In this document: in pieces, positions 1-64,000 of the stretch | Numbering within the stretch: position 1 is the stretch's first letter | Layout of the letters: every line of letters starts with the position of its first letter | NCBI RefSeq assembly: GCF_004022485.1 | Contig: NZ_CP034951.1 | Span: forward strand, 2,480,001-2,544,000 | DNA length: 64,000 nt | Reading direction: 5' to 3' | DNA from: Aequorivita sp. H23M31 | GTDB lineage: Bacteria; Bacteroidota; Bacteroidia; Flavobacteriales; Flavobacteriaceae | Notes under the pieces: model-generated | Seen by the model: only the letters and a program-made list of their open reading frames with translations | Database searches by the model: none | Told to the model about the DNA's origin: nothing | Made by a program: the position numbers and the translations under genes

Positions 1-846
1 CACATTTTCCCGATACACAGTCGTGCTCACCCCAAAGCCTTTGCCAATTAGTTTTTCCGATGTAGAAAAATCCTCTGCCCTTAAAGCCGTCTGTAGATCG
101 AGAATTCGCGTTTTTAAACTGGCATATTCCCAAGGTTTTAGAACGTAGGGCAATTTTTCCTTTATGGCATCGGGAGTCAAATCGGAATTAAAGAACGCTA
201 TTGCTCCTGCTATCAATAGGGCAAACCCGATAATAAAGCCTGGATTAAATAATTTCCGGAAATCAATAACAATAAGTGCCAATAAAGCTCCGGCAGTAAC
301 CAAGTTCATCAGGTTGGAAGTAAGGAATAGATATATCATTGCCAATAAAAATGAAATGGCCAACGGCAGATCAAAACCTCTTTTGTTATATAAATAATAA
401 AAGCAAATTAGGACAATAGCGATAATGGGCGGTCCATAAACCCTGCCGCCCATTCCAATAGACGAACCATGCCACAAGGAGGGCACAATGCCCAAATAAA
501 TTAGTATGTAGGAAACTGCAACAACCGCATTGATGATAAAAAGTAAACGGAGCATATTCAAATTCCTTACGTTTACTAGAAATAAATAAAAGATAAATCC
601 AAAAATTGGATATTTTATATCGATGGATGCCTTGGGATGATTGTGTAGCAGACCGATTATCAAAAAGATGGCATATATCCCAAAGGCGGCGAAAACATAA
701 TGTGGGATTTCAAGTTTTCCTTTTTTGTCGGCAATCCAGACCCCAAAAAACAATAGCATCAAGCATACTGCCTGTAATACACTTAAAGTGATGGCTGCCG
801 TAGCCAAGAAAAGAACCACTAATACTATTTGGTAAAAAAGCTTCAA
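1..846 (-). CDS. Wzy / O-antigen ligase-like membrane protein (3' end outside window)
   Basis: An open frame of 282 codons runs off the window start on the minus strand. It begins at a TTG (844-846), just after an in-frame stop, and the first residues (MKLFYQIVLVVLFLATAA) form a membrane segment. The visible part is almost wholly hydrophobic with about eight likely membrane helices and a short polar loop (around LTPDAIKEKLPYV). This layout is typical of O-antigen polymerases and ligases, which join or transfer lipid-linked polysaccharide repeats in the periplasm. No motif fixes the exact family; the assignment rests on topology and on the neighbouring glycosyltransferase, flippase and Wzz genes. 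Confidence 0.6.
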   Translation of the reverse strand, partial: MKLFYQIVLVVLFLATAAITLSVLQAVCLMLLFFGVWIADKKGKLEIPHYVFAAFGIYAIFLIIGLLHNHPKASIDIKYPIFGFIFYLFLVNVRNLNMLRLLFIINAVVAVSYILIYLGIVPSLWHGSSIGMGGRVYGPPIIAIVLICFYYLYNKRGFDLPLAISFLLAMIYLFLTSNLMNLVTAGALLALIVIDFRKLFNPGFIIGFALLIAGAIAFFNSDLTPDAIKEKLPYVLKPWEYASLKTRILDLQTALRAEDFSTSEKLIGKGFGVSTTVYRENV

Positions 847-1387
847 TTCAAGAGTTTAAAATTACTTTTGCTTCTAAGTTTTTATCTCTTAACGTAAAAA
901 ATAAGATTGGCAAAGCTACTGTTTTTTAAATTTTATTGTAAAGAAGTACTGGGATTTATACAATGCTGGTAAATTAGCCAAAGTCAAAGAATTGAATCCA
1001 CATTCCATCCGACATTGTTACCTCTTTTGGAATGATTGAAATCAATTGTTGTTATCACTTCACACAACGTTTTTTGAAAACCAATTAAAAAAAGAAAATT
1101 GTGAGATTGGAATTTGTTTTGTGTATTGTAACACAAATTAAAATTATTTTGTCGACATAATTTATATTGCTAGGTAGGCCTATGGAGGACACGACCAATT
1201 CTGTTATTAGTTTTAGGAACATTTCTGGTGCAATCGTAGTTAAGTGGGAATGACTATTTCATGTGTATTGAAAAAAAAATCGATCTTGCAATATAAACAA
1301 AACCGTAAATTGGAGCAGCTGAAAAACTTGCCTACACCTAATGCCTAATCAAGGTTTCGAGACTTAGGGAAAGAGATTTTTCATCAA
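847..1387. other. Gene-free stretch with a possible tyrosine recombinase remnant
   Basis: There is no convincing gene here. On the plus strand an open stretch at about 923-1039 reads ...VKKYWDLYNAGKLAKVK followed by LNPHSIRHCY and ends at a TGA. The LNPHSIRH part resembles the HxxR box of tyrosine recombinases (compare TPHTLRHSFATH in the intact recombinase at 36603). It has no start and the rest of the domain is missing, so at best it is a decayed fragment. The remainder is AT-rich and without recognisable structure. Confidence 0.3.
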
Positions 1388-2833
1388 TTACTTTATTGGA
1401 GAAATTTCATTGTCATCACTTCTTATGGAGCCTAAATGTGAAGTTTTAAAAAATAATTTCGCAAAACCTGCTCCAGCGATTAAAATGAACAAGGGATAAA
1501 TTTCATAGCGATAACGCGATTGTATCTCATAAACAGAATAGATCAGAACAAAGCCTAAAATTATTAAATAGAATAATAAATACGGGGAGAGAGGAGAAGC
1601 TCCCTGAAATTTAAGGCTTAATAGAATGAAAATAATTCCCATTCCTATTAAAAAGATATAAAAATATTGTTCAAATAATGTTATAAACTCAAAATCATTT
1701 TTGTTTTTGATATTTGATGTAAATGCCCAATAGGTCCCTGCATCCTTTTTAGCCCACATTTTTATAAATTTTTCGTCTAAAAGCGTTCTAAGTTTTGTTT
1801 TATCCTTAAGCCTTTCTTTAATTAATGGTTTTGCATTTTCTTCAAACGTGTCTAGATTGTCTGTAAGGCTTGCATCTTCCGTTGAATAATGACCAATAGT
1901 TTTCGGGTTTAAACCTACGAGCAACTTATAGCTTGGTATTGGGTCATTCAATAAACCATGTTTGCTTATTTCTAACCATTGAAATGAAAAGCTTAATAGC
2001 ATTAGAACTAAAAAATAAGAGCCTGCTAGTTTTCCTAGGTTTAAAAAAAGTATTTTCCCTGATTTAAAAAAATCAATCTTATTTTCAAAAATGAAAGTAA
2101 GAATCATAAAGACAAACAAGCCTATAAAAAAGACAGTAATGGTTGGTCGTATCAAGTTGGCCAACGCCAATACTGCACCCACATAAATCAAGTTTTTCTT
2201 CCTAAAATACATCCATATAGCCAACAACATAAAAAATATTGACAATGTTTGATTCGTCAGTACAGAAGAATAGATTATTAAAGGTGGGTATAGCGCCGAA
2301 ATAAGTCCAGTGATTCGTCCTGTTGGTCCACCACTAATTAGTTTTGAAATCTTATAAACAAGCCATACTATCAAAGTTCCAAAAATCACGTTTAATATCT
2401 TTAGGGCCAAAACGGAATTGGAGAAAAATAATATTATTGCTTGATATGCGGTAAAAGGAATATTTGAAGGATATTTTATAAAGTAAGGATTATCACGAAC
2501 TGCAGAAATATTTCCAGTCATCAACTTTTGGGCAGAATGAAACATGACGCTAAAGTCTGAAATTGGCTCAGTATTTACATTGAAAATCCACCAATATCTT
2601 AAAGACAATGAGAATAAAACCAAAAAAACACCAAAAAATAAGTTCGATATTTTTCTATTATTAATAAGTTTAAACAGGACAAAGGCTGAAGACAGAACCA
2701 AGAAAATTTTCACCCATTTTACCAAAAGAATAGGAGTATTTTCTTCTAGAGATAAAAATACATGATAGATTAATTTTGAAAAGACTAAAATTGAAAAAAA
2801 ATATAGCAGGTACAGAATTATCTTTTTCGACAT
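1388..2833 (-). CDS. GT-C / family 39-like membrane glycosyltransferase
   Basis: A 481-residue protein with about 11-12 membrane helices. It fits the GT-C superfamily (PMT_2/GT39-like), which moves sugars from a polyprenyl-phosphate donor on the periplasmic face. The first large loop has the acidic motif expected of the family (NTEPISDF, residues 87-94, with D93 as candidate catalytic acid), and a large extracytoplasmic loop occupies about residues 280-380. It starts 4 bases after the GT2 gene (2838-3773), so the two are surely co-transcribed: the GT2 would make the polyprenyl-P-sugar and this enzyme would use it. The final acceptor cannot be told from sequence. Confidence 0.75.
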   Translation of the reverse strand: MSKKIILYLLYFFSILVFSKLIYHVFLSLEENTPILLVKWVKIFLVLSSAFVLFKLINNRKISNLFFGVFLVLFSLSLRYWWIFNVNTEPISDFSVMFHSAQKLMTGNISAVRDNPYFIKYPSNIPFTAYQAIILFFSNSVLALKILNVIFGTLIVWLVYKISKLISGGPTGRITGLISALYPPLIIYSSVLTNQTLSIFFMLLAIWMYFRKKNLIYVGAVLALANLIRPTITVFFIGLFVFMILTFIFENKIDFFKSGKILFLNLGKLAGSYFLVLMLLSFSFQWLEISKHGLLNDPIPSYKLLVGLNPKTIGHYSTEDASLTDNLDTFEENAKPLIKERLKDKTKLRTLLDEKFIKMWAKKDAGTYWAFTSNIKNKNDFEFITLFEQYFYIFLIGMGIIFILLSLKFQGASPLSPYLLFYLIILGFVLIYSVYEIQSRYRYEIYPLFILIAGAGFAKLFFKTSHLGSIRSDDNEISPIK

Positions 2834-2837
2834 TCGT

Positions 2838-3773
2838 TTATTTCTTTACGATTTTATCAATAATGTAACGTGGTCTTTTTTTGGTTTGGATATAAATCTT
2901 ACCAATATATTCTCCTATTATTCCAATAGCAAAGGTTTGTATACCACCAAAAAAGGTTACAACGGCTATCATCGAAAACCAACCGTGAATTACATTTCCC
3001 CGGAGCAATTGAACGGCTGCCCATAGCAATAGAAGAAAAGATAAAAAAATAGAAAGTAAGCCAACCAATAAAACGATTCTTAAGGGAGTAGCAGAAAATG
3101 ATGTAATGCCATCCCACGCAAAGGATAGCATTTTTCTTAAAGGATATTTTGACTCACCTTCTTCTCGCGAAAATCTTTTGTAATAAACTATGGTGTGATT
3201 TAAGCCTATTAAAGGGAAAACTGCTCTTAAAAAAAGATGTGACTCCGGAAATTTAAGTAGTGATAGTAATGCTTGATTGTTTATTAACCGAAAATCAGCA
3301 TGATTGTTAATTGTTTTTACACCCATCTTTTCCATTAAAGTGTAAAACATTTTTGCTGTACCTCTTTTTAAAACACTGTCAGTCGATCTATCATTTCTTA
3401 CGCCATAAATAATATCAAATCCTTCCTTATTTTTTGCAATCATCTCTCCGATAACATTAAAATCATCCTGCAAGTCAACATCAAGGGTAATGTATACATC
3501 AAATTCGTTCTTAAAATTTTCCAGTCCGGCCAATAATGCATTTTGATGTCCAAAATTATTGCTGAATTTTATCGCATTTATATATTTTTGCGGAAAAGAT
3601 GTGATTATGTCCCAGGTTTTATCCACACTTCCATCATCCACAAAACAAATACGGCTATCATTTGAAATAATACCCAATTCAATTATGTTTTCGAAATAGA
3701 TAAAAAATCTTTTAACTGTATTTGTTAAAACCTCTTCCTCATTAAAACATGGGAAAACCACTAATAACCTCAT
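2838..3773 (-). CDS. GT2 polyprenyl-phosphate glycosyltransferase (DPM1/GtrB-like)
   Basis: 311 residues: an N-terminal GT-A glycosyltransferase family 2 domain (about 1-220) and two C-terminal membrane helices (about 232-254 and 265-287). Visible motifs are FNEEE (10-14), FVDDGS (44-49, nucleotide-sugar binding) and DVDLQDD (metal-binding acidic stretch near residue 100). Proteins with this layout (GtrB, ArnC, DPM1 families) transfer a sugar from a nucleotide donor to undecaprenyl phosphate at the cytoplasmic face. It lies directly upstream of the GT-C gene, which is the usual partner. The sugar is unknown. Confidence 0.85.
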   Translation of the reverse strand: MRLLVVFPCFNEEEVLTNTVKRFFIYFENIIELGIISNDSRICFVDDGSVDKTWDIITSFPQKYINAIKFSNNFGHQNALLAGLENFKNEFDVYITLDVDLQDDFNVIGEMIAKNKEGFDIIYGVRNDRSTDSVLKRGTAKMFYTLMEKMGVKTINNHADFRLINNQALLSLLKFPESHLFLRAVFPLIGLNHTIVYYKRFSREEGESKYPLRKMLSFAWDGITSFSATPLRIVLLVGLLSIFLSFLLLLWAAVQLLRGNVIHGWFSMIAVVTFFGGIQTFAIGIIGEYIGKIYIQTKKRPRYIIDKIVKK

Positions 3774-4247
3774 CCTATCTAATTTTTTCTTACTCCCAAG
3801 AAACCAATATAATGTGTTATTTAATACTATATTGGTTACATATTAGGTTGGCCTAGGCTGAAACCTAAATAAAACTTGTTAAAATAACTTCAATTAAACC
3901 AATTTAATGCTTCGACAAAGCTAACAATTTCAATTTCCCTTTGTTATATTTATGCTCTGATTTTCCAAAACAAGAATTCTGAATATCAAGTTGAATGATA
4001 AAAACTTTCGTTTCCAATACCCAAATTAAGGACAATGTACCATTGCTTACAAGGAAATAAAGGCCTATTGGACTGTTTTGTAAAAGAAGGATGGATTATC
4101 TTTTCCGATAGTTGGAATGAGAAAAAAAGCAAAAAAATTTAATTACTTTAATCCCTCAGAAACGCTAACATAATTTATTTCATTTTTAAATTCCACATTA
4201 TAACTTGGAATAAAATTAAAGTTTATAGCAACTTCAAATAACCGAAA
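3774..4247. other. Intergenic region between divergent genes
   Basis: About 470 bases between the GT2 gene (minus) and a methyltransferase (plus). It should hold both promoters, although I see no clear TAnnTTTG/TTTG pair. A 35-codon plus-strand frame at 4035-4142 (MYHCLQGNKGLLDCFVKEGW...) is open but too short to call; it could be the tail of a lost gene. Otherwise nothing recognisable. Confidence 0.3.
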
Positions 4248-4916
4248 ATGTCTTTTATAAACAATCTCGCCAACTACAATAATAAGAAGTCACTCGCCAA
4301 TCAATTTAGAAATAAAAGATTTGCTTTTTTTGAAAGCCAGTTAAAGAAATTAGAAAACGGAAAAACCATAAACATTCTGGATGTAGGCGGTACCGAATCT
4401 TTTTGGGAAAACAGAGGTTATCACGAAAAGAAAAATATAAAGATTACACTTTTAAACCTCACGAAATTTGAAACCCACTATCCAAATATGGTTTCGGTAA
4501 AAGGAGATGCGTGCAATTTATCTGAATTTGCGGATAACTCTTTCGACTTGGTTTTTTCAAATTCGGTTATTGAGCATTTATATACATCTGAGAACCAAAA
4601 ACTGATGGCAGATGAGGTGCAAAGAGTGGGGAAGAACTATTATATTCAAACTCCCTATAAATATTTTTTTGTTGAGCCCCATTACTTATTGCCCTATTTC
4701 CAATTTTTACCGAAGAAAACCAAGATTTTTGTGCTGAGTAAAACAAAGCTTTCCAGAGGTACAAAAATCTCACATGAAGAGGCAAAAGATCAAGCGGAGC
4801 AGATAATTCTCCTTTCCAAAAATAAAATGAAAGAACTTTTTCCTGAAGCAAAAATCTATCAGGAAAAGTTTTTGGGAATGACTAAATCGTTGACGGCGTA
4901 TAATATTGAAGAATGA
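4248..4916 (+). CDS. Class I SAM-dependent methyltransferase
   Basis: 222 residues with a Rossmann methyltransferase core. Motif I is INILDVGGTE (41-50), the SAM-binding glycine loop, and the post-II motif is FDLVFSNSVIEHL (about 105-117), which together mark the Methyltransf_11-like family. The C-terminal half (YIQTPYKYFFVEPHYLLPYF) matches the type often found in polysaccharide loci. It is the only plus-strand gene in the glycosylation block and is followed by a hairpin terminator. The substrate is unknown; a sugar or lipid intermediate of the locus is a guess from context. Confidence 0.7.
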   Translation: MSFINNLANYNNKKSLANQFRNKRFAFFESQLKKLENGKTINILDVGGTESFWENRGYHEKKNIKITLLNLTKFETHYPNMVSVKGDACNLSEFADNSFDLVFSNSVIEHLYTSENQKLMADEVQRVGKNYYIQTPYKYFFVEPHYLLPYFQFLPKKTKIFVLSKTKLSRGTKISHEEAKDQAEQIILLSKNKMKELFPEAKIYQEKFLGMTKSLTAYNIEE

Positions 4917-5002
4917 AATTTTCGGAACTCCGACCGCTCCATTTGTATGTCTTTTCTTTTAACCACTTGGGAAATAAATATTATTTACTTTGAAAAAACT
5001 TT

Positions 5003-5023
5003 AGGAGTTTAACTCCTTTTTTT
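5003..5023 (+). terminator. Rho-independent terminator, probably bidirectional
   Basis: AGGAGTT/AACTCCT arms (5003-5009 and 5011-5017, tight loop) are followed on the plus strand by a T-run to 5023, ending the methyltransferase unit. On the minus strand the same hairpin overlaps the stop of the hydrolase gene and is followed by another short T-run, so it can end both converging units. Confidence 0.6.
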
Positions 5024-7813
5024 CTTTATTTTCAATTCACCTATTTCAGAATGACCCCCTAAAATATTAATGCTTAGTGTTCCCTTGTTCAATTCCTTAT
5101 GCGGAACTTTTTCATCGTTCCAATAAACGTCATACGAATATTCGGGATTCAGACAAGCTATCAATGAAAAAGGCTTGTCTTTATGGTCATTTACTTTTAA
5201 GGTCGCATTTAGTTGGGTGTAGTCTTTATTAAATTCTTCTTTTTCAACCCAAACATCATAACCTGTGGTTAGATTTCCAATTTGGTAATAGGCATTAAAC
5301 CAAGATAATACAGGAGCGGAAAGACCACTAAATTGGTACCATCCATCTCCTTGTTCCCTATCAATGTGGAAACTCTCGAAAGAATTATACGTTCTCTCGG
5401 TTTCTCGTTTCCATACATCGAGAGCCGTTATGGCAATTTTATGGGCAAAATCATCTTCGCCAAGATCGAGCATGGTTTTCCAAAAAAACCATTGATGTGG
5501 CATCCATACCCGGCCGTTCCAATAGCCTGTTTTACTAAAGTATGGCGCGGATTGATCTACGGTGGACAGGCCCATATCTGACCAAATTTCGCCTTTGGTT
5601 TTTAAATGCGAAAGAATTTTTTCCTTTTGATCGTCATTGCATATTCCTGCTATTAAAGGGGAAGCTCCACCTAAACCCTTGTTGTAGTTGATAGAGTCTT
5701 GGTATTTTAAAATTCCCTTTGGCCTTCCTCCAGAAGTGTGTTGTACATAACCGTAATAACCACTCTCTTTATCCCAGGAATACTCATTTAAAGCCGTTGA
5801 GAGCTCCGTAATGTCTTTGTTATATGATTTTACATCTTCGTTAATTTCCAGTGCCTCAGCTGCCATTTTAAGAATTTTGGCAACTCGAATCATATGTGCC
5901 GAACTTACAACCGAAGCTGTAGTCTTTGCCAAATTATTATCGTGCATATATTTTTGGGGTGGATAGTCATCCCAACCTCCCGAATTATAAAAATAGTCCC
6001 AAGTGGTAATCAAACCTGATTTCAGATTTCTGGTGGTGGAAGTACTCACATTTCCTATTAAGAAATCATAATACCTTTTTAATCGGGGATAGGACTCCTT
6101 TAAAAATTCTTCCGACTGGTTTTTATTCCACAATTCCTGAAACAAATATATTTGAACGGGAAGGGGAGTGCCGTGATGGATAAAAGCCGATTGTTGATCT
6201 GGGCCGGTTAAATATGCGTTCAGATTCTCTATCCCACGTTCCATATCCAATTGGCTAAGGCCAATACCAATAAATCCAGAATCCCAAGTGTATAGGCAAT
6301 CCCATTTGCGACCAGGAGCATGATGGCGTATATATTGATTTTGAGTATAAATTGGATATACTACATTCGTTATAGTAGTAGCCGCCATTCGTTCTTGACT
6401 AAACAAGTATTTATCTCCCTCAGGAACTGTATTGTACTGGGGCAGATTTTTCTTGGCCTTGGCAAAGTATTTTTCAAAATCCAGTTTGTCCGCTTTTTCC
6501 AGTTTGGACTTTACATCTTCCAGCGTGCCGGCGCAAACCATTCCTTTTATGGTTTTCGATGAATTGGGAGCTATTTCGATTGGCTGAATTGCAACATCGG
6601 TAAAATGGCCTCCTTCGTCAATATGGAAATTGGTTTTATCTGAAGCATTTAATTCCGCATTAAAGTTTCCAGGTAAATCCTTGGCAAACCATTGACCCAA
6701 TTTGAAGTCCGGATTGTCCCATTGTACACCATAATACACATCTGTATTTTGATATTTTAGAATCACAGAATTCGGGGAGGGCCCTTTTATGATTTCCGGA
6801 ACACTATTCCATAATACGGTATCTATAGTAATTTTATCAAAATCCTTTTGAGAAACAAAGGCGTATCCGTCGATTACCAACCGAGTGGTCGATTTTGTTT
6901 CCAACTTTATTTCGTATTTTCCACTTGGCAGGTCCCCAATGGAAGTCTTGCTAAAATTTAAATTAGCGGTGAAGGGAAGGTCTATTGTTTTATCTACAAA
7001 TCCGCTCAATTGTAGTTGGGCCGCTTTAGTTCCTTCGATTTTATATCGAATACAGAGAATGGCATTTTGAATCTTATTAGGAACTTCAAATTTATAATTT
7101 ACAATATCTCCTGAATGTCCACCAAATCCATTCCCGATCGCACTTCCGTTTACGAGTCCGTTTTCACGTACCTCCGCTCTCATCATTCCATCGGGAACCA
7201 ATTCATCCTTGATCCACGGATTTTTAAAGGTCAAGCTCTCATAATCCAGGGCGTCCACCCAAAGTCCATTTTCGGGTAGGTAAATAATATCATAAATAAG
7301 TGGAATTTCGGGTTTATGCGGCGCCAAAGGAGGAAAATGCATGGAGGATACCAAATGCATCGTGAGATTTTGAATGGAGTCTGTATTGTTCACACAGATC
7401 ATTTCGATTGCTCTGGAACTTTCATCTATTTCGGCATACGCTATGTCGGTATAAACCTTGTCCTTCCACTCCAGTTCGTGTCTATACGAAAAGTATTCAA
7501 GATCTGGGGATGCTTCCCAAGGGTAAAAATTTGAAGTCTGTAATACATCTGGTGGCTGGATTGCCTTAGTGTAGAAAGAAGGAAAAACTGACAGATCAAA
7601 ACGCAGGCCTTGCTGTGTATCAGGAATATGTGAAATTCCCACGTATTTTTTAGTGTATGGACCCCATTGTGGAAGACTTAGATCGTGGTTTCTTATTGTT
7701 CCGGGGTGCTTTACATCCTTACTCCCTTTCGATTGACAACTACATAAAATAGTAAAACCGATGACAAAAAATATATAAGTTATAATTTTCCTCATTTTCA
7801 AGTAATGATTCAA
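5009..7813 (-). CDS. MGH1/GH63-like glycoside hydrolase lipoprotein
   Basis: A long secreted hydrolase of 934 residues from the TTG at 7811-7813, or 928 from the ATG at 7793-7795. The ATG start gives a clean lipoprotein signal (MRKIITYIFFVIG...CSC), so I prefer it. About residues 40-430 look like beta-sandwich carbohydrate-binding material. About 470-830 is an (alpha/alpha)6-toroid catalytic region with signature segments WDCLYTWDSGF, TTWDYFYNSGGWDDYP and YWNGRVWMPHQWFFW, as in GH63/mannosylglycerate-hydrolase-like enzymes. It overlaps the flippase stop by four bases (TTGA), so it belongs to the polysaccharide operon. It may trim or remodel the exported polymer; the glycosidic bond it cuts cannot be predicted. 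Confidence 0.7.
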   Translation of the reverse strand: MNHYLKMRKIITYIFFVIGFTILCSCQSKGSKDVKHPGTIRNHDLSLPQWGPYTKKYVGISHIPDTQQGLRFDLSVFPSFYTKAIQPPDVLQTSNFYPWEASPDLEYFSYRHELEWKDKVYTDIAYAEIDESSRAIEMICVNNTDSIQNLTMHLVSSMHFPPLAPHKPEIPLIYDIIYLPENGLWVDALDYESLTFKNPWIKDELVPDGMMRAEVRENGLVNGSAIGNGFGGHSGDIVNYKFEVPNKIQNAILCIRYKIEGTKAAQLQLSGFVDKTIDLPFTANLNFSKTSIGDLPSGKYEIKLETKSTTRLVIDGYAFVSQKDFDKITIDTVLWNSVPEIIKGPSPNSVILKYQNTDVYYGVQWDNPDFKLGQWFAKDLPGNFNAELNASDKTNFHIDEGGHFTDVAIQPIEIAPNSSKTIKGMVCAGTLEDVKSKLEKADKLDFEKYFAKAKKNLPQYNTVPEGDKYLFSQERMAATTITNVVYPIYTQNQYIRHHAPGRKWDCLYTWDSGFIGIGLSQLDMERGIENLNAYLTGPDQQSAFIHHGTPLPVQIYLFQELWNKNQSEEFLKESYPRLKRYYDFLIGNVSTSTTRNLKSGLITTWDYFYNSGGWDDYPPQKYMHDNNLAKTTASVVSSAHMIRVAKILKMAAEALEINEDVKSYNKDITELSTALNEYSWDKESGYYGYVQHTSGGRPKGILKYQDSINYNKGLGGASPLIAGICNDDQKEKILSHLKTKGEIWSDMGLSTVDQSAPYFSKTGYWNGRVWMPHQWFFWKTMLDLGEDDFAHKIAITALDVWKRETERTYNSFESFHIDREQGDGWYQFSGLSAPVLSWFNAYYQIGNLTTGYDVWVEKEEFNKDYTQLNATLKVNDHKDKPFSLIACLNPEYSYDVYWNDEKVPHKELNKGTLSINILGGHSEIGELKIKKKRS

Positions 7814-9117
7814 TTTCTGGACTTTGATACAAAGCCTCTTATTTCATTAATATATAGTTTGGGAATAATTGCATTAACAAATTCCCCCAAGCTCGCTCTG
7901 GTCATCTTATACACCAAAAGCCACCAATTGGGCACAAATAAAAAGACAAATCCAGCGGTCATTGCCCAAGCTACGACTTCTAGAGAAAATTGACTTGCTG
8001 TAAATATAAAGATGGACATTATTGCAATTGAAAATAAATTCCAGTAAAATGAAATGTTAGTTCGACCGGTTGCAATTACAAGACTGCCGATGGGATTCCC
8101 AATGCTTCTAATATACATATATATAGCTAGGATACGCACAAGTATAACAATATGATCGTAACCCGAGCCATACAATATTGAAACAATTAGGGGAGCAAAT
8201 ATGATTACACCCAAATAAACAAAGAAATTAATGGACGACACTAAATTGATCAGCTTCAAATAATTTCTTTTTAAAACATCAATATCATTTTGAAACCTGG
8301 CCAATAATGGATTTGATATTTTTGTGATAATAGGATTTACAATTTGTGCAGGTTTGTAAACAAGTTGTTTTGCCAAACTGTACCCGCCCAATAATTCAGT
8401 GCTAAATAATTTTCCAATAATTATAACATCCAGATCCCGATTAAAATAATTGACAAATTGGCTACCAACCTCATATATGCCAATGCGTAAAAATGGAAGA
8501 GCCTCAGCTAATTTAAAATGAAGTTTTACAGGATTGGTAAATGTTCCCCTTATAAAGAAAAATAAATTGGGAGTTGCATATTGTAGCAAGGCAGAAAAGA
8601 TAAGGGAATAAATTCCGTACCCGGAAACAGCTAGAAAAATTGCAAGAGCTAGAGAGACTATAGCGCTTATTAGCTCTACCATAGCAACTATCTTAAAGTT
8701 TAACTGCTTTTGTTCAATTGTTTTATATTGACCACCAAGAGCAGCAGCAATTACGGCTAAAGCCATTATAATGATAAGCTGGCTTAACAATGGTTCGTTA
8801 TAAAAATCAGCGATATATGGCGAAATAAGGGCAATAATTCCAAAAATTAAGAGACCGAAAACTAGGTTTATCCAATACAGACTGGAATATTCATTTTTGG
8901 ATATTTTTTGTTTGTGGAAAATGGCAGAGGTTAGGCCCATATCCATAAAAAGCTCAATAATTCCCAAAACAAAAAGAGCTAAGGCCATAAGACCAAAATC
9001 TCTTGTATCTAGAAAGCGAGTTAATATTGACAATCTAAGCAAGGAACAAACGGCAACCCCGATCGTGCCGGCAGTTGTCCATTTTACGCCTTTCATAATA
9101 CTGCCCTTAACCTCCAT
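7810..9117 (-). CDS. Wzx-type polysaccharide flippase (MOP superfamily)
   Basis: 435 residues with about 12-14 membrane helices and the N-terminal pattern of the PST/MATE-like flippases (MKGVKWTTAGTIGVAVCSLLRLSILTRFL...FGLMALALFVLGI). Members flip undecaprenyl-linked oligosaccharides across the inner membrane. The ATG at 9115-9117 adds seven residues ahead of MKGVKW; the second ATG is an equally good start. It lies between the GT4 gene and the hydrolase, overlapping the latter. It closely resembles the WzxC-like branch found in colanic-acid-type loci, but no unique motif proves the subfamily. Confidence 0.85.
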   Translation of the reverse strand: MEVKGSIMKGVKWTTAGTIGVAVCSLLRLSILTRFLDTRDFGLMALALFVLGIIELFMDMGLTSAIFHKQKISKNEYSSLYWINLVFGLLIFGIIALISPYIADFYNEPLLSQLIIIMALAVIAAALGGQYKTIEQKQLNFKIVAMVELISAIVSLALAIFLAVSGYGIYSLIFSALLQYATPNLFFFIRGTFTNPVKLHFKLAEALPFLRIGIYEVGSQFVNYFNRDLDVIIIGKLFSTELLGGYSLAKQLVYKPAQIVNPIITKISNPLLARFQNDIDVLKRNYLKLINLVSSINFFVYLGVIIFAPLIVSILYGSGYDHIVILVRILAIYMYIRSIGNPIGSLVIATGRTNISFYWNLFSIAIMSIFIFTASQFSLEVVAWAMTAGFVFLFVPNWWLLVYKMTRASLGEFVNAIIPKLYINEIRGFVSKSRN

Positions 9118-9128
9118 CTTTTTAGGTT

Positions 9129-10330
9129 TTAATATTCCAACATTTCTTTAAATTCCCGAATGCTGGTCTCCGCCATTTCTTCAAGTCTCGAACCTTGAAT
9201 TTGTTCTTGAAATGATTTTAAAATAGATGGATTTTTCAGGACTTCTTCCACCGCTTTAAAAAGCGATTCCGTATTTCTACCTGTAATCTTCCCATTTACC
9301 CCATCTATTACAAATTCTTTGGCAGCGGGAAAGTCGGTAGTAATAACTGGTGTGCCCACAATAAGTGCCTCGCTTAGAACCATTCCCTGAGCCTCGAAAT
9401 CTGAGGTAAGAACAAAACAATCCGCATATTTTAAGTAGGGATATGGATTCTGTTTAAATCCTTCAAAAGAAACATAGTTTTTAAGATCGGCGGCTCCAAC
9501 TTGCTTTTCAAGATCAAGCCTATCTGGCCCATCTCCTACGATAAACCATTTGAAAATATGCCCATTCTCCTTTAATTTCCCAGCTATTTCAATTATTCGA
9601 TCTATTCTTTTTTGGGTATTATCAATCCTTGCCACCGTCACAAAAATAAGACCTTCATCCCTTTCTTTATAGGGATTGAATTCTGTTGCTTTTTCCAGGA
9701 TTATTCTGGGATCGATATAGTTGTGTACCAGGAAGGACTTTTTGGAAAACTCGGGCACTAATGAATCAAAATCAACTTTACAACTTTGCGAAACCGAAAC
9801 CACCTTGTCAAAGTCTTTGTAGCGATCTAAAATATATGTTCGGGTTATCCCCAGTCTTTCCAAATCATTGTGAATCCAGGCAATCTTTTGATTTGCGGTT
9901 ACTGAGGATAAAACGAAATCGTTTGAACCCAATAAGGAGTTTTTTTTCGGAATATCATTTGAAAAAGAAATAGCGGCATCATATTTTGTTCCTTTATTCC
10001 AATTCCGGTAAATTGATTTAATAAAAAAACTTCGTGCAGCATTCTCACCAACAATTTTTAAAAATAATTTCACACATAGGAATGCTGGCCACGAATACCA
10101 AGGCAAATTCCTCCTTGCATCTTTAAAGGTAATGTAAAGACATTTTATTAGGAAGGGAGAATGAACTTTAAAATTGTCGTGTAGCGAAGAGAATTTATCA
10201 TCAAAATACGGATTGAAGCATAGTAATTCAATCGATAGGTTCTTATTCTTGTTAAGCTCAATGAGCAAGTTGTTCAATGAATTCGCTATTCCCCCATTTT
10301 CATATGAGGGTTTACAAATAGTATTTTCAT
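9129..10330 (-). pseudogene. GT4 glycosyltransferase with an N-terminal frameshift
   Basis: The long frame (9129-10277, 382 residues from a TTG) is a family 4 glycosyltransferase lacking its first strand. It has the C-terminal donor-binding half with FVTVARIDNTQKRIDRIIEI, FIVGDGPDR and the EAQGMVLSEALIVGTPVI acidic motif. The true start is the ATG at 10328-10330, which reads MKILFVNPHMKMG and then meets a TAG. Adding one base to the five-G run (10291-10295) restores MGG-IANSLNNLLIEL, the conserved GG loop, in frame with the rest. So one G is missing, through a real frameshift, phase variation at the G-run or a sequencing error. If real, the enzyme lacks its acceptor-side first strand and is probably inactive. 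Confidence 0.75.
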
Positions 10331-10404
10331 AATAACATCTTTTATTTCCAGCTTACCCCGGGGAGAGGAATAATCGTAAACTCCGTTTCGGAATAAATAA
10401 CCTC

Positions 10405-11397
10405 TTATTTGCGATCTATTGGTTCTGGCTTCTCCAATTCAGCATAGGTCCTTAAGTGTTTAAATAGATAGATAACAAAAAACACCATCGAAAATAAGAA
10501 CACCAAGAATATCGGAAACTTAACCTTATTAGGTATCTCCAAAAGCCTCTCCGGTTTTAGGTTATAATCAACGCTAACAATTTTTATCGGTGTAGAATAG
10601 TCCAATAAATCCGTTCTAAGCTGATAGATGTCTTCTATCAAAAGCCGCTTTCTTTCTATTAAAAAATGTAAATCGCTGTTATTGTTAACAGATACATTAG
10701 AACCAACACTATACATTCTGGAGCTAGCCTCAACTAGGGAATCTACTTGAGAAACCATATCATAATGCTCTTTTATATCAAAGGCTTTGGTGTCGGTATA
10801 AACTTCTTGATAGGCTTTAAAGTGCTCATTCTCGTTTAGGTACTTAAAAAAATCTGCCACAACCTTTTCTGAAGCATCCTTCCCCAGTACGGGGATTTTG
10901 AATCTATGGTACTTGTAATATTTGCTGGTGGCAACGTCATTTACATATTCAGAAAAATTCTGGTTTTGGGAAAGAATTCGCAAAATATCAATGTTGGTTC
11001 TGGATTTTGAAACAAAGTTGTAAATATCCACAATTGCTTCAATCTCCATAATACCTACTTTTCCGGCATTTTCACCAAAAATAGTTTTTAGATAAGTGGT
11101 GTCACGTGCTTTAATTTTGGAATTGACAGCTTCAATCTTGTCATATACATAGTCTACACTTTCAAAATTAGGAATAATGATAGCCCGGTTATCATAAACG
11201 GCTACAGCAGAAGTATCTTTGTAATAGCCAATAGCAAATCCTATAATTATTAAAAGAAGTATCCAAATGAAAAATCTTTTAAAAAAGTGAAGAATTTCAA
11301 ATATTCCTCTGGCCATCCGCTTGAATACATCATTGGACTTTCTAAAAAAATACCCCAAATCAATCTCTTCCGAAGAATGCTGCTGTGCCATAAACAA
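10405..11397 (-). CDS. Wzz/chain-length determinant family protein
   Basis: 330 residues with two membrane helices near the ends (about 41-58 and 295-312) and a large, helix-rich periplasmic domain between them. This is the architecture of Wzz/FepE/Etk-N co-polymerases, which set polysaccharide chain length with Wzy. The segment before the second helix (PERLLEIPNKVKFPIFLVFL) has the proline-rich approach typical of the family. Start codons at residues 1 and 3 are both possible. It follows rfbD by 5 bases and precedes the GT4 gene, consistent with a Wzx/Wzy/Wzz pathway together with the neighbouring flippase and polymerase-like genes. Confidence 0.75.
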   Translation of the reverse strand: MFMAQQHSSEEIDLGYFFRKSNDVFKRMARGIFEILHFFKRFFIWILLLIIIGFAIGYYKDTSAVAVYDNRAIIIPNFESVDYVYDKIEAVNSKIKARDTTYLKTIFGENAGKVGIMEIEAIVDIYNFVSKSRTNIDILRILSQNQNFSEYVNDVATSKYYKYHRFKIPVLGKDASEKVVADFFKYLNENEHFKAYQEVYTDTKAFDIKEHYDMVSQVDSLVEASSRMYSVGSNVSVNNNSDLHFLIERKRLLIEDIYQLRTDLLDYSTPIKIVSVDYNLKPERLLEIPNKVKFPIFLVFLFSMVFFVIYLFKHLRTYAELEKPEPIDRK

Positions 11398-11402
11398 AAA
11401 TA

Positions 11403-12275
11403 TTATGAATTATTGAATGTCTTATTTATTACAGATTCTAGGCTCTCGCGCCAATCCCTATTTTTTAAACCTAACATATTTTTTGCCTTTGCATTATCCA
11501 AAACACTATACGCCGGCCGTGCGGCAAAAGTACGGTAATGGTTTGTTTTTGCAAGACTTGCAACTTCTAATTTTCCAGTTTGCCTAAGTATCTCCTCGGC
11601 AAAGCCAAACCAAGTCGTTTCTTCCCTATTGCTGAAGTGATAAAGACCATATTCTTCGGGGTCATTTTCTATTGTTTCCAGTAATGCGCGCGCTAAATCA
11701 TTTGCATTTGTGGGTGTCCCGATTTGCTCAGTGGTAATGGTCAAGATTTTTTCTTCTTCAACATATTTCAAAATAGTTTTCAGAAAGTTATGCCCGTATT
11801 GGGAATAGAGCCAAGAGGTCCGGAAAATGTAGATTTTATCACAGATTTCTTGGAGGCATTGCTCTCCCTTCAGTTTGGAACTGCCGTAAACATTGATAGG
11901 GTTGGTTGGATCGCTCTCCAAATAAGGAGACTCTTTTTTGCCATCAAAAACATAATCCGTAGAAATGTGAAGCAGTACAGTGTCATTTTCCTTACAAACT
12001 ACCGCAAGATTTTTTACCGCCTCCGCATTGATGGAAAAAGCTTTTTCCTTTTCGCTTTCCGCCTTTTCAACATTGGTGTAGGCAGCAGTATTTATGCAAT
12101 GTGAAAAGTTATTGTTTCTGAAGAAATCTTTGATCGAATCAGCATTTTCAATGTTGAGATCTTCCTTTGAGGCAAAGACAAATTCGAGAGCGGGAAACTC
12201 GGAGGCGGCATCTTTTATACATCTTCCCAATTGTCCGTTTGCGCCTGTGACAAGTATTTTCTTTATTTCTCCCAA
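11403..12275 (-). CDS. rfbD: dTDP-4-dehydrorhamnose reductase
   Basis: 290 residues of the RmlD/SDR family; reduces dTDP-4-dehydro-L-rhamnose to dTDP-L-rhamnose, the last step of the pathway. Visible are the cofactor loop GANGQLG (11-17), the STDYVFDG segment (105-112) and the catalytic pair Y130/K134 (YGSSKLKGE). The start is a TTG (12273-12275). rfbC, rfbA and rfbB follow in the same operon on the right, so all four rhamnose enzymes are present. Confidence 0.95.
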   Translation of the reverse strand: MGEIKKILVTGANGQLGRCIKDAASEFPALEFVFASKEDLNIENADSIKDFFRNNNFSHCINTAAYTNVEKAESEKEKAFSINAEAVKNLAVVCKENDTVLLHISTDYVFDGKKESPYLESDPTNPINVYGSSKLKGEQCLQEICDKIYIFRTSWLYSQYGHNFLKTILKYVEEEKILTITTEQIGTPTNANDLARALLETIENDPEEYGLYHFSNREETTWFGFAEEILRQTGKLEVASLAKTNHYRTFAARPAYSVLDNAKAKNMLGLKNRDWRESLESVINKTFNNS

Positions 12276-12415
12276 ACTGTTACCGCTCTCTTTTGTCTAT
12301 GGATTTTTTTAACCTCCTGCACAAAGTACTCTTCTTGTTCAACCTTGGAAACCACCTCTTTTAGCCCAAGATAAGCTCCGATATTTTCCACAAATATATC
12401 CCGTGTATCTATTCA

Positions 12416-12637
12416 TTACAATATTACCTTTTCAATAAAATGAACACGCTTTGGGTATTTAGCACTCAGAGTTTCCAAAACTTTGTGGATTTCCTTTTTT
12501 GGAAATAGTTTTCTCATCAGAAGCCTGTCTTCTATTTCCCCATAGAGGGAGACCTGGCTAATAATCAACGCATTGGGCAAGTCCGAATTTTTTTTATAAG
12601 ACCAAAAAATATGTGGGGAAAATATTGAAATATCCAT
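12416..12637 (-). CDS. Small DUF6922-like protein
   Basis: 73 residues beginning MDISIFSPHIFWSYKKNSD. The SPH-FW start, the central Y-G-x2-ED-x2-LL pattern and the basic end (ISQVSLYGEIEDRLLMRKLF) match the DUF6922 family as I remember it. This family often sits just upstream of an AbiEii-type nucleotidyltransferase gene. No such partner is present here. Instead the same reading frame reopens after two stops (about 12276-12411, 45-49 codons, ending over the rfbD start), which may be a leftover of a lost downstream gene. It breaks up the otherwise tight rhamnose operon and so looks like an insertion. Confidence 0.45.
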   Translation of the reverse strand: MDISIFSPHIFWSYKKNSDLPNALIISQVSLYGEIEDRLLMRKLFPKKEIHKVLETLSAKYPKRVHFIEKVIL

Positions 12638-12681
12638 TTCTTAATCTAATTTATTGAATAAAGGGAAATTAAAAACCACTT

Positions 12682-13242
12682 CTACTCCCTTTTCAAAAGA
12701 GAAACCGCTTCCTCAAAACTGGGAAGACCCATATCTTTTTCTGAAATAATAAATGCTTCCTTTGGAAGATGCCAATCCAATGCCAAGGTTGCGTCATCAA
12801 ACTTAATCCCGCCTTCGAAAGCACCATCGTAAAAATTATCGCATTTATATGAAAAAATAGATTCCTTAGATAAGGTGATAAATCCATGCGCGAATCCTTT
12901 GGGCACAAACAGCTGGCGATGGTCTACATCATCCAAAATAATAGAAAAAGATTTTCCAAAAGTTTCAGAGTTCTTTCTGATATCAACTACAATATCCAAA
13001 ACCTTCCCTTTAACCACGGTTACCAATTTTGCTTGCGCCATTTCACCGTGTTGGAAATGAAGTCCGCGCAAAACTCCTCTTGTAGAAACGGATTGATTAT
13101 CCTGAACAAACTGGATGTTTAGACCTGTGATTTTTTCAAATAGCTTTTGATTGTAGGTTTCGTAAAATATGCCACGTTTGTCCTTATAAACAGTGGGTTC
13201 AAGGATGAAACAGTCTTTAAGTGGAGTTTTCAGTAGCTTCAC
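12682..13242 (-). CDS. rfbC: dTDP-4-dehydrorhamnose 3,5-epimerase
   Basis: 186 residues, the usual length for RmlC, with a cupin fold. It epimerises C3 and C5 of dTDP-4-dehydro-6-deoxyglucose. The family signature RGVLRGLHFQ carries the catalytic histidine (H62), VPKGFAHGF (113-121) contributes the second active-site histidine, and Y132 is the candidate general acid. It follows rfbA by two bases. Confidence 0.95.
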   Translation of the reverse strand: MKLLKTPLKDCFILEPTVYKDKRGIFYETYNQKLFEKITGLNIQFVQDNQSVSTRGVLRGLHFQHGEMAQAKLVTVVKGKVLDIVVDIRKNSETFGKSFSIILDDVDHRQLFVPKGFAHGFITLSKESIFSYKCDNFYDGAFEGGIKFDDATLALDWHLPKEAFIISEKDMGLPSFEEAVSLLKRE

Positions 13243-13244
13243 GT

Positions 13245-14102
13245 TTAATCGTTTTGGAGTAAATGTTTTCCGTAACCACTCTTGAGTAACGGTTTGGCCA
13301 ATGCGTTTAATTCTTTTTTTGAAATATATCCCATTTCATAAGCCGCTTCTTCAATAGAGCCTACTTTCAGCCCCTGTCTTTTCTCAATTACCTCTACAAA
13401 TTGTGCGGCCTGCATTAAAGAAGTAAATGTTCCAGTATCAAGCCACGCCGTTCCCTTATCTAGGATGCTAACGTTCAATTTTCCATTCTTCAGATATACA
13501 TTGTTTACGTCCGTAATTTCTAATTCGCCTCTTGCACTGGGTTTTATATTTTCGGAAATTCCCACCACGCTATTATCGTAAAAATAAATGCCCGGAACAG
13601 CATAATTTGATTTCGGATTTATGGGTTTCTCTTCAATTGAAAGTGCTTTTCCGTCCTCATCAAATTCGACAACTCCATATCGCTCGGGGTCAAGTACGTG
13701 ATAAGCATAAATAACGCCGCCATCTGGATCGTTATTGGATTGCAGCAGTTCTTTTAACCCTGATCCGTAAAAAATATTGTCTCCCAGTATCAAGGCGACC
13801 TTATCTTTCCCGATAAATTCCTTTCCAATAATAAAGGCTTCTGCCAAGCCATTAGGCTCTTCTTGTGCCGCATAAAAAAAATTGCATCCCAAGTTTTTCC
13901 CATCTCCCAAAAGTTGTTTGAATAGTGGCAGATCTTTGGGTGTAGAAATAATGAGAATATCCCTGATGCCGGCATACATAAGCGTAGATAAAGGATAATA
14001 AATCATTGGTTTATCATACACGGGCATTAACTGCTTGCTTACGGCCAAAGTAATTGGATGTAAACGTGTACCCGATCCTCCTGCTAGTATTATTCCTTTC
14101 AT
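13245..14102 (-). CDS. rfbA: Glucose-1-phosphate thymidylyltransferase
   Basis: 285 residues; makes dTDP-glucose from glucose-1-phosphate and dTTP, the first step toward dTDP-rhamnose. Visible are the nucleotide-binding loop GGSGTRLHP (8-16), [18 protein letters not shown] (RmlA substrate loop), the LGDNIFYG metal-site segment and EKP. It ends two bases before rfbC. The decayed antitoxin frame upstream overlaps its 5' end on the same strand. Confidence 0.96.
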
Positions 14103-14439
14103 TAATATGTTGATTTAAACCTAACAGGTCTCTGAATTCTGTTAATTTTATGGTATAAAATAAATCGGAATGAGATCCGATCCTAATCAGTTTTATGGTT
14201 TTTGGCGCTTCAATTTGAAACCAAATAATTCGGGTCAAATTTATGTCATTACCAGCTTCATTAATAGCTTGTTGCGTTTCCGCATTTGGAATATTACCTA
14301 CTTCGTGAAAAAGTAAATATTCTATATAATTATTTAAACTTCGATTTTCAGCTTTAGCCTTTCCCTTAACGAGATCCAACAAATCCTTGTCAAATCTTAA
14401 TGCAGTCTGTACTTTCCTGATTATAATTATTTTCAACAC
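14014..14439 (-). pseudogene. Antitoxin fused in frame to a toxin tail (decayed TA pair)
   Basis: The first ~55 residues (KVQTALRFDKDLLDLVKGKA...LNNYIEYLLFHEVGNIPNAE) look like a ribbon-helix-helix antitoxin of a type common in Bacteroidota. The frame then jumps to APKTIKLIRIGSHSDLF, which matches the extreme C-terminus of YafQ/RelE-type toxins. After that the frame runs on through the rfbA start until 14014. The simplest reading is an in-frame deletion that removed the antitoxin end and most of the toxin. No functional toxin can be made. It sits between rfbB and rfbA. Confidence 0.65.
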
Positions 14440-14566
14440 AAATTTTAGACAGCCGTAAGTATTGTTAATCGTGTATTAATTCCATCAAAAGTAATAAATA
14501 ACAGACTGCTATACAAGAGTTATATTCCGCTGACTTTCTATTAATAATCTCATTATGAACACTTTG

Positions 14567-15577
14567 TTATAATCTATCGCGATTCTCCAAATACCATGAA
14601 ATCGTCTTTCGGATGCCACTTTCAAAATTTTCTGCTGCTTTCCAACCCAATTCCTTTTCGATTTTCGAAGCATCAATAGCATATCTAAAATCGTGACCCG
14701 GACGATCCTTTACATACGTTATAAGCTCTTTATAAGAAGTGTTTTTTGGAAGCATTTCATCCAATAAATCACAAATAACCTCTGCAATATAAATGTTGTT
14801 CCGCTCATTTTTTCCACCAATGTTGTAAGTTTCACCAAGTCTCCCATTTTGGAGAGCTCGATAAATCCCACTGCAATGATCTGTTACATACAGCCAATCC
14901 CGTACATTTTTCCCATCGCCGTAAATGGGGATGGGCTCTCCTGAAATTGCCTTTCTGATTACCGTAGGAATTAATTTCTCCTTGTGCTGATAGGGCCCGT
15001 AATTATTAGAGCAGTTGGTTGTTACAACCGGCAATCCATAAGTATGAAAATAGCTTCTCACTATAAAATCTGATGATGCTTTTGAAGCACTGTACGGACT
15101 GTTGGGTGCATAGGAGGTTTTTTCAGTAAACAATCCCGTTTCACCTAAAGTGCCATACACTTCGTCGGTAGAAATGTGAAGAAAACGCGCATTTCCAAAT
15201 TCATCTTTTAAAGCATTGGGACCGGTCATCCAAGTTTTATAGGAAGCTTGGAGCAAATTAAAAGTGCCAACTATATTGGTCTGGATAAATTCCGAAGGAC
15301 CAGAAATGGAATTGTCCACATGACTTTCAGCAGCGAAGTGAACTACCTTTTGAAATTGATGTTCCGAGAATAATTTATCTATCAATCCTTCATCACAAAT
15401 ATCTCCCTTTATAAAAGTTATTTTATCCGAAACCGTCTCTAGATTTTTCAGATTTCCGGCGTAGGTAAGCTTGTCGAGAACGAAAATTTCATCTTCTGGA
15501 TTTTGAAGAATATATTCCACATAATTAGAGCCGATAAACCCTGCGCCCCCCGTAATCAGTACTTTATTGTTTTTCAA
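14567..15577 (-). CDS. rfbB: dTDP-glucose 4,6-dehydratase
   Basis: 336 residues, extended SDR family; converts dTDP-glucose to dTDP-4-dehydro-6-deoxyglucose. The NAD-binding loop GGAGFIG is at 10-16, the catalytic STDEVYG segment lies near residue 135, and the YSASKASSD motif supplies the Tyr/Lys pair near 160. It follows the DUF6909 gene by two bases, so the upstream housekeeping block may share its transcript. Confidence 0.96.
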   Translation of the reverse strand: MKNNKVLITGGAGFIGSNYVEYILQNPEDEIFVLDKLTYAGNLKNLETVSDKITFIKGDICDEGLIDKLFSEHQFQKVVHFAAESHVDNSISGPSEFIQTNIVGTFNLLQASYKTWMTGPNALKDEFGNARFLHISTDEVYGTLGETGLFTEKTSYAPNSPYSASKASSDFIVRSYFHTYGLPVVTTNCSNNYGPYQHKEKLIPTVIRKAISGEPIPIYGDGKNVRDWLYVTDHCSGIYRALQNGRLGETYNIGGKNERNNIYIAEVICDLLDEMLPKNTSYKELITYVKDRPGHDFRYAIDASKIEKELGWKAAENFESGIRKTISWYLENRDRL

Positions 15578-15579
15578 AA

Positions 15580-17289
15580 TTATTTTTTAGGAGTGTCTAA
15601 TATCTGCTTTAACATCTTATCGGTAATTAAATAGGTAGGTTTTACTCCTGTAGTACCCAATCCACCAGAAGCTAAAGTACTTCCTGTTTCAAGGGGATTA
15701 TCCGAAGCGTAATATGCATATCTCACCTTAACATCCGCGCTAATACTTCGTCTAATTTTTGATGCTGCCTGAATTGCTTTTTGATAATGTGCACCTTCCA
15801 TTTCCAAACCGATAACATTCCAAGTAGAGTTGTGGAAGAACTTTAAAACATCTCTATTTTGTAGGGAAGTCCCCAATACTGAAATCATAGTTCCAGCGAA
15901 AACCTTTACATCATCTTCACTAAAATGTGATTTGTCCAATTCGTTTTCAAAAGGATAATTATCTGCCGTACCTTCAAAAACGTGGGCCGACGGAATCATA
16001 ATATCTCCCTTTTCTCCCTCTAAAATACCCGCTTTCCCCATAATGGAAACAGAGGACACATTAAGGAATATTTGTTTGTTTTTCGAATCGGTAAAGGGCT
16101 TTAACAACTCATCCATTGTTTCGTATGCCTGCTCTCCAAAAGCGTAGTCCATTACAATAATAACGGGCCTCTGGATTTCTTCAACATTTTTTAGGGTTTC
16201 GGTATAGGTATTATTCTTAATCTTGGCGGTATCGAATATTTGGATGTCGATATTGGTGCCACTAGTATCTTCCAGAAATATCATTCCCTGAGAAGTGGCG
16301 GTTTTCATAACTTTTGTCCGTAATCCCATACTCGCTGGACTACTAAGAGTTTCAAAAACCTGAAGAGATTTCTTCTTGGCAAATTCTAAAGGCAGGGCCT
16401 TTTCAGCAAACAAGCTGTTCATCACGCTGTGCATATTCGCGCTCACTATGTGCAATGGCCGTTGCAACAGTCCATTTTCCTGCAAGGTCTGCTTAATTCT
16501 ATGTGCCCACTGTTCGCCGTGGATGTGATGGCCCAGACGTTCTCTTAAAACAGGACTAAAAGTTATAATTCGCTTATCGTCACTCACTACTTCCGCCATG
16601 GCCAATTTGCCCATATAGTATATTATGCTGAAAAAACGATTTTCATTTTTTTCGTGGGCGAAGTAAGGAAAGGCATTTTTAATCTCCTCAAATGTTCGTC
16701 CCAAGAAATTGGCGGTGTGGGTTAGGGCAACTTCCTTTTCTTCTTGGGTAAGTTCCCCATCCTTTAGAACCACCTGCTCCAGTTTCTTCCAATCGCGTAT
16801 AACTTCGCCATTTTCATTAATCAGCACCTGTTTCATTATTTTGTGCGACTCAATAAAGAGAAAGGTGAGATGGGTGAGAATATCATAAATTTCAGATCGT
16901 CCGCGAGTAATCTCGATATTCATTTGCTCGGAATCTATCCTGTAGCAGTTTCTCCGCCTTTTAAGAGGGATAATAGGCCCAAAGTGCGAATCCTTATATC
17001 CTTCGTCGCTTGTTAGATTTATGTACCTACATTCTTCGATTCCATAGGGCAAGCGGTCCATAATGTACAACAGACCCTGGAGTTCTATTTTATCTTCCGT
17101 AATGGACCCGTAGATTTCGGGTCTTAAGGTTAATAAAGAATCGAGCAGCGATTCTCCCGAAACGCCCATAGGTTTATAAAATCCCCGATTCAAAAGATGA
17201 CGCATGGTGATATACAGCTTTTCAATAGCCCCTGTGCTTTCCTGCGCCCGTGTTCGTGTGTGTGAATTCAATTTAATCATTAAACGCAA
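15580..17289 (-). CDS. DUF6909-like protein with nucleoside-phosphorylase-like C-terminus
   Basis: 569 residues, or 566 if the ATG at residue 4 (MIKLNSHTRTRAQ) is used. I recognise the family as a conserved Bacteroidota protein of unknown function (DUF6909). The C-terminal half contains MIPSAHVFEGTADNYP and then NVIGLEMEGAHYQKAI, which resembles the GxEMEG purine/uridine-phosphorylase signature that binds the nucleoside ribose. A nucleoside or phosphoribosyl substrate is therefore possible but unproven. It has no signal peptide and lies between the GH3 gene and rfbB. Confidence 0.55.
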   Translation of the reverse strand: MRLMIKLNSHTRTRAQESTGAIEKLYITMRHLLNRGFYKPMGVSGESLLDSLLTLRPEIYGSITEDKIELQGLLYIMDRLPYGIEECRYINLTSDEGYKDSHFGPIIPLKRRRNCYRIDSEQMNIEITRGRSEIYDILTHLTFLFIESHKIMKQVLINENGEVIRDWKKLEQVVLKDGELTQEEKEVALTHTANFLGRTFEEIKNAFPYFAHEKNENRFFSIIYYMGKLAMAEVVSDDKRIITFSPVLRERLGHHIHGEQWAHRIKQTLQENGLLQRPLHIVSANMHSVMNSLFAEKALPLEFAKKKSLQVFETLSSPASMGLRTKVMKTATSQGMIFLEDTSGTNIDIQIFDTAKIKNNTYTETLKNVEEIQRPVIIVMDYAFGEQAYETMDELLKPFTDSKNKQIFLNVSSVSIMGKAGILEGEKGDIMIPSAHVFEGTADNYPFENELDKSHFSEDDVKVFAGTMISVLGTSLQNRDVLKFFHNSTWNVIGLEMEGAHYQKAIQAASKIRRSISADVKVRYAYYASDNPLETGSTLASGGLGTTGVKPTYLITDKMLKQILDTPKK

Positions 17290-17303
17290 ATATACTATTA
17301 ATT

Positions 17304-18800
17304 TTAAGGCTGAATCTGGATCAAGGCATCTGCTATTTTACGATCGTTGGAAAGTCGGGCCACCTTATTTTGGCCCCCCAATTTCCCTTGTGACTTCATA
17401 AATTTATGGAAACTATCTTTTTTAAGTGGATTTATCTTCAAGGGTTGAAGTACTTTTCCTACAATCAGATCGTAATAATAAGAATTCTGTTTCTGCATTT
17501 CTTGATCCAAAAATTCAGATAACTTTTGAATATTTTCTGGCTCTTGTTCAAACTCAACCAGCCATTCATGATAGGGTAGTCCCCCATTTTGAGGAGTAAT
17601 TTGAGGAGCTACAGTAAACTCAGAAATAGAAAAGCCGAATTTCGCAATGGCCTTGTTCATCGCTTCTTCTACCTCTTTGCCTATTACGTGTTCCCCAAAG
17701 GCGGAAATAAAGTGCTTAATCCGTCCAGAAACAATTACACGATAAGGTGCAAGGGAAGTAAACTGTACCGTATCGCCTAAATTGTAAGCCCAAAGACCAG
17801 CATTTGTGGAAATAATCATTACATAGTTTACCCCGAGCTCCACTTCTCCGATAGTGATGCGTTTTGCATCTTCCTCAAAGAAAGAGTTTGCCTCAATAAA
17901 TTCATAAAAAATCCCTGAATTTAAAAGCAATAACATTCCCTTTTGTTTCTGGCTATCCTGAAAGGCGAAAAATCCTTCGCTCGCGGGGAATAGCTCAATA
18001 CTATCGACTTTTCTTCCAATTAGATTTTCAAATTTTGATCGGTAGGGTTCATAGTTTACTCCTCCATAAATGAACAAATTAAAATTCTTAAAGAGATCGC
18101 CGACCTTTTTACCCGTTCGTTGTTGAAGTTTTTCAAAATACATCTGTACCCAAGACGGGATGCCGCTGATTACAGTCATATTTTCATCTTTCGTTTCGTC
18201 TACAATAGCATCTACCTTTGTTTCCCAATCTTCAATACAGTTGGTCTCCCAGCTTGGAAGTCGGTTTTTTTGGAGATAGGAGGGAACGTAGTGGGCGACA
18301 ATACCTGATAATCGACCCACTTTAATCCCATTCTTTTCACTCATTTCAGGACTTCCCTGCAAAAAGATCATTTTTCCATTGACAAAATCCGCCTTTCCTG
18401 TTTCGTGGATATAGCATAAAATGGCATTTCGCGCCGCTTCAATATGGAATGGCATGGATTCCTTGGTGAGAGGTATATATTTTGCTCCAGAAGTTGTGCC
18501 AGAGGTTTTGGCAAAATAAATTGGTTTGCCTGGCCATAATACATTCTCTTTACCGGCAACAACCTGTTCAACGTATGGTTTTAATTCTTCATAATCCCGA
18601 ACTGGCACTCTTTCAGTAAAATTCTTAAAGCTTTTGATATCATCGAATCCGTGATCTTTTCCGAAGGCAGTATTTTTTGCTTCTGAAATTAACTTATCAA
18701 AAACCTTCTGCTGAGTTTCCACCGGCTTTTCAGACCATTGATTTATCTGACTTACGATAACCTTGGCGAATATTTTTGCTGAAAAGGATTTTACGGACAT
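17304..18800 (-). CDS. GH3-type acyl-adenylate family protein
   Basis: 498 residues of the GH3 auxin-responsive promoter family, a branch of the ANL adenylating enzymes. The AMP-binding P-loop-like stretch is YFAKTSGTTSGAKYIPLT (about residues 103-120), and ELFPASEGFFAF and YNLGDTVQF provide further ATP/AMP contacts. In plants such enzymes join amino acids to acyl acids; the bacterial substrates are not known. It lies 6 bases after the M23 peptidase gene on the same strand. Confidence 0.85.
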   Translation of the reverse strand: MSVKSFSAKIFAKVIVSQINQWSEKPVETQQKVFDKLISEAKNTAFGKDHGFDDIKSFKNFTERVPVRDYEELKPYVEQVVAGKENVLWPGKPIYFAKTSGTTSGAKYIPLTKESMPFHIEAARNAILCYIHETGKADFVNGKMIFLQGSPEMSEKNGIKVGRLSGIVAHYVPSYLQKNRLPSWETNCIEDWETKVDAIVDETKDENMTVISGIPSWVQMYFEKLQQRTGKKVGDLFKNFNLFIYGGVNYEPYRSKFENLIGRKVDSIELFPASEGFFAFQDSQKQKGMLLLLNSGIFYEFIEANSFFEEDAKRITIGEVELGVNYVMIISTNAGLWAYNLGDTVQFTSLAPYRVIVSGRIKHFISAFGEHVIGKEVEEAMNKAIAKFGFSISEFTVAPQITPQNGGLPYHEWLVEFEQEPENIQKLSEFLDQEMQKQNSYYYDLIVGKVLQPLKINPLKKDSFHKFMKSQGKLGGQNKVARLSNDRKIADALIQIQP

Positions 18801-18806
18801 ACGCTA

Positions 18807-19670
18807 TTAATCAAAATCAATATAACTTGTTGGGTTAACCGGAATTCCATCGCGCCATAGTTCAAAGTGCAAATGCGGGCCCGTGGTGAGTTCTCCCGTG
18901 CTTCCCACTGTAGCAATGACTTCCCCACCCTTCACCAATTCTCCTTCTCCCTTAGTTAACATTGCGTTATGTTTATAAACCGAGATTAGGTTGTTATTAT
19001 GTTTGAGAATAATAACATTTCCGGTTTGGGCCGTCCATTCGGCAAAGATAACGGTACCGTCCGCTATGGCTTTTACCGGCGCATCCTTGGCAGTAACAAT
19101 ATCAACGGCGTAATGCTTGGTTTTGCTGTCATAAGGCGAGGAGATGGTGCCATTTACGGGAGAAAACAAAGTATATTGTTGATCGCGGATACCAATTAAT
19201 GGATTGTATTTATCTTCTTGTAAAACTTGGTCTCGTAACAGCGAATCCCTTCTGGATGTTCGTACTAGAACCGAAGGATCGGTTTTGGCAAGCTCGATAA
19301 TGGAATCCTTATTAAATTCTACTGTTTTTACATCTCCGGTCAATACTTTCTTTATTGATGCCAGATATTGTTCATTAAGGTCGATAATGCGCTGTAGTGA
19401 GTCGGTTTTGTAAACTAGCGTTGTCGCCCTGCGTTTTAGGTTAGTAGAGGAGTAGCCAGGAATATATTCCCGCAGCGGAGTAAAAGCGATAATTATAGTT
19501 GTCGTCAATATTAAAAACAAGGCAAAAAGAGTACTGAACACAAAAACATTAAGCCTGTTGAGCTTAAATGAAAACCGTTCCTCAAAGGTTTCTTCATTTA
19601 GAATTACCAAGCGGTATTTGTGCAACAGTTTCTTTCTGAATCTCTTGACTGGTTTTTCCTTCTTTACCAT
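18807..19670 (-). CDS. M23 family peptidase, membrane-anchored
   Basis: 287 residues from the ATG at 19668-19670 (MVKKEKPVKRFRKKLLHKYR). A longer frame to 19709 exists but adds an unlikely prefix. There is a cytoplasmic basic stretch, one membrane helix (about residues 41-65), a short coiled region and a C-terminal LytM domain. The zinc ligands are visible as HYAVD (HxxxD) and HLHFELW (HxH), so it should be an active peptidoglycan endopeptidase. It is divergent from tatA and followed closely by the GH3 gene. Confidence 0.9.
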   Translation of the reverse strand: MVKKEKPVKRFRKKLLHKYRLVILNEETFEERFSFKLNRLNVFVFSTLFALFLILTTTIIIAFTPLREYIPGYSSTNLKRRATTLVYKTDSLQRIIDLNEQYLASIKKVLTGDVKTVEFNKDSIIELAKTDPSVLVRTSRRDSLLRDQVLQEDKYNPLIGIRDQQYTLFSPVNGTISSPYDSKTKHYAVDIVTAKDAPVKAIADGTVIFAEWTAQTGNVIILKHNNNLISVYKHNAMLTKGEGELVKGGEVIATVGSTGELTTGPHLHFELWRDGIPVNPTSYIDFD

Positions 19671-19760
19671 TAGCTGAAAAGCTTTTTTACAAATATAAAT
19701 TAAACTCAATCCTTAAACACTAAAGTCTAGCTCAAAACGTTATATCTAAACAATTCTTGC

Positions 19761-19768
19761 TACCTTTG
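19761..19768 (+). promoter_or_regulatory. Candidate -7 element of tatA
   Basis: TACCTTTG matches the Bacteroidota -7 consensus TAnnTTTG and lies 20 bases before the tatA ATG. No clear TTTG -33 box is seen at the expected distance. Confidence 0.5.
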
Positions 19769-19788
19769 CAAGATTAAATAACAAACTA

Positions 19789-19977
19789 ATGAGTGCATTA
19801 TTCCTTCCCTTAGCTATTGGCCCTTGGCAGATTGCTTTAATCGTTATTATTGTATTGTTGCTTTTCGGTGGAAAGAAAATCCCTGAACTGATGCGTGGTC
19901 TAGGAAGTGGTCTTAAAGAATTCAAGGATGCTTCCAAAGATGAAACAACCGACAAAAAGATAGATGAGAATAAATAA
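19789..19977 (+). CDS. tatA: Twin-arginine translocase subunit TatA/E
   Basis: 62 residues: an N-terminal membrane helix ([19 protein letters not shown]), the FGGKKIPEL hinge, an amphipathic helix ([15 protein letters not shown]) and a charged tail. This is the full TatA/TatE pattern; TatA oligomers form the pore for folded proteins. It is a single-gene unit with its own promoter and terminator. Confidence 0.93.
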
Positions 19978-19998
19978 GATTTATTCTTTATAATATAG

Positions 19999-20034
19999 AA
20001 ATCCCCATTCAGATAATGTTTGGGGATTTTTTTT
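19999..20034 (+). terminator. Terminator of tatA
   Basis: Perfect 9-bp stem AAATCCCCA / TGGGGATTT (19999-20007 and 20021-20029), 13-base loop, T-run to 20034. Confidence 0.85.
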
Positions 20035-20151
20035 AAAATTAATTTGACTCGAAATATCCGAGACTCATCATCATTCTTGATAGAGTAGGGAAGAAGGGAA
20101 GTAAATATACTAGGATTAATCTTCCAATATGAATATTTTTCTCACAGTTTT

Positions 20152-21129
20152 TTAATGAATTTTGGCAGATTCCAAAATAGATTCCAGTTCAAATTGGAGG
20201 TCTCGTTTTCTGGCAGCGGGAGCGTATGTAAACCCTTCTAAAATTAGATATCGATTGTTCTTTTCATCCCGAACTGCAAAGTTTAGAAATGGACCCCCCA
20301 TATATGCATCTTTAACCTCCCAAGTGCCTTTGGTTAGATATGCGAAATGTCCGTCAAGCTTTGTTTTGAAGAGGTAAGGAGCATAGGCACCCTCCGTAAT
20401 GAAAATTCCTTCATCTTCCACAGGCAGCAACTTGCTTCCGATGGAATCTCTTATTTTTATAATATCACCTACTGCCGAACTATCATTTTTAATAAAATCC
20501 AAGGGAGCTTCATATACCAAAATATTTGTTGTGCCATCTTTAAGATCCTTTCTATACCAGAAAAAACTATCCGTAGCTTTGGCCAACCTATATGCAGAAG
20601 GTATTTTAAGACTAACGCCCATCACTTTTTTTAAGGAATCTGTCTTTAAAAGGGAAATCTCCGTTCTTCGCTGTCTCTCGGCAATCTCACTTTTGTGGAA
20701 AGCTTCTATAATTTTTGGGGCATTCTCATTGATTAAATTGACCAATTCCTCCTCAGTACTCCCCTTAATAATTGCTCCCGTCTGAGGTCTCGCATATTCA
20801 TTTTTCGCCATTTTTACGGAATTGGAGTCATTTAGGACCACATAGAGAAAGATCCTATTGCTCCTGGCAAAACCCGTAAAACTTTCAGGTTGCATCTGGT
20901 TAATTGAAAACAACGGCTCGTCCTGTGGAAGTCCGTCGGTAGGAGCGGCAAAATTATTACGGATCGCTTCTCCCACAATACCATTCCATAAGTCATTAGG
21001 GACAATGACTTGCAGTGCATTGATGTTTCCTACGGAGCTAGGTACAAGGGATTTATCGCGTTTCCCGTTTTCGCTACAGGAGGACAATACTACTATAAAG
21101 GCAAGTAGCACAAAATAAAGTGGCTTCAT
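20152..21129 (-). CDS. DUF4837 lipoprotein
   Basis: 325 residues beginning with a lipoprotein signal (MKPLYFVLLAFIVVLSSC). The body (LQVIVPNDLWNGIVGEAIRN, NQMQPESFTGFARSNRIFL) matches the DUF4837 family of Bacteroidota, for which no function is established. It follows the lytic transglycosylase gene by about 20 bases, so a cell-envelope role is likely from context only. Confidence 0.8.
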   Translation of the reverse strand: MKPLYFVLLAFIVVLSSCSENGKRDKSLVPSSVGNINALQVIVPNDLWNGIVGEAIRNNFAAPTDGLPQDEPLFSINQMQPESFTGFARSNRIFLYVVLNDSNSVKMAKNEYARPQTGAIIKGSTEEELVNLINENAPKIIEAFHKSEIAERQRRTEISLLKTDSLKKVMGVSLKIPSAYRLAKATDSFFWYRKDLKDGTTNILVYEAPLDFIKNDSSAVGDIIKIRDSIGSKLLPVEDEGIFITEGAYAPYLFKTKLDGHFAYLTKGTWEVKDAYMGGPFLNFAVRDEKNNRYLILEGFTYAPAARKRDLQFELESILESAKIH

Positions 21130-21148
21130 CTAAAGGATGTTTTTGGAA

Positions 21149-22717
21149 CTATCCCTTATGAATTTTGAGTGTAGTTCCAGGTTTTAAGTTAGTACCACTA
21201 ATATCGTTCCATTTTTTGATATTCTGAACCGAAACTCCTGGAAATTTTTGGGAAATACTCCAAAGAGAGTCGCCATTGCGGACAGTATAAGTTTTTTCTG
21301 ATGTGGCATTGCTCTTTACGGGGCTATTTGAGGCGATTTCCTGACCTGTACTACGAGGATATATAATCAGACTCTGTCCAACCTTTACATTTGAATTACG
21401 CAATCCGTTCCACTGCTTTATCTGATTAACGCCTACCCCGTACTTGGTTGCGATTTTTCCGAGAAAATCACCGCTCTTAACACGATAGCGGATTTTTGAA
21501 GGTTGCTCATAAAGTTCAGGAGCTGCCTTATCTGTTTCTTCACTTTCTTGTTCCACAAAAGCATAAATGGCTTCTTCGTTATTCACAAATGTTCCCACGG
21601 CAGTAATAGGAAGGCGCAACACATAATTTTCATCCTTCACCACTGGGATTATCCCCAATTTATAGGAAGGATTTAAAAACTGAAGTTCTTCCATATCCAG
21701 GTTGGTAAGTTTTGCAACCTGCTCCAGGGTAATTTGACGCTTTATTTTAATGGTGTCTGTGGCCACATAAGGAATTCTGGACGGTTGTTTTTCGAAGCCG
21801 TGTTCCTTGGCATATTCAAAGATGTACATTGTTGCCAGGAACGCAGGTACATATCCCGCGGTTTCACGTGGAAGATAACTTCTTAAATTCCAGTAATTGG
21901 TTTTTCCTCCAGAACGACGTATTGCTTTGGAAACATTTCCCGGGCCGGAATTGTATGCCGCAAGGGCTAAATCCCAATCATTAAAACTTTCATTTAAACT
22001 TTTAAGGTATTTACAAGCTGCTTCCGTTGCCATAATGGGGTCGGATCGTTCATCAACATAGGAGCTTACATCCAGTCCAAACATTTTACCGGTGGCAAAC
22101 ATAAATTGCCAAAGACCCGTAGCACCCACTCTGGAACGAGCTTGAGGATTCAAGGCCGATTCTATTACGGCAAGATATTTCAATTCCAAAGGCAGGTGAT
22201 GTTTGTCCAATTCGGCCTCAAACATTGGAAAGTAATATTCACTAAGACCCATTAAACGCTGCAAACTTCCTCTTCGGTTTTTAAGATATTGTTTTATTAC
22301 ACTTTCTAATGCTTCATTGTATTCCACTTTAAATGGGGTACGTGCATCCAATTCCTTTAACCTCTTTTTTAATAATTCGGTAGGAAGCTCGGTATACTCC
22401 ACCTTTTCGTAATTCTGGTTTACTACGCTGTTATAGATATCATCAAACAAATCGGATTTATAGATTTCCTTTAACCAGAGACTATCCTTCTCTCGGGCAA
22501 CAGCTATATCTTGAAGATTATAAACTAGGCTATCCTTTAACTTCGTGGCAACCACCGTTGAGGGCAAATCGTCTGTAAATTGGGTTACCTTTATTGAATC
22601 AATAACCTTAACTTTCTTGGTTGGAAGGGTCTTTGATGATTTTTTGTTATTCTGGGCAACGCCAATGTTACAAGAGGCTGCCAACAAGACAAAAGGAAGG
22701 ATTTTTGATAATTTCAT
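21149..22717 (-). CDS. Lytic transglycosylase with LysM domains (MltD-like)
   Basis: 522 residues: signal peptide (about 1-21), a helical linker, an SLT/lysozyme-like domain (about 165-290) and LysM peptidoglycan-binding modules at about 404-450 and 475-521. A weaker LysM-like stretch lies near 335-380. The catalytic glutamate is in LAVIESALNPQA, followed by GATGLWQFM and AYNSGPGNVSKAI, the usual transglycosylase motifs. It cleaves glycan strands in the periplasm. It forms a short unit with the DUF4837 gene. Confidence 0.92.
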   Translation of the reverse strand: MKLSKILPFVLLAASCNIGVAQNNKKSSKTLPTKKVKVIDSIKVTQFTDDLPSTVVATKLKDSLVYNLQDIAVAREKDSLWLKEIYKSDLFDDIYNSVVNQNYEKVEYTELPTELLKKRLKELDARTPFKVEYNEALESVIKQYLKNRRGSLQRLMGLSEYYFPMFEAELDKHHLPLELKYLAVIESALNPQARSRVGATGLWQFMFATGKMFGLDVSSYVDERSDPIMATEAACKYLKSLNESFNDWDLALAAYNSGPGNVSKAIRRSGGKTNYWNLRSYLPRETAGYVPAFLATMYIFEYAKEHGFEKQPSRIPYVATDTIKIKRQITLEQVAKLTNLDMEELQFLNPSYKLGIIPVVKDENYVLRLPITAVGTFVNNEEAIYAFVEQESEETDKAAPELYEQPSKIRYRVKSGDFLGKIATKYGVGVNQIKQWNGLRNSNVKVGQSLIIYPRSTGQEIASNSPVKSNATSEKTYTVRNGDSLWSISQKFPGVSVQNIKKWNDISGTNLKPGTTLKIHKG

Positions 22718-22903
22718 CAGACTTTTTCTGGGGTTTTAAAGGTTACCAACAAACGTGCTTCTTCGAAATGTTTGTAAAATTAATATAGGGACGTACGGCG
22801 ATATAACGTACTTTTTTCAATTTAATTTTTCCAAAAGTAATAATTCTTCGAAAGTAGGCAAATTTTTTACTCAAATAACCTGTAAACCAGATATTTAACA
22901 TTT

Positions 22904-24088
22904 TTACTCCAATGCCTTAATCCCCGGTAATGTTTTTCCTTCCAGCATTTCGATCATTGCGCCACCTCCAGTACTAACATAACTTACCTTATCTGACAGA
23001 CCAAACTCTTGCACCGCAGCCACAGAATCGCCTCCTCCAACTAAGGAAAATGCGCCGTTTTTTGTAGCCTTGGCAATACTTTCACCTAAGGATTTCGTGC
23101 CTTGGGAAAATTTATCCATTTCGAAAACGCCAACAGGACCATTCCAAAGAATAGTTTTTGAATCGGCAATTACATCCGCAAATATCTTGTTAGTTTCTGG
23201 ACCGGCATCCAGGCCCATCCACCCGGTGGGAATATTGTTTATCTGGCTGGTCTGAGTTTTGGCCTCATTTGAAAAACTATCCGCAATAATAGCATCAACG
23301 GGCAAATGCACGGATACATTTTTCTTTTTAGCCATCTTTAATATGTCCAGAGCAACATCTTGTTTATCTTCTTCCACAAGAGAGTCTCCCACATTGCCTC
23401 CTTGCGCCTTTATAAAGGTAAATGCCATACCACCACCTATGATCAAATGATCAATGGCATCTAGAATACTTTCCAAAACGGTAATTTTTGAAGAAACTTT
23501 TGCACCTCCAATTATTGCTGTAACCGGTTTCTTATTGTCATTCAAAACCTTTTTAATGCTTTCAATCTCTGACGCCAGCAATAATCCGAAACATTTGTCC
23601 TTCGGAAAAAACTGGGCAATAATAGCAGTAGAAGCGTGTGCGCGATGGGCCGTACCAAAGGCATCATTCACATAAATATCTCCAAGTTTGGAAAGTTTTT
23701 CGGCAAAATCAACATCTCCTTTAGTTTCTTCTGGATGATAGCGAAGATTTTCCAGTAGCAAAACTTCGCCCCGCTTCAAATCGGCCACCGCGGCTTCTGC
23801 TTTCGGTCCAATGCATTCATCGACAAATTTCACCTTTACTCCAAGAATTTCGGATAATGAAGGTACAATATGGCGGAGAGAAAATTCCTCTTCATTATCC
23901 TTAGGTCTGCCAAGATGTGACATTAAAATACAACTTCCACCATCTTCAAGAATTTTGATAATGGTAGGTTTGGCAGCTCTGATTCTGGTATCGTCCGTTA
24001 CTTTATGGTCATCATTAAGAGGGACATTGAAATCCACCCGAATTAGTGCCTTTTTACCTTTAAAATCTATGTCATTTACAGTTTTCAT
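22904..24088 (-). CDS. pgk: Phosphoglycerate kinase
   Basis: 394 residues, normal length. It catalyses the ATP-forming step from 1,3-bisphosphoglycerate to 3-phosphoglycerate. The N-terminal substrate loop RVDFNVPLN is at about 17-25, with HLGRPK and HAST segments and the ATP-side glycine stretch GGGDSVAA near 350. It is monocistronic as far as can be seen. Confidence 0.97.
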   Translation of the reverse strand: MKTVNDIDFKGKKALIRVDFNVPLNDDHKVTDDTRIRAAKPTIIKILEDGGSCILMSHLGRPKDNEEEFSLRHIVPSLSEILGVKVKFVDECIGPKAEAAVADLKRGEVLLLENLRYHPEETKGDVDFAEKLSKLGDIYVNDAFGTAHRAHASTAIIAQFFPKDKCFGLLLASEIESIKKVLNDNKKPVTAIIGGAKVSSKITVLESILDAIDHLIIGGGMAFTFIKAQGGNVGDSLVEEDKQDVALDILKMAKKKNVSVHLPVDAIIADSFSNEAKTQTSQINNIPTGWMGLDAGPETNKIFADVIADSKTILWNGPVGVFEMDKFSQGTKSLGESIAKATKNGAFSLVGGGDSVAAVQEFGLSDKVSYVSTGGGAMIEMLEGKTLPGIKALE

Positions 24089-24387
24089 GGTCGTTAATTT
24101 TATTCTGCAAAGATAGTTTTTTGATAATTAATGCATAACGAATTCAGGAAACAAGACGGAAGGGGATCATGAGACAGGACTAAGGGCCTGACAGCGAAGG
24201 GGACATGAATCAATCATCTGAAAATCCGATATCCCATCACCCGTCATCCGTCTTTAAGCGCCCAAAATCCATTACCCCCTCATCAGTCTATCTATTACCG
24301 ACTACAGACTACCGTCTGAACTAAGGGAGAGGAAATGAGCAAGAACATAAAAATATGCTGTATTATAGCTAAAAAATTTGATTATTT
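24089..24387. other. Intergenic region, no gene seen
   Basis: 299 bases between divergent pgk and the delta-prime-like gene. I see only low-complexity stretches rich in short pyrimidine and purine runs, and no RNA gene. A TATTTTTG at 24383-24390 resembles a -7 box but lies too close to the next start codon to be convincing. Confidence 0.3.
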
Positions 24388-24393
24388 TTGCGA

Positions 24394-25542
24394 ATGGATT
24401 TTTCAGAAGTCATCGGGAATCAACACCTAAAGTCCCACCTTATAAAAACGGTTGCCAATGGCCGTATACCACACGCCCAATTATTTAGTGGGAATAATGG
24501 TAGTGGATTGTTGCCAATGGCTCTTGCTTATGCTTCGGAATTGTTATGTAGGCAATTTGAAAAAGACAGTCCCGAATATATTCAGTGCAAAAACAAGGTT
24601 TCTCGCCTTATTCATCCCGATCTTCATTTTGTTTTTCCAGTAAATACGAATGATGAGGTAAAAAAGAATGCTGTATCTGATAACTATGCAGAGGCCTGGC
24701 GGAATTTTGTGTTAGATAATCCTTATGGATCTCTATTCGAATGGCTCCAGAGCATTGGAATTGAAAATAAACAAGGAAATATCAGTAAATTTGAAGCTGA
24801 GCAAATATCAAAGAAACTTTCGCTTAAATCCTTTGAGGGTGGTTATAAAGTAATGATAATTTGGATGGCGGAGCACATGAATATTGAATGTTCCAACAAA
24901 ATCCTAAAGTTAATAGAGGAACCCTCCGATAAAACAGTTTTGCTATTGCTCGCAGAAAAAGAGGGACAAATCATAACAACTATTCACTCCCGCTGCCAAA
25001 AATTAAATTTTCCACTGCTTTCTGAAGCCGATATAGCCCAAGGTTTGATGAAAAATGAAGAAATCTCAGAATCACTTTCGGTACAGGTGGCCCGACGCTC
25101 TAGGGGAGATTATAATAAAGCCCTTCATTTATTAAATGAAACTGGTGAAGATGAAGTTTTCGAAAAATGGTTTATCGCCTGGGTACGAACGGCATTTAGA
25201 GCAAAAGGAAATAAGGGAGCAATAAACAACCTTTTGGACTGGAGCGACGAATTAGCTAAACAAGGGCGCGAAACCCAAAAGAAATTCCTGTCGTATTGTA
25301 TAGAGATTTTTCGTCAGGCACTGCTTAAAAATTATCAGGCAGATGGCTTACTTTATTTTGAATCTCGGGACAAAAGCTTTTCTCTAACCAAATTTTCTCC
25401 TTTCGTTCATCAAAACAATATTTTTGAGATTGCCTCTGCACTTGAAGATGCATCTTACCACATTGAGCGTAACGGTAATGGAAAAATAATCTTTACCGAT
25501 CTTTCCATTAAATTGACAAGACTTATCCACATATCAGAATGA
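24394..25542 (+). CDS. DNA polymerase III delta-prime-like subunit
   Basis: 382 residues from the ATG at 24394 (MDFSEVIGNQ); a TTG two codons earlier is less likely. It has the clamp-loader AAA+ layout: FSEVIGNQHLKSHL, a degenerate P-loop (FSGNNGSGLL, no lysine), and an SRC-type sensor (HSRCQKL). Delta-prime is the non-ATPase stator of the clamp loader, so loss of the Walker lysine is expected. Conserved cysteines around LLCRQFE and IQCKNKV may form its zinc module. Confidence 0.85.
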   Translation: MDFSEVIGNQHLKSHLIKTVANGRIPHAQLFSGNNGSGLLPMALAYASELLCRQFEKDSPEYIQCKNKVSRLIHPDLHFVFPVNTNDEVKKNAVSDNYAEAWRNFVLDNPYGSLFEWLQSIGIENKQGNISKFEAEQISKKLSLKSFEGGYKVMIIWMAEHMNIECSNKILKLIEEPSDKTVLLLLAEKEGQIITTIHSRCQKLNFPLLSEADIAQGLMKNEEISESLSVQVARRSRGDYNKALHLLNETGEDEVFEKWFIAWVRTAFRAKGNKGAINNLLDWSDELAKQGRETQKKFLSYCIEIFRQALLKNYQADGLLYFESRDKSFSLTKFSPFVHQNNIFEIASALEDASYHIERNGNGKIIFTDLSIKLTRLIHISE

Positions 25543-25691
25543 GTATAAATCAGCTCTATAGCCTGATGCACTTCCAATAGTAATTTTTTATTAAAAACGG
25601 CGTAGTTCAATCGCTTTATAGGAGCTAATAAATAATTAGAATGGTTCGGTCTCAAAAAGCCTAAAAATCCTTTATTAGGGGAGAAAAACGC

Positions 25692-26534
25692 TTATTTGGT
25701 TTTACGAAGACAATATATGTGTGAGGAGTATTCCTTGGAACGCTTTGCACTGAAATTCGATTTCAGCCCAATCCAAAATGCGCGAATAGAAAACTTATTC
25801 CCACTTTTATATTTTTCTGAAAGAAGACTTACATAAAAGGAATCAAAAATCATAGGTTCGATTCGTTCCAATTCAAAATTTTCTCTAAATAACTTTTCAA
25901 TCGCTAGTTTGGAAAAATGCCATAAATGTCTTGGGACATCATAGGCAGCCCAGAACTTACCATAATGTGAGGCATCAAAACTTTTAAAATTGGGAACTGC
26001 GATAATTAAAGTTCCATTTAATTTCACCAATGAGCTCAGCTTGTTGATAGTTTCCTCTAAATCGGGAATATGCTCAAGAACATGCCAAAGCGTTACTACA
26101 TCAAATTGTTCCCCTTTAAAATCAGAAAGAGAGTTTTTTAATTCTAAATCCTTTGCCTTTGCCAAAATAGCCGCTTTCGAACTCGGTTCCATTCCTTGAA
26201 CCTTCCACCCTTTTGAACGAGCGACTTTAAGAAATTCTCCCGTCCCGGCTCCTACATCAAGTAAGGAACCAATGCCAGAATTTTGTTTGAAAATTAAAGA
26301 AGTTTTGTTCCTAAGCGACCATTTCTTAACGATCTGATATAAGCCAGCGAGCAGTCCCTTTTTATCATCCGTATGGGAGATATATTCTTCGCTTTCATAG
26401 TATTTAATTAGAGCGGAGGCGGGGGGTTGTGGAAATGTTTCCAGTAGATCCATTTTTCGGTTATAAACCAAATCAAAAGATTCTCCTGAAACCAGAAAAT
26501 CTTTAGTTGTTAGATATTTATCAGAATTAGTCAC
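25692..26534 (-). CDS. Class I SAM-dependent methyltransferase
   Basis: 280 residues. A methyltransferase core with motif I SLLDVGAGTGEFLKVA (about 91-106) and DVVTLWHVLEHIPD (motif II/post-II). An N-terminal segment (MTNSDKYLTTKDFLVSGESF) and a C-terminal extension flank the core. It lies after mnmG on the same strand, with one parS-like site in the gap. The substrate is unknown. Confidence 0.8.
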   Translation of the reverse strand: MTNSDKYLTTKDFLVSGESFDLVYNRKMDLLETFPQPPASALIKYYESEEYISHTDDKKGLLAGLYQIVKKWSLRNKTSLIFKQNSGIGSLLDVGAGTGEFLKVARSKGWKVQGMEPSSKAAILAKAKDLELKNSLSDFKGEQFDVVTLWHVLEHIPDLEETINKLSSLVKLNGTLIIAVPNFKSFDASHYGKFWAAYDVPRHLWHFSKLAIEKLFRENFELERIEPMIFDSFYVSLLSEKYKSGNKFSIRAFWIGLKSNFSAKRSKEYSSHIYCLRKTK

Positions 26535-26569
26535 GATTATTTATAAGGATAATTTAGCTGAAAAATAAA

Positions 26570-26585
26570 TGTTTCACGTGGAACA
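26570..26585 (+). other. parS-like centromere site
   Basis: TGTTTCACGTGGAACA is a near-perfect 16-bp palindrome matching the ParB-binding parS consensus (TGTTnCACGTGAAACA) at nearly all positions. It lies in the gap between mnmG and the methyltransferase gene. A second copy is on the other side of mnmG. Known parS sites cluster near the origin. Confidence 0.75.
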
Positions 26586-26591
26586 ACTGCC

Positions 26592-28463
26592 TTAACGCCC
26601 CATATAAACGAGAAGAACGGAAACATCATTGGGGGAAACACCACTTATTCTTGATGCTTGCGAAACCGTGACAGGTCTAATTTTCGACAACTTTTCCCGT
26701 GCCTCATAGGAAAGTGATTTTAGCTTGGAATAGTCAAAATTGGGTGGGATCTTTAACCCTTCCAATCGATTTAACTTGTCCGCATTATTTTTTTCCTTTT
26801 CTATATAACCAGAATACTTCACTTGAATTTCGGCCTGTTGAACAACTTCAGGATCCAATTCGTTCTCTTCTATAAATTGGACAACTGAATCAATTGTTTT
26901 CATATCCTCCATGGTGACCTCTGGTCGCGAAAAGAATTTAAACATCTTATCACTTTGTCCTACCAAAGCCGAATTCCGCCTTTGGAAAATCTTATTTATT
27001 TCTTCTGCGGGAACGCTGGTATCCTTAAAAAACTGGACAAAATCGGAAGATTTCTTCTCCTTGGTTTCCATTCGTCGCATCCGCGCTTCAGTTGCCAAAC
27101 CAATTTCATATGACTTCGGAGTAAGACGAAAATCGGCATTATCCTGACGCAATAAGGTTCTATATTCGGCTCTGGAAGTAAACATTCTATAAGGCTCTTC
27201 CGTGCCTTTAGTAATCAAATCATCTACTAAAACACCAATATAGGCCTCATCCCTTCTCAGAATAAACGGATCCCTTTCCGCAGAAAGTAAGTGCGCATTA
27301 ATTCCTGCCATTAAACCTTGGGACGCCGCCTCTTCATAACCAGTAGTACCGTTTATCTGACCGGCAAAAAACAAACCCGAAACCAGTTTGGTTTCTAGAG
27401 TGTGCTTTAATTGTGTGGGAGGAAAAAAATCGTATTCAATAGCATATCCTGGACGGAAAAATTTCACATTTTCAAATCCTTCCACCCGACGTAAAGCTTT
27501 AAACTGAACATCCTCGGGAAGAGAAGTTGAAAAACCATTTACATAGCATTCCACCGTATCCCACCCTTCCGGCTCAACAAAAATCTGGTGCCTCTCCTTG
27601 TCTGCAAAGCGATTAATCTTATCCTCAATAGATGGACAATATCGAGGCCCAAGACTTTGAATTGAACCGTTGAACATAGGAGAACGATCAAAGCCTTCTC
27701 TCAATACATCGTGTACCTCCAGACTTGTGTGGGTAATATAACAAGACCGCTGTTTGGTCAATGGTTTGGTCTCATCGGAATAGGAGAATTTCTCAGGATT
27801 TTCATCCCCAGCCTGTTCCATCATCTTAGAGAAATCAAGCGAACGTCCATCCACTCTTGGAGGAGTTCCAGTTTTCATCCGACCTGCTTCAAAACCGAGG
27901 TCAACCAAATCTTTGGTTATTCCGGTAGCCGCTTTTTCACCAGCGCGACCACCACCAAATTGTTTTTCACCTATATGGATCAAACCGTTCAAAAAGGTAC
28001 CATTGGTGAGCACTACAGTTTTCCCGAAGATTTCCAACCCTAAAGAAGTTCTTACACCCTTTACAACTCCATTTTCAACAATAATCCCACCAACCATTTC
28101 TTGATAGAAATCGAGATTGGGAGTACTCTCCAACTTCAATCTCCAAGCCTCTGCAAACCGCATTCTATCACTTTGGACCCGCGGGCTCCACATTGCGGGT
28201 CCTTTGGACATGTTCAGCATCCTAAACTGAATGGCAGTATTATCGGAAATAATCCCACTGTAACCACCCAAGGCATCAATCTCACGCACTATTTGCCCCT
28301 TAGCAATTCCACCCATGGCAGGATTGCAACTCATCTGCGCAATGGTTTGTAGATTCATTGTAACCAATAAGGTCTTAGATCCTAAATTGGCAGCGGCAGC
28401 CGCAGCTTCAGATCCAGCATGACCGGCACCCACAACAATTACATCATATTCATTTGAAAACAT
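26592..28463 (-). CDS. mnmG: tRNA uridine 5-carboxymethylaminomethyl modification enzyme
   Basis: 623 residues from the ATG at 28461-28463 (MFSNEYDVIVVGAGHAG). A 42-residue upstream extension is open, but it reads through the parS-like palindrome (MFHVEQF) and is very unlikely to be translated. FAD is bound by VGAGHAGSEAA (GxGxxG 12-17); MGGIAKGQIVREIDALGG and NGTTGYEEAASQG are MnmG signatures. With MnmE it modifies the wobble uridine of several tRNAs. It is flanked by two parS-like sites. Confidence 0.96.
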   Translation of the reverse strand: MFSNEYDVIVVGAGHAGSEAAAAAANLGSKTLLVTMNLQTIAQMSCNPAMGGIAKGQIVREIDALGGYSGIISDNTAIQFRMLNMSKGPAMWSPRVQSDRMRFAEAWRLKLESTPNLDFYQEMVGGIIVENGVVKGVRTSLGLEIFGKTVVLTNGTFLNGLIHIGEKQFGGGRAGEKAATGITKDLVDLGFEAGRMKTGTPPRVDGRSLDFSKMMEQAGDENPEKFSYSDETKPLTKQRSCYITHTSLEVHDVLREGFDRSPMFNGSIQSLGPRYCPSIEDKINRFADKERHQIFVEPEGWDTVECYVNGFSTSLPEDVQFKALRRVEGFENVKFFRPGYAIEYDFFPPTQLKHTLETKLVSGLFFAGQINGTTGYEEAASQGLMAGINAHLLSAERDPFILRRDEAYIGVLVDDLITKGTEEPYRMFTSRAEYRTLLRQDNADFRLTPKSYEIGLATEARMRRMETKEKKSSDFVQFFKDTSVPAEEINKIFQRRNSALVGQSDKMFKFFSRPEVTMEDMKTIDSVVQFIEENELDPEVVQQAEIQVKYSGYIEKEKNNADKLNRLEGLKIPPNFDYSKLKSLSYEAREKLSKIRPVTVSQASRISGVSPNDVSVLLVYMGR

Positions 28464-28479
28464 CTCGGTAAAATTAAAT

Positions 28480-28495
28480 TGTTCCACGTGGAACA
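28480..28495 (+). other. parS-like centromere site
   Basis: TGTTCCACGTGGAACA, a perfect 16-bp palindrome, lies 17 bases upstream of the mnmG start. It differs from the classic parS sequence at a single pair of symmetric positions. Confidence 0.75.
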
Positions 28496-28563
28496 TTACA
28501 GTTTGGCGAGCTAGGAAAAAGGATGCAAAACTACGACAATTATCTGAAGTAGAGATAGAAATA

Positions 28564-28992
28564 TCAGTTGGAAAAGTAGGCAAACCCAAGACGCTCTAAA
28601 GCGTCATCTTCCTTGGATCGCATTAATTTCTCATCCTCCTTGGACTTATCCTTGTAGCCACAATAGTGAAAAATACCGTGGATCATAACCCTATGAAGCT
28701 CCTTCTCGAAGGTAACACCAAACGTGGCAGCATTCTCCTCTACTCTTTCAATGGAAATAAAAATCTCACCATTAACCTGCTTACCCATTCTATAATCAAA
28801 ACTAATGATGTCGGTTAACGTATCATGACCTAGGAATTCAACATTCAGTTTATGTAGAAATTTATCGTCACAAAAAACATAACTTAATTCTCCAACTTGA
28901 AATCCTTCGGAAACAATTGTATCAGATATCCAATCTATTAATTGTAATTGCTCCCGAAGTTCAAACTGTGATTCAAAATTGAATTCAATCAT
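28564..28992 (-). CDS. ybeY: rRNA maturation endonuclease YbeY
   Basis: 142 residues, normal length. The zinc-binding signature appears as MIHGIFHYCGYKDKSKED: two histidines are kept, and the third position of the classical HGxLHLxGYDH motif is replaced by K/D, as is usual in Bacteroidota. YbeY acts in 16S rRNA 3'-end processing and ribosome quality control. It overlaps the end of the DUF4175 gene by 8 bases, so the two are translated from one message. Confidence 0.93.
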   Translation of the reverse strand: MIEFNFESQFELREQLQLIDWISDTIVSEGFQVGELSYVFCDDKFLHKLNVEFLGHDTLTDIISFDYRMGKQVNGEIFISIERVEENAATFGVTFEKELHRVMIHGIFHYCGYKDKSKEDEKLMRSKEDDALERLGFAYFSN

Positions 28993-31900
28993 GTGTAGTT
29001 TTAAAATAATCCTGGACTTTCTCCTTATAGTCCTGACGCAAAGGTAATGCCTCCCGATTTAAAATTTCGATGGAATTAAAGTATTTTTTTATCTCCTCGG
29101 GGCTAAGCGTCGATTTGGGATTAAAGATTTTCCTATTGGTTTGGGATTCTCTTCTACTCTCCTGTCCTTGTTCCCGAACCGCCTCATCCAATTTTAAAAG
29201 TTCATATTTAAGATTCAGCATTTGCCGAAGAGTGCCTTTGTTGAAACCCTTGTCGAGTAACTGCTGTTCGATTCCTTCCATTTTCTTGAGCAAGTTACTT
29301 CCATTACCCTTGATTCCTTCTTTGTTCAACCTATCCTGCAACTGTTGACGAAGTTCTTGCTGTTCTTTATATATCTCAAATAATTCTCCATCCATCATTT
29401 CATTATCACTACCTCCCGAATTACCCTGTTTGTTGCCATCCTTTCCTTTTCCTCCATCGTCTCCCTTACCATCCTTATCTCCCTCTTTACCTTCCGATCC
29501 TTCCCCTTCACCTTCCCCTTCACCGGATTTTCCGCCCTGTTTCATGCCCTCCTCCATCTTCTCATTAAGTCCTTCCTGTTTTTTAATAATGTCTGGCAGT
29601 TGGAATCCCTCGCCACCTCCCTTACCTGGGGACGGCATCCCTTTTCCAGATCCGGAACCGGCGGCCATTTGCATCTGCATTTGCATATTGCCCAAAAGTT
29701 CGTCTAACAAGACCGCCAAATCATTGGAGCTCTTCATTGTATATTGCTGATTACCAATACCTTGCCGAACGTTATTCTGAGCTAATCGCTCCAAGGCTTT
29801 ATCTATATTGTACTGAACTTCAGTAATTGCGGAATTTATTTGATTTCCTAATAACGGCTGTCGCAACGATAGAGCAAACAAACTATCGTCAACGTGTTCA
29901 AAGTTAATCTTAAGTTCCTGTTGAACATTCAATTTTTTCCCATAGATGGGATTTCCATATTGGATTTCCTTGAAGGTTTCCATCAGCTCCTCTTGTCTAA
30001 AGGAAAACACAACGAGATTATCCAAAATCTGTCTCAGCATTTTTACATCCTCATCCAAGGTCTCCATTTGGCCGGACATCATCTGCTGTTGCATCTTCTG
30101 CCCCATCTCTTTCATCTTCTTTCCGGCCTTTTTTTGATTATCAGAAGCACCCTTGGAATCCTTTTTCTCCAACTTATCCGTTGCCTTCTCTTGCTCCTTA
30201 TCAACCTCTTCTTCCCCACCTTTATCATCTGGAATATCAAGAGGTTTTTTTAAGGTCTCATTTTCCTTTTTCAGCTCCTCCATTTCCTCCTTTATTTTAT
30301 CAAAGGCATCATTAAGTTCTTCTTGTGTTTCTTTGGTATTATCCTCCTCAGATTTCTGGGAAAGTTCTTCCTGTTTCTCTCCTAACTTATAAAGCTCGTC
30401 GGCAAGTTTTTCGGCTTTCTTTTCTACATAATATCTCTTCGTAAGTTCAACTAACTGCTCAAGATTTTTTTCCTGATTCTTATTCTGCTTGGATAATTTC
30501 TCCAATTTTTCGGTCAATTCCTCCTTATTGATTTTCTCTTGAAGTTTCTGAAGTTCTTCCAATAACTTTTCATTCTCCTGTAGTCTTTCCTCGTTTTCAT
30601 CTAAACGCTTTTCCAGTTGTTCCTTAAACGGATCCTTGTCTTGGTTTTCTGGTTGGAAATTCTGCAGATCATCTTTAAGCTTTTTTGAAAAGTCCTTCAT
30701 TATATCCTCTTGCCGCTGTTGTCTCTGGATAAAATTCTCAAGTTTCTTTTTATCATTATAATTCAACTCATTTTTTTCCTTTTGCGTCCGCGAAATCTCC
30801 TCTAACATCTGCTTGCTATCTTTCATTTCTTCCAAGGACTTGTCGAGCCCCTGAATAGCTTTTTGCTGATTTTGAAGTTGCTCATCCTGCAATTCATCCG
30901 AAGTGAGTTTTCGGAAGGAATACATTCCCGATTTGGACGATTTGAAATTATGTAGGGCATCATTATCAAACACTTCAAAGTAATACTCATAGGAAACCCC
31001 ATCCTTTAGTTCCAAATTACCAGGAAATACAAATGTAAATTGATCGAAATTAGATTTGTTTACCGTTAAAGGTTCAAAATTAGGGCTATTCTCTTCTCCC
31101 GAAGGATAATATACCAACTGGAGTTTGGTAAGGCCATAATCATCTGAAACCCTACCCAGGAAAAATACTCGTTGGCTATCCGTGCTATCCACTTTGGATT
31201 GGACATCGATTTCCGGAAATTGATCTTTAACTACATTTAAGGTAAACGATAAATTTTCATAATCCTTCAAATTTTCATTAGAAGTGGTTATAGCATAATC
31301 AAATTTGTTATAGATATTTCTTTCAAACTTAAAATTCTCATCTTTTAAATTAAATGAAAAAGTAGTATCCGCTGTTTTCAACGCCACCCTATCGGTATTT
31401 TTCGCTACTACCTGCCACTTCACATTAGTACCTTCCGGGATCGTTGCATTTCCTGTTCCCTTCAAGGTTTCATCCGCTTTGCTGGTATAGGCTGGATAGT
31501 TTAGAACCAGTTCAAAATTCAAAAGGGATGGAGTTTTTACAACGTCCAATAAATAATTCCTAGATTTAACCTTATTCGCCCTAAAACTGAAATCAAACGG
31601 ATCTGTAGGTTGTGGAAAAGTGTATTCAAACCTTCCCGGGCCGTTTTGCTGCATATAATAGGATTCTCCATTAAAAAGGATACTGGCATTTTCTGGAATT
31701 GATGTTCCCTCCGTTCGAACTTGCAACTTAAACGGTATGCCTTCAATAGCGTTTAAGTCATCATTCATAATAATAAACGAGAAAGGAGCTGGAGGCTCAA
31801 ATGCCATATCGTAATGCACCACTCGCGTATAACTACTGGAAAAGATGTCCCTTCCGCCAAGAACGGTAAATAGTATAAATACCAAAACCGGAATAGCGGC

Positions 31901-32365
31901 ATATTTAAGATATTTTGCATTCTTCTTAAAATTGACCGCACTTTGGAAAGGAACCGGTTGGAGTTCGGCAGCCTTTTGGTCGATACTGGCGGCAAGTAAT
32001 TCGCTTTCCTGACGGTTTTGGTTTAGTTGGATTACATTTAATAACTTGTCGCTAACCTCGGGAAAATGATTGCCAATAATCCGTGAAGCATCTTCATAAT
32101 CAATTCCCTTTCTGAATTTGAACAGACGCGCCAGAGGAAAAGCGATAAATCGAGAAAATAAGGCCAACTCAACAACTACAAAGGCCCAAAAAAGTAAACG
32201 TCTGCCAAAAGAACTAAGCCAGAGAAAATATTCAACGAGCAGGGTCAATAATAGATAGAGCAACCCGATGGCAAAAAAGAGGATAGCTCCCCTAATTAGC
32301 TCATTTGTATAGTATTTTTTAATAAAAGCCTCCAGCTTCTGCTGGATAGAACTAAAACTGCTCAT
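28985..32365 (-). CDS. DUF4175 family membrane protein
   Basis: 1126 residues. Membrane helices lie near the N-terminus (about 23-45, 50-70 and 155-172). A beta-rich periplasmic part extends to about 490, followed by a very long charged coiled-coil rich in Gln, Lys and Glu (about 495-800) and a low-complexity Gly/Lys/Ser/Asp region (about 925-1000). This matches the DUF4175 proteins of Bacteroidota; function unknown, possibly scaffolding. Many overlapping frames in the coiled-coil region are shadows of its biased composition. Confidence 0.85.
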   Translation of the reverse strand: MSSFSSIQQKLEAFIKKYYTNELIRGAILFFAIGLLYLLLTLLVEYFLWLSSFGRRLLFWAFVVVELALFSRFIAFPLARLFKFRKGIDYEDASRIIGNHFPEVSDKLLNVIQLNQNRQESELLAASIDQKAAELQPVPFQSAVNFKKNAKYLKYAAIPVLVFILFTVLGGRDIFSSSYTRVVHYDMAFEPPAPFSFIIMNDDLNAIEGIPFKLQVRTEGTSIPENASILFNGESYYMQQNGPGRFEYTFPQPTDPFDFSFRANKVKSRNYLLDVVKTPSLLNFELVLNYPAYTSKADETLKGTGNATIPEGTNVKWQVVAKNTDRVALKTADTTFSFNLKDENFKFERNIYNKFDYAITTSNENLKDYENLSFTLNVVKDQFPEIDVQSKVDSTDSQRVFFLGRVSDDYGLTKLQLVYYPSGEENSPNFEPLTVNKSNFDQFTFVFPGNLELKDGVSYEYYFEVFDNDALHNFKSSKSGMYSFRKLTSDELQDEQLQNQQKAIQGLDKSLEEMKDSKQMLEEISRTQKEKNELNYNDKKKLENFIQRQQRQEDIMKDFSKKLKDDLQNFQPENQDKDPFKEQLEKRLDENEERLQENEKLLEELQKLQEKINKEELTEKLEKLSKQNKNQEKNLEQLVELTKRYYVEKKAEKLADELYKLGEKQEELSQKSEEDNTKETQEELNDAFDKIKEEMEELKKENETLKKPLDIPDDKGGEEEVDKEQEKATDKLEKKDSKGASDNQKKAGKKMKEMGQKMQQQMMSGQMETLDEDVKMLRQILDNLVVFSFRQEELMETFKEIQYGNPIYGKKLNVQQELKINFEHVDDSLFALSLRQPLLGNQINSAITEVQYNIDKALERLAQNNVRQGIGNQQYTMKSSNDLAVLLDELLGNMQMQMQMAAGSGSGKGMPSPGKGGGEGFQLPDIIKKQEGLNEKMEEGMKQGGKSGEGEGEGEGSEGKEGDKDGKGDDGGKGKDGNKQGNSGGSDNEMMDGELFEIYKEQQELRQQLQDRLNKEGIKGNGSNLLKKMEGIEQQLLDKGFNKGTLRQMLNLKYELLKLDEAVREQGQESRRESQTNRKIFNPKSTLSPEEIKKYFNSIEILNREALPLRQDYKEKVQDYFKTTHD

Positions 32366-32563
32366 TTAAACTTAAAATTTCTTTAGGATCTTAAACGGTT
32401 TACTATTACTCCCATTCCTTCGAATTTAAAACCCGTAAATTACAATCTTATTTTATGATTCTGCATAAAATCCTCAAAGTATAAGTAGTAGGATGGTAAA
32501 ATACAAAACCTATTAATTATTAGCTACCTAATAGGTGTTTTGTAAAAGGTAAAATTACTTGAT

Positions 32564-32782
32564 TCAAGCAGATAAATGTAAAGTTTTCCTATTCATTTGA
32601 TAATTGAATAAATAAAGCAAACTTCCCAAAAACGGTAAAAATAAAATGAATAACAGCCATGCAAATAATACTATCCCTAATTCGCTTTTAAATAAGAGAA
32701 AAAGAGATGTAATTAACAGCGCCAAATAGAGTGCGCCAATTCCCAAGATTACGTACGGGCCAATAGCAGCGAAGTATATCAT
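32564..32782 (-). CDS. Small membrane protein (PLDc_N-like)
   Basis: 72 residues with two hydrophobic helices (about 6-31 and 35-60) and a W-LL--LPFLGSLLYLFNY motif. The pattern resembles the N-terminal membrane domain of cardiolipin-synthase-type proteins (PLDc_N), which also occurs as a free-standing small protein. It has spacing of about 200 bases on one side and 370 on the other. Reasonable but not certain. Confidence 0.55.
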   Translation of the reverse strand: MIYFAAIGPYVILGIGALYLALLITSLFLLFKSELGIVLFAWLLFILFLPFLGSLLYLFNYQMNRKTLHLSA

Positions 32783-33155
32783 CTAAAATATTTTAAAAAA
32801 TTATAATATGAAGCAAAACTCTTGTAGTTTAAATCTTACTCTTCCAAGATAACCATTTAATTCTAATTCAAATCGGTATGAACTGAAATTTCGATAACCT
32901 TTCTTTGAATTTCTACAAATTCAATAAAAAATATTGGTGTATTCGTGCTCATACACTAGAATTCAATTTCTTGATAATCTCAGGGTTTACGCGGATTATG
33001 CAAAATTTTTCAAGGCCATTTTAAACAACCGCAATAACCTTCTCCCGAAACTTAGTTAATTTCGGGACCAAAAACAATTAAAAAAGCTTGCAATTCTTTA
33101 AGGGGAAGACTTCATTCAGAATTGTATCTTTGCAACCCCAATAAAATCAAAATTC
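32783..33155. other. Intergenic region upstream of gltX
   Basis: 373 bases without a gene between the divergent small membrane protein and gltX. Apart from the gltX -7 element near its right end, I see nothing recognisable. Confidence 0.4.
33125..33132 (+). promoter_or_regulatory. Candidate -7 element of gltX
   Basis: TATCTTTG matches TAnnTTTG and lies 23 bases before the gltX ATG. The -33 box is not clear. Confidence 0.5.
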
Positions 33156-34673
33156 ATGTCTCAAAAAGTACGGGTACGTTTTGCCCCTAGTCCCACTGGA
33201 CCGCTTCATATAGGAGGTGTTCGCACAGCCTTGTTCAATTATTTATTTGCCAAAAAGCACGGTGGTGATTTTTTACTCCGGATTGAAGATACCGATCAAA
33301 ACCGTTTTGTAGAAGGGGCAGAGGAATATATCATGGAAGCCTTAAATTGGTTAAACATTCCCTATGACGAAGGTATTGGGAAGGAAGCTGGGATGGGTCC
33401 TTACCGCCAGAGCGAGCGAAAAGAACTTTATAGGGAATATGCAGATGCCCTGATCGAATCGGGGAATGCCTATTATGCCTTTGACACCCCGGAAGAACTT
33501 GATGCACATAGAAAGGATCACGAAGCAAAAGGAAAAACATTTATCTACAATTGGCACAACCGTCTAAAGTTGAAGAACTCCCTTACCATTTCTTCGGAAG
33601 AAACGGAGCAGAAAATTGCAAGTGGCGAGGAATATGTGATTCGGTTTAAATCGCCTGAAGAGGAAACCCTCCACTTAAAAGATATTATCCGTGGGGAAAT
33701 GCAGGTTGAAACCAATATTTTGGATGACAAGGTGCTTTTTAAAAGTGATGGCATGCCTACTTACCATTTGGCCAATATTGTTGACGATCATTTAATGAAA
33801 ATCACTCACGTAATACGAGGTGAGGAATGGTTGCCTTCTCTCCCCTTACACATTTTACTTTACCGAGCATTTGGATGGGAAGCTCCTGAATTCGCCCATT
33901 TACCGTTAATCTTAAAACCGACGGGCAATGGAAAACTCAGCAAACGGGATGGCGACAAAATGGGCTTTCCGGTATTTCCGCTACAATGGAAAACCAGTGA
34001 TGGAGATGTGTTTTCGGGATATCGTGAGGATGGTTATTTACCTGAAGCAGTAGTGAATATGCTCGCCTTTTTAGGCTGGAATCCTGGAACCGAACAAGAA
34101 ATTTTCAGTTTAAATGAATTGGTTCATGATTTCGATTTGGAGCGAGTCCATAAAGCAGGTGCTAAATTCGATCCTGAAAAAACAAAATGGTTCCAGAATC
34201 AATATTTTCAAAAGCTTGACAATGAAAAATTAGCTGAAGAATTTAAAGAATTTCTTCAAAAGAAAGACATTTCGACCAAAGACCTCAACATACCAGCGAT
34301 AGTATCACTCTTAAAAGAACGGGCAACCTTTGTTAGTGATTTATGGGAGCAGGGAAGCTTCTTTTTTGAAGCACCCAAAGACTTCGATGAAAAGGCAGTG
34401 AGTAAAGCATTTAAACCAGAAACTCCTGAAATACTTCAAAAAGTGATGGACATTTTGGGAAATTTGGATGTTTTTTCAAGCGAAAAAGTTTCCGAAGCAG
34501 TAAAAGGATGGATTACTTCCGAAAATATTGGTTTTGGCAAGGTTATGATGCCACTCCGATTGGCTCTGGTTGGCGAAATGAAGGGACCGGAAGTATTTGA
34601 TATTATTTCTATTCTTGGAAAGGAGGAGAGTATTTCACGGATTAGGAGAGCGGTGGAGTTTATGGGTAGTTAG
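33156..34673 (+). CDS. gltX: Glutamyl-tRNA synthetase
   Basis: 505 residues, class I synthetase. The ATP-binding HIGH box is RFAPSPTGPLHIGG (8-21; HIGG at 18-21) and the KMSKS box is KLSKR (260-264). The remaining segments, including LRIEDTDQNR, are typical of GluRS. It charges tRNA-Glu. It is monocistronic, followed by a repeat-bearing intergenic region. Confidence 0.97.
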   Translation: MSQKVRVRFAPSPTGPLHIGGVRTALFNYLFAKKHGGDFLLRIEDTDQNRFVEGAEEYIMEALNWLNIPYDEGIGKEAGMGPYRQSERKELYREYADALIESGNAYYAFDTPEELDAHRKDHEAKGKTFIYNWHNRLKLKNSLTISSEETEQKIASGEEYVIRFKSPEEETLHLKDIIRGEMQVETNILDDKVLFKSDGMPTYHLANIVDDHLMKITHVIRGEEWLPSLPLHILLYRAFGWEAPEFAHLPLILKPTGNGKLSKRDGDKMGFPVFPLQWKTSDGDVFSGYREDGYLPEAVVNMLAFLGWNPGTEQEIFSLNELVHDFDLERVHKAGAKFDPEKTKWFQNQYFQKLDNEKLAEEFKEFLQKKDISTKDLNIPAIVSLLKERATFVSDLWEQGSFFFEAPKDFDEKAVSKAFKPETPEILQKVMDILGNLDVFSSEKVSEAVKGWITSENIGFGKVMMPLRLALVGEMKGPEVFDIISILGKEESISRIRRAVEFMGS

Positions 34674-35066
34674 TATCCCCGGACCCCCGAAGGGAGAGAA
34701 AATTGCTTCTTGTTACCTCGGTGTCCCAGCGGAGTCCCACCCCTAAGGGAAAAATGAAAATTTGTTATTAAATATTTCCTTTTTAACTGTCTGCAATCAA
34801 AGTAAGAAAATTGTCAGTCTGAGCCTGTCGAAGACCCTTGCTCAACTGCACTTGGAAAGATTGGGCATATTAGCTGTTTTTTGGCAGTTTGAAAGTAGCT
34901 TTTAATTCGTACCTTCAAAAACTTTTTAATAAAAACCTATTGGTTGAATTGTTTCCTTTTAATTATTGAATAATGTCGCACATACCCAAGTTTAAACTTG
35001 CAATTGGCAAGTGCGTTCTACTATGAAAAGAAAGAATTACATACAGATTATAAATAAATTTAAATC
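34674..35066. repeat. Intergenic region with dispersed extragenic repeat motifs
   Basis: The 393 bases hold no gene. Just after gltX is a GGACCCCCGAAGGGAGAGA motif, related to motifs at about 60037 and 60118. Near 34815 is CTGAGCCTGTCGAAGACC, which belongs to the CTGAGCGGAG.CGAAG-type repeat common in flavobacterial intergenic DNA and also found, tandemly repeated, inside the GNAT gene at 59719. The rest is AT-rich spacer. Confidence 0.45.
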
Positions 35067-36062
35067 ATGAATGCATACGTAGTTATAGTCCCCTTACTAA
35101 TAATCGGAATATTTATAGTGCTTTCGGGCATTTTTACGGTGAAACAGCAAACTGCGGCAATAGTCGAACGTTTTGGAAAATTTCACAGTATCCGTCATTC
35201 GGGTTTGCAGATAAAGATTCCTATTTTTGATAGGATAGCAGGACGAATCAATTTAAAGATCCAGCAATTGGACGTTATTGTTGAAACCAAAACAAAGGAT
35301 GATGTATTTGTACGGTTAAAGATTTCGGTTCAGTTTCAAGTATTAAAATCTAAAGTTTATGATGCGTTCTACAAGCTGGAGAGTCCTCATGACCAAATAA
35401 CTTCCTATGTATTTGATGTGGTACGGGCAGAGGTTCCAAAAATGAAATTGGACGACGTCTTTGAACGAAAGGATGATATCGCAATTGCGGTGAAATCTGA
35501 ACTTAACGAAGCAATGAGCGAATATGGTTACGATATTATCAAAACCTTGGTTACCGATATCGATCCGGATATCCAGGTTAAAGCGGCGATGAACCGTATT
35601 AACGCCGCAGAGCGCGAAAAGGTAGCTGCCGAATATGAAGCGGAAGCAGAGAGGATCAAGATCGTGGCAAAAGCACGTGCCGAGGCGGAAAGCAAGCGTT
35701 TGCAAGGGCAAGGTATTGCCGATCAACGTCGTGAAATTGCGCGGGGCTTGGAAGAAAGCGTCGATGTGCTAAACAATGTGGGGATAAACTCACAGGAAGC
35801 TTCGGCCTTAATAGTAGTGACACAGCATTACGACACCCTTCAATCTATTGGAGAGGCCACCAACACCAATTTGATTCTCCTGCCAAATTCTCCCCAAGCC
35901 GGAAGCAATATGCTGAACGATATGATTGCATCCTTTGTGGCGAGCAACCAAATTGGGGAACAAATGAAAAAGCAAAATGCCGAAAAAGGCATTACCACCA
36001 AAAAACGTCCAAAACGTGAAGCTCCGCCAAGAGCAGAAGAAGGTGAGGATCTTAACTATTAG
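35067..36062 (+). CDS. SPFH/stomatin-like membrane protein (QmcA-type)
   Basis: 331 residues: an N-terminal membrane helix (about 4-27), an SPFH/Band 7 domain (ERFGKFHSIRHSGLQIKIPIF and on), then a long charged helix (AAEREKVAAEYEAEAERIKI) and a basic tail. It resembles the QmcA/YbbK group of stomatin-like proteins, thought to organise membrane microdomains. It seems to be a single gene. It is the last core gene before the accessory island. Confidence 0.85.
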   Translation: MNAYVVIVPLLIIGIFIVLSGIFTVKQQTAAIVERFGKFHSIRHSGLQIKIPIFDRIAGRINLKIQQLDVIVETKTKDDVFVRLKISVQFQVLKSKVYDAFYKLESPHDQITSYVFDVVRAEVPKMKLDDVFERKDDIAIAVKSELNEAMSEYGYDIIKTLVTDIDPDIQVKAAMNRINAAEREKVAAEYEAEAERIKIVAKARAEAESKRLQGQGIADQRREIARGLEESVDVLNNVGINSQEASALIVVTQHYDTLQSIGEATNTNLILLPNSPQAGSNMLNDMIASFVASNQIGEQMKKQNAEKGITTKKRPKREAPPRAEEGEDLNY

Positions 36063-36119
36063 AGAATCAAGTGGGAGTTGAGTCCTATTAATTGCAGGAA
36101 GAAGGAAAAAAGAAACTTT

Positions 36120-36485
36120 CTATTTTTTACGAAGAATAAGAATTTCATCATCCGAAAATTCCATCCAAGCCAGGTCGTAAACGTAATAGTAGGTTTTTCC
36201 TTTTGAATTGACGTGAATATGAGTATGATATTTAAAATGGAACTTTTTCTTTTCTACAGCATTTCGATATACTTTTATTTGTGTTTTATTTTCACCCAAA
36301 AGTTCCCATAAAATAGCATAATTCCGTTTTAAAAATCCGTTAATTTCGATGGCCGCTTTTTTAGTAGCATAGCGCACATTTTTATGATAGTGGTTTTTAC
36401 AGCCCACAGAACAAAAAATTTTATCGGTTCGTCCCCGAAGAATTTTCTCGCAAACTTTACAATTCTTCACCATTACTTCACTCAT
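36120..36485 (-). CDS. Small zinc-ribbon hypothetical protein
   Basis: 121 residues. The N-terminus has a treble-clef/zinc-ribbon pattern CKVCEK(x)11 FCSVGCKNHYH, followed by a mostly helical and beta region ending in basic residues. Similar small proteins occur in flavobacteria, but I do not know a function. It is divergent from the recombinase gene and marks the left edge of the island. Confidence 0.6.
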   Translation of the reverse strand: MSEVMVKNCKVCEKILRGRTDKIFCSVGCKNHYHKNVRYATKKAAIEINGFLKRNYAILWELLGENKTQIKVYRNAVEKKKFHFKYHTHIHVNSKGKTYYYVYDLAWMEFSDDEILILRKK

Positions 36486-36570
36486 TATGAAACAAATATA
36501 ATATATTCGTTCCTAACGGTTATAAACGTTTACTATCGGATTTCACCATGCGCCGTTCTGTTTTTCTGGT

Positions 36571-36578
36571 TAATTTTG
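36571..36578 (+). promoter_or_regulatory. Candidate -7 element of the recombinase gene
   Basis: TAATTTTG fits TAnnTTTG and lies 24 bases before the recombinase ATG. No good -33 match is visible, which could mean weak or regulated expression. Confidence 0.4.
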
Positions 36579-36602
36579 AAATAAATCAAAAATTGAAACA
36601 AT

Positions 36603-37709
36603 ATGGAAACGCAGGCAAAATACCAAGTCATAATGTACCGGCCCCTTCCCAATGCAGGACGGATCAAATTCTTTATACCCTATCCACTTACGGAAATGCG
36701 AGAGGCATTTAAAAAGTTGAACACTTCCTTTTATCATAACAACCAGAAGCTGTGGAGCATTGTCAATACACAAGCCAACCTGAAGCTGACTTCGGAACTA
36801 TTTGGAGACCTATTGCGGATTGAGGATTTAAAGCCCATTGCCAAAATGCCAACTGTAGCTTATTCCGAGAAGATACAAAACGAACTGGACAAAAACCATC
36901 AGAAAATGGTATTAAAGGGATTTAGCAATTCAACCATTCGCAGTTATCAACAGGTCTTAGGTCAATTTTTTAGCTATTTTGAAAAGGAGGATTATAAAAC
37001 CATAAGCAAGGAGCAGGTAGAAGGATTTGTCTATCACCTTATTTCAAAATACAACATCACCGAACAGAGACAAAACCTTCTTATCAGTGCCATCAAATGT
37101 TATTTTGAAAACACTCTGGAAATGCCGCGCGAATACTACAACATAACCAGGCCAAAAAAGAGCAAGGACCTTCCCAATGTTTTAAGTGTAGAAGAAGTAA
37201 GAAACTTGCTAACCCAACCCAAGAATATAAAGCATAAGGCGATTTTGCACATAATTTATGCGGGCGGTCTCCGTATTGGCGAAGTGATCCGGTTGCGTGT
37301 AACCGATGTTCGCAGTGCTGATGGCTACATTTTTATTAAAGACAGCAAAGGCAAGAAGGATCGGCATACAGTGCTTAGTACCTTTCTTTTGGAACTATTG
37401 CGGGAATATTATAAGGAACATAAGCCCAGCTACTGGCTCTTTGAAGGCCAGGACGGTGGCCAATATTCTGCAAAAAGCATTCAAAATATTTACCGAAAAG
37501 CAGTTAAGGAGACCAAGAGCAATCCGTGGAGCACGCCACACACCCTCCGGCATTCCTTCGCCACCCACTTAATGCAGCAAGGAGTGAATATTCGGTATAT
37601 TCAAAGTGCTTTGGGCCATTCCAGTAGCAAAACCACCGAAGTTTACACCCGGGTATTGGGAATAAGCAATAAAACCTTAAAAAGTCCTTTGGATACCTTA
37701 TTTGAATAG
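36603..37709 (+). CDS. Tyrosine recombinase of the cassette array (integron-integrase-like)
   Basis: 368 residues. An extra N-terminal region (about 1-90) precedes a SAM-like core-binding domain (about 92-178) and the catalytic domain (about 190-368). The catalytic set is complete: R224 (GGLRIGE), a lysine in SKGKKDR (K249 or K251), H313 and R316 (HTLRH), H339 (LGH) and the nucleophile Y348 (YTRV). The C-terminus ends VLGISNKTLKSPLDTL, echoing the SPLD ending of integron integrases and of many Bacteroidota XerC-like proteins. I do not see the IntI-specific insertion that normally lies between the conserved lysine region and the HxxR box. The gene is read toward the array, opposite to the usual intI orientation. 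Proposed role: it inserts and excises the cassettes between 37802 and 54357. Confidence 0.85.
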   Translation: METQAKYQVIMYRPLPNAGRIKFFIPYPLTEMREAFKKLNTSFYHNNQKLWSIVNTQANLKLTSELFGDLLRIEDLKPIAKMPTVAYSEKIQNELDKNHQKMVLKGFSNSTIRSYQQVLGQFFSYFEKEDYKTISKEQVEGFVYHLISKYNITEQRQNLLISAIKCYFENTLEMPREYYNITRPKKSKDLPNVLSVEEVRNLLTQPKNIKHKAILHIIYAGGLRIGEVIRLRVTDVRSADGYIFIKDSKGKKDRHTVLSTFLLELLREYYKEHKPSYWLFEGQDGGQYSAKSIQNIYRKAVKETKSNPWSTPHTLRHSFATHLMQQGVNIRYIQSALGHSSSKTTEVYTRVLGISNKTLKSPLDTLFE

Positions 37710-37719
37710 GTTACATTTG
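37688..37719 (+). promoter_or_regulatory. Candidate array promoter (Pc-like)
   Basis: TTTG at 37688-37691 and TACATTTG at 37712-37719 are separated by 20 bases, an excellent fit to the Bacteroidota TTTG-N19-21-TAnnTTTG promoter. It overlaps the recombinase stop codon and points into the candidate attI and cassette 1. Integrons usually have such a promoter (Pc) in this position. Confidence 0.6.
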
Positions 37720-37754
37720 ATAAAACGAAATTTCTCCGGTTTGCTCCGTCCAAA

Positions 37755-37810
37755 GTCAATATAAACGACACAAATCGCTCTGAAACTTCGTTTATAGACA
37801 TGTTATAGCC
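37755..37810 (+). other. Candidate attI site
   Basis: The first GTT crossover (GTTATAGCC, 37802-37810) is preceded by a stem TATAAACGA / TCGTTTATA (37760-37768 and 37788-37796) with flanking GTC/GAC. The right half, CGTTTATAGACATGTT, resembles the right arm of the short attC sites (CGTTTATACGAGACGTT). There is no R''-type word on its left side that pairs with a cassette, so it fits an attI rather than a normal attC. Confidence 0.55.
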
Positions 37811-37835
37811 AATGCCGAAAGAACGACAACAGAGA

Positions 37836-38843
37836 ATGAAACGAAATACTTTATACATATTTTTTGTGATTTTCCTAATATGGGGAAATGGATTTGCACA
37901 ACCTGGTGCTTATGGAGGTTCTTTGGAATTTAAAGTTTATAAAGACGGTAAACAAGTTGATTTATCAGGAAAAAATTGGAAAATTATTCCTAATAACGGT
38001 TTATTCAAAGAGCCGAGCAATCCATACAAACATCCAGATTTCTATCAAATAGTTTCGGTTCCTACTCCTATGGGAGGAATGGTAAAGCCTGATTTTTACT
38101 TGGATATTGTTTTCAAAAAGGATACTATGCGTGTTTATACTCCAAATTTCTCTAATACTGATGTCAAGTTAGATAGTATTACATTCAAAAAAGGCACTTA
38201 TAAAATTCCAAATCATATTTACGGGCTAAAACAAATGGTAGATGAAAATAAAGCACTTAATTACAAACCTACTTTAAATGAAGATTGGGAAGTGTTTTCA
38301 ACAAATGTTCTTGAAACCTACAAATGTTATATTGAAAAAATTGAAGATATAGAATTCTTAAGCAGGAGAAGTCCTTATGGTACTACTAAAGAATGGGATA
38401 AAATGTCCACAACTAAGCGTCAGTTATTTTCATTTAGAAATAATATTATTATGACAACAGAAGACAGAAAAAACTATGTCATATATGAAATTAAAAATAT
38501 TTCAGAAACTACTTTTTGGGGCGAAGATATTGGCGGATACATTAGCATAAATTCTATATTTCAAAAAAATAATACCATTTACGCTTTAATTGAAAAATTT
38601 TATGGGAGTACACAACCGTCTGGCACAACTTACGGTATTTATAAACTTCATTTTGTTGAAGAATCAATATCCGACACCCTTTTAGATTATTTGAAGAGAA
38701 AACAAATTGAGGAAGACTATGAAGCGGTAATCAAGTTGATTGAAAGACATCCAAGCCCAAGTGTTTGGGAAATTAAGTTAACTGAAATAAAGACCGAATA
38801 TGATATAGCTGTTAAATCTTTTAATGAAGCTCCCAAAAAATGA
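37836..38843 (+). CDS. Cassette 1: unknown secreted protein
   Basis: 335 residues from the ATG at 37836 (MKRNTLYIFFVIFLIWGNGFAQ), a clean signal peptide. An upstream in-frame start at 37812 would place eight charged residues in front and is less likely. I do not recognise a domain; the mature part is mixed alpha/beta with a charged C-terminus. It ends 4 bases into the next gene (ATGA overlap), so the two form an operon within the cassette. Confidence 0.7.
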   Translation: MKRNTLYIFFVIFLIWGNGFAQPGAYGGSLEFKVYKDGKQVDLSGKNWKIIPNNGLFKEPSNPYKHPDFYQIVSVPTPMGGMVKPDFYLDIVFKKDTMRVYTPNFSNTDVKLDSITFKKGTYKIPNHIYGLKQMVDENKALNYKPTLNEDWEVFSTNVLETYKCYIEKIEDIEFLSRRSPYGTTKEWDKMSTTKRQLFSFRNNIIMTTEDRKNYVIYEIKNISETTFWGEDIGGYISINSIFQKNNTIYALIEKFYGSTQPSGTTYGIYKLHFVEESISDTLLDYLKRKQIEEDYEAVIKLIERHPSPSVWEIKLTEIKTEYDIAVKSFNEAPKK

Positions 38844-39673
38844 AAAAAATAATTTACATATTGTTTATTTTAGTTTTTACAAGCTGTAGCAGTAAACTCT
38901 TCATTCCATATGAAAAAGACGGGGAAAAACTTGAAAGAATAGACTTGGTAAAGCTAAATAAATATGCCAATCTCGATAATAAGAAGTTCGATAAAACAAC
39001 TGCCTGGGGAAGTAGTGACAGACCTGATGGGAGTTATATACTAACTTCTAAAAATGAAACAACTAAAATTGCAGTAACAAAAAAAGACGGAATTTATATT
39101 TTCCTCAAAAAAATTAAAAAACAGAAAGACCAATATATTGTAACAGAGTACAATCCTGATGGAAGTTTTAAAAGCAAAACTATCCACAAAAAAACAACTG
39201 ATAATATTACTCCAAAAATCGAAGTTAATTATGAAAATCTTGTGCCAAGTTTTACCTATGAAAATTTTGAGGGCGGAACAACATCATTAACTGATTTTAT
39301 AGGGAGTTACGTTTATATTAACCTATGGGCAACTTGGAGCAAACCCTCTGAAAACGAAATAAAGCGCTTTAGTCAAATTGCAGAAGAATTTAGCAATAAT
39401 AAAAACATAGTGTTTATAAATCTTTCGATAGATGACCATAAAAATTATTCCAAATGGAGAGAAAGAGTTGAAAATGAAAATTTAAAAGGAATTCAATTAA
39501 TAGCGTCTGATGGGTGGGATTCTGAATTTCTAAAAAATTTAAAAATAACTCATATCCCTTGTGCTGTAATAATTGATCCAAAGGGTGACGTTGTTGAAAT
39601 TTATACGTTTACACCTTCTAATCCTAAACTGAAAGAGGAACTTTATAAACTTTTGGAAAATGATAATGAATGA
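38840..39673 (+). CDS. Cassette 1: thioredoxin-fold lipoprotein lacking the CxxC
   Basis: 277 residues. Lipoprotein signal with Cys16 (LVFTSC). The C-terminal half (about 132-277) is a TlpA/ResA-like thioredoxin fold: YINLWATWSKPSENE (160-174), FINLSIDDH and the cis-proline loop THIPCAV. Both active-site cysteines of the usual WATWCxPC are serine (S167, S170), so disulfide chemistry is not expected. Its N-terminal ~120 residues resemble no family I know. It overlaps the previous gene, and a decayed third gene follows. Confidence 0.75.
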   Translation: MKKIIYILFILVFTSCSSKLFIPYEKDGEKLERIDLVKLNKYANLDNKKFDKTTAWGSSDRPDGSYILTSKNETTKIAVTKKDGIYIFLKKIKKQKDQYIVTEYNPDGSFKSKTIHKKTTDNITPKIEVNYENLVPSFTYENFEGGTTSLTDFIGSYVYINLWATWSKPSENEIKRFSQIAEEFSNNKNIVFINLSIDDHKNYSKWRERVENENLKGIQLIASDGWDSEFLKNLKITHIPCAVIIDPKGDVVEIYTFTPSNPKLKEELYKLLENDNE

Positions 39674-39840
39674 AAAAACCGACAATTTTACTTTTTATAT
39701 TTTCTTCGGTTTTTGTTTAATCACAAGCAAACGTGGATAATATTGCTGTTGTAAAAGATTCTAGTTCCGAATTTCATACAGAAATCATCAAAGCGTGGTA
39801 AGCTAACCGAAAAAGCGGAAATGAAAGCTATGGAATATAA
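39670..39840 (+). pseudogene. Cassette 1: internally deleted copy of the cassette 2 gene family
   Basis: The frame starts at an ATG overlapping the previous stop and reads MKKPTILLFIFSSVFV, then a stop. It continues as NIAVVKDSSSEFHTEIIKAW, another stop, and NRKSGNESYGI. The two parts match the signal peptide and the C-terminus of the 422-residue protein at 40783 (IAIVKDSDTEFHSKIIKAW...). So the middle, over 300 codons, has been deleted and the remainder carries stops. Confidence 0.65.
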
Positions 39841-39857
39841 AAACCCGAAAAAGCACT

Positions 39858-39992
39858 GGCTATAACACGGTATATAAAAAATAGCGGGTTCGGTGCTAAA
39901 TTGAAAGTTTTGGCATATTAATAAAATTAGTTATAATCCGAAAATTAGTGCATTTTAAGCCGCTACTTTTCATATACCCAAACGTTATAGCC
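39858..39992 (+). repeat. attC1-like site (short type)
   Basis: R'' GGCTATAAC (39858-39866), left arm GTATAT...TAGCGG, right arm CCGCTA...ATATAC, R' GTTATAGCC (39984-39992). 135 bp. Cassette 1 starts with GTTATAGCC, the exact reverse complement of R''. Confidence 0.8.
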
Positions 39993-40015
39993 AATGCTGA
40001 AAAACGAAACCCTAA

Positions 40016-40783
40016 ATGAAAAAAACAGCCATTTTACTCTTTATATTTTTTGTTTCGCGCGCTTATTCACAGACAAATGAAGATAGACTTGCTATTGATT
40101 TTTACCCCTTAATGGCTATTGATACAATTTATAATCTGATTCAGATTGATAAAATCGAAGATAAACACTTTTTTTATCAGGACGAAAACACCATAAATCC
40201 CAATTTGTTTCTGTGTTCAGTTGAAAGAGAAAGAGAAGTTTTCGGAGAAAAAACACTTTTGTTTCAACAAACTTTAGTCAAAAAAGTCAATGACGTTTGG
40301 GTTTTGTATGATTTTCAGGATTATTGGGGAACTCCCGAAAAAGGTTTAATCGACAATACATTTTACATTATCAGCAATACAGTAGGAAATTCAGGACACA
40401 ACAGGGAATTGGGTGGCGGTTGGAGTTGGGGAAAAGAAAGTATTTGTTTTCTTGATTACAAAAAAATGACGATTAGTGAAGAACTTATAATTAATTATGG
40501 CTATGAAAGCAGTCATTTGGAAAACGATGAAGATATAAAAAAATACGTGGAATTAGAGCAAGAGGACGATTGTAGTTTTATAGCTACATCTGAAGAATGT
40601 GGTATGAAGTATGTTATTGAAAATTCGATACTGACAATAAGCCAATCTTATTGCAAGAATGAAACCTCACGAAACAAAGGAGAAAAAACCGAATTGATTG
40701 AAAAAACGGATATTGATTGTCCTTGTCTGTCAAATGGGAAATATCAATATATTGACGGGAACTTCGTAAAAACAGATTACTAA
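40016..40783 (+). CDS. Cassette 2: unknown secreted protein
   Basis: 255 residues with a signal peptide (MKKTAILLFIFFVSRAYSQ). No family recognised. The C-terminal region has several cysteines (ATSEECGMKY, SYCKNE, DCPCLS) that could form disulfides. It shares the last base of its stop with the start of the next gene, so it is translationally coupled. It shares its 5' context with the cassette 1 genes. Confidence 0.65.
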   Translation: MKKTAILLFIFFVSRAYSQTNEDRLAIDFYPLMAIDTIYNLIQIDKIEDKHFFYQDENTINPNLFLCSVEREREVFGEKTLLFQQTLVKKVNDVWVLYDFQDYWGTPEKGLIDNTFYIISNTVGNSGHNRELGGGWSWGKESICFLDYKKMTISEELIINYGYESSHLENDEDIKKYVELEQEDDCSFIATSEECGMKYVIENSILTISQSYCKNETSRNKGEKTELIEKTDIDCPCLSNGKYQYIDGNFVKTDY

Positions 40784-42051
40784 TGAGAAAAACCGTCTTT
40801 TTACTTTTTATGTTTTCCGTGATTTTTGCTTATTCCCAACCGAATGAGGAAAACAAAATCGTAATTGACACGGTTGAGTTTCATTTTAAGTTCAAAAGCA
40901 TTGCCGACATTACTTCTTTTGTACCACAAATCAAGAGTGGAATAAATCCCGTAGCTCAAAAGAAAATAAATGAAGATTTACAATCTTATTTTCAGGCTTC
41001 TTCAATTACACAGGATAGCGTTGCTTATGTAAAAGGACTTTTCAAAGAATTCAATGTTGAAAATTTAGAAGAATATTTTGAAGAAGTCGAAAGTATAAAA
41101 GAATGGAGAGGAGAATTTACAATAGGAAACCCCTATTATTTCGGAGATGAATTAGAAGAAAGTTTTAAAATAGAATACTTGTCTGAAAATTTATTGAATA
41201 TCGGTATTTCCAACCAAATACTACCTTATGGAGGACAATATCAGTTCTTTTTTGAAAGTATCTGTTACGATTTAAGAACAGGAAATAAATTAGACTTTGG
41301 TGATTTCTTTTCTGTCTCAAAAGAGGCTTTAAATCAAAGTTTACAAGAAAGTGGTTATTGGTTTGAATGGAACAACGAAACTCAAAAAACAGATAAAAAA
41401 CCTTTTGGACTTTATCACGAGGAATATATAATAGATGATTTTGTCTTTGGTAAGGAAGCTTGTAATCATTTTTATTTTAACAAATTAGGAAATGAAATTT
41501 ATCTGATGATAAAATTGAAGTGTGTGGGGAAATATCTAATGGATTATGGAATCTCATTAGAAAAACTAAAACCACACATCGAGTATTTTGAATTTAAAAA
41601 CCTGTTTCAATTATGGGGTAAAACTGCCAATTCCCTGATTGGCCAGGATTATTCTAAAATTGGAAACGAAATTGTATTTGAAGATTATTCCATAAAACAC
41701 ATTGGAGGTTATTTATTACCAAAAGACAGTTTTGATACCGATTTTGGAATTGCAGAATATTGGTCTGCCGAAAAACGATTTTTGTTGTTCTACAAAATCA
41801 ATGATTCGAAAAAGACCATAACCGATATTTTGGAAATTGATAAAAAAGAATTGAAAAACAGAAAACTAACGGAATATTGCAGTACAAAAAATGGTTTTGA
41901 TTCCGAGATAATAGCTATTGTAAAAGATTCTGATACTGAATTTCACTCCAAAATAATCAAAGCGTGGAAAACTAACCGAAAAAGCGGAAAATTTGAAAAA
42001 GTAAGTAACCGAAAAATAACAAAGTGCGGAAATGAAAACTACGGAATATAG
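40783..42051 (+). CDS. Cassette 2: unknown secreted protein
   Basis: 422 residues, signal peptide MRKTVFLLFMFSVIFAYSQ. I do not recognise a domain. Charged, mixed alpha/beta, with a C-terminal segment IAIVKDSDTEFHSKIIKAW that also survives in the decayed copy in cassette 1. The pair 40016-42051 is the complete content of cassette 2. It ends 19 bases before the attC. Confidence 0.65.
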   Translation: MRKTVFLLFMFSVIFAYSQPNEENKIVIDTVEFHFKFKSIADITSFVPQIKSGINPVAQKKINEDLQSYFQASSITQDSVAYVKGLFKEFNVENLEEYFEEVESIKEWRGEFTIGNPYYFGDELEESFKIEYLSENLLNIGISNQILPYGGQYQFFFESICYDLRTGNKLDFGDFFSVSKEALNQSLQESGYWFEWNNETQKTDKKPFGLYHEEYIIDDFVFGKEACNHFYFNKLGNEIYLMIKLKCVGKYLMDYGISLEKLKPHIEYFEFKNLFQLWGKTANSLIGQDYSKIGNEIVFEDYSIKHIGGYLLPKDSFDTDFGIAEYWSAEKRFLLFYKINDSKKTITDILEIDKKELKNRKLTEYCSTKNGFDSEIIAIVKDSDTEFHSKIIKAWKTNRKSGKFEKVSNRKITKCGNENYGI

Positions 42052-42069
42052 AAACCCGAAAAAAGCACT

Positions 42070-42204
42070 GGCTATAACACTGTATAAGCGTAATGCGGGA
42101 TTTATAGCTAAATTGAACAATTCGTCACGTAAGAAAATTTTGGATAAAATGAAAATATCATCTTCGAAAACCCGCACTACGCTTATACTTGAACGTTGTG
42201 GACC
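42070..42204 (+). repeat. attC2-like site (short type)
   Basis: R'' GGCTATAAC (42070-42078), left arm GTATAAGCGTAATGCGGG, right arm CCCGCACTACGCTTATAC, crossover GTT at 42195. The arms differ from perfect complementarity at one base, A opposite C (a G-T wobble on the bottom strand). Cassette 2 starts with GTTATAGCC, matching R''. Confidence 0.82.
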
Positions 42205-42557
42205 AGTTAAAAGAATAAAATTTTATCTAATAATTCTCAGGCTTATTTGCGAAAATGAAAACACGGTTTTTAGGCTCAGGAATCTCAAAATGCCATTTTA
42301 AGTAAGTGTTTATTTACCAAGGATAGTTGAATGATTCTCTGGATGAAGATTTTTTTGGCAGGTGTTTGTTTTCAAAATAAGAGCTGGGCATTTTGAGATT
42401 CCGACTATCGCAGTTTCTTATTTGGTTAAGATAGTAGATGACTCAAGTGGATGAAGATTTTTTTGGTAGGTGTTTATTTACGAATAATTAAAAACCGTGT
42501 TTTCGGCAAACTCAAAAGTTAAGTACTGATCAGCAAAGGCCTGCACCAAGGGAAACC
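42195..42557 (+). other. Cassette 3 body: no gene, nested inverted repeats
   Basis: No credible frame. An outer 15-bp stem (42257-42271 with 42490-42504) encloses an inner 16-bp stem (GGAATCTCAAAATGCC at 42279-42294 with 42387-42402). Around the inner stem lie two diverged direct repeats with the shared core GGATGAAGATTTTTTTGG (42341 and 42449). The start GTTGTGGACC and end GGCCCACAAC differ at one base. It may encode a structured RNA or be a composite of decayed elements. Confidence 0.55.
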
Positions 42558-42752
42558 GGCCCACAACAATGGCTATAAGCAATGCGGGGTTCGTGTTTAA
42601 TCCAAAATCAGGTGTATATTTACGAAGTCGCCAAAACTCTGTTTTGGCGTAAAAAAATGAAATTTAAGTAAAAACAGAGTTTTGGCTTAGTGCTGATTCG
42701 AAAATTTTTTCACTTTTGGCCCGCACTGCTCATAGCCCAAACGTTGGGCAAT
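42558..42752 (+). repeat. attC3-like site (long type)
   Basis: R'' GGCCCACAAC, left arm GGCTATAAGCAATGCGGG, internal stem GCCAAAACTCTGTTTT / AAAACAGAGTTTTGGC, right arm CCCGCACTGCTCATAGCC, crossover at 42743. Confidence 0.82.
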
Positions 42753-43309
42753 ATTGAGAAAGAGAAAATTGTAGTCGGAAAACAGCGGAAAAGGGGTCCG
42801 ATTTTTTTTTGGAAAATGGTGTTTTAAAGGAAAAAACCAAAATGTTTCTCGAACTAAATTGCGGAACGGAAAAAAAAGAAGTTTTCGGAACTTTTGCCAT
42901 TGGACAGGATTTCGAGAAAAGCCATTCAACTCAAGGAAAGTTCGTGAAAGAAAGAAAAAAATCCAGCGGACTTTTAGCAACGGATTCTGAATTTGTTTGG
43001 AGGAAAATCAGCCATCAGAATAGATAAACGACTAAAGCCAGTTTAATTTTGCGATGGCTATTGAAAGATTAAAAAAAAGAAAAAAAAGAAGCGCAATCTG
43101 AGCGGAACAGAACGTAGGGTAAACATTGCCCAACAAGGGCTATAAGCAATGCTGGGTTTGTGCTAAATCCGAAAGCAGTTGTATATTTACGAAGTCGCCA
43201 AAACTTTGTTTTGGCGATAAAATGAAAATTTAAGTAAAAAACAAAGTTTTGGCTTATTGCGAATTCGAAAATGATTGCATTTTTGCCCCGCACTGCTCAT
43301 AGCCGAGAC
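42743..43309 (+). other. Cassette 4: small-ORF cassette, identical to cassette 11
   Basis: 567 bases (attC included) identical to 48217-48783. Start GTTGGGCAAT, end ATTGCCCAAC. The only plus frame is 72 codons (42809-43027, MENGVLKEKTKMFLELNCGTE...). Its upstream bases line up with the start of the 79-codon frame of cassette 10, shifted by indels in T- and A-runs, so it is probably a frame-damaged relative. Minus-strand frames here only reflect the attC repeat. Confidence 0.6.
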
Positions 43310-43318
43310 GTTGTGGCC
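43125..43318 (+). repeat. attC4-like site (long type)
   Basis: R'' ATTGCCCAAC (43125-43134), arms GGCTATAAGCAATGC and GCACTGCTCATAGCC, perfect 16-bp internal stem GCCAAAACTTTGTTTT / AAAACAAAGTTTTGGC, crossover at 43310. Confidence 0.85.
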
Positions 43319-43876
43319 TATGTAGAAGGGTTTTCAATAAAACGGAATCGAAACCCAAAAATTGACGTTCCGACCAGGAATAATCCGAAATAAATCCAGC
43401 GGAATAAATTGCGGACGGATTAAAGAAAAAAATATCGAAACGAATTTTATCGGAACTGATACCGGTTCAGCGGACTTGAAAAAGTAGCGGATAAAAAAAG
43501 AAAGATTTCAATCAGGTCGGAAAAAATAAAATCATTGCGTCGGACTTTTATCAGCGGAACGCAAGCAACGGCGGAAAAGAAAGCTTATTTGCGAAATCTG
43601 TGTTTTAATCATCGAAAACAAGTGATTTTCTTCGATGGCCAGTGAAAGAGAAAAAAAGAGAATGCAAGCAGAACGCAATCGGAGCGAGGAAACACAGGCC
43701 ACAACATTAGCTAAAAGCAATGCGGGATAAGCGTCAAACCAAAAAGCAATTGTATATTTACGAAGTCGCCAAAACTTTTTGACGATTAGAACAAAAAAAA
43801 TTAAGAACAAAAGTTTTGGCTTATTGCGAGTCCGAAAATGATTGCATTTTTGCCCCGCACTGCTCATAGCCGAGAC
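43310..43876 (+). other. Cassette 5: no intact gene
   Basis: Start GTTGTGGCCT, end AGGCCACAAC (10-base match). The body has no long frame. Its 3' part (43528-43646) is about 125 bases nearly identical to parts of cassettes 6 and 10, where it encodes the C-terminus of a small protein (IASDFYQRNAS...LFAKSV). It therefore seems a more decayed member of that family. Short GCGGA words are frequent. Confidence 0.5.
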
Positions 43877-43886
43877 GTTGCCCGAT
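43697..43886 (+). repeat. attC5-like site (long type)
   Basis: R'' GGCCACAAC (43697-43705), left arm with GCTAAAAGCAATGCGGG, internal stem GCCAAAACTTTT / AAAAGTTTTGGC, right arm GCACTGCTCATAGCC, crossover at 43877. Confidence 0.8.
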
Positions 43887-44425
43887 ATTTAGAATAAAAA
43901 AAATCAACAATGGAAAACCCGCGGAAAAGCGTTCGATTTTTTTTTCAAAATTTAGTCTTTTAAGAAAAAAAAAAGTTGCTCGGACTGGATTGCGGAACCG
44001 AGAAATGGTCCATCGGACTTAAAAACGTAGCGGAAAAAAGAGAGAAAGATTTCTCAGGATTTCGGAAAGGAACCAATCATTGCGTCGGACTTTTATCAGC
44101 GGAACGCAAGCAACAGCGGAAAAGAACGCTTATTTGCGAAATCTGTGCTTTAATCATCGAATGCAGATGATTTTCTTCGATGGCTAGTGAAAGAGAAAAA
44201 AAGCAGAGCGGAAGCGGAACGAAGGGGAACGCATAAAAACATCGGGCAACATTAGCTATAAGCAATGCGGGATAAGTGCCAAACCGAAAAGCAGTTGTAT
44301 ATTTACGAGGTCGCCAAAACTTCTTGGCGATTAGAAAAAAAAAAGAAATTTAAGAACAAAAGTTTTGGCTTATTGCTGGTTCGAAAATGATTGCATTTTT
44401 GCCCCGCACTGCTCATAGCCGAGAC
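43877..44425 (+). other. Cassette 6: frameshifted small gene
   Basis: Start GTTGCCCGAT, end ATCGGGCAAC. It is related to cassette 10 along its whole body. The reading frame begins MENPRKSVRFFF but is broken at T- and A-runs, then resumes as LLGLDCGTEKWSIGLKNVAE and, after another shift, IASDFYQRNASNSGKERLFA. It is thus a frameshifted copy of the cassette 10 gene. Confidence 0.55.
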
Positions 44426-44435
44426 GTTGTGCGTA
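44241..44435 (+). repeat. attC6-like site (long type)
   Basis: R'' ATCGGGCAAC, arms GCTATAAGCAATGCGGG and CCGCACTGCTCATAGC, internal stem around GCCAAAACTTCTTGGCG and AAAAGTTTTGGC, crossover at 44426. Confidence 0.82.
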
Positions 44436-44447
44436 AGCTAAAATAAA

Positions 44448-45032
44448 ATGACAAAACTCACATTAATAATTCTACTAATAAATGTCACTTTATTCGGTCA
44501 AACAAATCCTAATGAATTTTTAGTAAGTGGAAATCTACAGGTACTTTTCGGAAAGGACTTACTTACGCCGGAAATTGCGTCAATAGTTCTCCTTCCAAAT
44601 AATCGTATCACAGAAATTGAGAGCAATGGGAATTATAAATTCGAGAACCTAAAAAATGGAATGTATAAAATAATGGTTATCGATTATAATCCCGAGCCAA
44701 AGCAATTCGAATTCGAAATAAATTCAGCTTCGGTATCGGATTTTAATTTGATTGTAAATGCAAATTGTGAAGTTAATAAAGAGGTTGCAGAAGGAGATAT
44801 TCAAAAGGATAAACCAAGATTGCTTTTAATAAGCGGAATTGCGCCTTGGGTATCTCAAGAGGACGGAAAGTTCGCAAAAAAGTATGGAATTCAATTTCAA
44901 GACTTTGGAGATACACCACCTGCGGAGGAATGTGTAAAACAATATAACAAAACAATTTTTGAATTTCTGGACAATAAATTTGGAGGAAATTGGAGAAAAG
45001 AAGTGAGAGATGACGTTATCGGGCTCCAATAA
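44448..45032 (+). CDS. Cassette 7: secreted carboxypeptidase-regulatory-like protein
   Basis: 194 residues, signal peptide MTKLTLIILLINVTLFGQ. Residues about 24-105 look like a single beta-sandwich regulatory-like domain (SGNLQVLFGKDLLTP...NYKFENLKNGMYKIMVIDY). The C-terminal ~50 residues (CVKQYNKTIFEFLDNKFGG) resemble a tail seen in other flavobacterial secreted proteins. Function unknown. It is the only gene of the cassette, just 13 bases after the crossover. Confidence 0.6.
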   Translation: MTKLTLIILLINVTLFGQTNPNEFLVSGNLQVLFGKDLLTPEIASIVLLPNNRITEIESNGNYKFENLKNGMYKIMVIDYNPEPKQFEFEINSASVSDFNLIVNANCEVNKEVAEGDIQKDKPRLLLISGIAPWVSQEDGKFAKKYGIQFQDFGDTPPAEECVKQYNKTIFEFLDNKFGGNWRKEVRDDVIGLQ

Positions 45033-45036
45033 AGCC

Positions 45037-45228
45037 TACGCACAACATTAGCTATAAGCAATGCGGGATAAGTGCAAAACCCGAAAGCAGTTGTATATTT
45101 ACGAAGTCGCCAAAACTTTTTGGCGACTTGAATAATAAGAAACTAAAGAACAAAAGTTTTGGCTTATCGCTGGTTCGAAAATGTTTGCATTTTTGCCCCG
45201 CACTGCTCATAGCCCAAACGTTAGCACC
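45037..45228 (+). repeat. attC7-like site (long type)
   Basis: R'' TACGCACAAC (45037-45046) matches the cassette start GTTGTGCGTA. Arms and internal stem as in the other long sites; crossover at 45220. Confidence 0.83.
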
Positions 45229-45247
45229 AAGCTGAAAAAAATATGGA

Positions 45248-46648
45248 ATGAAAAAAATAATTACATTACTGTGCTTATCACTGACCATTATTAAGTTGTC
45301 GGCTCAGGATACAACCCCAAAGGTTTCTGGGCAAATTGAAATTTCCATAAAGCAAGGAACTATTGAGGGAGATTTGATTTTAAGTAATATTCCAGCAATC
45401 AAAGATTATTTAATCCGACTAAATTCAGGACTTAATATTTTACATTTCAGAAGTTTAGAGCCTAATAATTTCTTAATAAGTTATAATGTAGCTCATAATG
45501 ATACTCTGACCTACGGAGAGTCAAAAGCTTATTATTTTCCTGACAATTCCAGAAAGAATAAATTTTTACCGAATAGTATCCAAGTAAAATATGTCGGCAA
45601 ATACCCTGTGATAAAAGACACTCTTAAAAATTACAGTCAATATGATTGGAAAGGAAATATAGCATTTAACCATAATTCCATTAGAACTGACGGATTACAA
45701 TCAGCTTGGTATCCCATACTTTATGACATATCTAATGATATTGTATATGATAATGTTAAATATGATATTGAAATTACCTGTAACGACTGTACCACTCTAT
45801 ACATAAATGGCAATAGACCCATAAAAGCACAAAACCATAGATTTAAAAGTGAGATTGCCAGAGAATTAACTCTCTTCTGCGGCAATTATGATTTCTCAAA
45901 TATGGAAGACACTTATATTTTAAACCCAAATTTAACCAATAAACAAATAAATGATTTTACCGATTTAATAAATTCATACAAGAAATTTTATACCAATAAA
46001 CTCGAAATTCCTTTTGACCAATCTGTCTCCTTCATAGAAACGACACCAACTTCTAAAAAGAATGGTTGGCTGTTCGTTTCTTATCCAACAATAGCAAATA
46101 TCGGTTGGGGTGATAATGGTCTAAAAAGCCTATTTAATCCTCAAATTCAAAATTGGTACAGACCTTTCATTGCCCACGAGCTTGGGCATTATTATTTCGG
46201 AACCTATAAAGTATTCAACTCCGAACTTGGAGATATGATAAGTGAAGGTTTTGCGGAGTTTCTGTCTCTTGAACTAACCAAAGAAATAATTGGGACAGAA
46301 GTTTACGAAAGCAAAATGGCTTATAAAATCAAAGAGTTAGACGATTTTAGTCCTATTCCAATTGGTAAAATAAAAGGAAAGTCCGATTATGATGACCGAG
46401 AACTATATGTTTATTATTATGCCCCAATAGTTTTCACAGCTATCGAAAAAGAAATTGGGGAGGAAAAAATGTGGAATTGGATAAAAGCCATATTAAAAAC
46501 AGAAACCAATTTCACGAATTACGAATTTTTAATCTCAACTTTAAGAACCGTCCTGAACAATAAACAACAAATAGAATTGATAGAAAATCAATATCTAATA
46601 AGTGAAGAATCATTGAAAAACGCACTTGAAAGAATAAAACAGAAGTAA
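45248..46648 (+). CDS. Cassette 8: secreted M1-like metallopeptidase
   Basis: 466 residues with a signal peptide (MKKIITLLCLSLTIIKLSAQ). The zinc site is HELGH (310-314) followed at the canonical distance by E333 (SEGFAEF), i.e. HExxH-x18-E of the M1/gluzincin clan. The N-terminal half resembles the beta-rich N-domain of M1 enzymes. I do not see a GAMEN motif, so it may be an endopeptidase-like or divergent member rather than a typical aminopeptidase. The largest single gene of the array. Confidence 0.75.
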   Translation: MKKIITLLCLSLTIIKLSAQDTTPKVSGQIEISIKQGTIEGDLILSNIPAIKDYLIRLNSGLNILHFRSLEPNNFLISYNVAHNDTLTYGESKAYYFPDNSRKNKFLPNSIQVKYVGKYPVIKDTLKNYSQYDWKGNIAFNHNSIRTDGLQSAWYPILYDISNDIVYDNVKYDIEITCNDCTTLYINGNRPIKAQNHRFKSEIARELTLFCGNYDFSNMEDTYILNPNLTNKQINDFTDLINSYKKFYTNKLEIPFDQSVSFIETTPTSKKNGWLFVSYPTIANIGWGDNGLKSLFNPQIQNWYRPFIAHELGHYYFGTYKVFNSELGDMISEGFAEFLSLELTKEIIGTEVYESKMAYKIKELDDFSPIPIGKIKGKSDYDDRELYVYYYAPIVFTAIEKEIGEEKMWNWIKAILKTETNFTNYEFLISTLRTVLNNKQQIELIENQYLISEESLKNALERIKQK

Positions 46649-46653
46649 AGCCA

Positions 46654-46788
46654 GGTGCTAACAATGCATAAACGCAATAGCGGGTAAGTGCAGAACCCAA
46701 ATGTAATTTTATATATTTAAGGTCTGGTATAAATTGAAAAGACAGTGCGCCAATCCCGCTACTGCGTTTATACGAGACGTTGCCAGTA
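46654..46788 (+). repeat. attC8-like site (short type)
   Basis: R'' GGTGCTAAC (46654-46662) matches the cassette start GTTAGCACC. Arms GCATAAACGCAATAGCGGG and CCCGCTACTGCGTTTATAC; both mismatches are bottom-strand G-T wobbles. Crossover at 46779, total 135 bp. Confidence 0.85.
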
Positions 46789-46834
46789 ATGCAAGAAAAA
46801 TTCACAAGTTTCCATATAATTCAACTTTTTGACT

Positions 46835-46860
46835 TACCTTTGTCTTTTAAAAAGGACAAA
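46835..46860 (+). promoter_or_regulatory. TA cassette 9 promoter with operator-like palindrome
   Basis: TACCTTTG (46835-46842) fits the -7 consensus, and its end overlaps a palindrome with TTTGTC (46839-46844) and GACAAA (46855-46860) arms. This is a natural place for the antitoxin to autoregulate. It shows the cassette carries its own promoter. Confidence 0.5.
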
Positions 46861-46868
46861 CAAACAGA

Positions 46869-47207
46869 ATGAATCCGAAATTTGAAGTTATTTTCCTTGA
46901 ACAAGCGATTGACTTTATGGCAAAAATTGACCCTATGCCAAAAGCTAAGATTTACTACAACATCGACAAGGCCAAATTGACCAACGACCCAAAACTTTTT
47001 AAAAAACTAAAAGGTGAAATATGGGAATTTAGGACAAAATATATCGGACTTCAATACAGACTTCTCGCTTTCTGGGACAAAACTGACAAAGAAGAAACCC
47101 TTGTCCTAGCGACCCACGGAATTATTAAGAAAACAGATAAAGTGCCTAAAGCTGATATAGAAAAGGCGAAAAAGATTATGGCGGAATATTTTGCCCAAAA
47201 AGATTAA
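46869..47207 (+). CDS. Cassette 9: HigB/Gp49-like toxin
   Basis: 112 residues of the RelE/ParE superfamily, Gp49-like (HigB) branch. Core segments: EVIFLEQAIDFMAKID, KLKGEIWEFRTKYIGLQYRLLAFWDK and ATHGIIKKTDKVPKADIEKA. Members cleave ribosome-bound mRNA. Toxin first, antitoxin second, as in higBA. Nearly identical to the gene at 49851, with two changed residues in the part I compared (M/K and N/H near residues 20-35) and a different last residue. Confidence 0.85.
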   Translation: MNPKFEVIFLEQAIDFMAKIDPMPKAKIYYNIDKAKLTNDPKLFKKLKGEIWEFRTKYIGLQYRLLAFWDKTDKEETLVLATHGIIKKTDKVPKADIEKAKKIMAEYFAQKD

Positions 47208-47211
47208 AGTT

Positions 47212-47544
47212 ATGGAAACAAAAAAGAAGAAAATGAAAATGATGACGCTTGACCAAATGAAAGACCAAGACCTTGGAAAAATTGGAACAGCCGAGCGTGA
47301 TAAATACGAATTTGACTTGCGAATGGAAGTCTTGGGAGATATGATAAAATCCGTCCGAAAAGAACGTAAATTAACGCAAGAACAACTCGGAGAATTAATT
47401 GGAGTTCAGAAATCCCAAATTTCAAAATTAGAGCGGAATACAAAAAATGTTACAATCGAAACAATTTTAAAAGTATTCGGAGCCTTGAAAGCGAACGTAA
47501 AATTCAGCGTGGAAATGAACGAATCCGAATTCACCGTGGCGTAA
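47212..47544 (+). CDS. Cassette 9: HigA-like HTH antitoxin
   Basis: 110 residues from the ATG at 47212 (METKKKKMKMMTLDQ). A longer frame opens at 47191 inside the toxin gene, but the copy at 50193 supports the shorter start. HTH_3 domain at about 45-100 (LTQEQLGELIGVQKSQISKL). It should neutralise the toxin and repress the promoter at 46835. Confidence 0.85.
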   Translation: METKKKKMKMMTLDQMKDQDLGKIGTAERDKYEFDLRMEVLGDMIKSVRKERKLTQEQLGELIGVQKSQISKLERNTKNVTIETILKVFGALKANVKFSVEMNESEFTVA

Positions 47545-47548
47545 GCAC

Positions 47549-47684
47549 TACTGGCAACATTGCATAAACGCAATAGCGGGTAAGTGCTTAACCCCAAGGT
47601 AACTTTATAAATTTAAAGTCTGGTATAAATCAAAAAGTCAGTGCGTCAATCCCGCTACTGCGCTTATACTAAACGTTGCCCGAT
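47549..47684 (+). repeat. attC9-like site (short type)
   Basis: R'' TACTGGCAAC (47549-47558) matches the cassette start GTTGCCAGTA. Arms as in attC8, right arm with GCGCTTATAC; crossover at 47675. Confidence 0.83.
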
Positions 47685-48216
47685 ATTTAGAATAAAAAAA
47701 TCAACAATGGAAAACCAGCGGAAAAGCGTTCGATTTTTTTTGAAAATTTGGTCTTTTAAGAAAAAAAAGTTGCTCGGACTGGATTGCGAAACGGAAAACT
47801 GGTTCAGCGGACTTAAAAACGTAGCGGAAAAAAGAGAAAGATTTCTCAGGATTTCGGAAAAGAAACCAATCATTGCGTCGGACTTTTATCACAAGAACGC
47901 AAGCAGCAGCGGAAAAGAAAGCCTATTTGCGAAATCTGTGTTTTAATCATCAAACACAAGTGATTATCTTAGATGGCCTGTGAATAGATAAAAAGCAGAG
48001 CGGAAGGAGAACGGAGGGGAATGCATATAAACATCGGGCAACAATGGCTATAAGCAATGCGGGATAAGTGGAAAATCCAAAAGCAGTTGTATATTTACGA
48101 GGTCGCCAAAACTTTTTGGCGATTGGAACAAAAAAGAAATTTAATAACAAAAGTTTTGGCTTAGTGCGAATTCGAAAATAATTGCATTTTTGCCCCGCAC
48201 TGCTCATAGCCGAGAC
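47675..48216 (+). other. Cassette 10
   Basis: Start GTTGCCCGAT, end ATCGGGCAAC. Contains the only apparently intact member (47707) of the small-ORF family found broken in cassettes 4, 5, 6 and 11. Confidence 0.6.
47707..47946 (+). CDS. Cassette 10: small basic protein, unknown
   Basis: 79 residues (MENQRKSVRFFLKIWSFKKK), rich in Lys, Ser and Phe. The start at 47707 is the ATG inside the cassette; a longer frame beginning at 47641 would cross the crossover point. Related frames in cassettes 4, 6 and 11 are shifted, and the C-terminal third is conserved in cassettes 5 and 6, with some amino-acid changes. No known family. It may not be a true protein gene. Confidence 0.35.
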   Translation: MENQRKSVRFFLKIWSFKKKKLLGLDCETENWFSGLKNVAEKRERFLRISEKKPIIASDFYHKNASSSGKESLFAKSVF

Positions 48217-48226
48217 GTTGGGCAAT
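48033..48226 (+). repeat. attC10-like site (long type)
   Basis: R'' ATCGGGCAAC (48033-48042), left arm GGCTATAAGCAATGCGGG, right arm GCACTGCTCATAGCC, internal stem around GCCAAAAC and GTTTTGGC; crossover at 48217. Confidence 0.83.
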
Positions 48227-48783
48227 ATTGAGAAAGAGAAAATTGTAGTCGGAAAACAGCGGAAAAGGGGTCCGATTTTTTTTTGGAAAATGGTGTTTTA
48301 AAGGAAAAAACCAAAATGTTTCTCGAACTAAATTGCGGAACGGAAAAAAAAGAAGTTTTCGGAACTTTTGCCATTGGACAGGATTTCGAGAAAAGCCATT
48401 CAACTCAAGGAAAGTTCGTGAAAGAAAGAAAAAAATCCAGCGGACTTTTAGCAACGGATTCTGAATTTGTTTGGAGGAAAATCAGCCATCAGAATAGATA
48501 AACGACTAAAGCCAGTTTAATTTTGCGATGGCTATTGAAAGATTAAAAAAAAGAAAAAAAAGAAGCGCAATCTGAGCGGAACAGAACGTAGGGTAAACAT
48601 TGCCCAACAAGGGCTATAAGCAATGCTGGGTTTGTGCTAAATCCGAAAGCAGTTGTATATTTACGAAGTCGCCAAAACTTTGTTTTGGCGATAAAATGAA
48701 AATTTAAGTAAAAAACAAAGTTTTGGCTTATTGCGAATTCGAAAATGATTGCATTTTTGCCCCGCACTGCTCATAGCCGAGAC
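48217..48783 (+). other. Cassette 11: exact duplicate of cassette 4
   Basis: Identical by eye to 42743-43309 over 567 bases at a constant offset of 5474. Identity starts at the GTT crossover and ends at the next crossover, while the flanking attC sites differ. Carries the same 72-codon frame (48283-48501). Confidence 0.75.
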
Positions 48784-48791
48784 GTTGCCTG
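48599..48791 (+). repeat. attC11-like site (long type)
   Basis: Same as attC4 up to the crossover at 48784. R'' ATTGCCCAAC at 48599-48608. Confidence 0.83.
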
Positions 48792-49271
48792 TCATTTAAG
48801 GAGATAAGATCATAAAGAAAAATGTACGTTTTTTTCAATTTTTTTCGGACACTTAAGCGGATCTGAACAACATAGCGGAATCGAGTAAAAAGACTTCCAA
48901 TCAATACGCAAGCAACAACGGAATCGGTCCGATGCCTTGAGCAACAGAGCGGAGCAACGCCGAAACTTTAGCTCGTTGCGGAATTAAGGGAAAGAGAATA
49001 AAATTTCGGAAACCCACTGACAAAGTCGGATTTCAATGACCAACCAGTTACTGTGCGGAACAATGATGGAAACAGCGCACAAAAACGCCAGGCAACATCG
49101 GTTATAAGCAATGCGGGATAAACGCTTAATCCAAAAGCAGTTGTATATTTGCGAAGTCGCCAAAATTTCATTTTGGCGACAATAAAAAAATAAAGTAAAA
49201 AATAAAATTTTGGCTTATTGCGAGCTCGAAAATGATTGCATTTTTGCCCCGCACTGCCCATAACCCAGCCC
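48784..49271 (+). other. Cassette 12: non-coding
   Basis: 488 bases, start GTTGCCTG, end CAGGCAAC. No plus-strand frame of useful length. Frequent GCGGA words. Very similar to cassette 13, which lies directly after it. Confidence 0.5.
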
Positions 49272-49279
49272 GTTGCCTG
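49089..49279 (+). repeat. attC12-like site (long type)
   Basis: R'' CAGGCAAC (49089-49096); left arm GTTATAAGCAATGCGGG, right arm CCGCACTGCCCATAAC (note that both arms changed together from GCTATAA / TCATAGC), internal stem GCCAAAATTT / AAATTTTGGC, crossover at 49272. Confidence 0.83.
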
Positions 49280-49760
49280 TCATTTAAGGAGATAAGATCA
49301 TAAAGAAAAATGTACGTTTTTTTCAATTTTTTTCGGACACTTAAGCGGATCTGAACAACATAGCGGAATCGAGTAAAAAGACTTCCAATCAATACGCAAG
49401 CAACGGCGGAATCGGTCCGATGCCTTGAGCAACAGAGCGGAGCAACGCCGAAACTTTAGCTCGGTTGCGGAATTTAGGGAAAGAGAATGAAATTTCGGAA
49501 ACCCACTGACAAAGTCGGATTCCAATGACCAAGCAGTTACTGTGCGGAACAATGATGGAAACAGCGCACAAAAACGCCAGGCAACATCGGTTATAAGCAA
49601 TGCGGGATAAATGCTTAATCCAATAGCAGTCGTATATTTACGAGGTCGCCAAAATTTCATTTTGACGACAATAAAAAAATAAAGTAAAAAATAAAATTTT
49701 GGCTTATTGCGAGCTCGAAAAGGATTGCATTTTTGCCCCGCACTGCCCATAACCCAGCCC
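49272..49760 (+). other. Cassette 13: near copy of cassette 12
   Basis: 489 bases, a few substitutions and a one-base length difference from cassette 12. Same start and end words. No gene seen. Tandem position suggests a recent duplication. Confidence 0.55.
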
Positions 49761-49770
49761 GTTGCCAGTA
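49578..49770 (+). repeat. attC13-like site (long type)
   Basis: R'' CAGGCAAC (49578-49585), arms as in attC12, crossover at 49761. Confidence 0.82.
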
Positions 49771-49816
49771 ATGCAAGAAAAATTCACAGGTTTCCATATA
49801 ATTCAACTTTTTGACT

Positions 49817-49824
49817 TACCTTTG
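49817..49824 (+). promoter_or_regulatory. TA cassette 14 -7 element
   Basis: TACCTTTG, same position relative to the toxin gene as in cassette 9, with the same TTTGTC...GACAAA palindrome after it. Confidence 0.5.
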
Positions 49825-49850
49825 TCTTTTAAAAAGGACAAACAAACAGA

Positions 49851-50189
49851 ATGAATCCGAAATTTGAAGTTATTTTCCTTGAACAAGCGATTGACTTTAT
49901 GGCAAAAATTGACCCTAAGCCAAAAGCTAAGATTTACTACAACATCGACAAGGCCAAATTGACCCACGACCCAAAACTTTTTAAAAAACTAAAAGGTGAA
50001 ATATGGGAATTTAGGACAAAATATATCGGACTTCAATACAGACTTCTCGCTTTCTGGGACAAAACTGACAAAGAAGAAACCCTTGTCCTAGCGACCCACG
50101 GAATTATTAAGAAAACAGATAAAGTGCCTAAAGCTGATATAGAAAAGGCGAAAAAGATTATGGCGGAATATTTTGCCCAAAAAGAATAG
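49851..50189 (+). CDS. Cassette 14: HigB/Gp49-like toxin (second copy)
   Basis: 112 residues, almost identical to the toxin at 46869: P-K-P instead of P-M-P near residue 22, H instead of N near 35, and a different last residue. Same core motifs (GEIWEFRTKYIGLQYRLLAF). It overlaps nothing and is followed by the antitoxin after three bases. Confidence 0.85.
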   Translation: MNPKFEVIFLEQAIDFMAKIDPKPKAKIYYNIDKAKLTHDPKLFKKLKGEIWEFRTKYIGLQYRLLAFWDKTDKEETLVLATHGIIKKTDKVPKADIEKAKKIMAEYFAQKE

Positions 50190-50192
50190 GTT

Positions 50193-50525
50193 ATGGAAAC
50201 AAAAAAGAAAAAAATGAAAATGATGACCCTTGACCAAATGAAGGATAAGGATTTGGGAGAGATTGGAACACCTGAGCGCGATAAATACGAGTTCGACTTG
50301 AAAATGGAAGTCTTGGGCGATATGATAAAGTCGGTCCGGAAAGAAAGAAATTTGACACAAGAACAACTCGGAGAATTAATTGGGGTTCAGAAATCCCAAA
50401 TCTCAAAATTAGAGCGGAATACAAAAAATGTAACAATCGAAACCATTTTAAAAGTATTCGGAGCCTTGAAAGCGAACGTAAAATTCAGCGTTGAAATGAA
50501 CGAATCGGAGTTCACAGTGGCTTAA
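50193..50525 (+). CDS. Cassette 14: HigA-like HTH antitoxin (second copy)
   Basis: 110 residues, METKKKKMKMMTLDQMKDKD start, HTH_3 domain (LTQEQLGELIGVQKSQISKL). It differs from the cassette 9 antitoxin at a few residues in the first half and at many synonymous positions; the second half is identical. Cross-neutralisation of the two toxins is therefore likely. Confidence 0.85.
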   Translation: METKKKKMKMMTLDQMKDKDLGEIGTPERDKYEFDLKMEVLGDMIKSVRKERNLTQEQLGELIGVQKSQISKLERNTKNVTIETILKVFGALKANVKFSVEMNESEFTVA

Positions 50526-50529
50526 GCAC

Positions 50530-50657
50530 TACTGGCAACAATGCATAAACGCAATAGCGGGTAAGTCCTTAGCCCAAAAGTAATTTTATATATTTAAGGT
50601 CTGGTATAAATCGAAAAGTCAGTGCGCCAATCCCGCTACTGCGTTTATACGAGACGT
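50530..50657 (+). repeat. attC14-like site (short type), interrupted by an IS
   Basis: R'' TACTGGCAAC (50530-50539), arms GCATAAACGCAATAGCGG and CCGCTACTGCGTTTATAC, then GAGACGT and the IS. The site continues after the IS at 51852 (ACGTTGTGCAC), so the crossover GTT is split by the insertion. Confidence 0.82.
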
Positions 50658-51851
50658 CAGACTGCGCAATAACCTCCCTTTCTTGATAACTTTGTTGATT
50701 ACCTTTTAGTGCATTGCCCAGATCGCATTAAGATATTGGCTATCTTGATGTTATGGAATTTATAACAGGATTTAATCGGGACCAATTGGTAATGATGGAC
50801 TTTGAGTCTTGCGTAGGGCTGGAGTCCTGGGCGCGTACCGTTGATATGTTCGTGGATATCCTTCCTATGGAGGAACTGGGCTTTAGGGACGTGCTCAACT
50901 CCGAGGGAAGGCCTCCCTACCATTCGTCGGATATGCTCAAGCTCAAGGTCCGTAATCCTGCACCGCAACATCATCAACGTGGGCTATAACGTACTGGCAG
51001 GCTGCGATGCAAAGCACAAGCTATTTGTGAACAACGATACCGGGAGCGTGAACGATACCCATGCGCTCTCCCCAATGGCACTGGACGCCAAGGAACTCCT
51101 GGGCGTGGAAAGTATGGACATCCTTACCGATAAGGGATACACCACCGCCAAGCATCTGGATATCTGCACCAGGAACGGGATCACGCCCTATTCCTCACCC
51201 AAGGACCATTCTTCGCACCACAACGGACGCTATCCAATGGTCGATTTCAAGTATGATGGTATACAGGACACCTACACCTGTCCGGCGGATCAGGTACTGG
51301 CCACCAATGGAAGTATCTACGATAAGGCGGGCCACAAGGTCAAGCACTACAAGAACAGGGAGGCCTGCGGGGCATGTCCCGTCAGAGCGCTGTGCACCAC
51401 AAACAAGAACGGGCGCTTTATAGAGCGCTCCATTTACCAGGAGGCTCTGGACGAGAACCAAAAAAGAGTGGAAGCAAGACCAGAATATTATAGGCTCAGG
51501 CAACAGGTAACCGAGCACCAGTTTGGGACACTGAAAAGGCAATGGGGTTTTACCCATACATTGATGAGGGGGAAACAAAATGTACTCTCCGAGGTTAACC
51601 TGATGATGATCTGTTATAACCTCACCCGGCTTGTATCCATTCTGGGCCCAGAGGTATTGAAAAACAGGCTGAAAAGGCTTGTGCCCGGATTTTCGGCCCT
51701 ATTTGAAGCGGTTTGGGCCCACATGAACAGCTTTCTTTTACCACCCAATACCTATCCAAATTTTAAACCTACAAGAAATACAGTCCTAACGGCTCTCTAA
51801 ATAGCAATTGATTCATTAGTTTTAATCCGAATTGAGTTGATGCACAGACTC
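50658..51851 (+). mobile_element. IS1182-type element, defective
   Basis: Bounded by ACGT direct repeats (50654-50657 and 51852-51855) and by imperfect terminal inverted repeats (CAGACTGCGCAATAAC left; GAGTCTGTGCATCAAC as reverse complement of the right end). 1194 bp, shorter than usual for the family because the transposase gene has an internal deletion. Its GC content is visibly higher than the cassettes around it. Confidence 0.75.
50753..51800 (+). pseudogene. IS1182-family transposase, internally deleted and frameshifted
   Basis: The N-terminus (MEFITGFNRDQLVMMDF...PPYHSSDMLKLK) is in one frame and the rest (NIINVGYNVLAGCDAKHKLF...CGACPVRALCT...EHQFGTLKRQWGF) in another. The junction lies near 50945. 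IS1182 transposases are normally well over 400 residues; about 150 or more are missing, including part of the catalytic DDE region. The element cannot move on its own. Confidence 0.75.
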
Positions 51852-51884
51852 ACGTTGTGCACAAGCTCAAAAAACCGATAATAA

Positions 51885-52163
51885 ATGGAACATTATAGAC
51901 TTGAATTTAGTGAAGATCAACAATGGTTAAGATTAGACAACTATAGTCATCCAGCAAACACCAACGGATTCATAACTGTAATGGAAAAATGTACCGACAG
52001 AGAATGTCATATTTTCGAAGCCTTTTTGACAAGAAGTGATGGAATATTATTAGGCGATTCGAAAATTAAGTATCGAAATGTGGACGTCTTGGAAGCAGTT
52101 CAAGAATTAGAGACATTTCTTAAAACTCTATCAGAATACAATCTATCCATTTCATCTAAATGA
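51885..52163 (+). CDS. Cassette 15: unknown small protein
   Basis: 92 residues (MEHYRLEFSEDQQWLRLDNY), no signal, no family recognised. It overlaps the CdiI-like gene by four bases (ATGA), so the two are co-translated. The position before an immunity gene might suggest a related role, but that is speculation. Confidence 0.55.
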   Translation: MEHYRLEFSEDQQWLRLDNYSHPANTNGFITVMEKCTDRECHIFEAFLTRSDGILLGDSKIKYRNVDVLEAVQELETFLKTLSEYNLSISSK

Positions 52164-52579
52164 ATATTCAAAATAAATCTTTGGAGGAATTAGAAAATGA
52201 TTATTGGGATGAAGAAATTGAATTCCCTTCTGACCTTGTAATTAAATGTCATAAATATCGAAAAATACCGATTAAGAACTTAACAATTGAACACTTAAGA
52301 CTTCTGATTTCCCAACAAATCGGAACGGAATATTTAATCGGAATTGCACTCGAAAAACTCGAACAGAATATATTGACTGAAGGCGATTTTTACGAAGGTG
52401 ATTTACTTATATCTGTTTCAAGTTTACCAACGGAATTTTGGGCTGAAAAACAAAATAAATTTCGGACTTATAAAAGTTTAGTAGAACGGAATTCTGAATT
52501 GATAAAGACCGAACTCGGTTTAAAGAAATTTGACCAAATTAATGAAAACATAAAAGCCAGTGCACAACAATGGCTATAA
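52160..52579 (+). CDS. Cassette 15: CdiI-like immunity protein
   Basis: 139 residues. The pattern SLEELENDYW, VIKCHKYRKIPIKNLTIEHL, LLISQQIGTEYLIGIALEKL, EGDFYEGDLLISV and LPTEFW matches contact-dependent growth-inhibition immunity proteins (CdiI_2-type). These bind and block the toxin tip of CdiA. No cdiA is in the window, so it is an orphan immunity gene. The last residues and the stop are encoded within the attC site (GCACAACAATGGCTATAA). Confidence 0.75.
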   Translation: MNIQNKSLEELENDYWDEEIEFPSDLVIKCHKYRKIPIKNLTIEHLRLLISQQIGTEYLIGIALEKLEQNILTEGDFYEGDLLISVSSLPTEFWAEKQNKFRTYKSLVERNSELIKTELGLKKFDQINENIKASAQQWL

Positions 52580-52740
52580 GCAATGCGGGATAAGTGCCAA
52601 ATCCAGAAGCAGTTGTAAATTTACGAAGTCGCCAAAACTTTTTGGCGATTTGAATAATAAGAAACTAAAGAACAAAAGTTTTGGCTTATTGCGAGTCCGA
52701 AAATGAATGCATTTTTGCCCCGCACTGCTCATAGCCGTAC
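52560..52740 (+). repeat. attC15-like site (long type), right end damaged
   Basis: R'' GTGCACAAC (52560-52568) matches cassette start GTTGTGCAC across the IS. Arms are complete (GGCTATAAGCAATGCGGG, GCACTGCTCATAGCC), but after CATAGCCG comes TACAATT in place of AGACGTT, so the crossover sequence is lost. Confidence 0.75.
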
Positions 52741-52750
52741 AATTAAAAAA

Positions 52751-53443
52751 ATGAAGAAAAACGAAAAAGACTTACTTATTTGGCTTCTTATTTTGGCAAT
52801 AGTTTTTATTGTTTTAATCAAATTTGTATTAGCGGATATAACCGAAATATTAGATAAAGGAAGTGAGTTTGGAGAGATTATATATAATTTAAGTTTAGCA
52901 TATATTTCGAGTTATATATTTTATCAAATTGTAGTAGCAATTCCTCAAAAAAGAAATGAAAAAAACATTCACGAAAGCACAAGTTTTATATCATATGGAA
53001 TTATTCATAGTGGAAGTAGAATAGTTAAACCAAAAAAATCACAGGAAGCCTATTTGGATATTACTGATTCAGCAAATGAAATTAGTGAGTCTGAATTTGA
53101 AAACATTTGTAAATCAATTGGTTTATATGACACATTTGACTTCAAATGGACTAAAAGCGAAATCAGTCAAATCACTTACTTGGAGCATTTTAAAAAAACA
53201 AGAAAGAAAATAATAGAGAACAAATCTGAATTATTTGCTTTTATGCCTCATTTAGAAACTGAACATATTAAATTAATTAATGAAATTGTTCAAAGTCCAT
53301 TTATATCTATGGGACATCACTATTTAGAAAATGAAAAAATATTAGATAAGAAAGAAAAATTGGATTTTATGTTTCCAATGCTTTTTGACTTTTACACTAA
53401 AATCAGAAGATTAAATAAGTATATGAACGGAATAAAACTGTAG
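52751..53443 (+). CDS. Cassette 16: unknown membrane protein
   Basis: 230 residues from the ATG at 52751 (MKKNEKDLLIWLLILAIVFI). An open extension to 52703 lies within attC15 and is unlikely to be used. Two membrane helices (about 8-28 and 42-64) and a long cytoplasmic, charged C-terminal part. No family recognised. Its stop lies at the start of attC16. Confidence 0.6.
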   Translation: MKKNEKDLLIWLLILAIVFIVLIKFVLADITEILDKGSEFGEIIYNLSLAYISSYIFYQIVVAIPQKRNEKNIHESTSFISYGIIHSGSRIVKPKKSQEAYLDITDSANEISESEFENICKSIGLYDTFDFKWTKSEISQITYLEHFKKTRKKIIENKSELFAFMPHLETEHIKLINEIVQSPFISMGHHYLENEKILDKKEKLDFMFPMLFDFYTKIRRLNKYMNGIKL

Positions 53444-53573
53444 CCAACACCGTATATAATCCATTGCTAGTACTGGCTTACTTACGAAAACCCTCGCGGA
53501 TTTTCTATCTGTTTTTTATTTGCTAACTTTCGTGCTTATACACGCCACTTATCATATACAAACACGTTGTGCG
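53441..53573 (+). repeat. attC16-like site (short type, divergent)
   Basis: R'' TAGCCAAC (53441-53448), left arm GTATATAAT..., right arm ...TTATCATATAC, crossover GTTGTGCG at 53566. The cassette start that should match R'' (GTTGGCTA) is missing because junction 15/16 is damaged. Confidence 0.6.
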
Positions 53574-53620
53574 TCAGCTGAAAAAAAATCCCCTCTTCAT
53601 TAAAAAGTTGCGAAATTTAG

Positions 53621-53947
53621 CAACTTACTGTAACAATATTTTTAGAAAGTGCTGATGATTTTATAAAAAATCTCGACGCCAAAACCCGAAAGAAAGTATT
53701 TTATAATGTAAGATTAGCTGAAAAATCAAATGACCCCAAACTTTTCAAAAAGTTAACAGATGAGATATGGGAATTTAGAATCCCATTTTCAAACAAACAA
53801 ATAAGATTGCTGGCTTTTTGGGATAAAAGAAAAAGTGAGGACACTTTAGTAATTGCAACAAATGGCTTTATAATAAAAACACAGAAAACCCCAAAAGCTG
53901 ATATTAATAAAGCCAAAAAAATAATGAGTGAATACCTAAAAGATTAA
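53621..53947 (+). pseudogene. Cassette 17: HigB-like toxin without start codon
   Basis: Open from a TAG-CAA boundary to the TAA at 53945-53947, 108 codons. It reads ...TVTIFLESADDFIKNLDAKT, TDEIWEFRIPFSNKQIRLLA and KTPKADINKAKKIMSEYLKD, a full HigB-like sequence. No ATG, GTG or TTG precedes the conserved core in frame. Either the start has mutated, leaving the antitoxin alone, or an unusual start (e.g. ATA at 53636) is used. Confidence 0.6.
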
Positions 53948-53951
53948 AATT

Positions 53952-54272
53952 ATGGCAAAATTGAAAGCATATAGCTTATCCGAAATGGAAGATAAATATA
54001 TAGGAAAGAAAGGAACAAAAGAAAGAGATGAGTATGAATATGAATTGCGTATGGATTTGTTGGGACGTATGATAAGAACAACTCGAAAAGAACGCAACTT
54101 GACTCAAGAAGAATTGGGAGAATTGGTTGGCGTCAATAAATCTCAAATATCCAAACTTGAGAACAATGCAAATAGTGCCAGAATTGAAACGATAATAAGA
54201 GTATTCAAAGCATTAAAAGCAGAAATTCAATTCAACGTAAAACTTGAAGACAATAGAATTGAAATAGCGTAA
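53952..54272 (+). CDS. Cassette 17: HigA-like HTH antitoxin
   Basis: 106 residues, HTH_3 domain near 45-95 (LTQEELGELVGVNKSQISKL). Same family as the antitoxins of cassettes 9 and 14 but clearly diverged. Its own start is clear, four bases after the broken toxin stop. Confidence 0.75.
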   Translation: MAKLKAYSLSEMEDKYIGKKGTKERDEYEYELRMDLLGRMIRTTRKERNLTQEELGELVGVNKSQISKLENNANSARIETIIRVFKALKAEIQFNVKLEDNRIEIA

Positions 54273-54279
54273 AGCCGAA

Positions 54280-54357
54280 CGCACAACAAGGCATAAACGC
54301 AATAGCGGGTAAGTGCAAAACCTAAAAGTAATTTTATAAATTTAAGGTCTGATATAA
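54280..54357 (+). repeat. attC17-like site, left half only
   Basis: R'' CGCACAAC (54280-54287) matches cassette start GTTGTGCG at 53566. Left arm GCATAAACGCAATAGCGGG and the conserved AAGGTCTGATATAAA follow, but the right arm is absent. The array ends here. Confidence 0.75.
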
Positions 54358-54374
54358 AAAATTAAATATAGAAA

Positions 54375-54656
54375 ATGGGAACTTCAAGATTTGAAATAGC
54401 AGATTATTTGGACAGTAAAGAAATGATTGCGGAATACCTCAATACAGTTTTCGAAGAAGGAAATAAGGCAGATATAATTAATGCAATCTCCAATCAAATT
54501 ATTTCGGAAAATCCAGAATATGGGGAAAAGGAATTTGACGGAATGTTTGTCATTAGGGATAAAGAAAGAAAAACAAATTGGTTTAAGCATTATGATGCTT
54601 TGGTTTTTATTTCAGATGGAGAAGAGGCGGGACTATCTCATAAAGTGTGTAAATAA
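54375..54656 (+). pseudogene. Truncated addiction-module antidote-like ORF interrupted by IS256
   Basis: 93 codons. The first ~43 residues (RFEIADYLDSKEMIAEYLNT, EEGNKADIINAISNQI) resemble addiction-module antidote proteins of the HigA/COG3636 type. The rest is unrelated, and the last codons are already in the left end of the IS (from 54631). It seems to be a chimera cut off by the IS. Confidence 0.45.
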
Positions 54657-54695
54657 TAAAATAGCGGGGGCCGGCCCCCGCTATTTTATTATTTA
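54650..54695 (+). terminator. 46-bp perfect palindrome at the left end of IS256
   Basis: 23-bp arms with no loop, GC-rich core GGGGGCCGGCCCCC flanked by A- and T-rich arms, followed by T-rich sequence. It lies between the left terminal repeat and the transposase, where it would stop transcription entering from the array. Confidence 0.6.
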
Positions 54696-54722
54696 GTTTT
54701 TAATCTTTAACTTTTACACATT

Positions 54723-55919
54723 ATGAAGAAAGACGATTTAATTTCAGATGATTTTCTGAAGCAGTTCAAGACCCACGAGGAGCTCAGCGATTTTTTAAAG
54801 CAGATCCAGAAACGTGGGATCGAAAAGATGCTCGAAGGTGAGCTCGACGGCCACCTAGATTACGACAAACACCAGAGGTCCAATGGAGGCAACTCGCGCA
54901 ACGGGCACTCCCGGAAGAAAATAAAAACCTCCTTTGGCGAATCCGAGATTGCCGTTCCCAGAGACCGTGAGGCCTCCTTCAACCCTATGATCGTGCCCAA
55001 GCGGGGCAATATGGTCGATGGCCTTGAGAACGTCATCGTGTCACTCTATGCCAAGGGAATGAGCAACAGCGATATTGAGGAGCAGATACGTGAGGTCTAT
55101 GATTTTGATGTGTCCACCTCGACCATATCCAGGATCACGGAAAAAATATCGGGCGATATAGTTGCCTGGCAGAACCGTCCCTTGGAGCCGGTCTACTTGA
55201 TTGTCTGGATGGATGGCATCGTATTCAAGGTCCGCGAGAACTCCAAGGTTATAAACAAGACCATCTACATAGCCGTTGGCCTGCGCAGGGACGGTAAAAA
55301 AGAGGTCTTGGGGCTATGGCTTGGCAAGAACGAATCAGCAGCTTTCTGGATGAGCGTATTGACCGATATAAGGGCGCGCGGCACAGAAGACATCCTTATC
55401 ACGGCCACCGATAACCTCAATGGTTTTACGGATACGATCAAGAACGTGTTCCCCGAGTCCAAGACCCAGATATGCGTGGTACACCAGATACGCAATGCCT
55501 GCAGGTACGTCGTATGGAAGGATAAAAAAGCCTTTACCGCAGATATGAAGCATATCTATAACGCCCCAAACCAGGAGGCCGCCAAGATGGCCCTAGAGGA
55601 TTTTGCCCAAAAATGGAACGATAAATATTCCTATGCCATCAAGAGCTGGCGCGACAACTGGGAAGAGCTCACAGTGTTCTATGAGTTCCCGTTGGAGATA
55701 CGCAAGATCATCTATACCACGAACCTTATCGAGAACCTGAACGGGAAGATAAGAAAGTACACCAAGAACAAACTTTCCTTCCCAACGGACGATGCCGTGA
55801 TGAAATCCGTATATTTGGCAGTAAGGGAAGCCACCAAAAAATGGACAATGCCCGTCAGGAACTGGGGCATTATATTAAACCAGTTCCTAACGATCTATGA
55901 AAAAAGGGTCAGACTCTAA
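54723..55919 (+). CDS. IS256-family (mutator) transposase
   Basis: 398 residues, normal length. DDE motif segments: [12 protein letters not shown] (first Asp), [11 protein letters not shown] (second Asp) and [18 protein letters not shown] (Glu). Lys-Phe-rich N-terminal DNA-binding part ([20 protein letters not shown]). The frame is intact, so the element is probably active. Confidence 0.93.
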
Positions 55920-56035
55920 AAAAGTCCAACCCCTGTTATTTTAAACTTACACACTTAACGGGATAGTGTCAAGAAGTTTTCCACTGCTATTCAGAAACTG
56001 GATTATCAACCCAAATCAACGATAATAAGAAACCA

Positions 56036-57916
56036 TTATTCTAGATTCGCATTATCCTTGGGCCCTTCAAGCGGATTAGTTTCATTCTCAGGGGCTCCGG
56101 AATATTTCTTTTCCAATTCTGCCTGAAACTCCTCCATCACAGGTTTCACCGTGCTTTCGGGAAGATCTGCAATGCGAATATACATTAGCCCATCAATGGC
56201 ATTGTTAAAAAGAGGATCAACGTTAAAGGCGATTACCTTGGCATTTTGTTTAATATACTTTTTGATGAGTACAGGAATACGAAGACTTCCCGGTTCTACC
56301 TCATCTATAATTTTATCAAATTTATTAAGGTCCGCTGCACTTTCGTCAAAAATAAAATCCTTGTCCGCATCCTTTAATTTCACTTTATACTCCTTCTTCG
56401 GGTTTACGTATTGCGCTACATAAGGATCGTAATAATTCGATTTCATAAACTCGATCATCAGACTTTTGGAAAATTCCGAAAACTTATTACTGATGCTCAC
56501 TCCTCCAATTAAATAGCGATGTTCAGGAAATCTTAATGTGGTATGAACGATTCCCTTCCAAAGTAAGAATAATGGCATTGGGCGCTGTTGGTATTCTTTA
56601 ATGATAAATGCTCGTCCCATTTCAATGGATTCGCTCATCATTTCATACAATTCCGGCTCAAACCTAAAAAGATCCTGGAGGTAGAATCCATTGATTCCAT
56701 AACGCGGAAAAATTTCTGATCCCAGACCCATTCGGTAGGCACCTGCCATTTTTTGGGCTTCATTATCCCATAAAAACATGTGATGATAATAACTATCAAA
56801 CTTGTCGAGATCGGTGCTATTGTTGGTTCCCTCACCTACTTCACGAAAAGTTATTTCACGCAGCCTGCCTATTTCTTCAAGCAAATAAGGAATGGAATCT
56901 GCCTTCGATAAAAACACTTCGTAATTTTTACTTACTAAAAGACGTTTATCCGTTTCTCTCAGATTTTCAATTTCCCTTTCCATCTCCTTCAAGGGAATAG
57001 GTCCGGCAATTTTCTTTGGTGGTTTTGGAAATTTTAAAGTTTTTGGGATGTTATCCAATAATTTTTTCTTCTGAAAAGGATTTGCAAGCATATACGTTTT
57101 ACGGCGTATAAATTGCGTAAAACCAAGAAGAGAAGTATGCTCTTTTTGATCATCTACGGAAATGGGATTCCCGATTCTAACTTTTATCAAACGCTCTTTT
57201 TGCGTTAAAAGTTCCGAAGGCAATTTTGCAGTACGCAACGTATCGCTTATTTTCGCCAAGCGATAGAACATTTTACTGTTTTTGGCGTGAAAGTATATTG
57301 GCACCACGGGAACGGCTGCTTTTTGCACCAATTTCATTGCGGCTTCTTCCCATTTTTTATCTACCAATAACCGGCCTTCCTTACTGGTTGAAACCTCCCC
57401 CGCGGGAAAAACTCCTAAGGGATGGCCTTCACGCAGATGTGAAATAGCAGTTTTAAATCCGGTGATACTGGACTTAACATCTTTTCTTTCCTCGAACGGA
57501 TTTACCGGCATCACGTATGGCTTTAACGGCTCAATACGGTGGAGTAAGAAATTGGCTATTATTTTAAAATCGGGCCGATGCTCCAGTAGTATTTTTAAGA
57601 GAATAATTCCATCTATTCCTCCCAACGGATGGTTGGAAACGGTTATAAAAGCTCCCGTTTTGGGTATTCTTCGCAGATCTTCTTCGGGGATTTCAAATTT
57701 TACTTCAAACTCCTCCAAAAGCGCATTTATGAAATCAAGATCGGATAGATGCTTTTGTCTATCGTAAATTTTATTGAGGGTGCTGATGTTTAAAATTTGC
57801 ATCAAGGACCAGCCAACAAACGTGCCCATAAAGCCCAATTTATCTAAATTGATAGCTTTTGCAACTTCCTTTGCGTTGACTAATCCCATAAATAGTGAAG
57901 GTTTATAAGTGAACAA
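56036..57916 (-). CDS. OlsF-like bifunctional acyltransferase (ornithine lipid type)
   Basis: 626 residues: an N-terminal PlsC-like acyltransferase domain with VSNHPLGGIDG (93-103; H96, D102) and FPAGEVST, then a GNAT/OlsB-like domain (LRETDKRLLVSKNYEVF, REITFREVGEG, YRMGLGSEIF). This two-domain order matches OlsF, which makes ornithine lipids in flavobacteria by O- and N-acylation of ornithine. The substrate here is inferred from that resemblance. It sits just outside the island and precedes no obvious partner. Confidence 0.75.
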   Translation of the reverse strand: MFTYKPSLFMGLVNAKEVAKAINLDKLGFMGTFVGWSLMQILNISTLNKIYDRQKHLSDLDFINALLEEFEVKFEIPEEDLRRIPKTGAFITVSNHPLGGIDGIILLKILLEHRPDFKIIANFLLHRIEPLKPYVMPVNPFEERKDVKSSITGFKTAISHLREGHPLGVFPAGEVSTSKEGRLLVDKKWEEAAMKLVQKAAVPVVPIYFHAKNSKMFYRLAKISDTLRTAKLPSELLTQKERLIKVRIGNPISVDDQKEHTSLLGFTQFIRRKTYMLANPFQKKKLLDNIPKTLKFPKPPKKIAGPIPLKEMEREIENLRETDKRLLVSKNYEVFLSKADSIPYLLEEIGRLREITFREVGEGTNNSTDLDKFDSYYHHMFLWDNEAQKMAGAYRMGLGSEIFPRYGINGFYLQDLFRFEPELYEMMSESIEMGRAFIIKEYQQRPMPLFLLWKGIVHTTLRFPEHRYLIGGVSISNKFSEFSKSLMIEFMKSNYYDPYVAQYVNPKKEYKVKLKDADKDFIFDESAADLNKFDKIIDEVEPGSLRIPVLIKKYIKQNAKVIAFNVDPLFNNAIDGLMYIRIADLPESTVKPVMEEFQAELEKKYSGAPENETNPLEGPKDNANLE

Positions 57917-57937
57917 ATATAAGGAAACCTATCGACT

Positions 57938-59191
57938 CTATTCCTTAATAACGAGTTGCACGGTTTCTTGGGTTTCCTGCTTTAGGAGAATCTGTTTATT
58001 TTCTCGAAGTGCCTTTACTTCAATTGGATCGAAATGGCGAATGGTGTAAAGAGTTACATTCTCATTCCATTTAACACTGAATTTTTCCCGAAGCTTTTTT
58101 AGCAAAGCTTCCAGATTACCAAATTTATCACTTATACAAACCGAGAAACTGATGGCGGAGTTTTGGATAAGCTCTACCTTCATTTTGTATTGGTGCAACC
58201 ATTTAAAAACATCGCCAATATGGTCCTCCATCATAAAGCTGAAATCCAGGGATGAAAGTGAAATCAGGACAAGGTCTTTTTTCAGAATAAAACAGGAAAT
58301 ATTGGGCTCCAATGCAACTCCTTCGCCTACGCAAGTCCCATTCTCCAAAGGTGAAAGAAACGATTTTACATATAGGGGAATTCCCTTTCTCTGTAAGGGT
58401 TGAAGTGTTTTGGGATGGATAACGGAAGCTCCATAAAATGCCAGTTCTATTGCTTCACGATACGAAATCTTGGAAAGTAATTGGGTCTGGGTAAAATATC
58501 TCGGGTCTGCATTGAGTACTCCGGGAACATCCTTCCAAATTGTAACACTTTCGGCATTTAGACAATAAGCGAAAATAGCGGCAGTATAATCACTTCCCTC
58601 CCGACCTAAAGTAGTGGTGAAATTATTGACACTTTCCGCTCCTATAAAGCCTTGGGTAATGGTGATTCCTGTGGGATTTACATTTTTAGATATCTTCTGT
58701 TCGGTTATTTCCCAATCCACTCGGGCATCCCGGAAATTATCATCCGTTTTTATACAGTGCCTGCCATCGAGCCAAGTATTGTCAATCCCATTTTCCGAAA
58801 AATAAATAGAAATTATTTTTGAGGAAATTATCTCCCCATAAGAAACCACTTGATCGTAAACAAAAGCGTGGTTATCAGATTTATTGTTTTTTAGAAAATG
58901 TGTCAATTCTGAAAAGAGTGCATCCACTTCAGAAAAAATTGAATGCGAACTACCCGGAAAAAGTTCTTTTAAAATTTCGAAATGGTAATCATAAACATGC
59001 TTTAGGGAATGCTGAAAAGTTGCATTTGTTAGATAATCACTTACTACATATTCCAAAGCATTGGTAATCTTTCCCATTGCCGAAATTACCACAACCAGAT
59101 CCTTTTCCTCCGCTTGGTTGATTACCGATAACACATTTTTTACATTATCAGCATCCTTAGTTGATGCCCCTCCAAATTTGAAAACCTTCAT
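57938..59191 (-). CDS. Aspartate kinase
   Basis: 417 residues. N-terminal kinase domain with KFGGAS (5-10), VVVISAMGKITNALE, and TTLGREGSDYTAA; C-terminal ACT-type regulatory part, as in monofunctional aspartokinases. It phosphorylates aspartate, the first step toward lysine, threonine and methionine. The subtype (lysC-like or a threonine-regulated form) is uncertain. Confidence 0.9.
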   Translation of the reverse strand: MKVFKFGGASTKDADNVKNVLSVINQAEEKDLVVVISAMGKITNALEYVVSDYLTNATFQHSLKHVYDYHFEILKELFPGSSHSIFSEVDALFSELTHFLKNNKSDNHAFVYDQVVSYGEIISSKIISIYFSENGIDNTWLDGRHCIKTDDNFRDARVDWEITEQKISKNVNPTGITITQGFIGAESVNNFTTTLGREGSDYTAAIFAYCLNAESVTIWKDVPGVLNADPRYFTQTQLLSKISYREAIELAFYGASVIHPKTLQPLQRKGIPLYVKSFLSPLENGTCVGEGVALEPNISCFILKKDLVLISLSSLDFSFMMEDHIGDVFKWLHQYKMKVELIQNSAISFSVCISDKFGNLEALLKKLREKFSVKWNENVTLYTIRHFDPIEVKALRENKQILLKQETQETVQLVIKE

Positions 59192-59366
59192 TATTTATAT
59201 AATATTGTAAATCCAAAAACCACCACGAATTCACGAATGTAGGCTTTTGTTCTGTCTAATTTCTCGTTTGAAAGCAGAAAAAAAAGTTCAACGAACTTTT
59301 CAGGAATTAATGCATTATAATTATTCGTGCATTTCCGAAAAAAAATCAGGACCGGCTGTATTCCCT

Positions 59367-60008
59367 CTATTTTTCAATATAATCCCGTAATCCCTTTTCA
59401 TCCATATGTACCACGCGCCAATCTTTCATAAGTTTCGCGCCGCTGCGCTCGTAAAAACGGATTGCACCTTCATTCCAATCGAGCACATCCCAAGCTACTC
59501 GTTTTAAACCACGGTCATAAGCATATTCCATTACTTTTCTATAAAGTGCTTCTCCAATGCCCTTTCCTCTTTCGGATTCCTTCACTATCAAATCCTCCAA
59601 ATGCAAAATTCGTCCTTTCCAAGTTGAAAAACGAAAATAAACCAATGCAGCGCCTACAATTTCGGGGGCGGCATGTAGGTTGTTGAACGAAGTGGAAGCA
59701 TTTGTATCTAACGGACCCGAAGCACCTGTGCTGAGCGGAGCCGAAGCACCTGTGCTGAGCGGAGCCGAAGCACCTGTGCTGAGCGGAGCCGAAGCACCTG
59801 TGCTGAGCGGAGCCGAAGCACTTGTGCTGAGCGGAGCCGAAGCATCAGCAACAAAACACGTAAAAAGCGCATTCTCCCCCAAACCTTCTTTTTCAAGTGT
59901 TTCCACATTTATTTCAACAGCATTCGGTTCGTTTTCAAAGATTGCCAGCTCTGTTATAAGCTCTAAAATTTGTGGAAAATCTTCTTTTGTGGCTTCTCTT
60001 ATTTGCAT
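59367..60008 (-). CDS. GNAT acetyltransferase with a 24-bp in-frame repeat tract
   Basis: 213 residues. GNAT core: MQIREATKEDFPQILELI at the N-terminus, RILHLEDLIVKESERGKGIG (acetyl-CoA loop RGKGIG) and WNEGAIRFYERSGA. Between the first strand-helix unit and the core is an extra segment of five APLSTGAS-like octads (about 57-96), which makes the protein about 50 residues longer than usual. The inserted segment falls in a loop, so the fold may tolerate it. Substrate unknown. Confidence 0.8.
   Translation of the reverse strand: MQIREATKEDFPQILELITELAIFENEPNAVEINVETLEKEGLGENALFTCFVADASAPLSTSASAPLSTGASAPLSTGASAPLSTGASAPLSTGASGPLDTNASTSFNNLHAAPEIVGAALVYFRFSTWKGRILHLEDLIVKESERGKGIGEALYRKVMEYAYDRGLKRVAWDVLDWNEGAIRFYERSGAKLMKDWRVVHMDEKGLRDYIEK
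59719..59838 (+). repeat. 24-bp tandem repeat (5 copies) inside the GNAT gene
   Basis: Five near-identical 24-base units with the core CTGAGCGGAGCCGAAG, starting at 59719, 59743, 59767, 59791 and 59815. The sixth is partial. Each unit adds eight residues on the minus strand. The core matches an extragenic repeat found elsewhere in flavobacteria. Confidence 0.85.
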
Positions 60009-60355
60009 TGTGCTAAACTTTAGTTGGTCTCCCCAGCCCCCCGAAGGAGAGAATGATAAATTGGTTAATAATTTTTGAAAATCAATTTTTAATTTGAATA
60101 CTTCGATTTCGGTTTCTCCCCCCGACCCCTAAAGGGGAGAATAGCGATCTGGTTTTATAATTCAGGAAGATCAATTTTTAATTTGAATACTTCGATTTCA
60201 GTTTCACTTTCCACCCCGTTCCCGAGCGGAGACTAGCGACGATTTTATTTCGTTTATATCCTTCATTTTCCGCTCTTTTCAAGAATCACTTACAAATATC
60301 GGTTCAATTTCTTAAAAATCATGATATTTGCAAGAAATTCAGGACATCTGTAATC
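60009..60355. repeat. Intergenic region with repeated motifs
   Basis: 347 bases without a gene, upstream of fbp. Three variants of a C-rich / GGGGAGA motif (near 60032, 60118 and 60212) and two direct repeats with TCAATTTTTAATTTGAATAC (near 60081 and 60172) are present. The C-rich motif recurs after gltX (34677). This looks like an extragenic repeat family. Confidence 0.5.
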
Positions 60356-61363
60356 ATGGCAAAAATCAACCAATCTCTCGGCGAATTTATTATTGAAAAC
60401 CAAAGTGAGTTTAAGTACTCTTCTGGCGAGCTTTCAAGACTTATCAATTCCATTCGGCTGGCGGCAAAAGTTGTAAACCATAAGGTAAACAAGGCGGGAT
60501 TGATAGATATTCTGGGCGCTGCCGGAGATCAGAATATCCAAGGGGAGGACCAGCAAAAGCTCGATGTATTTGCCAATGAGATGTTTATAAACACGCTTAC
60601 CAATCGGGAAATTGTTTGTGGTATTGCGAGCGAAGAAGAAGATGATTTTATCACTATTAAAGGCAGAAATGAGAAAAACGACAACAAATATGTAGTGTTG
60701 ATAGATCCTTTGGATGGTTCTTCAAACATAGATGTTAATGTTTCCGTAGGTACAATTTTTTCTGTCTATAGACGAATAACCCCTTCCGGGACTCCAGTTA
60801 CCATTGAGGATTTTTTACAACGAGGAATTAATCAAGTGGCAGCAGGCTATATAGTTTACGGTACTTCTACCATGATTGTTTATACTACAGGTCATGGTGT
60901 AAATGGATTTACCTTAAATCCAGCCATTGGCACCTATTACCTTTCTCATCCAAATATGTGTTTTCCTGAAACTGGCTCTATATACTCTGTCAACGAAGGG
61001 AATTATGTAATGTTCCCACAGGGTGTTAAGGACTACATCAAATACTGTCAGGAAGAAGCTGAAGATAGACCTTACACTTCTCGCTACATTGGATCCTTGG
61101 TTTCGGATTTTCATAGGAATATGATCAAAGGCGGAATCTATATCTACCCAAACACTTCCAAAAATCCAAACGGAAAATTGCGTCTTTTATATGAATGCAA
61201 TCCTATGGCGATGATTGCGGAACAAGCCGGAGGAAAAGCCAGCGACGGATTTAATCGAATTTTAGAGATTGATCCTACCTCACTTCACCAACGAGTTCCG
61301 TTTTTCTGCGGAACCACTTCCATGGTAGAAAAAGCGGAGGAATTTATGCAAAAAGCAAAATAG
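60356..61363 (+). CDS. fbp: Class I fructose-1,6-bisphosphatase
   Basis: 335 residues, normal length. Metal-binding signature [12 protein letters not shown] (115-126), substrate-binding [19 protein letters not shown] and [17 protein letters not shown]. Hydrolyses fructose-1,6-bisphosphate in gluconeogenesis. Likely transcribed alone. Confidence 0.96.
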
Positions 61364-61463
61364 CGTAATATTCTCTTCAACGGAAATAAGATTTAACCTT
61401 AAGGAAACATTCGGAAATTCAAAATATCGGTTATTTGCATAACTAACCATTCAGTTTCTCGAA

Positions 61464-62684
61464 ATGTTCAATTGGAAAGTTTTAATCTTCATTCTATTTA
61501 TAGGATGCACCCATTTGTATTCACAAGAAGACATTTCTCCTACATCTACTTCCTTCAATTTTAAATGGGAAAATGGTTTTAAACTCAAAAGAGAAGACGG
61601 TCTTTTTTCCTTAAATTTTGGTGGATACTTTTTTATCGACCATGCTTATCTTCAGCAAAATTCAGAACTTTCAGATCATTATGGTCTTTTGGATGTAAAA
61701 AGTAGAACCGAAATTAGAAGTGCCCGATTGTATTTTTCCGGAAATGTTTATGGAAACACCAATTTCAAGTTTCAAGTAGATTTTGCTGGCGATAAAGTTG
61801 TATTAAAGGATGTTTATATCGGGATAAGCGATATTCCAGTGATTGGTAATTTCCGAATTGGCCACTTTAAAGAACCCTTCCGTTTATCAGCTCTTACAAG
61901 TAGTAGGAATTTGATCTTTATGGAGCCAAGTTCAAATATCTATTTTGCGCAATCACGAAACCATGGAGCTATGCTGTTTAATGATTTTTTGAACAAACAG
62001 CTTTCAGTTCAAATTGGTGCTTTCAGAAATGCAAATAATAACAGAAATTATGCTTTGGAAGAGGATGGATATGTCGTAGATGGACGAGTTACAGGAATTC
62101 CTCTAAGAAATAATGATAAAAAACAATTATTACATCTTGGTGCTGCTTATAGTTACAGAAATCCCAGCAGTAGGGAATATAAGGTTTCCCTTTCGCCGGG
62201 TTCGCATTTAGCCGAAAAATACGTCAGTAACCTAATAGATTCAGTAGAAAAAATAGATTTGGTAAATTTTGAAACTGCTTATGTCCACGGACCATTTTCC
62301 ATTCAAGCTGAATATCTCAATGCCTCGATCACTACACTTGGTAATCACTTGAACTTTTCAAATTACTATGCCGAACTTAGTTATTTTTTAACTGGGGAAA
62401 GTAGAAACTATCAAGGCTCTTATGAAGGTTTTGGAAGAATAACTCCCAAGAAAAACTTCGGAAGTACTCAAAATGGTTCTGGAGCTTGGGAAATCGCCCT
62501 TAAATATTCGAAAACAGATTTGGATGATGGGATAATTATCCCTGGTAAAGAATCACAGTGGGCTGCAGGAATCAATTGGTACCTCAATCCCGTAACCCGA
62601 GTGATGGTAAATTACGTTAGGGCCAATATCGAAGATAAAGGAAGTTTGAATGTGGTACAGGCGAGATTTCAGCTAGAATTCTAG
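61464..62684 (+). CDS. Phosphate-selective porin (OprP/OprO family)
   Basis: 406 residues with a signal peptide (about 1-20) and alternating beta strands ending in a C-terminal aromatic strand (VQARFQLEF), typical of outer-membrane barrels. The segments GGYFFIDHAYL, RSARLYFSGNVYGNTNFKFQ and RIGHFKEPF are characteristic of the OprP/OprO family. The PiT gene follows 70 bases later, which suggests phosphate uptake through both membranes. Confidence 0.85.
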   Translation: MFNWKVLIFILFIGCTHLYSQEDISPTSTSFNFKWENGFKLKREDGLFSLNFGGYFFIDHAYLQQNSELSDHYGLLDVKSRTEIRSARLYFSGNVYGNTNFKFQVDFAGDKVVLKDVYIGISDIPVIGNFRIGHFKEPFRLSALTSSRNLIFMEPSSNIYFAQSRNHGAMLFNDFLNKQLSVQIGAFRNANNNRNYALEEDGYVVDGRVTGIPLRNNDKKQLLHLGAAYSYRNPSSREYKVSLSPGSHLAEKYVSNLIDSVEKIDLVNFETAYVHGPFSIQAEYLNASITTLGNHLNFSNYYAELSYFLTGESRNYQGSYEGFGRITPKKNFGSTQNGSGAWEIALKYSKTDLDDGIIIPGKESQWAAGINWYLNPVTRVMVNYVRANIEDKGSLNVVQARFQLEF

Positions 62685-62754
62685 TTTATTCTTAATATTG
62701 AGGTAACATAACATTTAAATTTAAACGTGACATTTGTCCCATACTTAATGTAAT

Positions 62755-64000
62755 ATGGAAAATATTTACTTATTAATGATTGTAGCTCTTGTAGCGCTCT
62801 CCATCGTAAACTTGGTAGTGGGCGTTAGCAATGATGCAGTCAACTTTTTAAACTCTGCCATTGGTTCCAAGGCGATTTCCGTTAGAACTATTCTTATAAT
62901 AGCAAGTTTGGGGATTTTTATTGGTGCCAGTTTCTCCAGTGGAATGATGGAGGTGGCCCGAAGCGGAATCTTCCATCCCTCAAAATTTCATTTTGATGAG
63001 GTCATGATCATTTTTATGGCCGTAATGATAACGAATATCTTATTACTCGACTTTTTTAATACCATAGGATTACCTACTTCCACAACCATATCGATAGTTT
63101 TCGGCCTTTTGGGTGCAGCGGTGATAATGGCATTAATAAAGATTGGAAACTCGGATACAGAAGGATTTTCTTCCTTAATATCCTATATAAATGCTGATAA
63201 GGTACCCGAAATTATTTTATGGATCATTCTCTCCGTGGTAATAGCTTTTTCGGCAGGTATTATAGTACAATATTTATCTAGGCTGTTGTTTACATTTCAA
63301 TCTGAAAAGCAGATGAAATATTTTGGAGCCATGTTTGGCGGTGTGGCATTGACCTCTATTAGTTATTTTATCTTTATTAAAGGATTAAAGGGAACTCCCT
63401 TTCAAGGTACATTCGAAAGTCTTTTGGAAACCAATATCTGGATTCTTTTAAGTGTAGGATTTATTTTTTGGACCATTTTCTCCCAGCTTTTTATTCTCAT
63501 TTTCAAAAAGAATATACTGATTATAGTAATAGCTGCGGGTACTTTTGGTTTAGCTCTAGCCTTTGCAGGGAACGACCTTGTTAACTTTATTGGGGTTCCT
63601 ATGGCAGCTTATCATAGCTATGCAGATTGGTCCGTTTCAGGTGCGGATCCATCACAATACTTAATGTTAAGCTTAAATGAAGCTGTACCAGCTGAGCCTC
63701 TTTTGCTTTTTGGAGCGGGTATTATTATGGTGCTTACCTTATGGTTTTCTAAAAAATCCCGAGGTGTTTCTGAAACTGAAATAAATCTTGGCCGCCAAGG
63801 GGAAGGGAAAGAAAAGTTTGAGCCAAATATGCTATCGCGGATTTTGGTAAAGACAACTACCCAGATTGCTGCTTATGTTAACTATTTACTCCCAGATGCT
63901 CTCGGCAAGAAAATAGATAAGCGTTTTGAAAAACCAGTTATAGTATTACCCCGTGATAAAACTTACGAACTTCCCGCTTTTGATTTAATAAGGGCATCCA
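62755..64000 (+). CDS. PiT-type inorganic phosphate transporter (3' end outside window)
   Basis: 415 codons visible from the ATG at 62755 (MENIYLLMIVALVALSIVNL), then cut by the window end. The N-terminal PiT signature GVSNDAVNFLNSAIGSKAIS and the second copy AFAGNDLVNFIGVPMAAY are both present, with many membrane helices. The long loop after helix pair 8 (KKSRGVSETEINLG...) suggests the longer form found in Bacteroidota. It transports phosphate with H+ or Na+. Confidence 0.9.
   Translation, partial: MENIYLLMIVALVALSIVNLVVGVSNDAVNFLNSAIGSKAISVRTILIIASLGIFIGASFSSGMMEVARSGIFHPSKFHFDEVMIIFMAVMITNILLLDFFNTIGLPTSTTISIVFGLLGAAVIMALIKIGNSDTEGFSSLISYINADKVPEIILWIILSVVIAFSAGIIVQYLSRLLFTFQSEKQMKYFGAMFGGVALTSISYFIFIKGLKGTPFQGTFESLLETNIWILLSVGFIFWTIFSQLFILIFKKNILIIVIAAGTFGLALAFAGNDLVNFIGVPMAAYHSYADWSVSGADPSQYLMLSLNEAVPAEPLLLFGAGIIMVLTLWFSKKSRGVSETEINLGRQGEGKEKFEPNMLSRILVKTTTQIAAYVNYLLPDALGKKIDKRFEKPVIVLPRDKTYELPAFDLIRAS

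What the first reader, a model, noticed from the sequence alone, without database searches (positions are those of the whole stretch)
36603..54357. Integron-like cassette array with its own recombinase in a flavobacterial chromosome
A tyrosine recombinase gene is followed by 17 cassettes, all plus-strand, separated by attC-like palindromic sites of about 135 or 190 bp. Cargo is diverse: TA pairs, immunity gene, secreted proteins, peptidase and gene-free cassettes. The order of site elements (R'', L'', spacer, L', R') and the GTT crossover are those of integrons, but the recombinase and the arm sequences are not those of known integrons as I know them. Established: integrons are best described in Proteobacteria and some other phyla. 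Inferred: this is a Bacteroidota integron-like system.
Basis: partly seen in the sequence, partly recalled or inferred. Interest (0 to 1): 0.97.

Follow-up and report, generated by a model that had tools for sequence, protein, structure and literature searches.

The report
Integron lacking the hairpin-reading domain
A flavobacterial chromosome carries 17 gene cassettes in a row beside a recombinase that lacks the protein part thought essential for handling such cassettes, and the same pairing recurs across the phylum Bacteroidota, so it is likely an overlooked kind of integron (a bacterial gene-collecting system).

Summary
A tyrosine recombinase (36603-37709) is followed by 17 same-strand cassettes separated by palindromic sites. 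In 16 of 17, the first 13 bases (from GTT) recur reverse-complemented at the cassette's own 3' end (0 of 100,000 permutations), the signature of circular integron cassettes. Duplicated cassettes, and one shared with another species, end at the GTT points. The recombinase lacks the 42-residue insertion (I2 'additional domain') present in 30 of 30 canonical IntI compared. Its sites have no extra base on either L arm in 92 of 155 cases (1 of 50 at canonical loci) and show one-sided A·C mismatches, which are T·G wobbles on the bottom strand. A model of the sites matches 113 of 149 Bacteroidia genomes, 80 of 83 with a strong recombinase match, and 0 of 20 outside the phylum; in another class it follows the I2-less enzyme (15 of 16 genomes), not canonical IntI (3 of 39). 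Best reading: an integron that works without I2. It fails IntI's defining feature, so I call it a new variant. Recombination was not tested; whether it predates canonical integrons is unresolved (AU p 0.116). Nothing seen in ten searches of an open-access library describes it.

The parts
36603..37709 (+). I2-less integron-type tyrosine recombinase, 368 aa, with an extra N-terminal domain of about 80-95 aa; its stop comes about ten codons earlier than in 13 of 13 same-genus relatives examined
   Evidence: PF00589 and SAM-like domains; TIGR02249 194.5 bits in two stretches against cut-off 265; gap at the additional domain against 2A3V; R224, K249, H313, R316, H339 invariant and Y348 nearly so in 51 aligned rows (their role as catalytic residues is recalled); C-terminus
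37710..37804 (+). attI-like region between the int stop codon and the first GTT (37802)
   Evidence: first cassette starts at GTT 37802; similar sequence follows orthologous ints; recombination not tested
37802..39983 (+). cassette 1: unknown 343-aa protein and 277-aa thioredoxin-like protein
39984..42194 (+). cassette 2: two proteins of 255 and 422 aa, putatively secreted (by eye)
42195..42742 (+). cassette 3: no convincing gene; shared with another species (L051)
42743..43309 (+). cassette 4: no convincing gene; identical to cassette 11
43310..43876 (+). cassette 5: no convincing gene
43877..44425 (+). cassette 6: no convincing gene; copy of cassette 10 (89%)
44426..45219 (+). cassette 7: 194-aa protein, putatively secreted (by eye)
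45220..46778 (+). cassette 8: 466-aa M1-peptidase-like protein (below cut-off)
46779..47674 (+). cassette 9: Gp49-like and HTH pair (toxin-antitoxin-like)
47675..48216 (+). cassette 10: copy of cassette 6
48217..48783 (+). cassette 11: copy of cassette 4 (100% over body and site)
48784..49271 (+). cassette 12: no convincing gene; copy of 13
49272..49760 (+). cassette 13: copy of 12 (97.8%)
49761..50657 (+). cassette 14: near copy of cassette 9 (94.6%)
50658..51851 (+). IS1182-like element with broken transposase, flanked by ACGT repeats at 50654-50657 and 51852-51855, inserted at the crossover of cassette 14's site
   Evidence: DDE transposase domain, weak IS1182 match, flanks and ends
51854..52736 (+). 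cassette 15: unknown 92-aa protein and CdiI_3 immunity protein
52737..53565 (+). cassette 16: 246-aa unknown protein; start GTT lost
53566..54357 (+). cassette 17: HTH antitoxin-like protein; its site is truncated
39863..39987 (+). attC-like site 1 (short type)
42075..42198 (+). attC-like site 2 (short type)
42564..42746 (+). attC-like site 3 (long type)
43131..43313 (+). attC-like site 4 (long type)
43702..43880 (+). attC-like site 5 (long type)
44247..44429 (+). attC-like site 6 (long type)
45043..45223 (+). attC-like site 7 (long type)
46659..46782 (+). attC-like site 8 (short type)
47555..47678 (+). attC-like site 9 (short type)
48039..48220 (+). attC-like site 10 (long type)
48605..48787 (+). 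attC-like site 11 (long type)
49093..49275 (+). attC-like site 12 (long type)
49582..49764 (+). attC-like site 13 (long type)
50536..50659 (+). attC-like site 14 (short type), cut at the crossover by the IS
52565..52745 (+). attC-like site 15 (long type), right end damaged
53445..53569 (+). attC-like site 16 (short type)
54284..54357 (+). truncated attC-like site 17 (left half)

Best explanation
This is an integron-like cassette array whose recombinase, which lacks the I2 domain found in all 30 canonical integron integrases compared, is predicted to excise, insert and reorder circular cassettes at the folded bottom strand of palindromic sites that carry T·G wobbles where canonical sites carry extrahelical bases. 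Shown: the array; the own-end complementarity of the cassettes; the missing I2; fewer extra bases in the arms than at canonical loci; the one-sided A·C mismatches (bottom-strand T·G wobbles) at preferred places; co-occurrence of enzyme and sites; cassette copies that end at GTT. Inferred: the enzyme acts on these sites; it acts on a single folded strand; the wobbles, not I2 and extrahelical bases, choose the strand; new cassettes enter at the attI-like region next to the recombinase.
For: Own R'/R'' complementarity 10-12 of 13 in 16 of 17 cassettes, 0 of 100,000 permutations. Cassette boundaries: C4 and C11 bodies and sites 100% identical, falling to 0.27 after the next GTT; C6/C10, C9/C14 and C12/C13 89-98% inside, 0.17-0.45 outside; cassette 3 is 89% identical over its whole length to a cassette of another species whose recombinase is 69% identical, with 0.45 and 0.25 outside. 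I2 absent: 61-62 residues between two catalytic motifs in 37 of 38 rows with at least one site (66 in the other), 103 in 30 of 30 canonical; 61-62 in 16 of 16 ints of another class. One gapped method on both kinds of locus: no extra base on either L arm in 92 of 155 I2-less sites against 1 of 50 at canonical loci; none on the L'' arm in 116 of 155 against 8 of 50; A·C mismatches 263 against 7; position 11 mismatched in 154 of 155 against 16 of 50. With symmetric scoring A·C 228, C·A 7 in 124 sites. Chains of two or more cassettes in 33 of 101 loci, 0 of 100 shuffled. Sites 69 downstream and 9 upstream of the recombinase on its strand in 80 loci. Site model: 80 of 83 Bacteroidia genomes with a strong recombinase match, 33 of 66 others; 0 of 20 outside the phylum; in another class 15 of 16 with the I2-less int, 11 of 84 without.
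Against: No recombination was observed. 33 of 66 Bacteroidia genomes without a strong recombinase match still have sites; these may be orphan clusters, decayed enzymes or false matches. 63 of 155 I2-less sites do show an extra base on one or both arms. The bottom strand is the stabler in 14 of 16 circle-form folds, but often by under 2 kcal/mol. The 124-125 sites and the site model come from an ungapped, A·C-tolerant scan and so favour that type (133 sites with A·C allowed, 87 with G·T allowed, 78 with neither); the gapped finder also scores A·C slightly above G·T (0.5 against 0). The canonical set holds some single, possibly chance, chains, and the 33 of 101 loci include a Mesorhizobium locus (L136) that is probably chance. 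The strong-match cut-offs were set at gaps seen in the data.
Confidence: 0.82

Rival explanations
1. A canonical integron that merely has a divergent integrase: an ordinary member of the known kind.
For: Array, attC-like architecture, GTT crossover and R'/R'' complementarity are those of integrons; TIGR02249 matches at 194.5 bits; own-complementarity beyond 7 bases also occurs at canonical loci.
Against: The additional domain that published surveys use to recognise IntI is absent, the curated cut-off is not reached (194.5 of 265), extra arm bases are much rarer, and the site model follows the I2-less enzyme rather than canonical IntI: among 78 genomes of another class without the I2-less enzyme, 3 of 39 with canonical IntI and 8 of 39 without it have sites.
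Confidence: 0.1
2. Palindromic repeats spread by other means (transposition, gene conversion, homologous recombination) with an unrelated Xer-like recombinase sitting beside them.
For: Duplicate cassettes could arise by unequal crossing over; many genomes have sites without a strong recombinase match (33 of 66); further clusters away from an intact recombinase exist in this genome.
Against: Repeats spread in such ways have no reason for each unit's first 13 bases to be complementary to its own last 13; identity falls at GTT, not inside the repeat; sites lie mostly downstream of the recombinase (69 against 9); enzyme and sites co-occur in two classes.
Confidence: 0.06
3. The recombinase works on double-stranded sites (Xer or XerA style, with two strand exchanges) and the palindromes are paired core sites; no hairpin is involved.
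For: Sequence and fold are as close to XerA as to VchIntI; without I2 nothing known would block a second strand exchange (PMC4792948, PMC7790495, passages read).
Against: Double-stranded recombination gives no reason for mismatches fixed on one side (228 A·C, 7 C·A), nor for stems kept between cassettes of unrelated sequence.
Confidence: 0.15

Closest known systems
Canonical integrons (IntI with I2 domain, attI, attC cassettes; e.g. Vibrio VchIntIA, PDB 2A3V)
   Same: Tyrosine recombinase next to a one-way array of cassettes, each with a palindromic site and mostly one gene, two, or none; GTT crossover; R'/R'' complementarity; R and L stems with an unpaired spacer; gene-free and toxin-antitoxin-like cassettes; further clusters elsewhere in the genome.
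   Different: No additional domain (61-62 against 103 residues); extra arm bases much rarer, A·C mismatches instead, and a near-invariant, mismatched A at cassette position 11. In the window the recombinase is co-directional with the array and carries an extra N-terminal domain; in another class 10 of 16 ints have 33 or fewer residues before the core, and in two of six regions examined the array lies on the opposite strand.
XerA/Xer recombinases (PDB 5HXY, 4A8E; NF040815)
   Same: Same core and catalytic domains; best sequence and fold matches together with VchIntI.
   Different: Below the XerA cut-off (195.2 of 220); C-terminal SPLD tail like IntI; associated with cassette arrays.
'Integron-like' simple tyrosine recombinase subgroup of Smyshlyaev et al. 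2021 (PMC8138268, passages read)
   Same: That paper says the CAT-domain insertion is not fully conserved in its integron-like subgroup, so enzymes of this sort may lie within it.
   Different: The passages read call the insertion essential for integron function and describe no cassette arrays for members without it.

Membership tests
Integron (IntI plus attC cassettes) | Tyrosine recombinase with intact catalytic residues | tested here: met
   R224, K249, H313, R316, H339 invariant and Y348 nearly invariant in 51 aligned rows; PF00589 136.5 bits
Integron (IntI plus attC cassettes) | IntI-specific additional (I2) domain around patch III | tested here: not met
   43 residues missing against 2A3V; 61 residues against 103 in 30 of 30 canonical
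Integron (IntI plus attC cassettes) | NCBIfam TIGR02249 integron integrase cut-off | tested here: not met
   194.5 bits, cut-off 265
Integron (IntI plus attC cassettes) | Array of same-direction cassettes bounded by palindromic sites with GTT crossover | tested here: met
   17 cassettes; 16 of 16 intact or near-intact sites found by model on one strand
Integron (IntI plus attC cassettes) | R'' complementary to the same cassette's own R' | tested here: met
   16 of 17 cassettes, 0 of 100,000 permutations
Integron (IntI plus attC cassettes) | R' consensus GTTRRRY | tested here: not met
   8 of 155; but only 12 of 50 at canonical loci of this phylum, so it discriminates poorly here
Integron (IntI plus attC cassettes) | Extrahelical bases on one arm of the folded site | tested here: not met
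   no extra base on the L'' arm in 116 of 155 sites against 8 of 50 at canonical loci; none on either arm in 92 of 155 against 1 of 50. Not met in most sites, not in all
Integron (IntI plus attC cassettes) | attI next to the integrase and promoter Pc | tested here: inconclusive
   similar segment after orthologous ints; a TAnnTTTG element after int is shared by 13 of 14 relatives but there lies inside the reading frame, so its conservation may be coding; neither recombination nor transcription tested
Integron (IntI plus attC cassettes) | Cassettes gained, lost or copied at GTT | tested here: met
   duplicates and an interspecies cassette end at GTT; comparative evidence only
Integron (IntI plus attC cassettes) | Hit by IntegronFinder's attC covariance model | not testable with these tools
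   model not available; Rfam gave 0 hits at gathering thresholds
Integron (IntI plus attC cassettes) | Recombination of the folded bottom strand | not testable with these tools
   needs an assay; wobble asymmetry only suggests it
XerA/Xer recombinase | Curated cut-offs for XerA, XerC, XerD | tested here: not met
   195.2 of 220, 160.2 of 335, 170.1 of 329.6 bits

The most novel reading that the evidence does not exclude
Hairpin-cassette recombination does not need I2 or extrahelical bases: these enzymes read the bottom strand through T·G wobbles at fixed places, and canonical IntI arose from within this I2-less group, so cassette arrays came before the I2 domain. That would answer the published chicken-and-egg question of which came first.
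Probability: 0.35. Interest if true: 0.97.

Novelty: new variant of a known kind. Interest (0 to 1): 0.9.

Why it matters
The I2 domain is held to be what lets integrases act on folded single-stranded sites; it is described as necessary for IntI1 and as not found in any other protein (PMC7790495, passages read), it is used to recognise IntI (PMC9668308, PMC9024848, PMC2426708, passages read), and Escudero et al. pose its joint origin with extrahelical bases as a chicken-and-egg paradox (PMC4792948, passages read). A large natural set of array-bearing recombinases without I2, whose sites mostly lack those bases, makes that question testable. Surveys that require I2 would miss this gene-capture system, which the data here place in much of Bacteroidia.

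Tried and rejected
Rfam for the window: 0 hits at gathering thresholds. A known domain for the N-terminal extension: no Pfam match by sequence (best E 0.15) and no PDB match at E 0.001 for its own model, so no function is claimed. I first thought that this N-terminal domain might stand in for I2; rejected, because 10 of 16 I2-less ints of another class have 33 or fewer residues before the core, and 9 of those 10 genomes still have the sites. Extended R'/R'' complementarity as a unique mark: rejected, canonical loci of this phylum have it too. GTTRRRY as a discriminator: poor here. A Bacteroidetes-type promoter (TAnnTTTG) after int as the cassette promoter: dropped from the mechanism, because in the 13 relatives that share it the reading frame runs through it. 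Claim that I2-less array enzymes are ancestral: not established; with Xer as root they form a grade around a canonical clade supported 100/100, but one clade for them is not rejected (p-AU 0.116 and 0.115). Arrays outside Bacteroidota: L132 (Spirochaetes), L122 (Fibrobacterota) and L101 gave one or two cassette-like units by my scan, but the site model gave 0 of 20 such genomes: lead only. Defence models on 10 cargo proteins: one weak hit (17.9 bits). Phages: 3 records, partial matches only.
Full report
OBSERVATION. The recombinase ORF lies at 36603-37709. It is followed by 17 cassettes on the same strand. I set each cassette's start at GTT and its R'' end at AAC from the raw sequence and compared the first 13 bases with the reverse complement of the cassette's own last 13: 16 of 17 match at 10-12 positions, cassette 16 at 4. 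For 11 distinct cassettes, own ends agree at 8.45 of the 10 bases beyond GTT, other cassettes' ends at 3.26, and 0 of 100,000 permutations reach the observed sum. This is expected if each unit was once a circle closed at GTT, and it is the textbook signature of integron cassettes (recalled). A stem scan finds 13 sites in the array and 1 on the + strand of the other 44 kb; on the reverse strand of the whole window the same scan gave 14, not inspected one by one, since palindromes also fold there. A covariance model from 60 short sites, 3 of them from this window, finds all 16 intact or near-intact sites on the + strand, plus one minus-strand match on site 2.

THE HOST. Thirteen of the 27 other genomes of that genus searched have a full-length orthologue at 69-83% identity. 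The window's copy stops about ten codons earlier than in the 13 same-genus relatives examined.

THE RECOMBINASE. Pfam finds the tyrosine recombinase domain and a SAM-like core-binding domain. TIGR02249 (integron integrase) matches at 194.5 bits, in two stretches and below its cut-off of 265; XerA matches at 195.2 of 220. Against VchIntI (PDB 2A3V) the alignment breaks where the additional domain sits: query residues 275 to 293 face chain residues 186 to 247. Over 139 aligned rows the residues between two catalytic motifs number 103 in the 30 of 30 canonical IntI loci (the 30 best-scoring) and in one locus of the relatives' set (L138), and 61-62 in 37 of 38 rows with at least one site (66 in L071); 16 of 16 ints from another class also have 61-62. 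An AlphaFold2 model (mean pLDDT 83.8) has XerA and VchIntI as its best PDB matches (E 8e-17 and 1e-16). The first 80-95 residues form an extra domain without a significant match by sequence or fold.

THE SITES. On the top strand the L stems show mismatches that are nearly all A (left) against C (right): with symmetric scoring 228 A·C, 7 C·A, 16 T·G and 3 G·T among 2,197 positions in 124 sites. On the bottom strand A·C becomes a T·G wobble, so the bottom strand folds into a more continuous stem. These sites came from an A·C-tolerant scan; allowing G·T instead finds 87 sites, neither 78, A·C 133. In the R stem the cassette's eleventh base is A in 124 of 125 sites and is mismatched, mostly A/G (109). 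To compare with canonical sites I used one gapped chain finder on both kinds of locus (it scores A·C 0.5 and G·T 0). I2-less loci, 155 cassettes: no extra base on the L'' arm in 116, on neither arm in 92, A·C mismatches 263, position 11 mismatched in 154. Canonical loci, 50 cassettes in 14 regions: 8, 1, 7 and 16. Five canonical regions hold 37 of the 50, with none free of extra bases; several others gave a single, possibly chance, chain. Shuffled loci give no chain of two or more in 100; real loci give 33 of 101 (many contigs end soon after the recombinase, and one of the 33, L136, is probably chance). In 80 loci a stricter scan finds 69 sites downstream and 9 upstream of the recombinase on its strand. 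Folding energies favour the bottom strand in 14 of 16 circle-form sites, often by little.

MOVEMENT. Cassettes 4 and 11 are identical over body and site, and identity falls to 0.27 after the next GTT (before the start it stays at 0.85; both follow long-type sites). C6/C10, C9/C14 and C12/C13 show 89-98% inside and 0.17-0.45 outside (downstream of C14 lies the IS). Cassette 3 is 89% identical, over its whole length, to a cassette of another Aequorivita (L051) whose recombinase is 69% identical; outside the boundaries identity is 0.45 and 0.25, against 0.28 on average at random (95th percentile 0.38). An IS1182-like element sits exactly at one crossover between ACGT repeats.

DISTRIBUTION. The model also finds clusters in this genome at 134-154 kb, near recombinase gene fragments, and at 2603-2616 kb; my chain finder confirms only one or two cassettes in each region fetched. 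In 149 Bacteroidia genomes, 113 have model matches at E 1e-5. Of 83 with a strong recombinase match (a gap in the scores separates 1e-84 and better from 1e-65 and worse, where Xer begins) 80 have sites, against 33 of the other 66 (Fisher p 2e-11). The model finds nothing in 20 genomes outside the phylum that hold related recombinases. In another class of the phylum 26 of 100 genomes have sites: 15 of 16 with the I2-less enzyme and 11 of 84 without (p 4e-10). Canonical IntI, common in the phylum outside Bacteroidia (over the cut-off in 105 of 395), does not predict them: of the 78 genomes without the I2-less enzyme that both searches covered, 3 of 39 with canonical IntI and 8 of 39 without it have sites.

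DESCENT. In a careful tree (52 rows) canonical IntI form one clade (100/100) nested among I2-less enzymes when rooted on Xer (L013 was labelled array-bearing by hand, on one site; a quick tree of 72 rows agrees). The array-bearing I2-less enzymes form a grade, but holding them as one clade is not rejected (p-AU 0.116). So 'older than I2', 'sister to canonical' and 'lost I2' all remain open.

MECHANISM. Most likely the recombinase binds the folded bottom strand of a site and exchanges one strand at GTT with the attI-like region or another site, so cassettes leave and enter as circles. In canonical integrons the extrahelical bases, contacted by I2 and a beta hairpin, favour the bottom strand and block the second cleavage (PMC3053210 and PMC4792948, passages read). 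Here I2 is absent and those bases are mostly absent, which fits their co-evolution, and the wobbles are the obvious candidate for strand choice. What blocks the second exchange is unknown. How cassettes are expressed is not settled either: the promoter-like element after int may be coding.

LITERATURE. IntegronFinder 2.0 reports, for Bacteroidetes proper, In0 elements earlier and then one complete integron in Salinibacter ruber, besides Chlorobi and Ignavibacteriae; reviews list Bacteroidota among integron-bearing phyla (PMC9024848, PMC8618304, passages read). The library lacks most subscription papers and all preprints.

Noticed in passing
window 50654-51855: An IS1182-like element with a broken transposase sits exactly at the GTT crossover of one site, between ACGT repeats; the sites may be targets for this IS.
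   Followed up: partly
own genome G000:C1 134,500-153,700 and 2,602,800-2,615,900 (L193-L195): Two more clusters of model matches in this genome; the first lies by recombinase gene fragments (152.4-153.0 kb), the second had no recombinase match. The chain finder confirmed only one or two cassettes in each region.
   Followed up: partly
window 36603-36890: The recombinase carries an N-terminal domain of about 80-95 aa with a recurring W...W pattern in the alignment of 46 relatives; 10 of 16 I2-less ints of another class have 33 or fewer residues there. Nothing known matches it.
   Followed up: partly
window 37690-37720: The window's recombinase gene stops about ten codons before its relatives; a promoter-like TAnnTTTG just after the stop is coding sequence in the 13 relatives that share it.
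   Followed up: yes
L237 (G103 C44), L238 (G095 C33): In another class the same kind of sites lie on the strand opposite to the I2-less recombinase; G095, G083, G111 and others also score above the cut-off for canonical IntI, so two integron kinds live side by side.
   Followed up: partly
L132 (Spirochaetes MAG): An I2-less enzyme close to the canonical clade has two cassette-like units on the opposite strand with A/G at position 11; the site model did not confirm it.
   Followed up: partly
PLSDB plasmids, hits H1-H15: Relatives of the recombinase at about 38% identity sit on plasmids: 50 of 75 matching records are Acinetobacter; all 15 rows shown have an annotated IS26 transposase under the match and 11 of them list an animal or manure source. 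Described only.
   Followed up: no
window 54723-55919: An IS256-family transposase gene follows the truncated end of the array and may have been involved in cutting off its 3' end.
   Followed up: no
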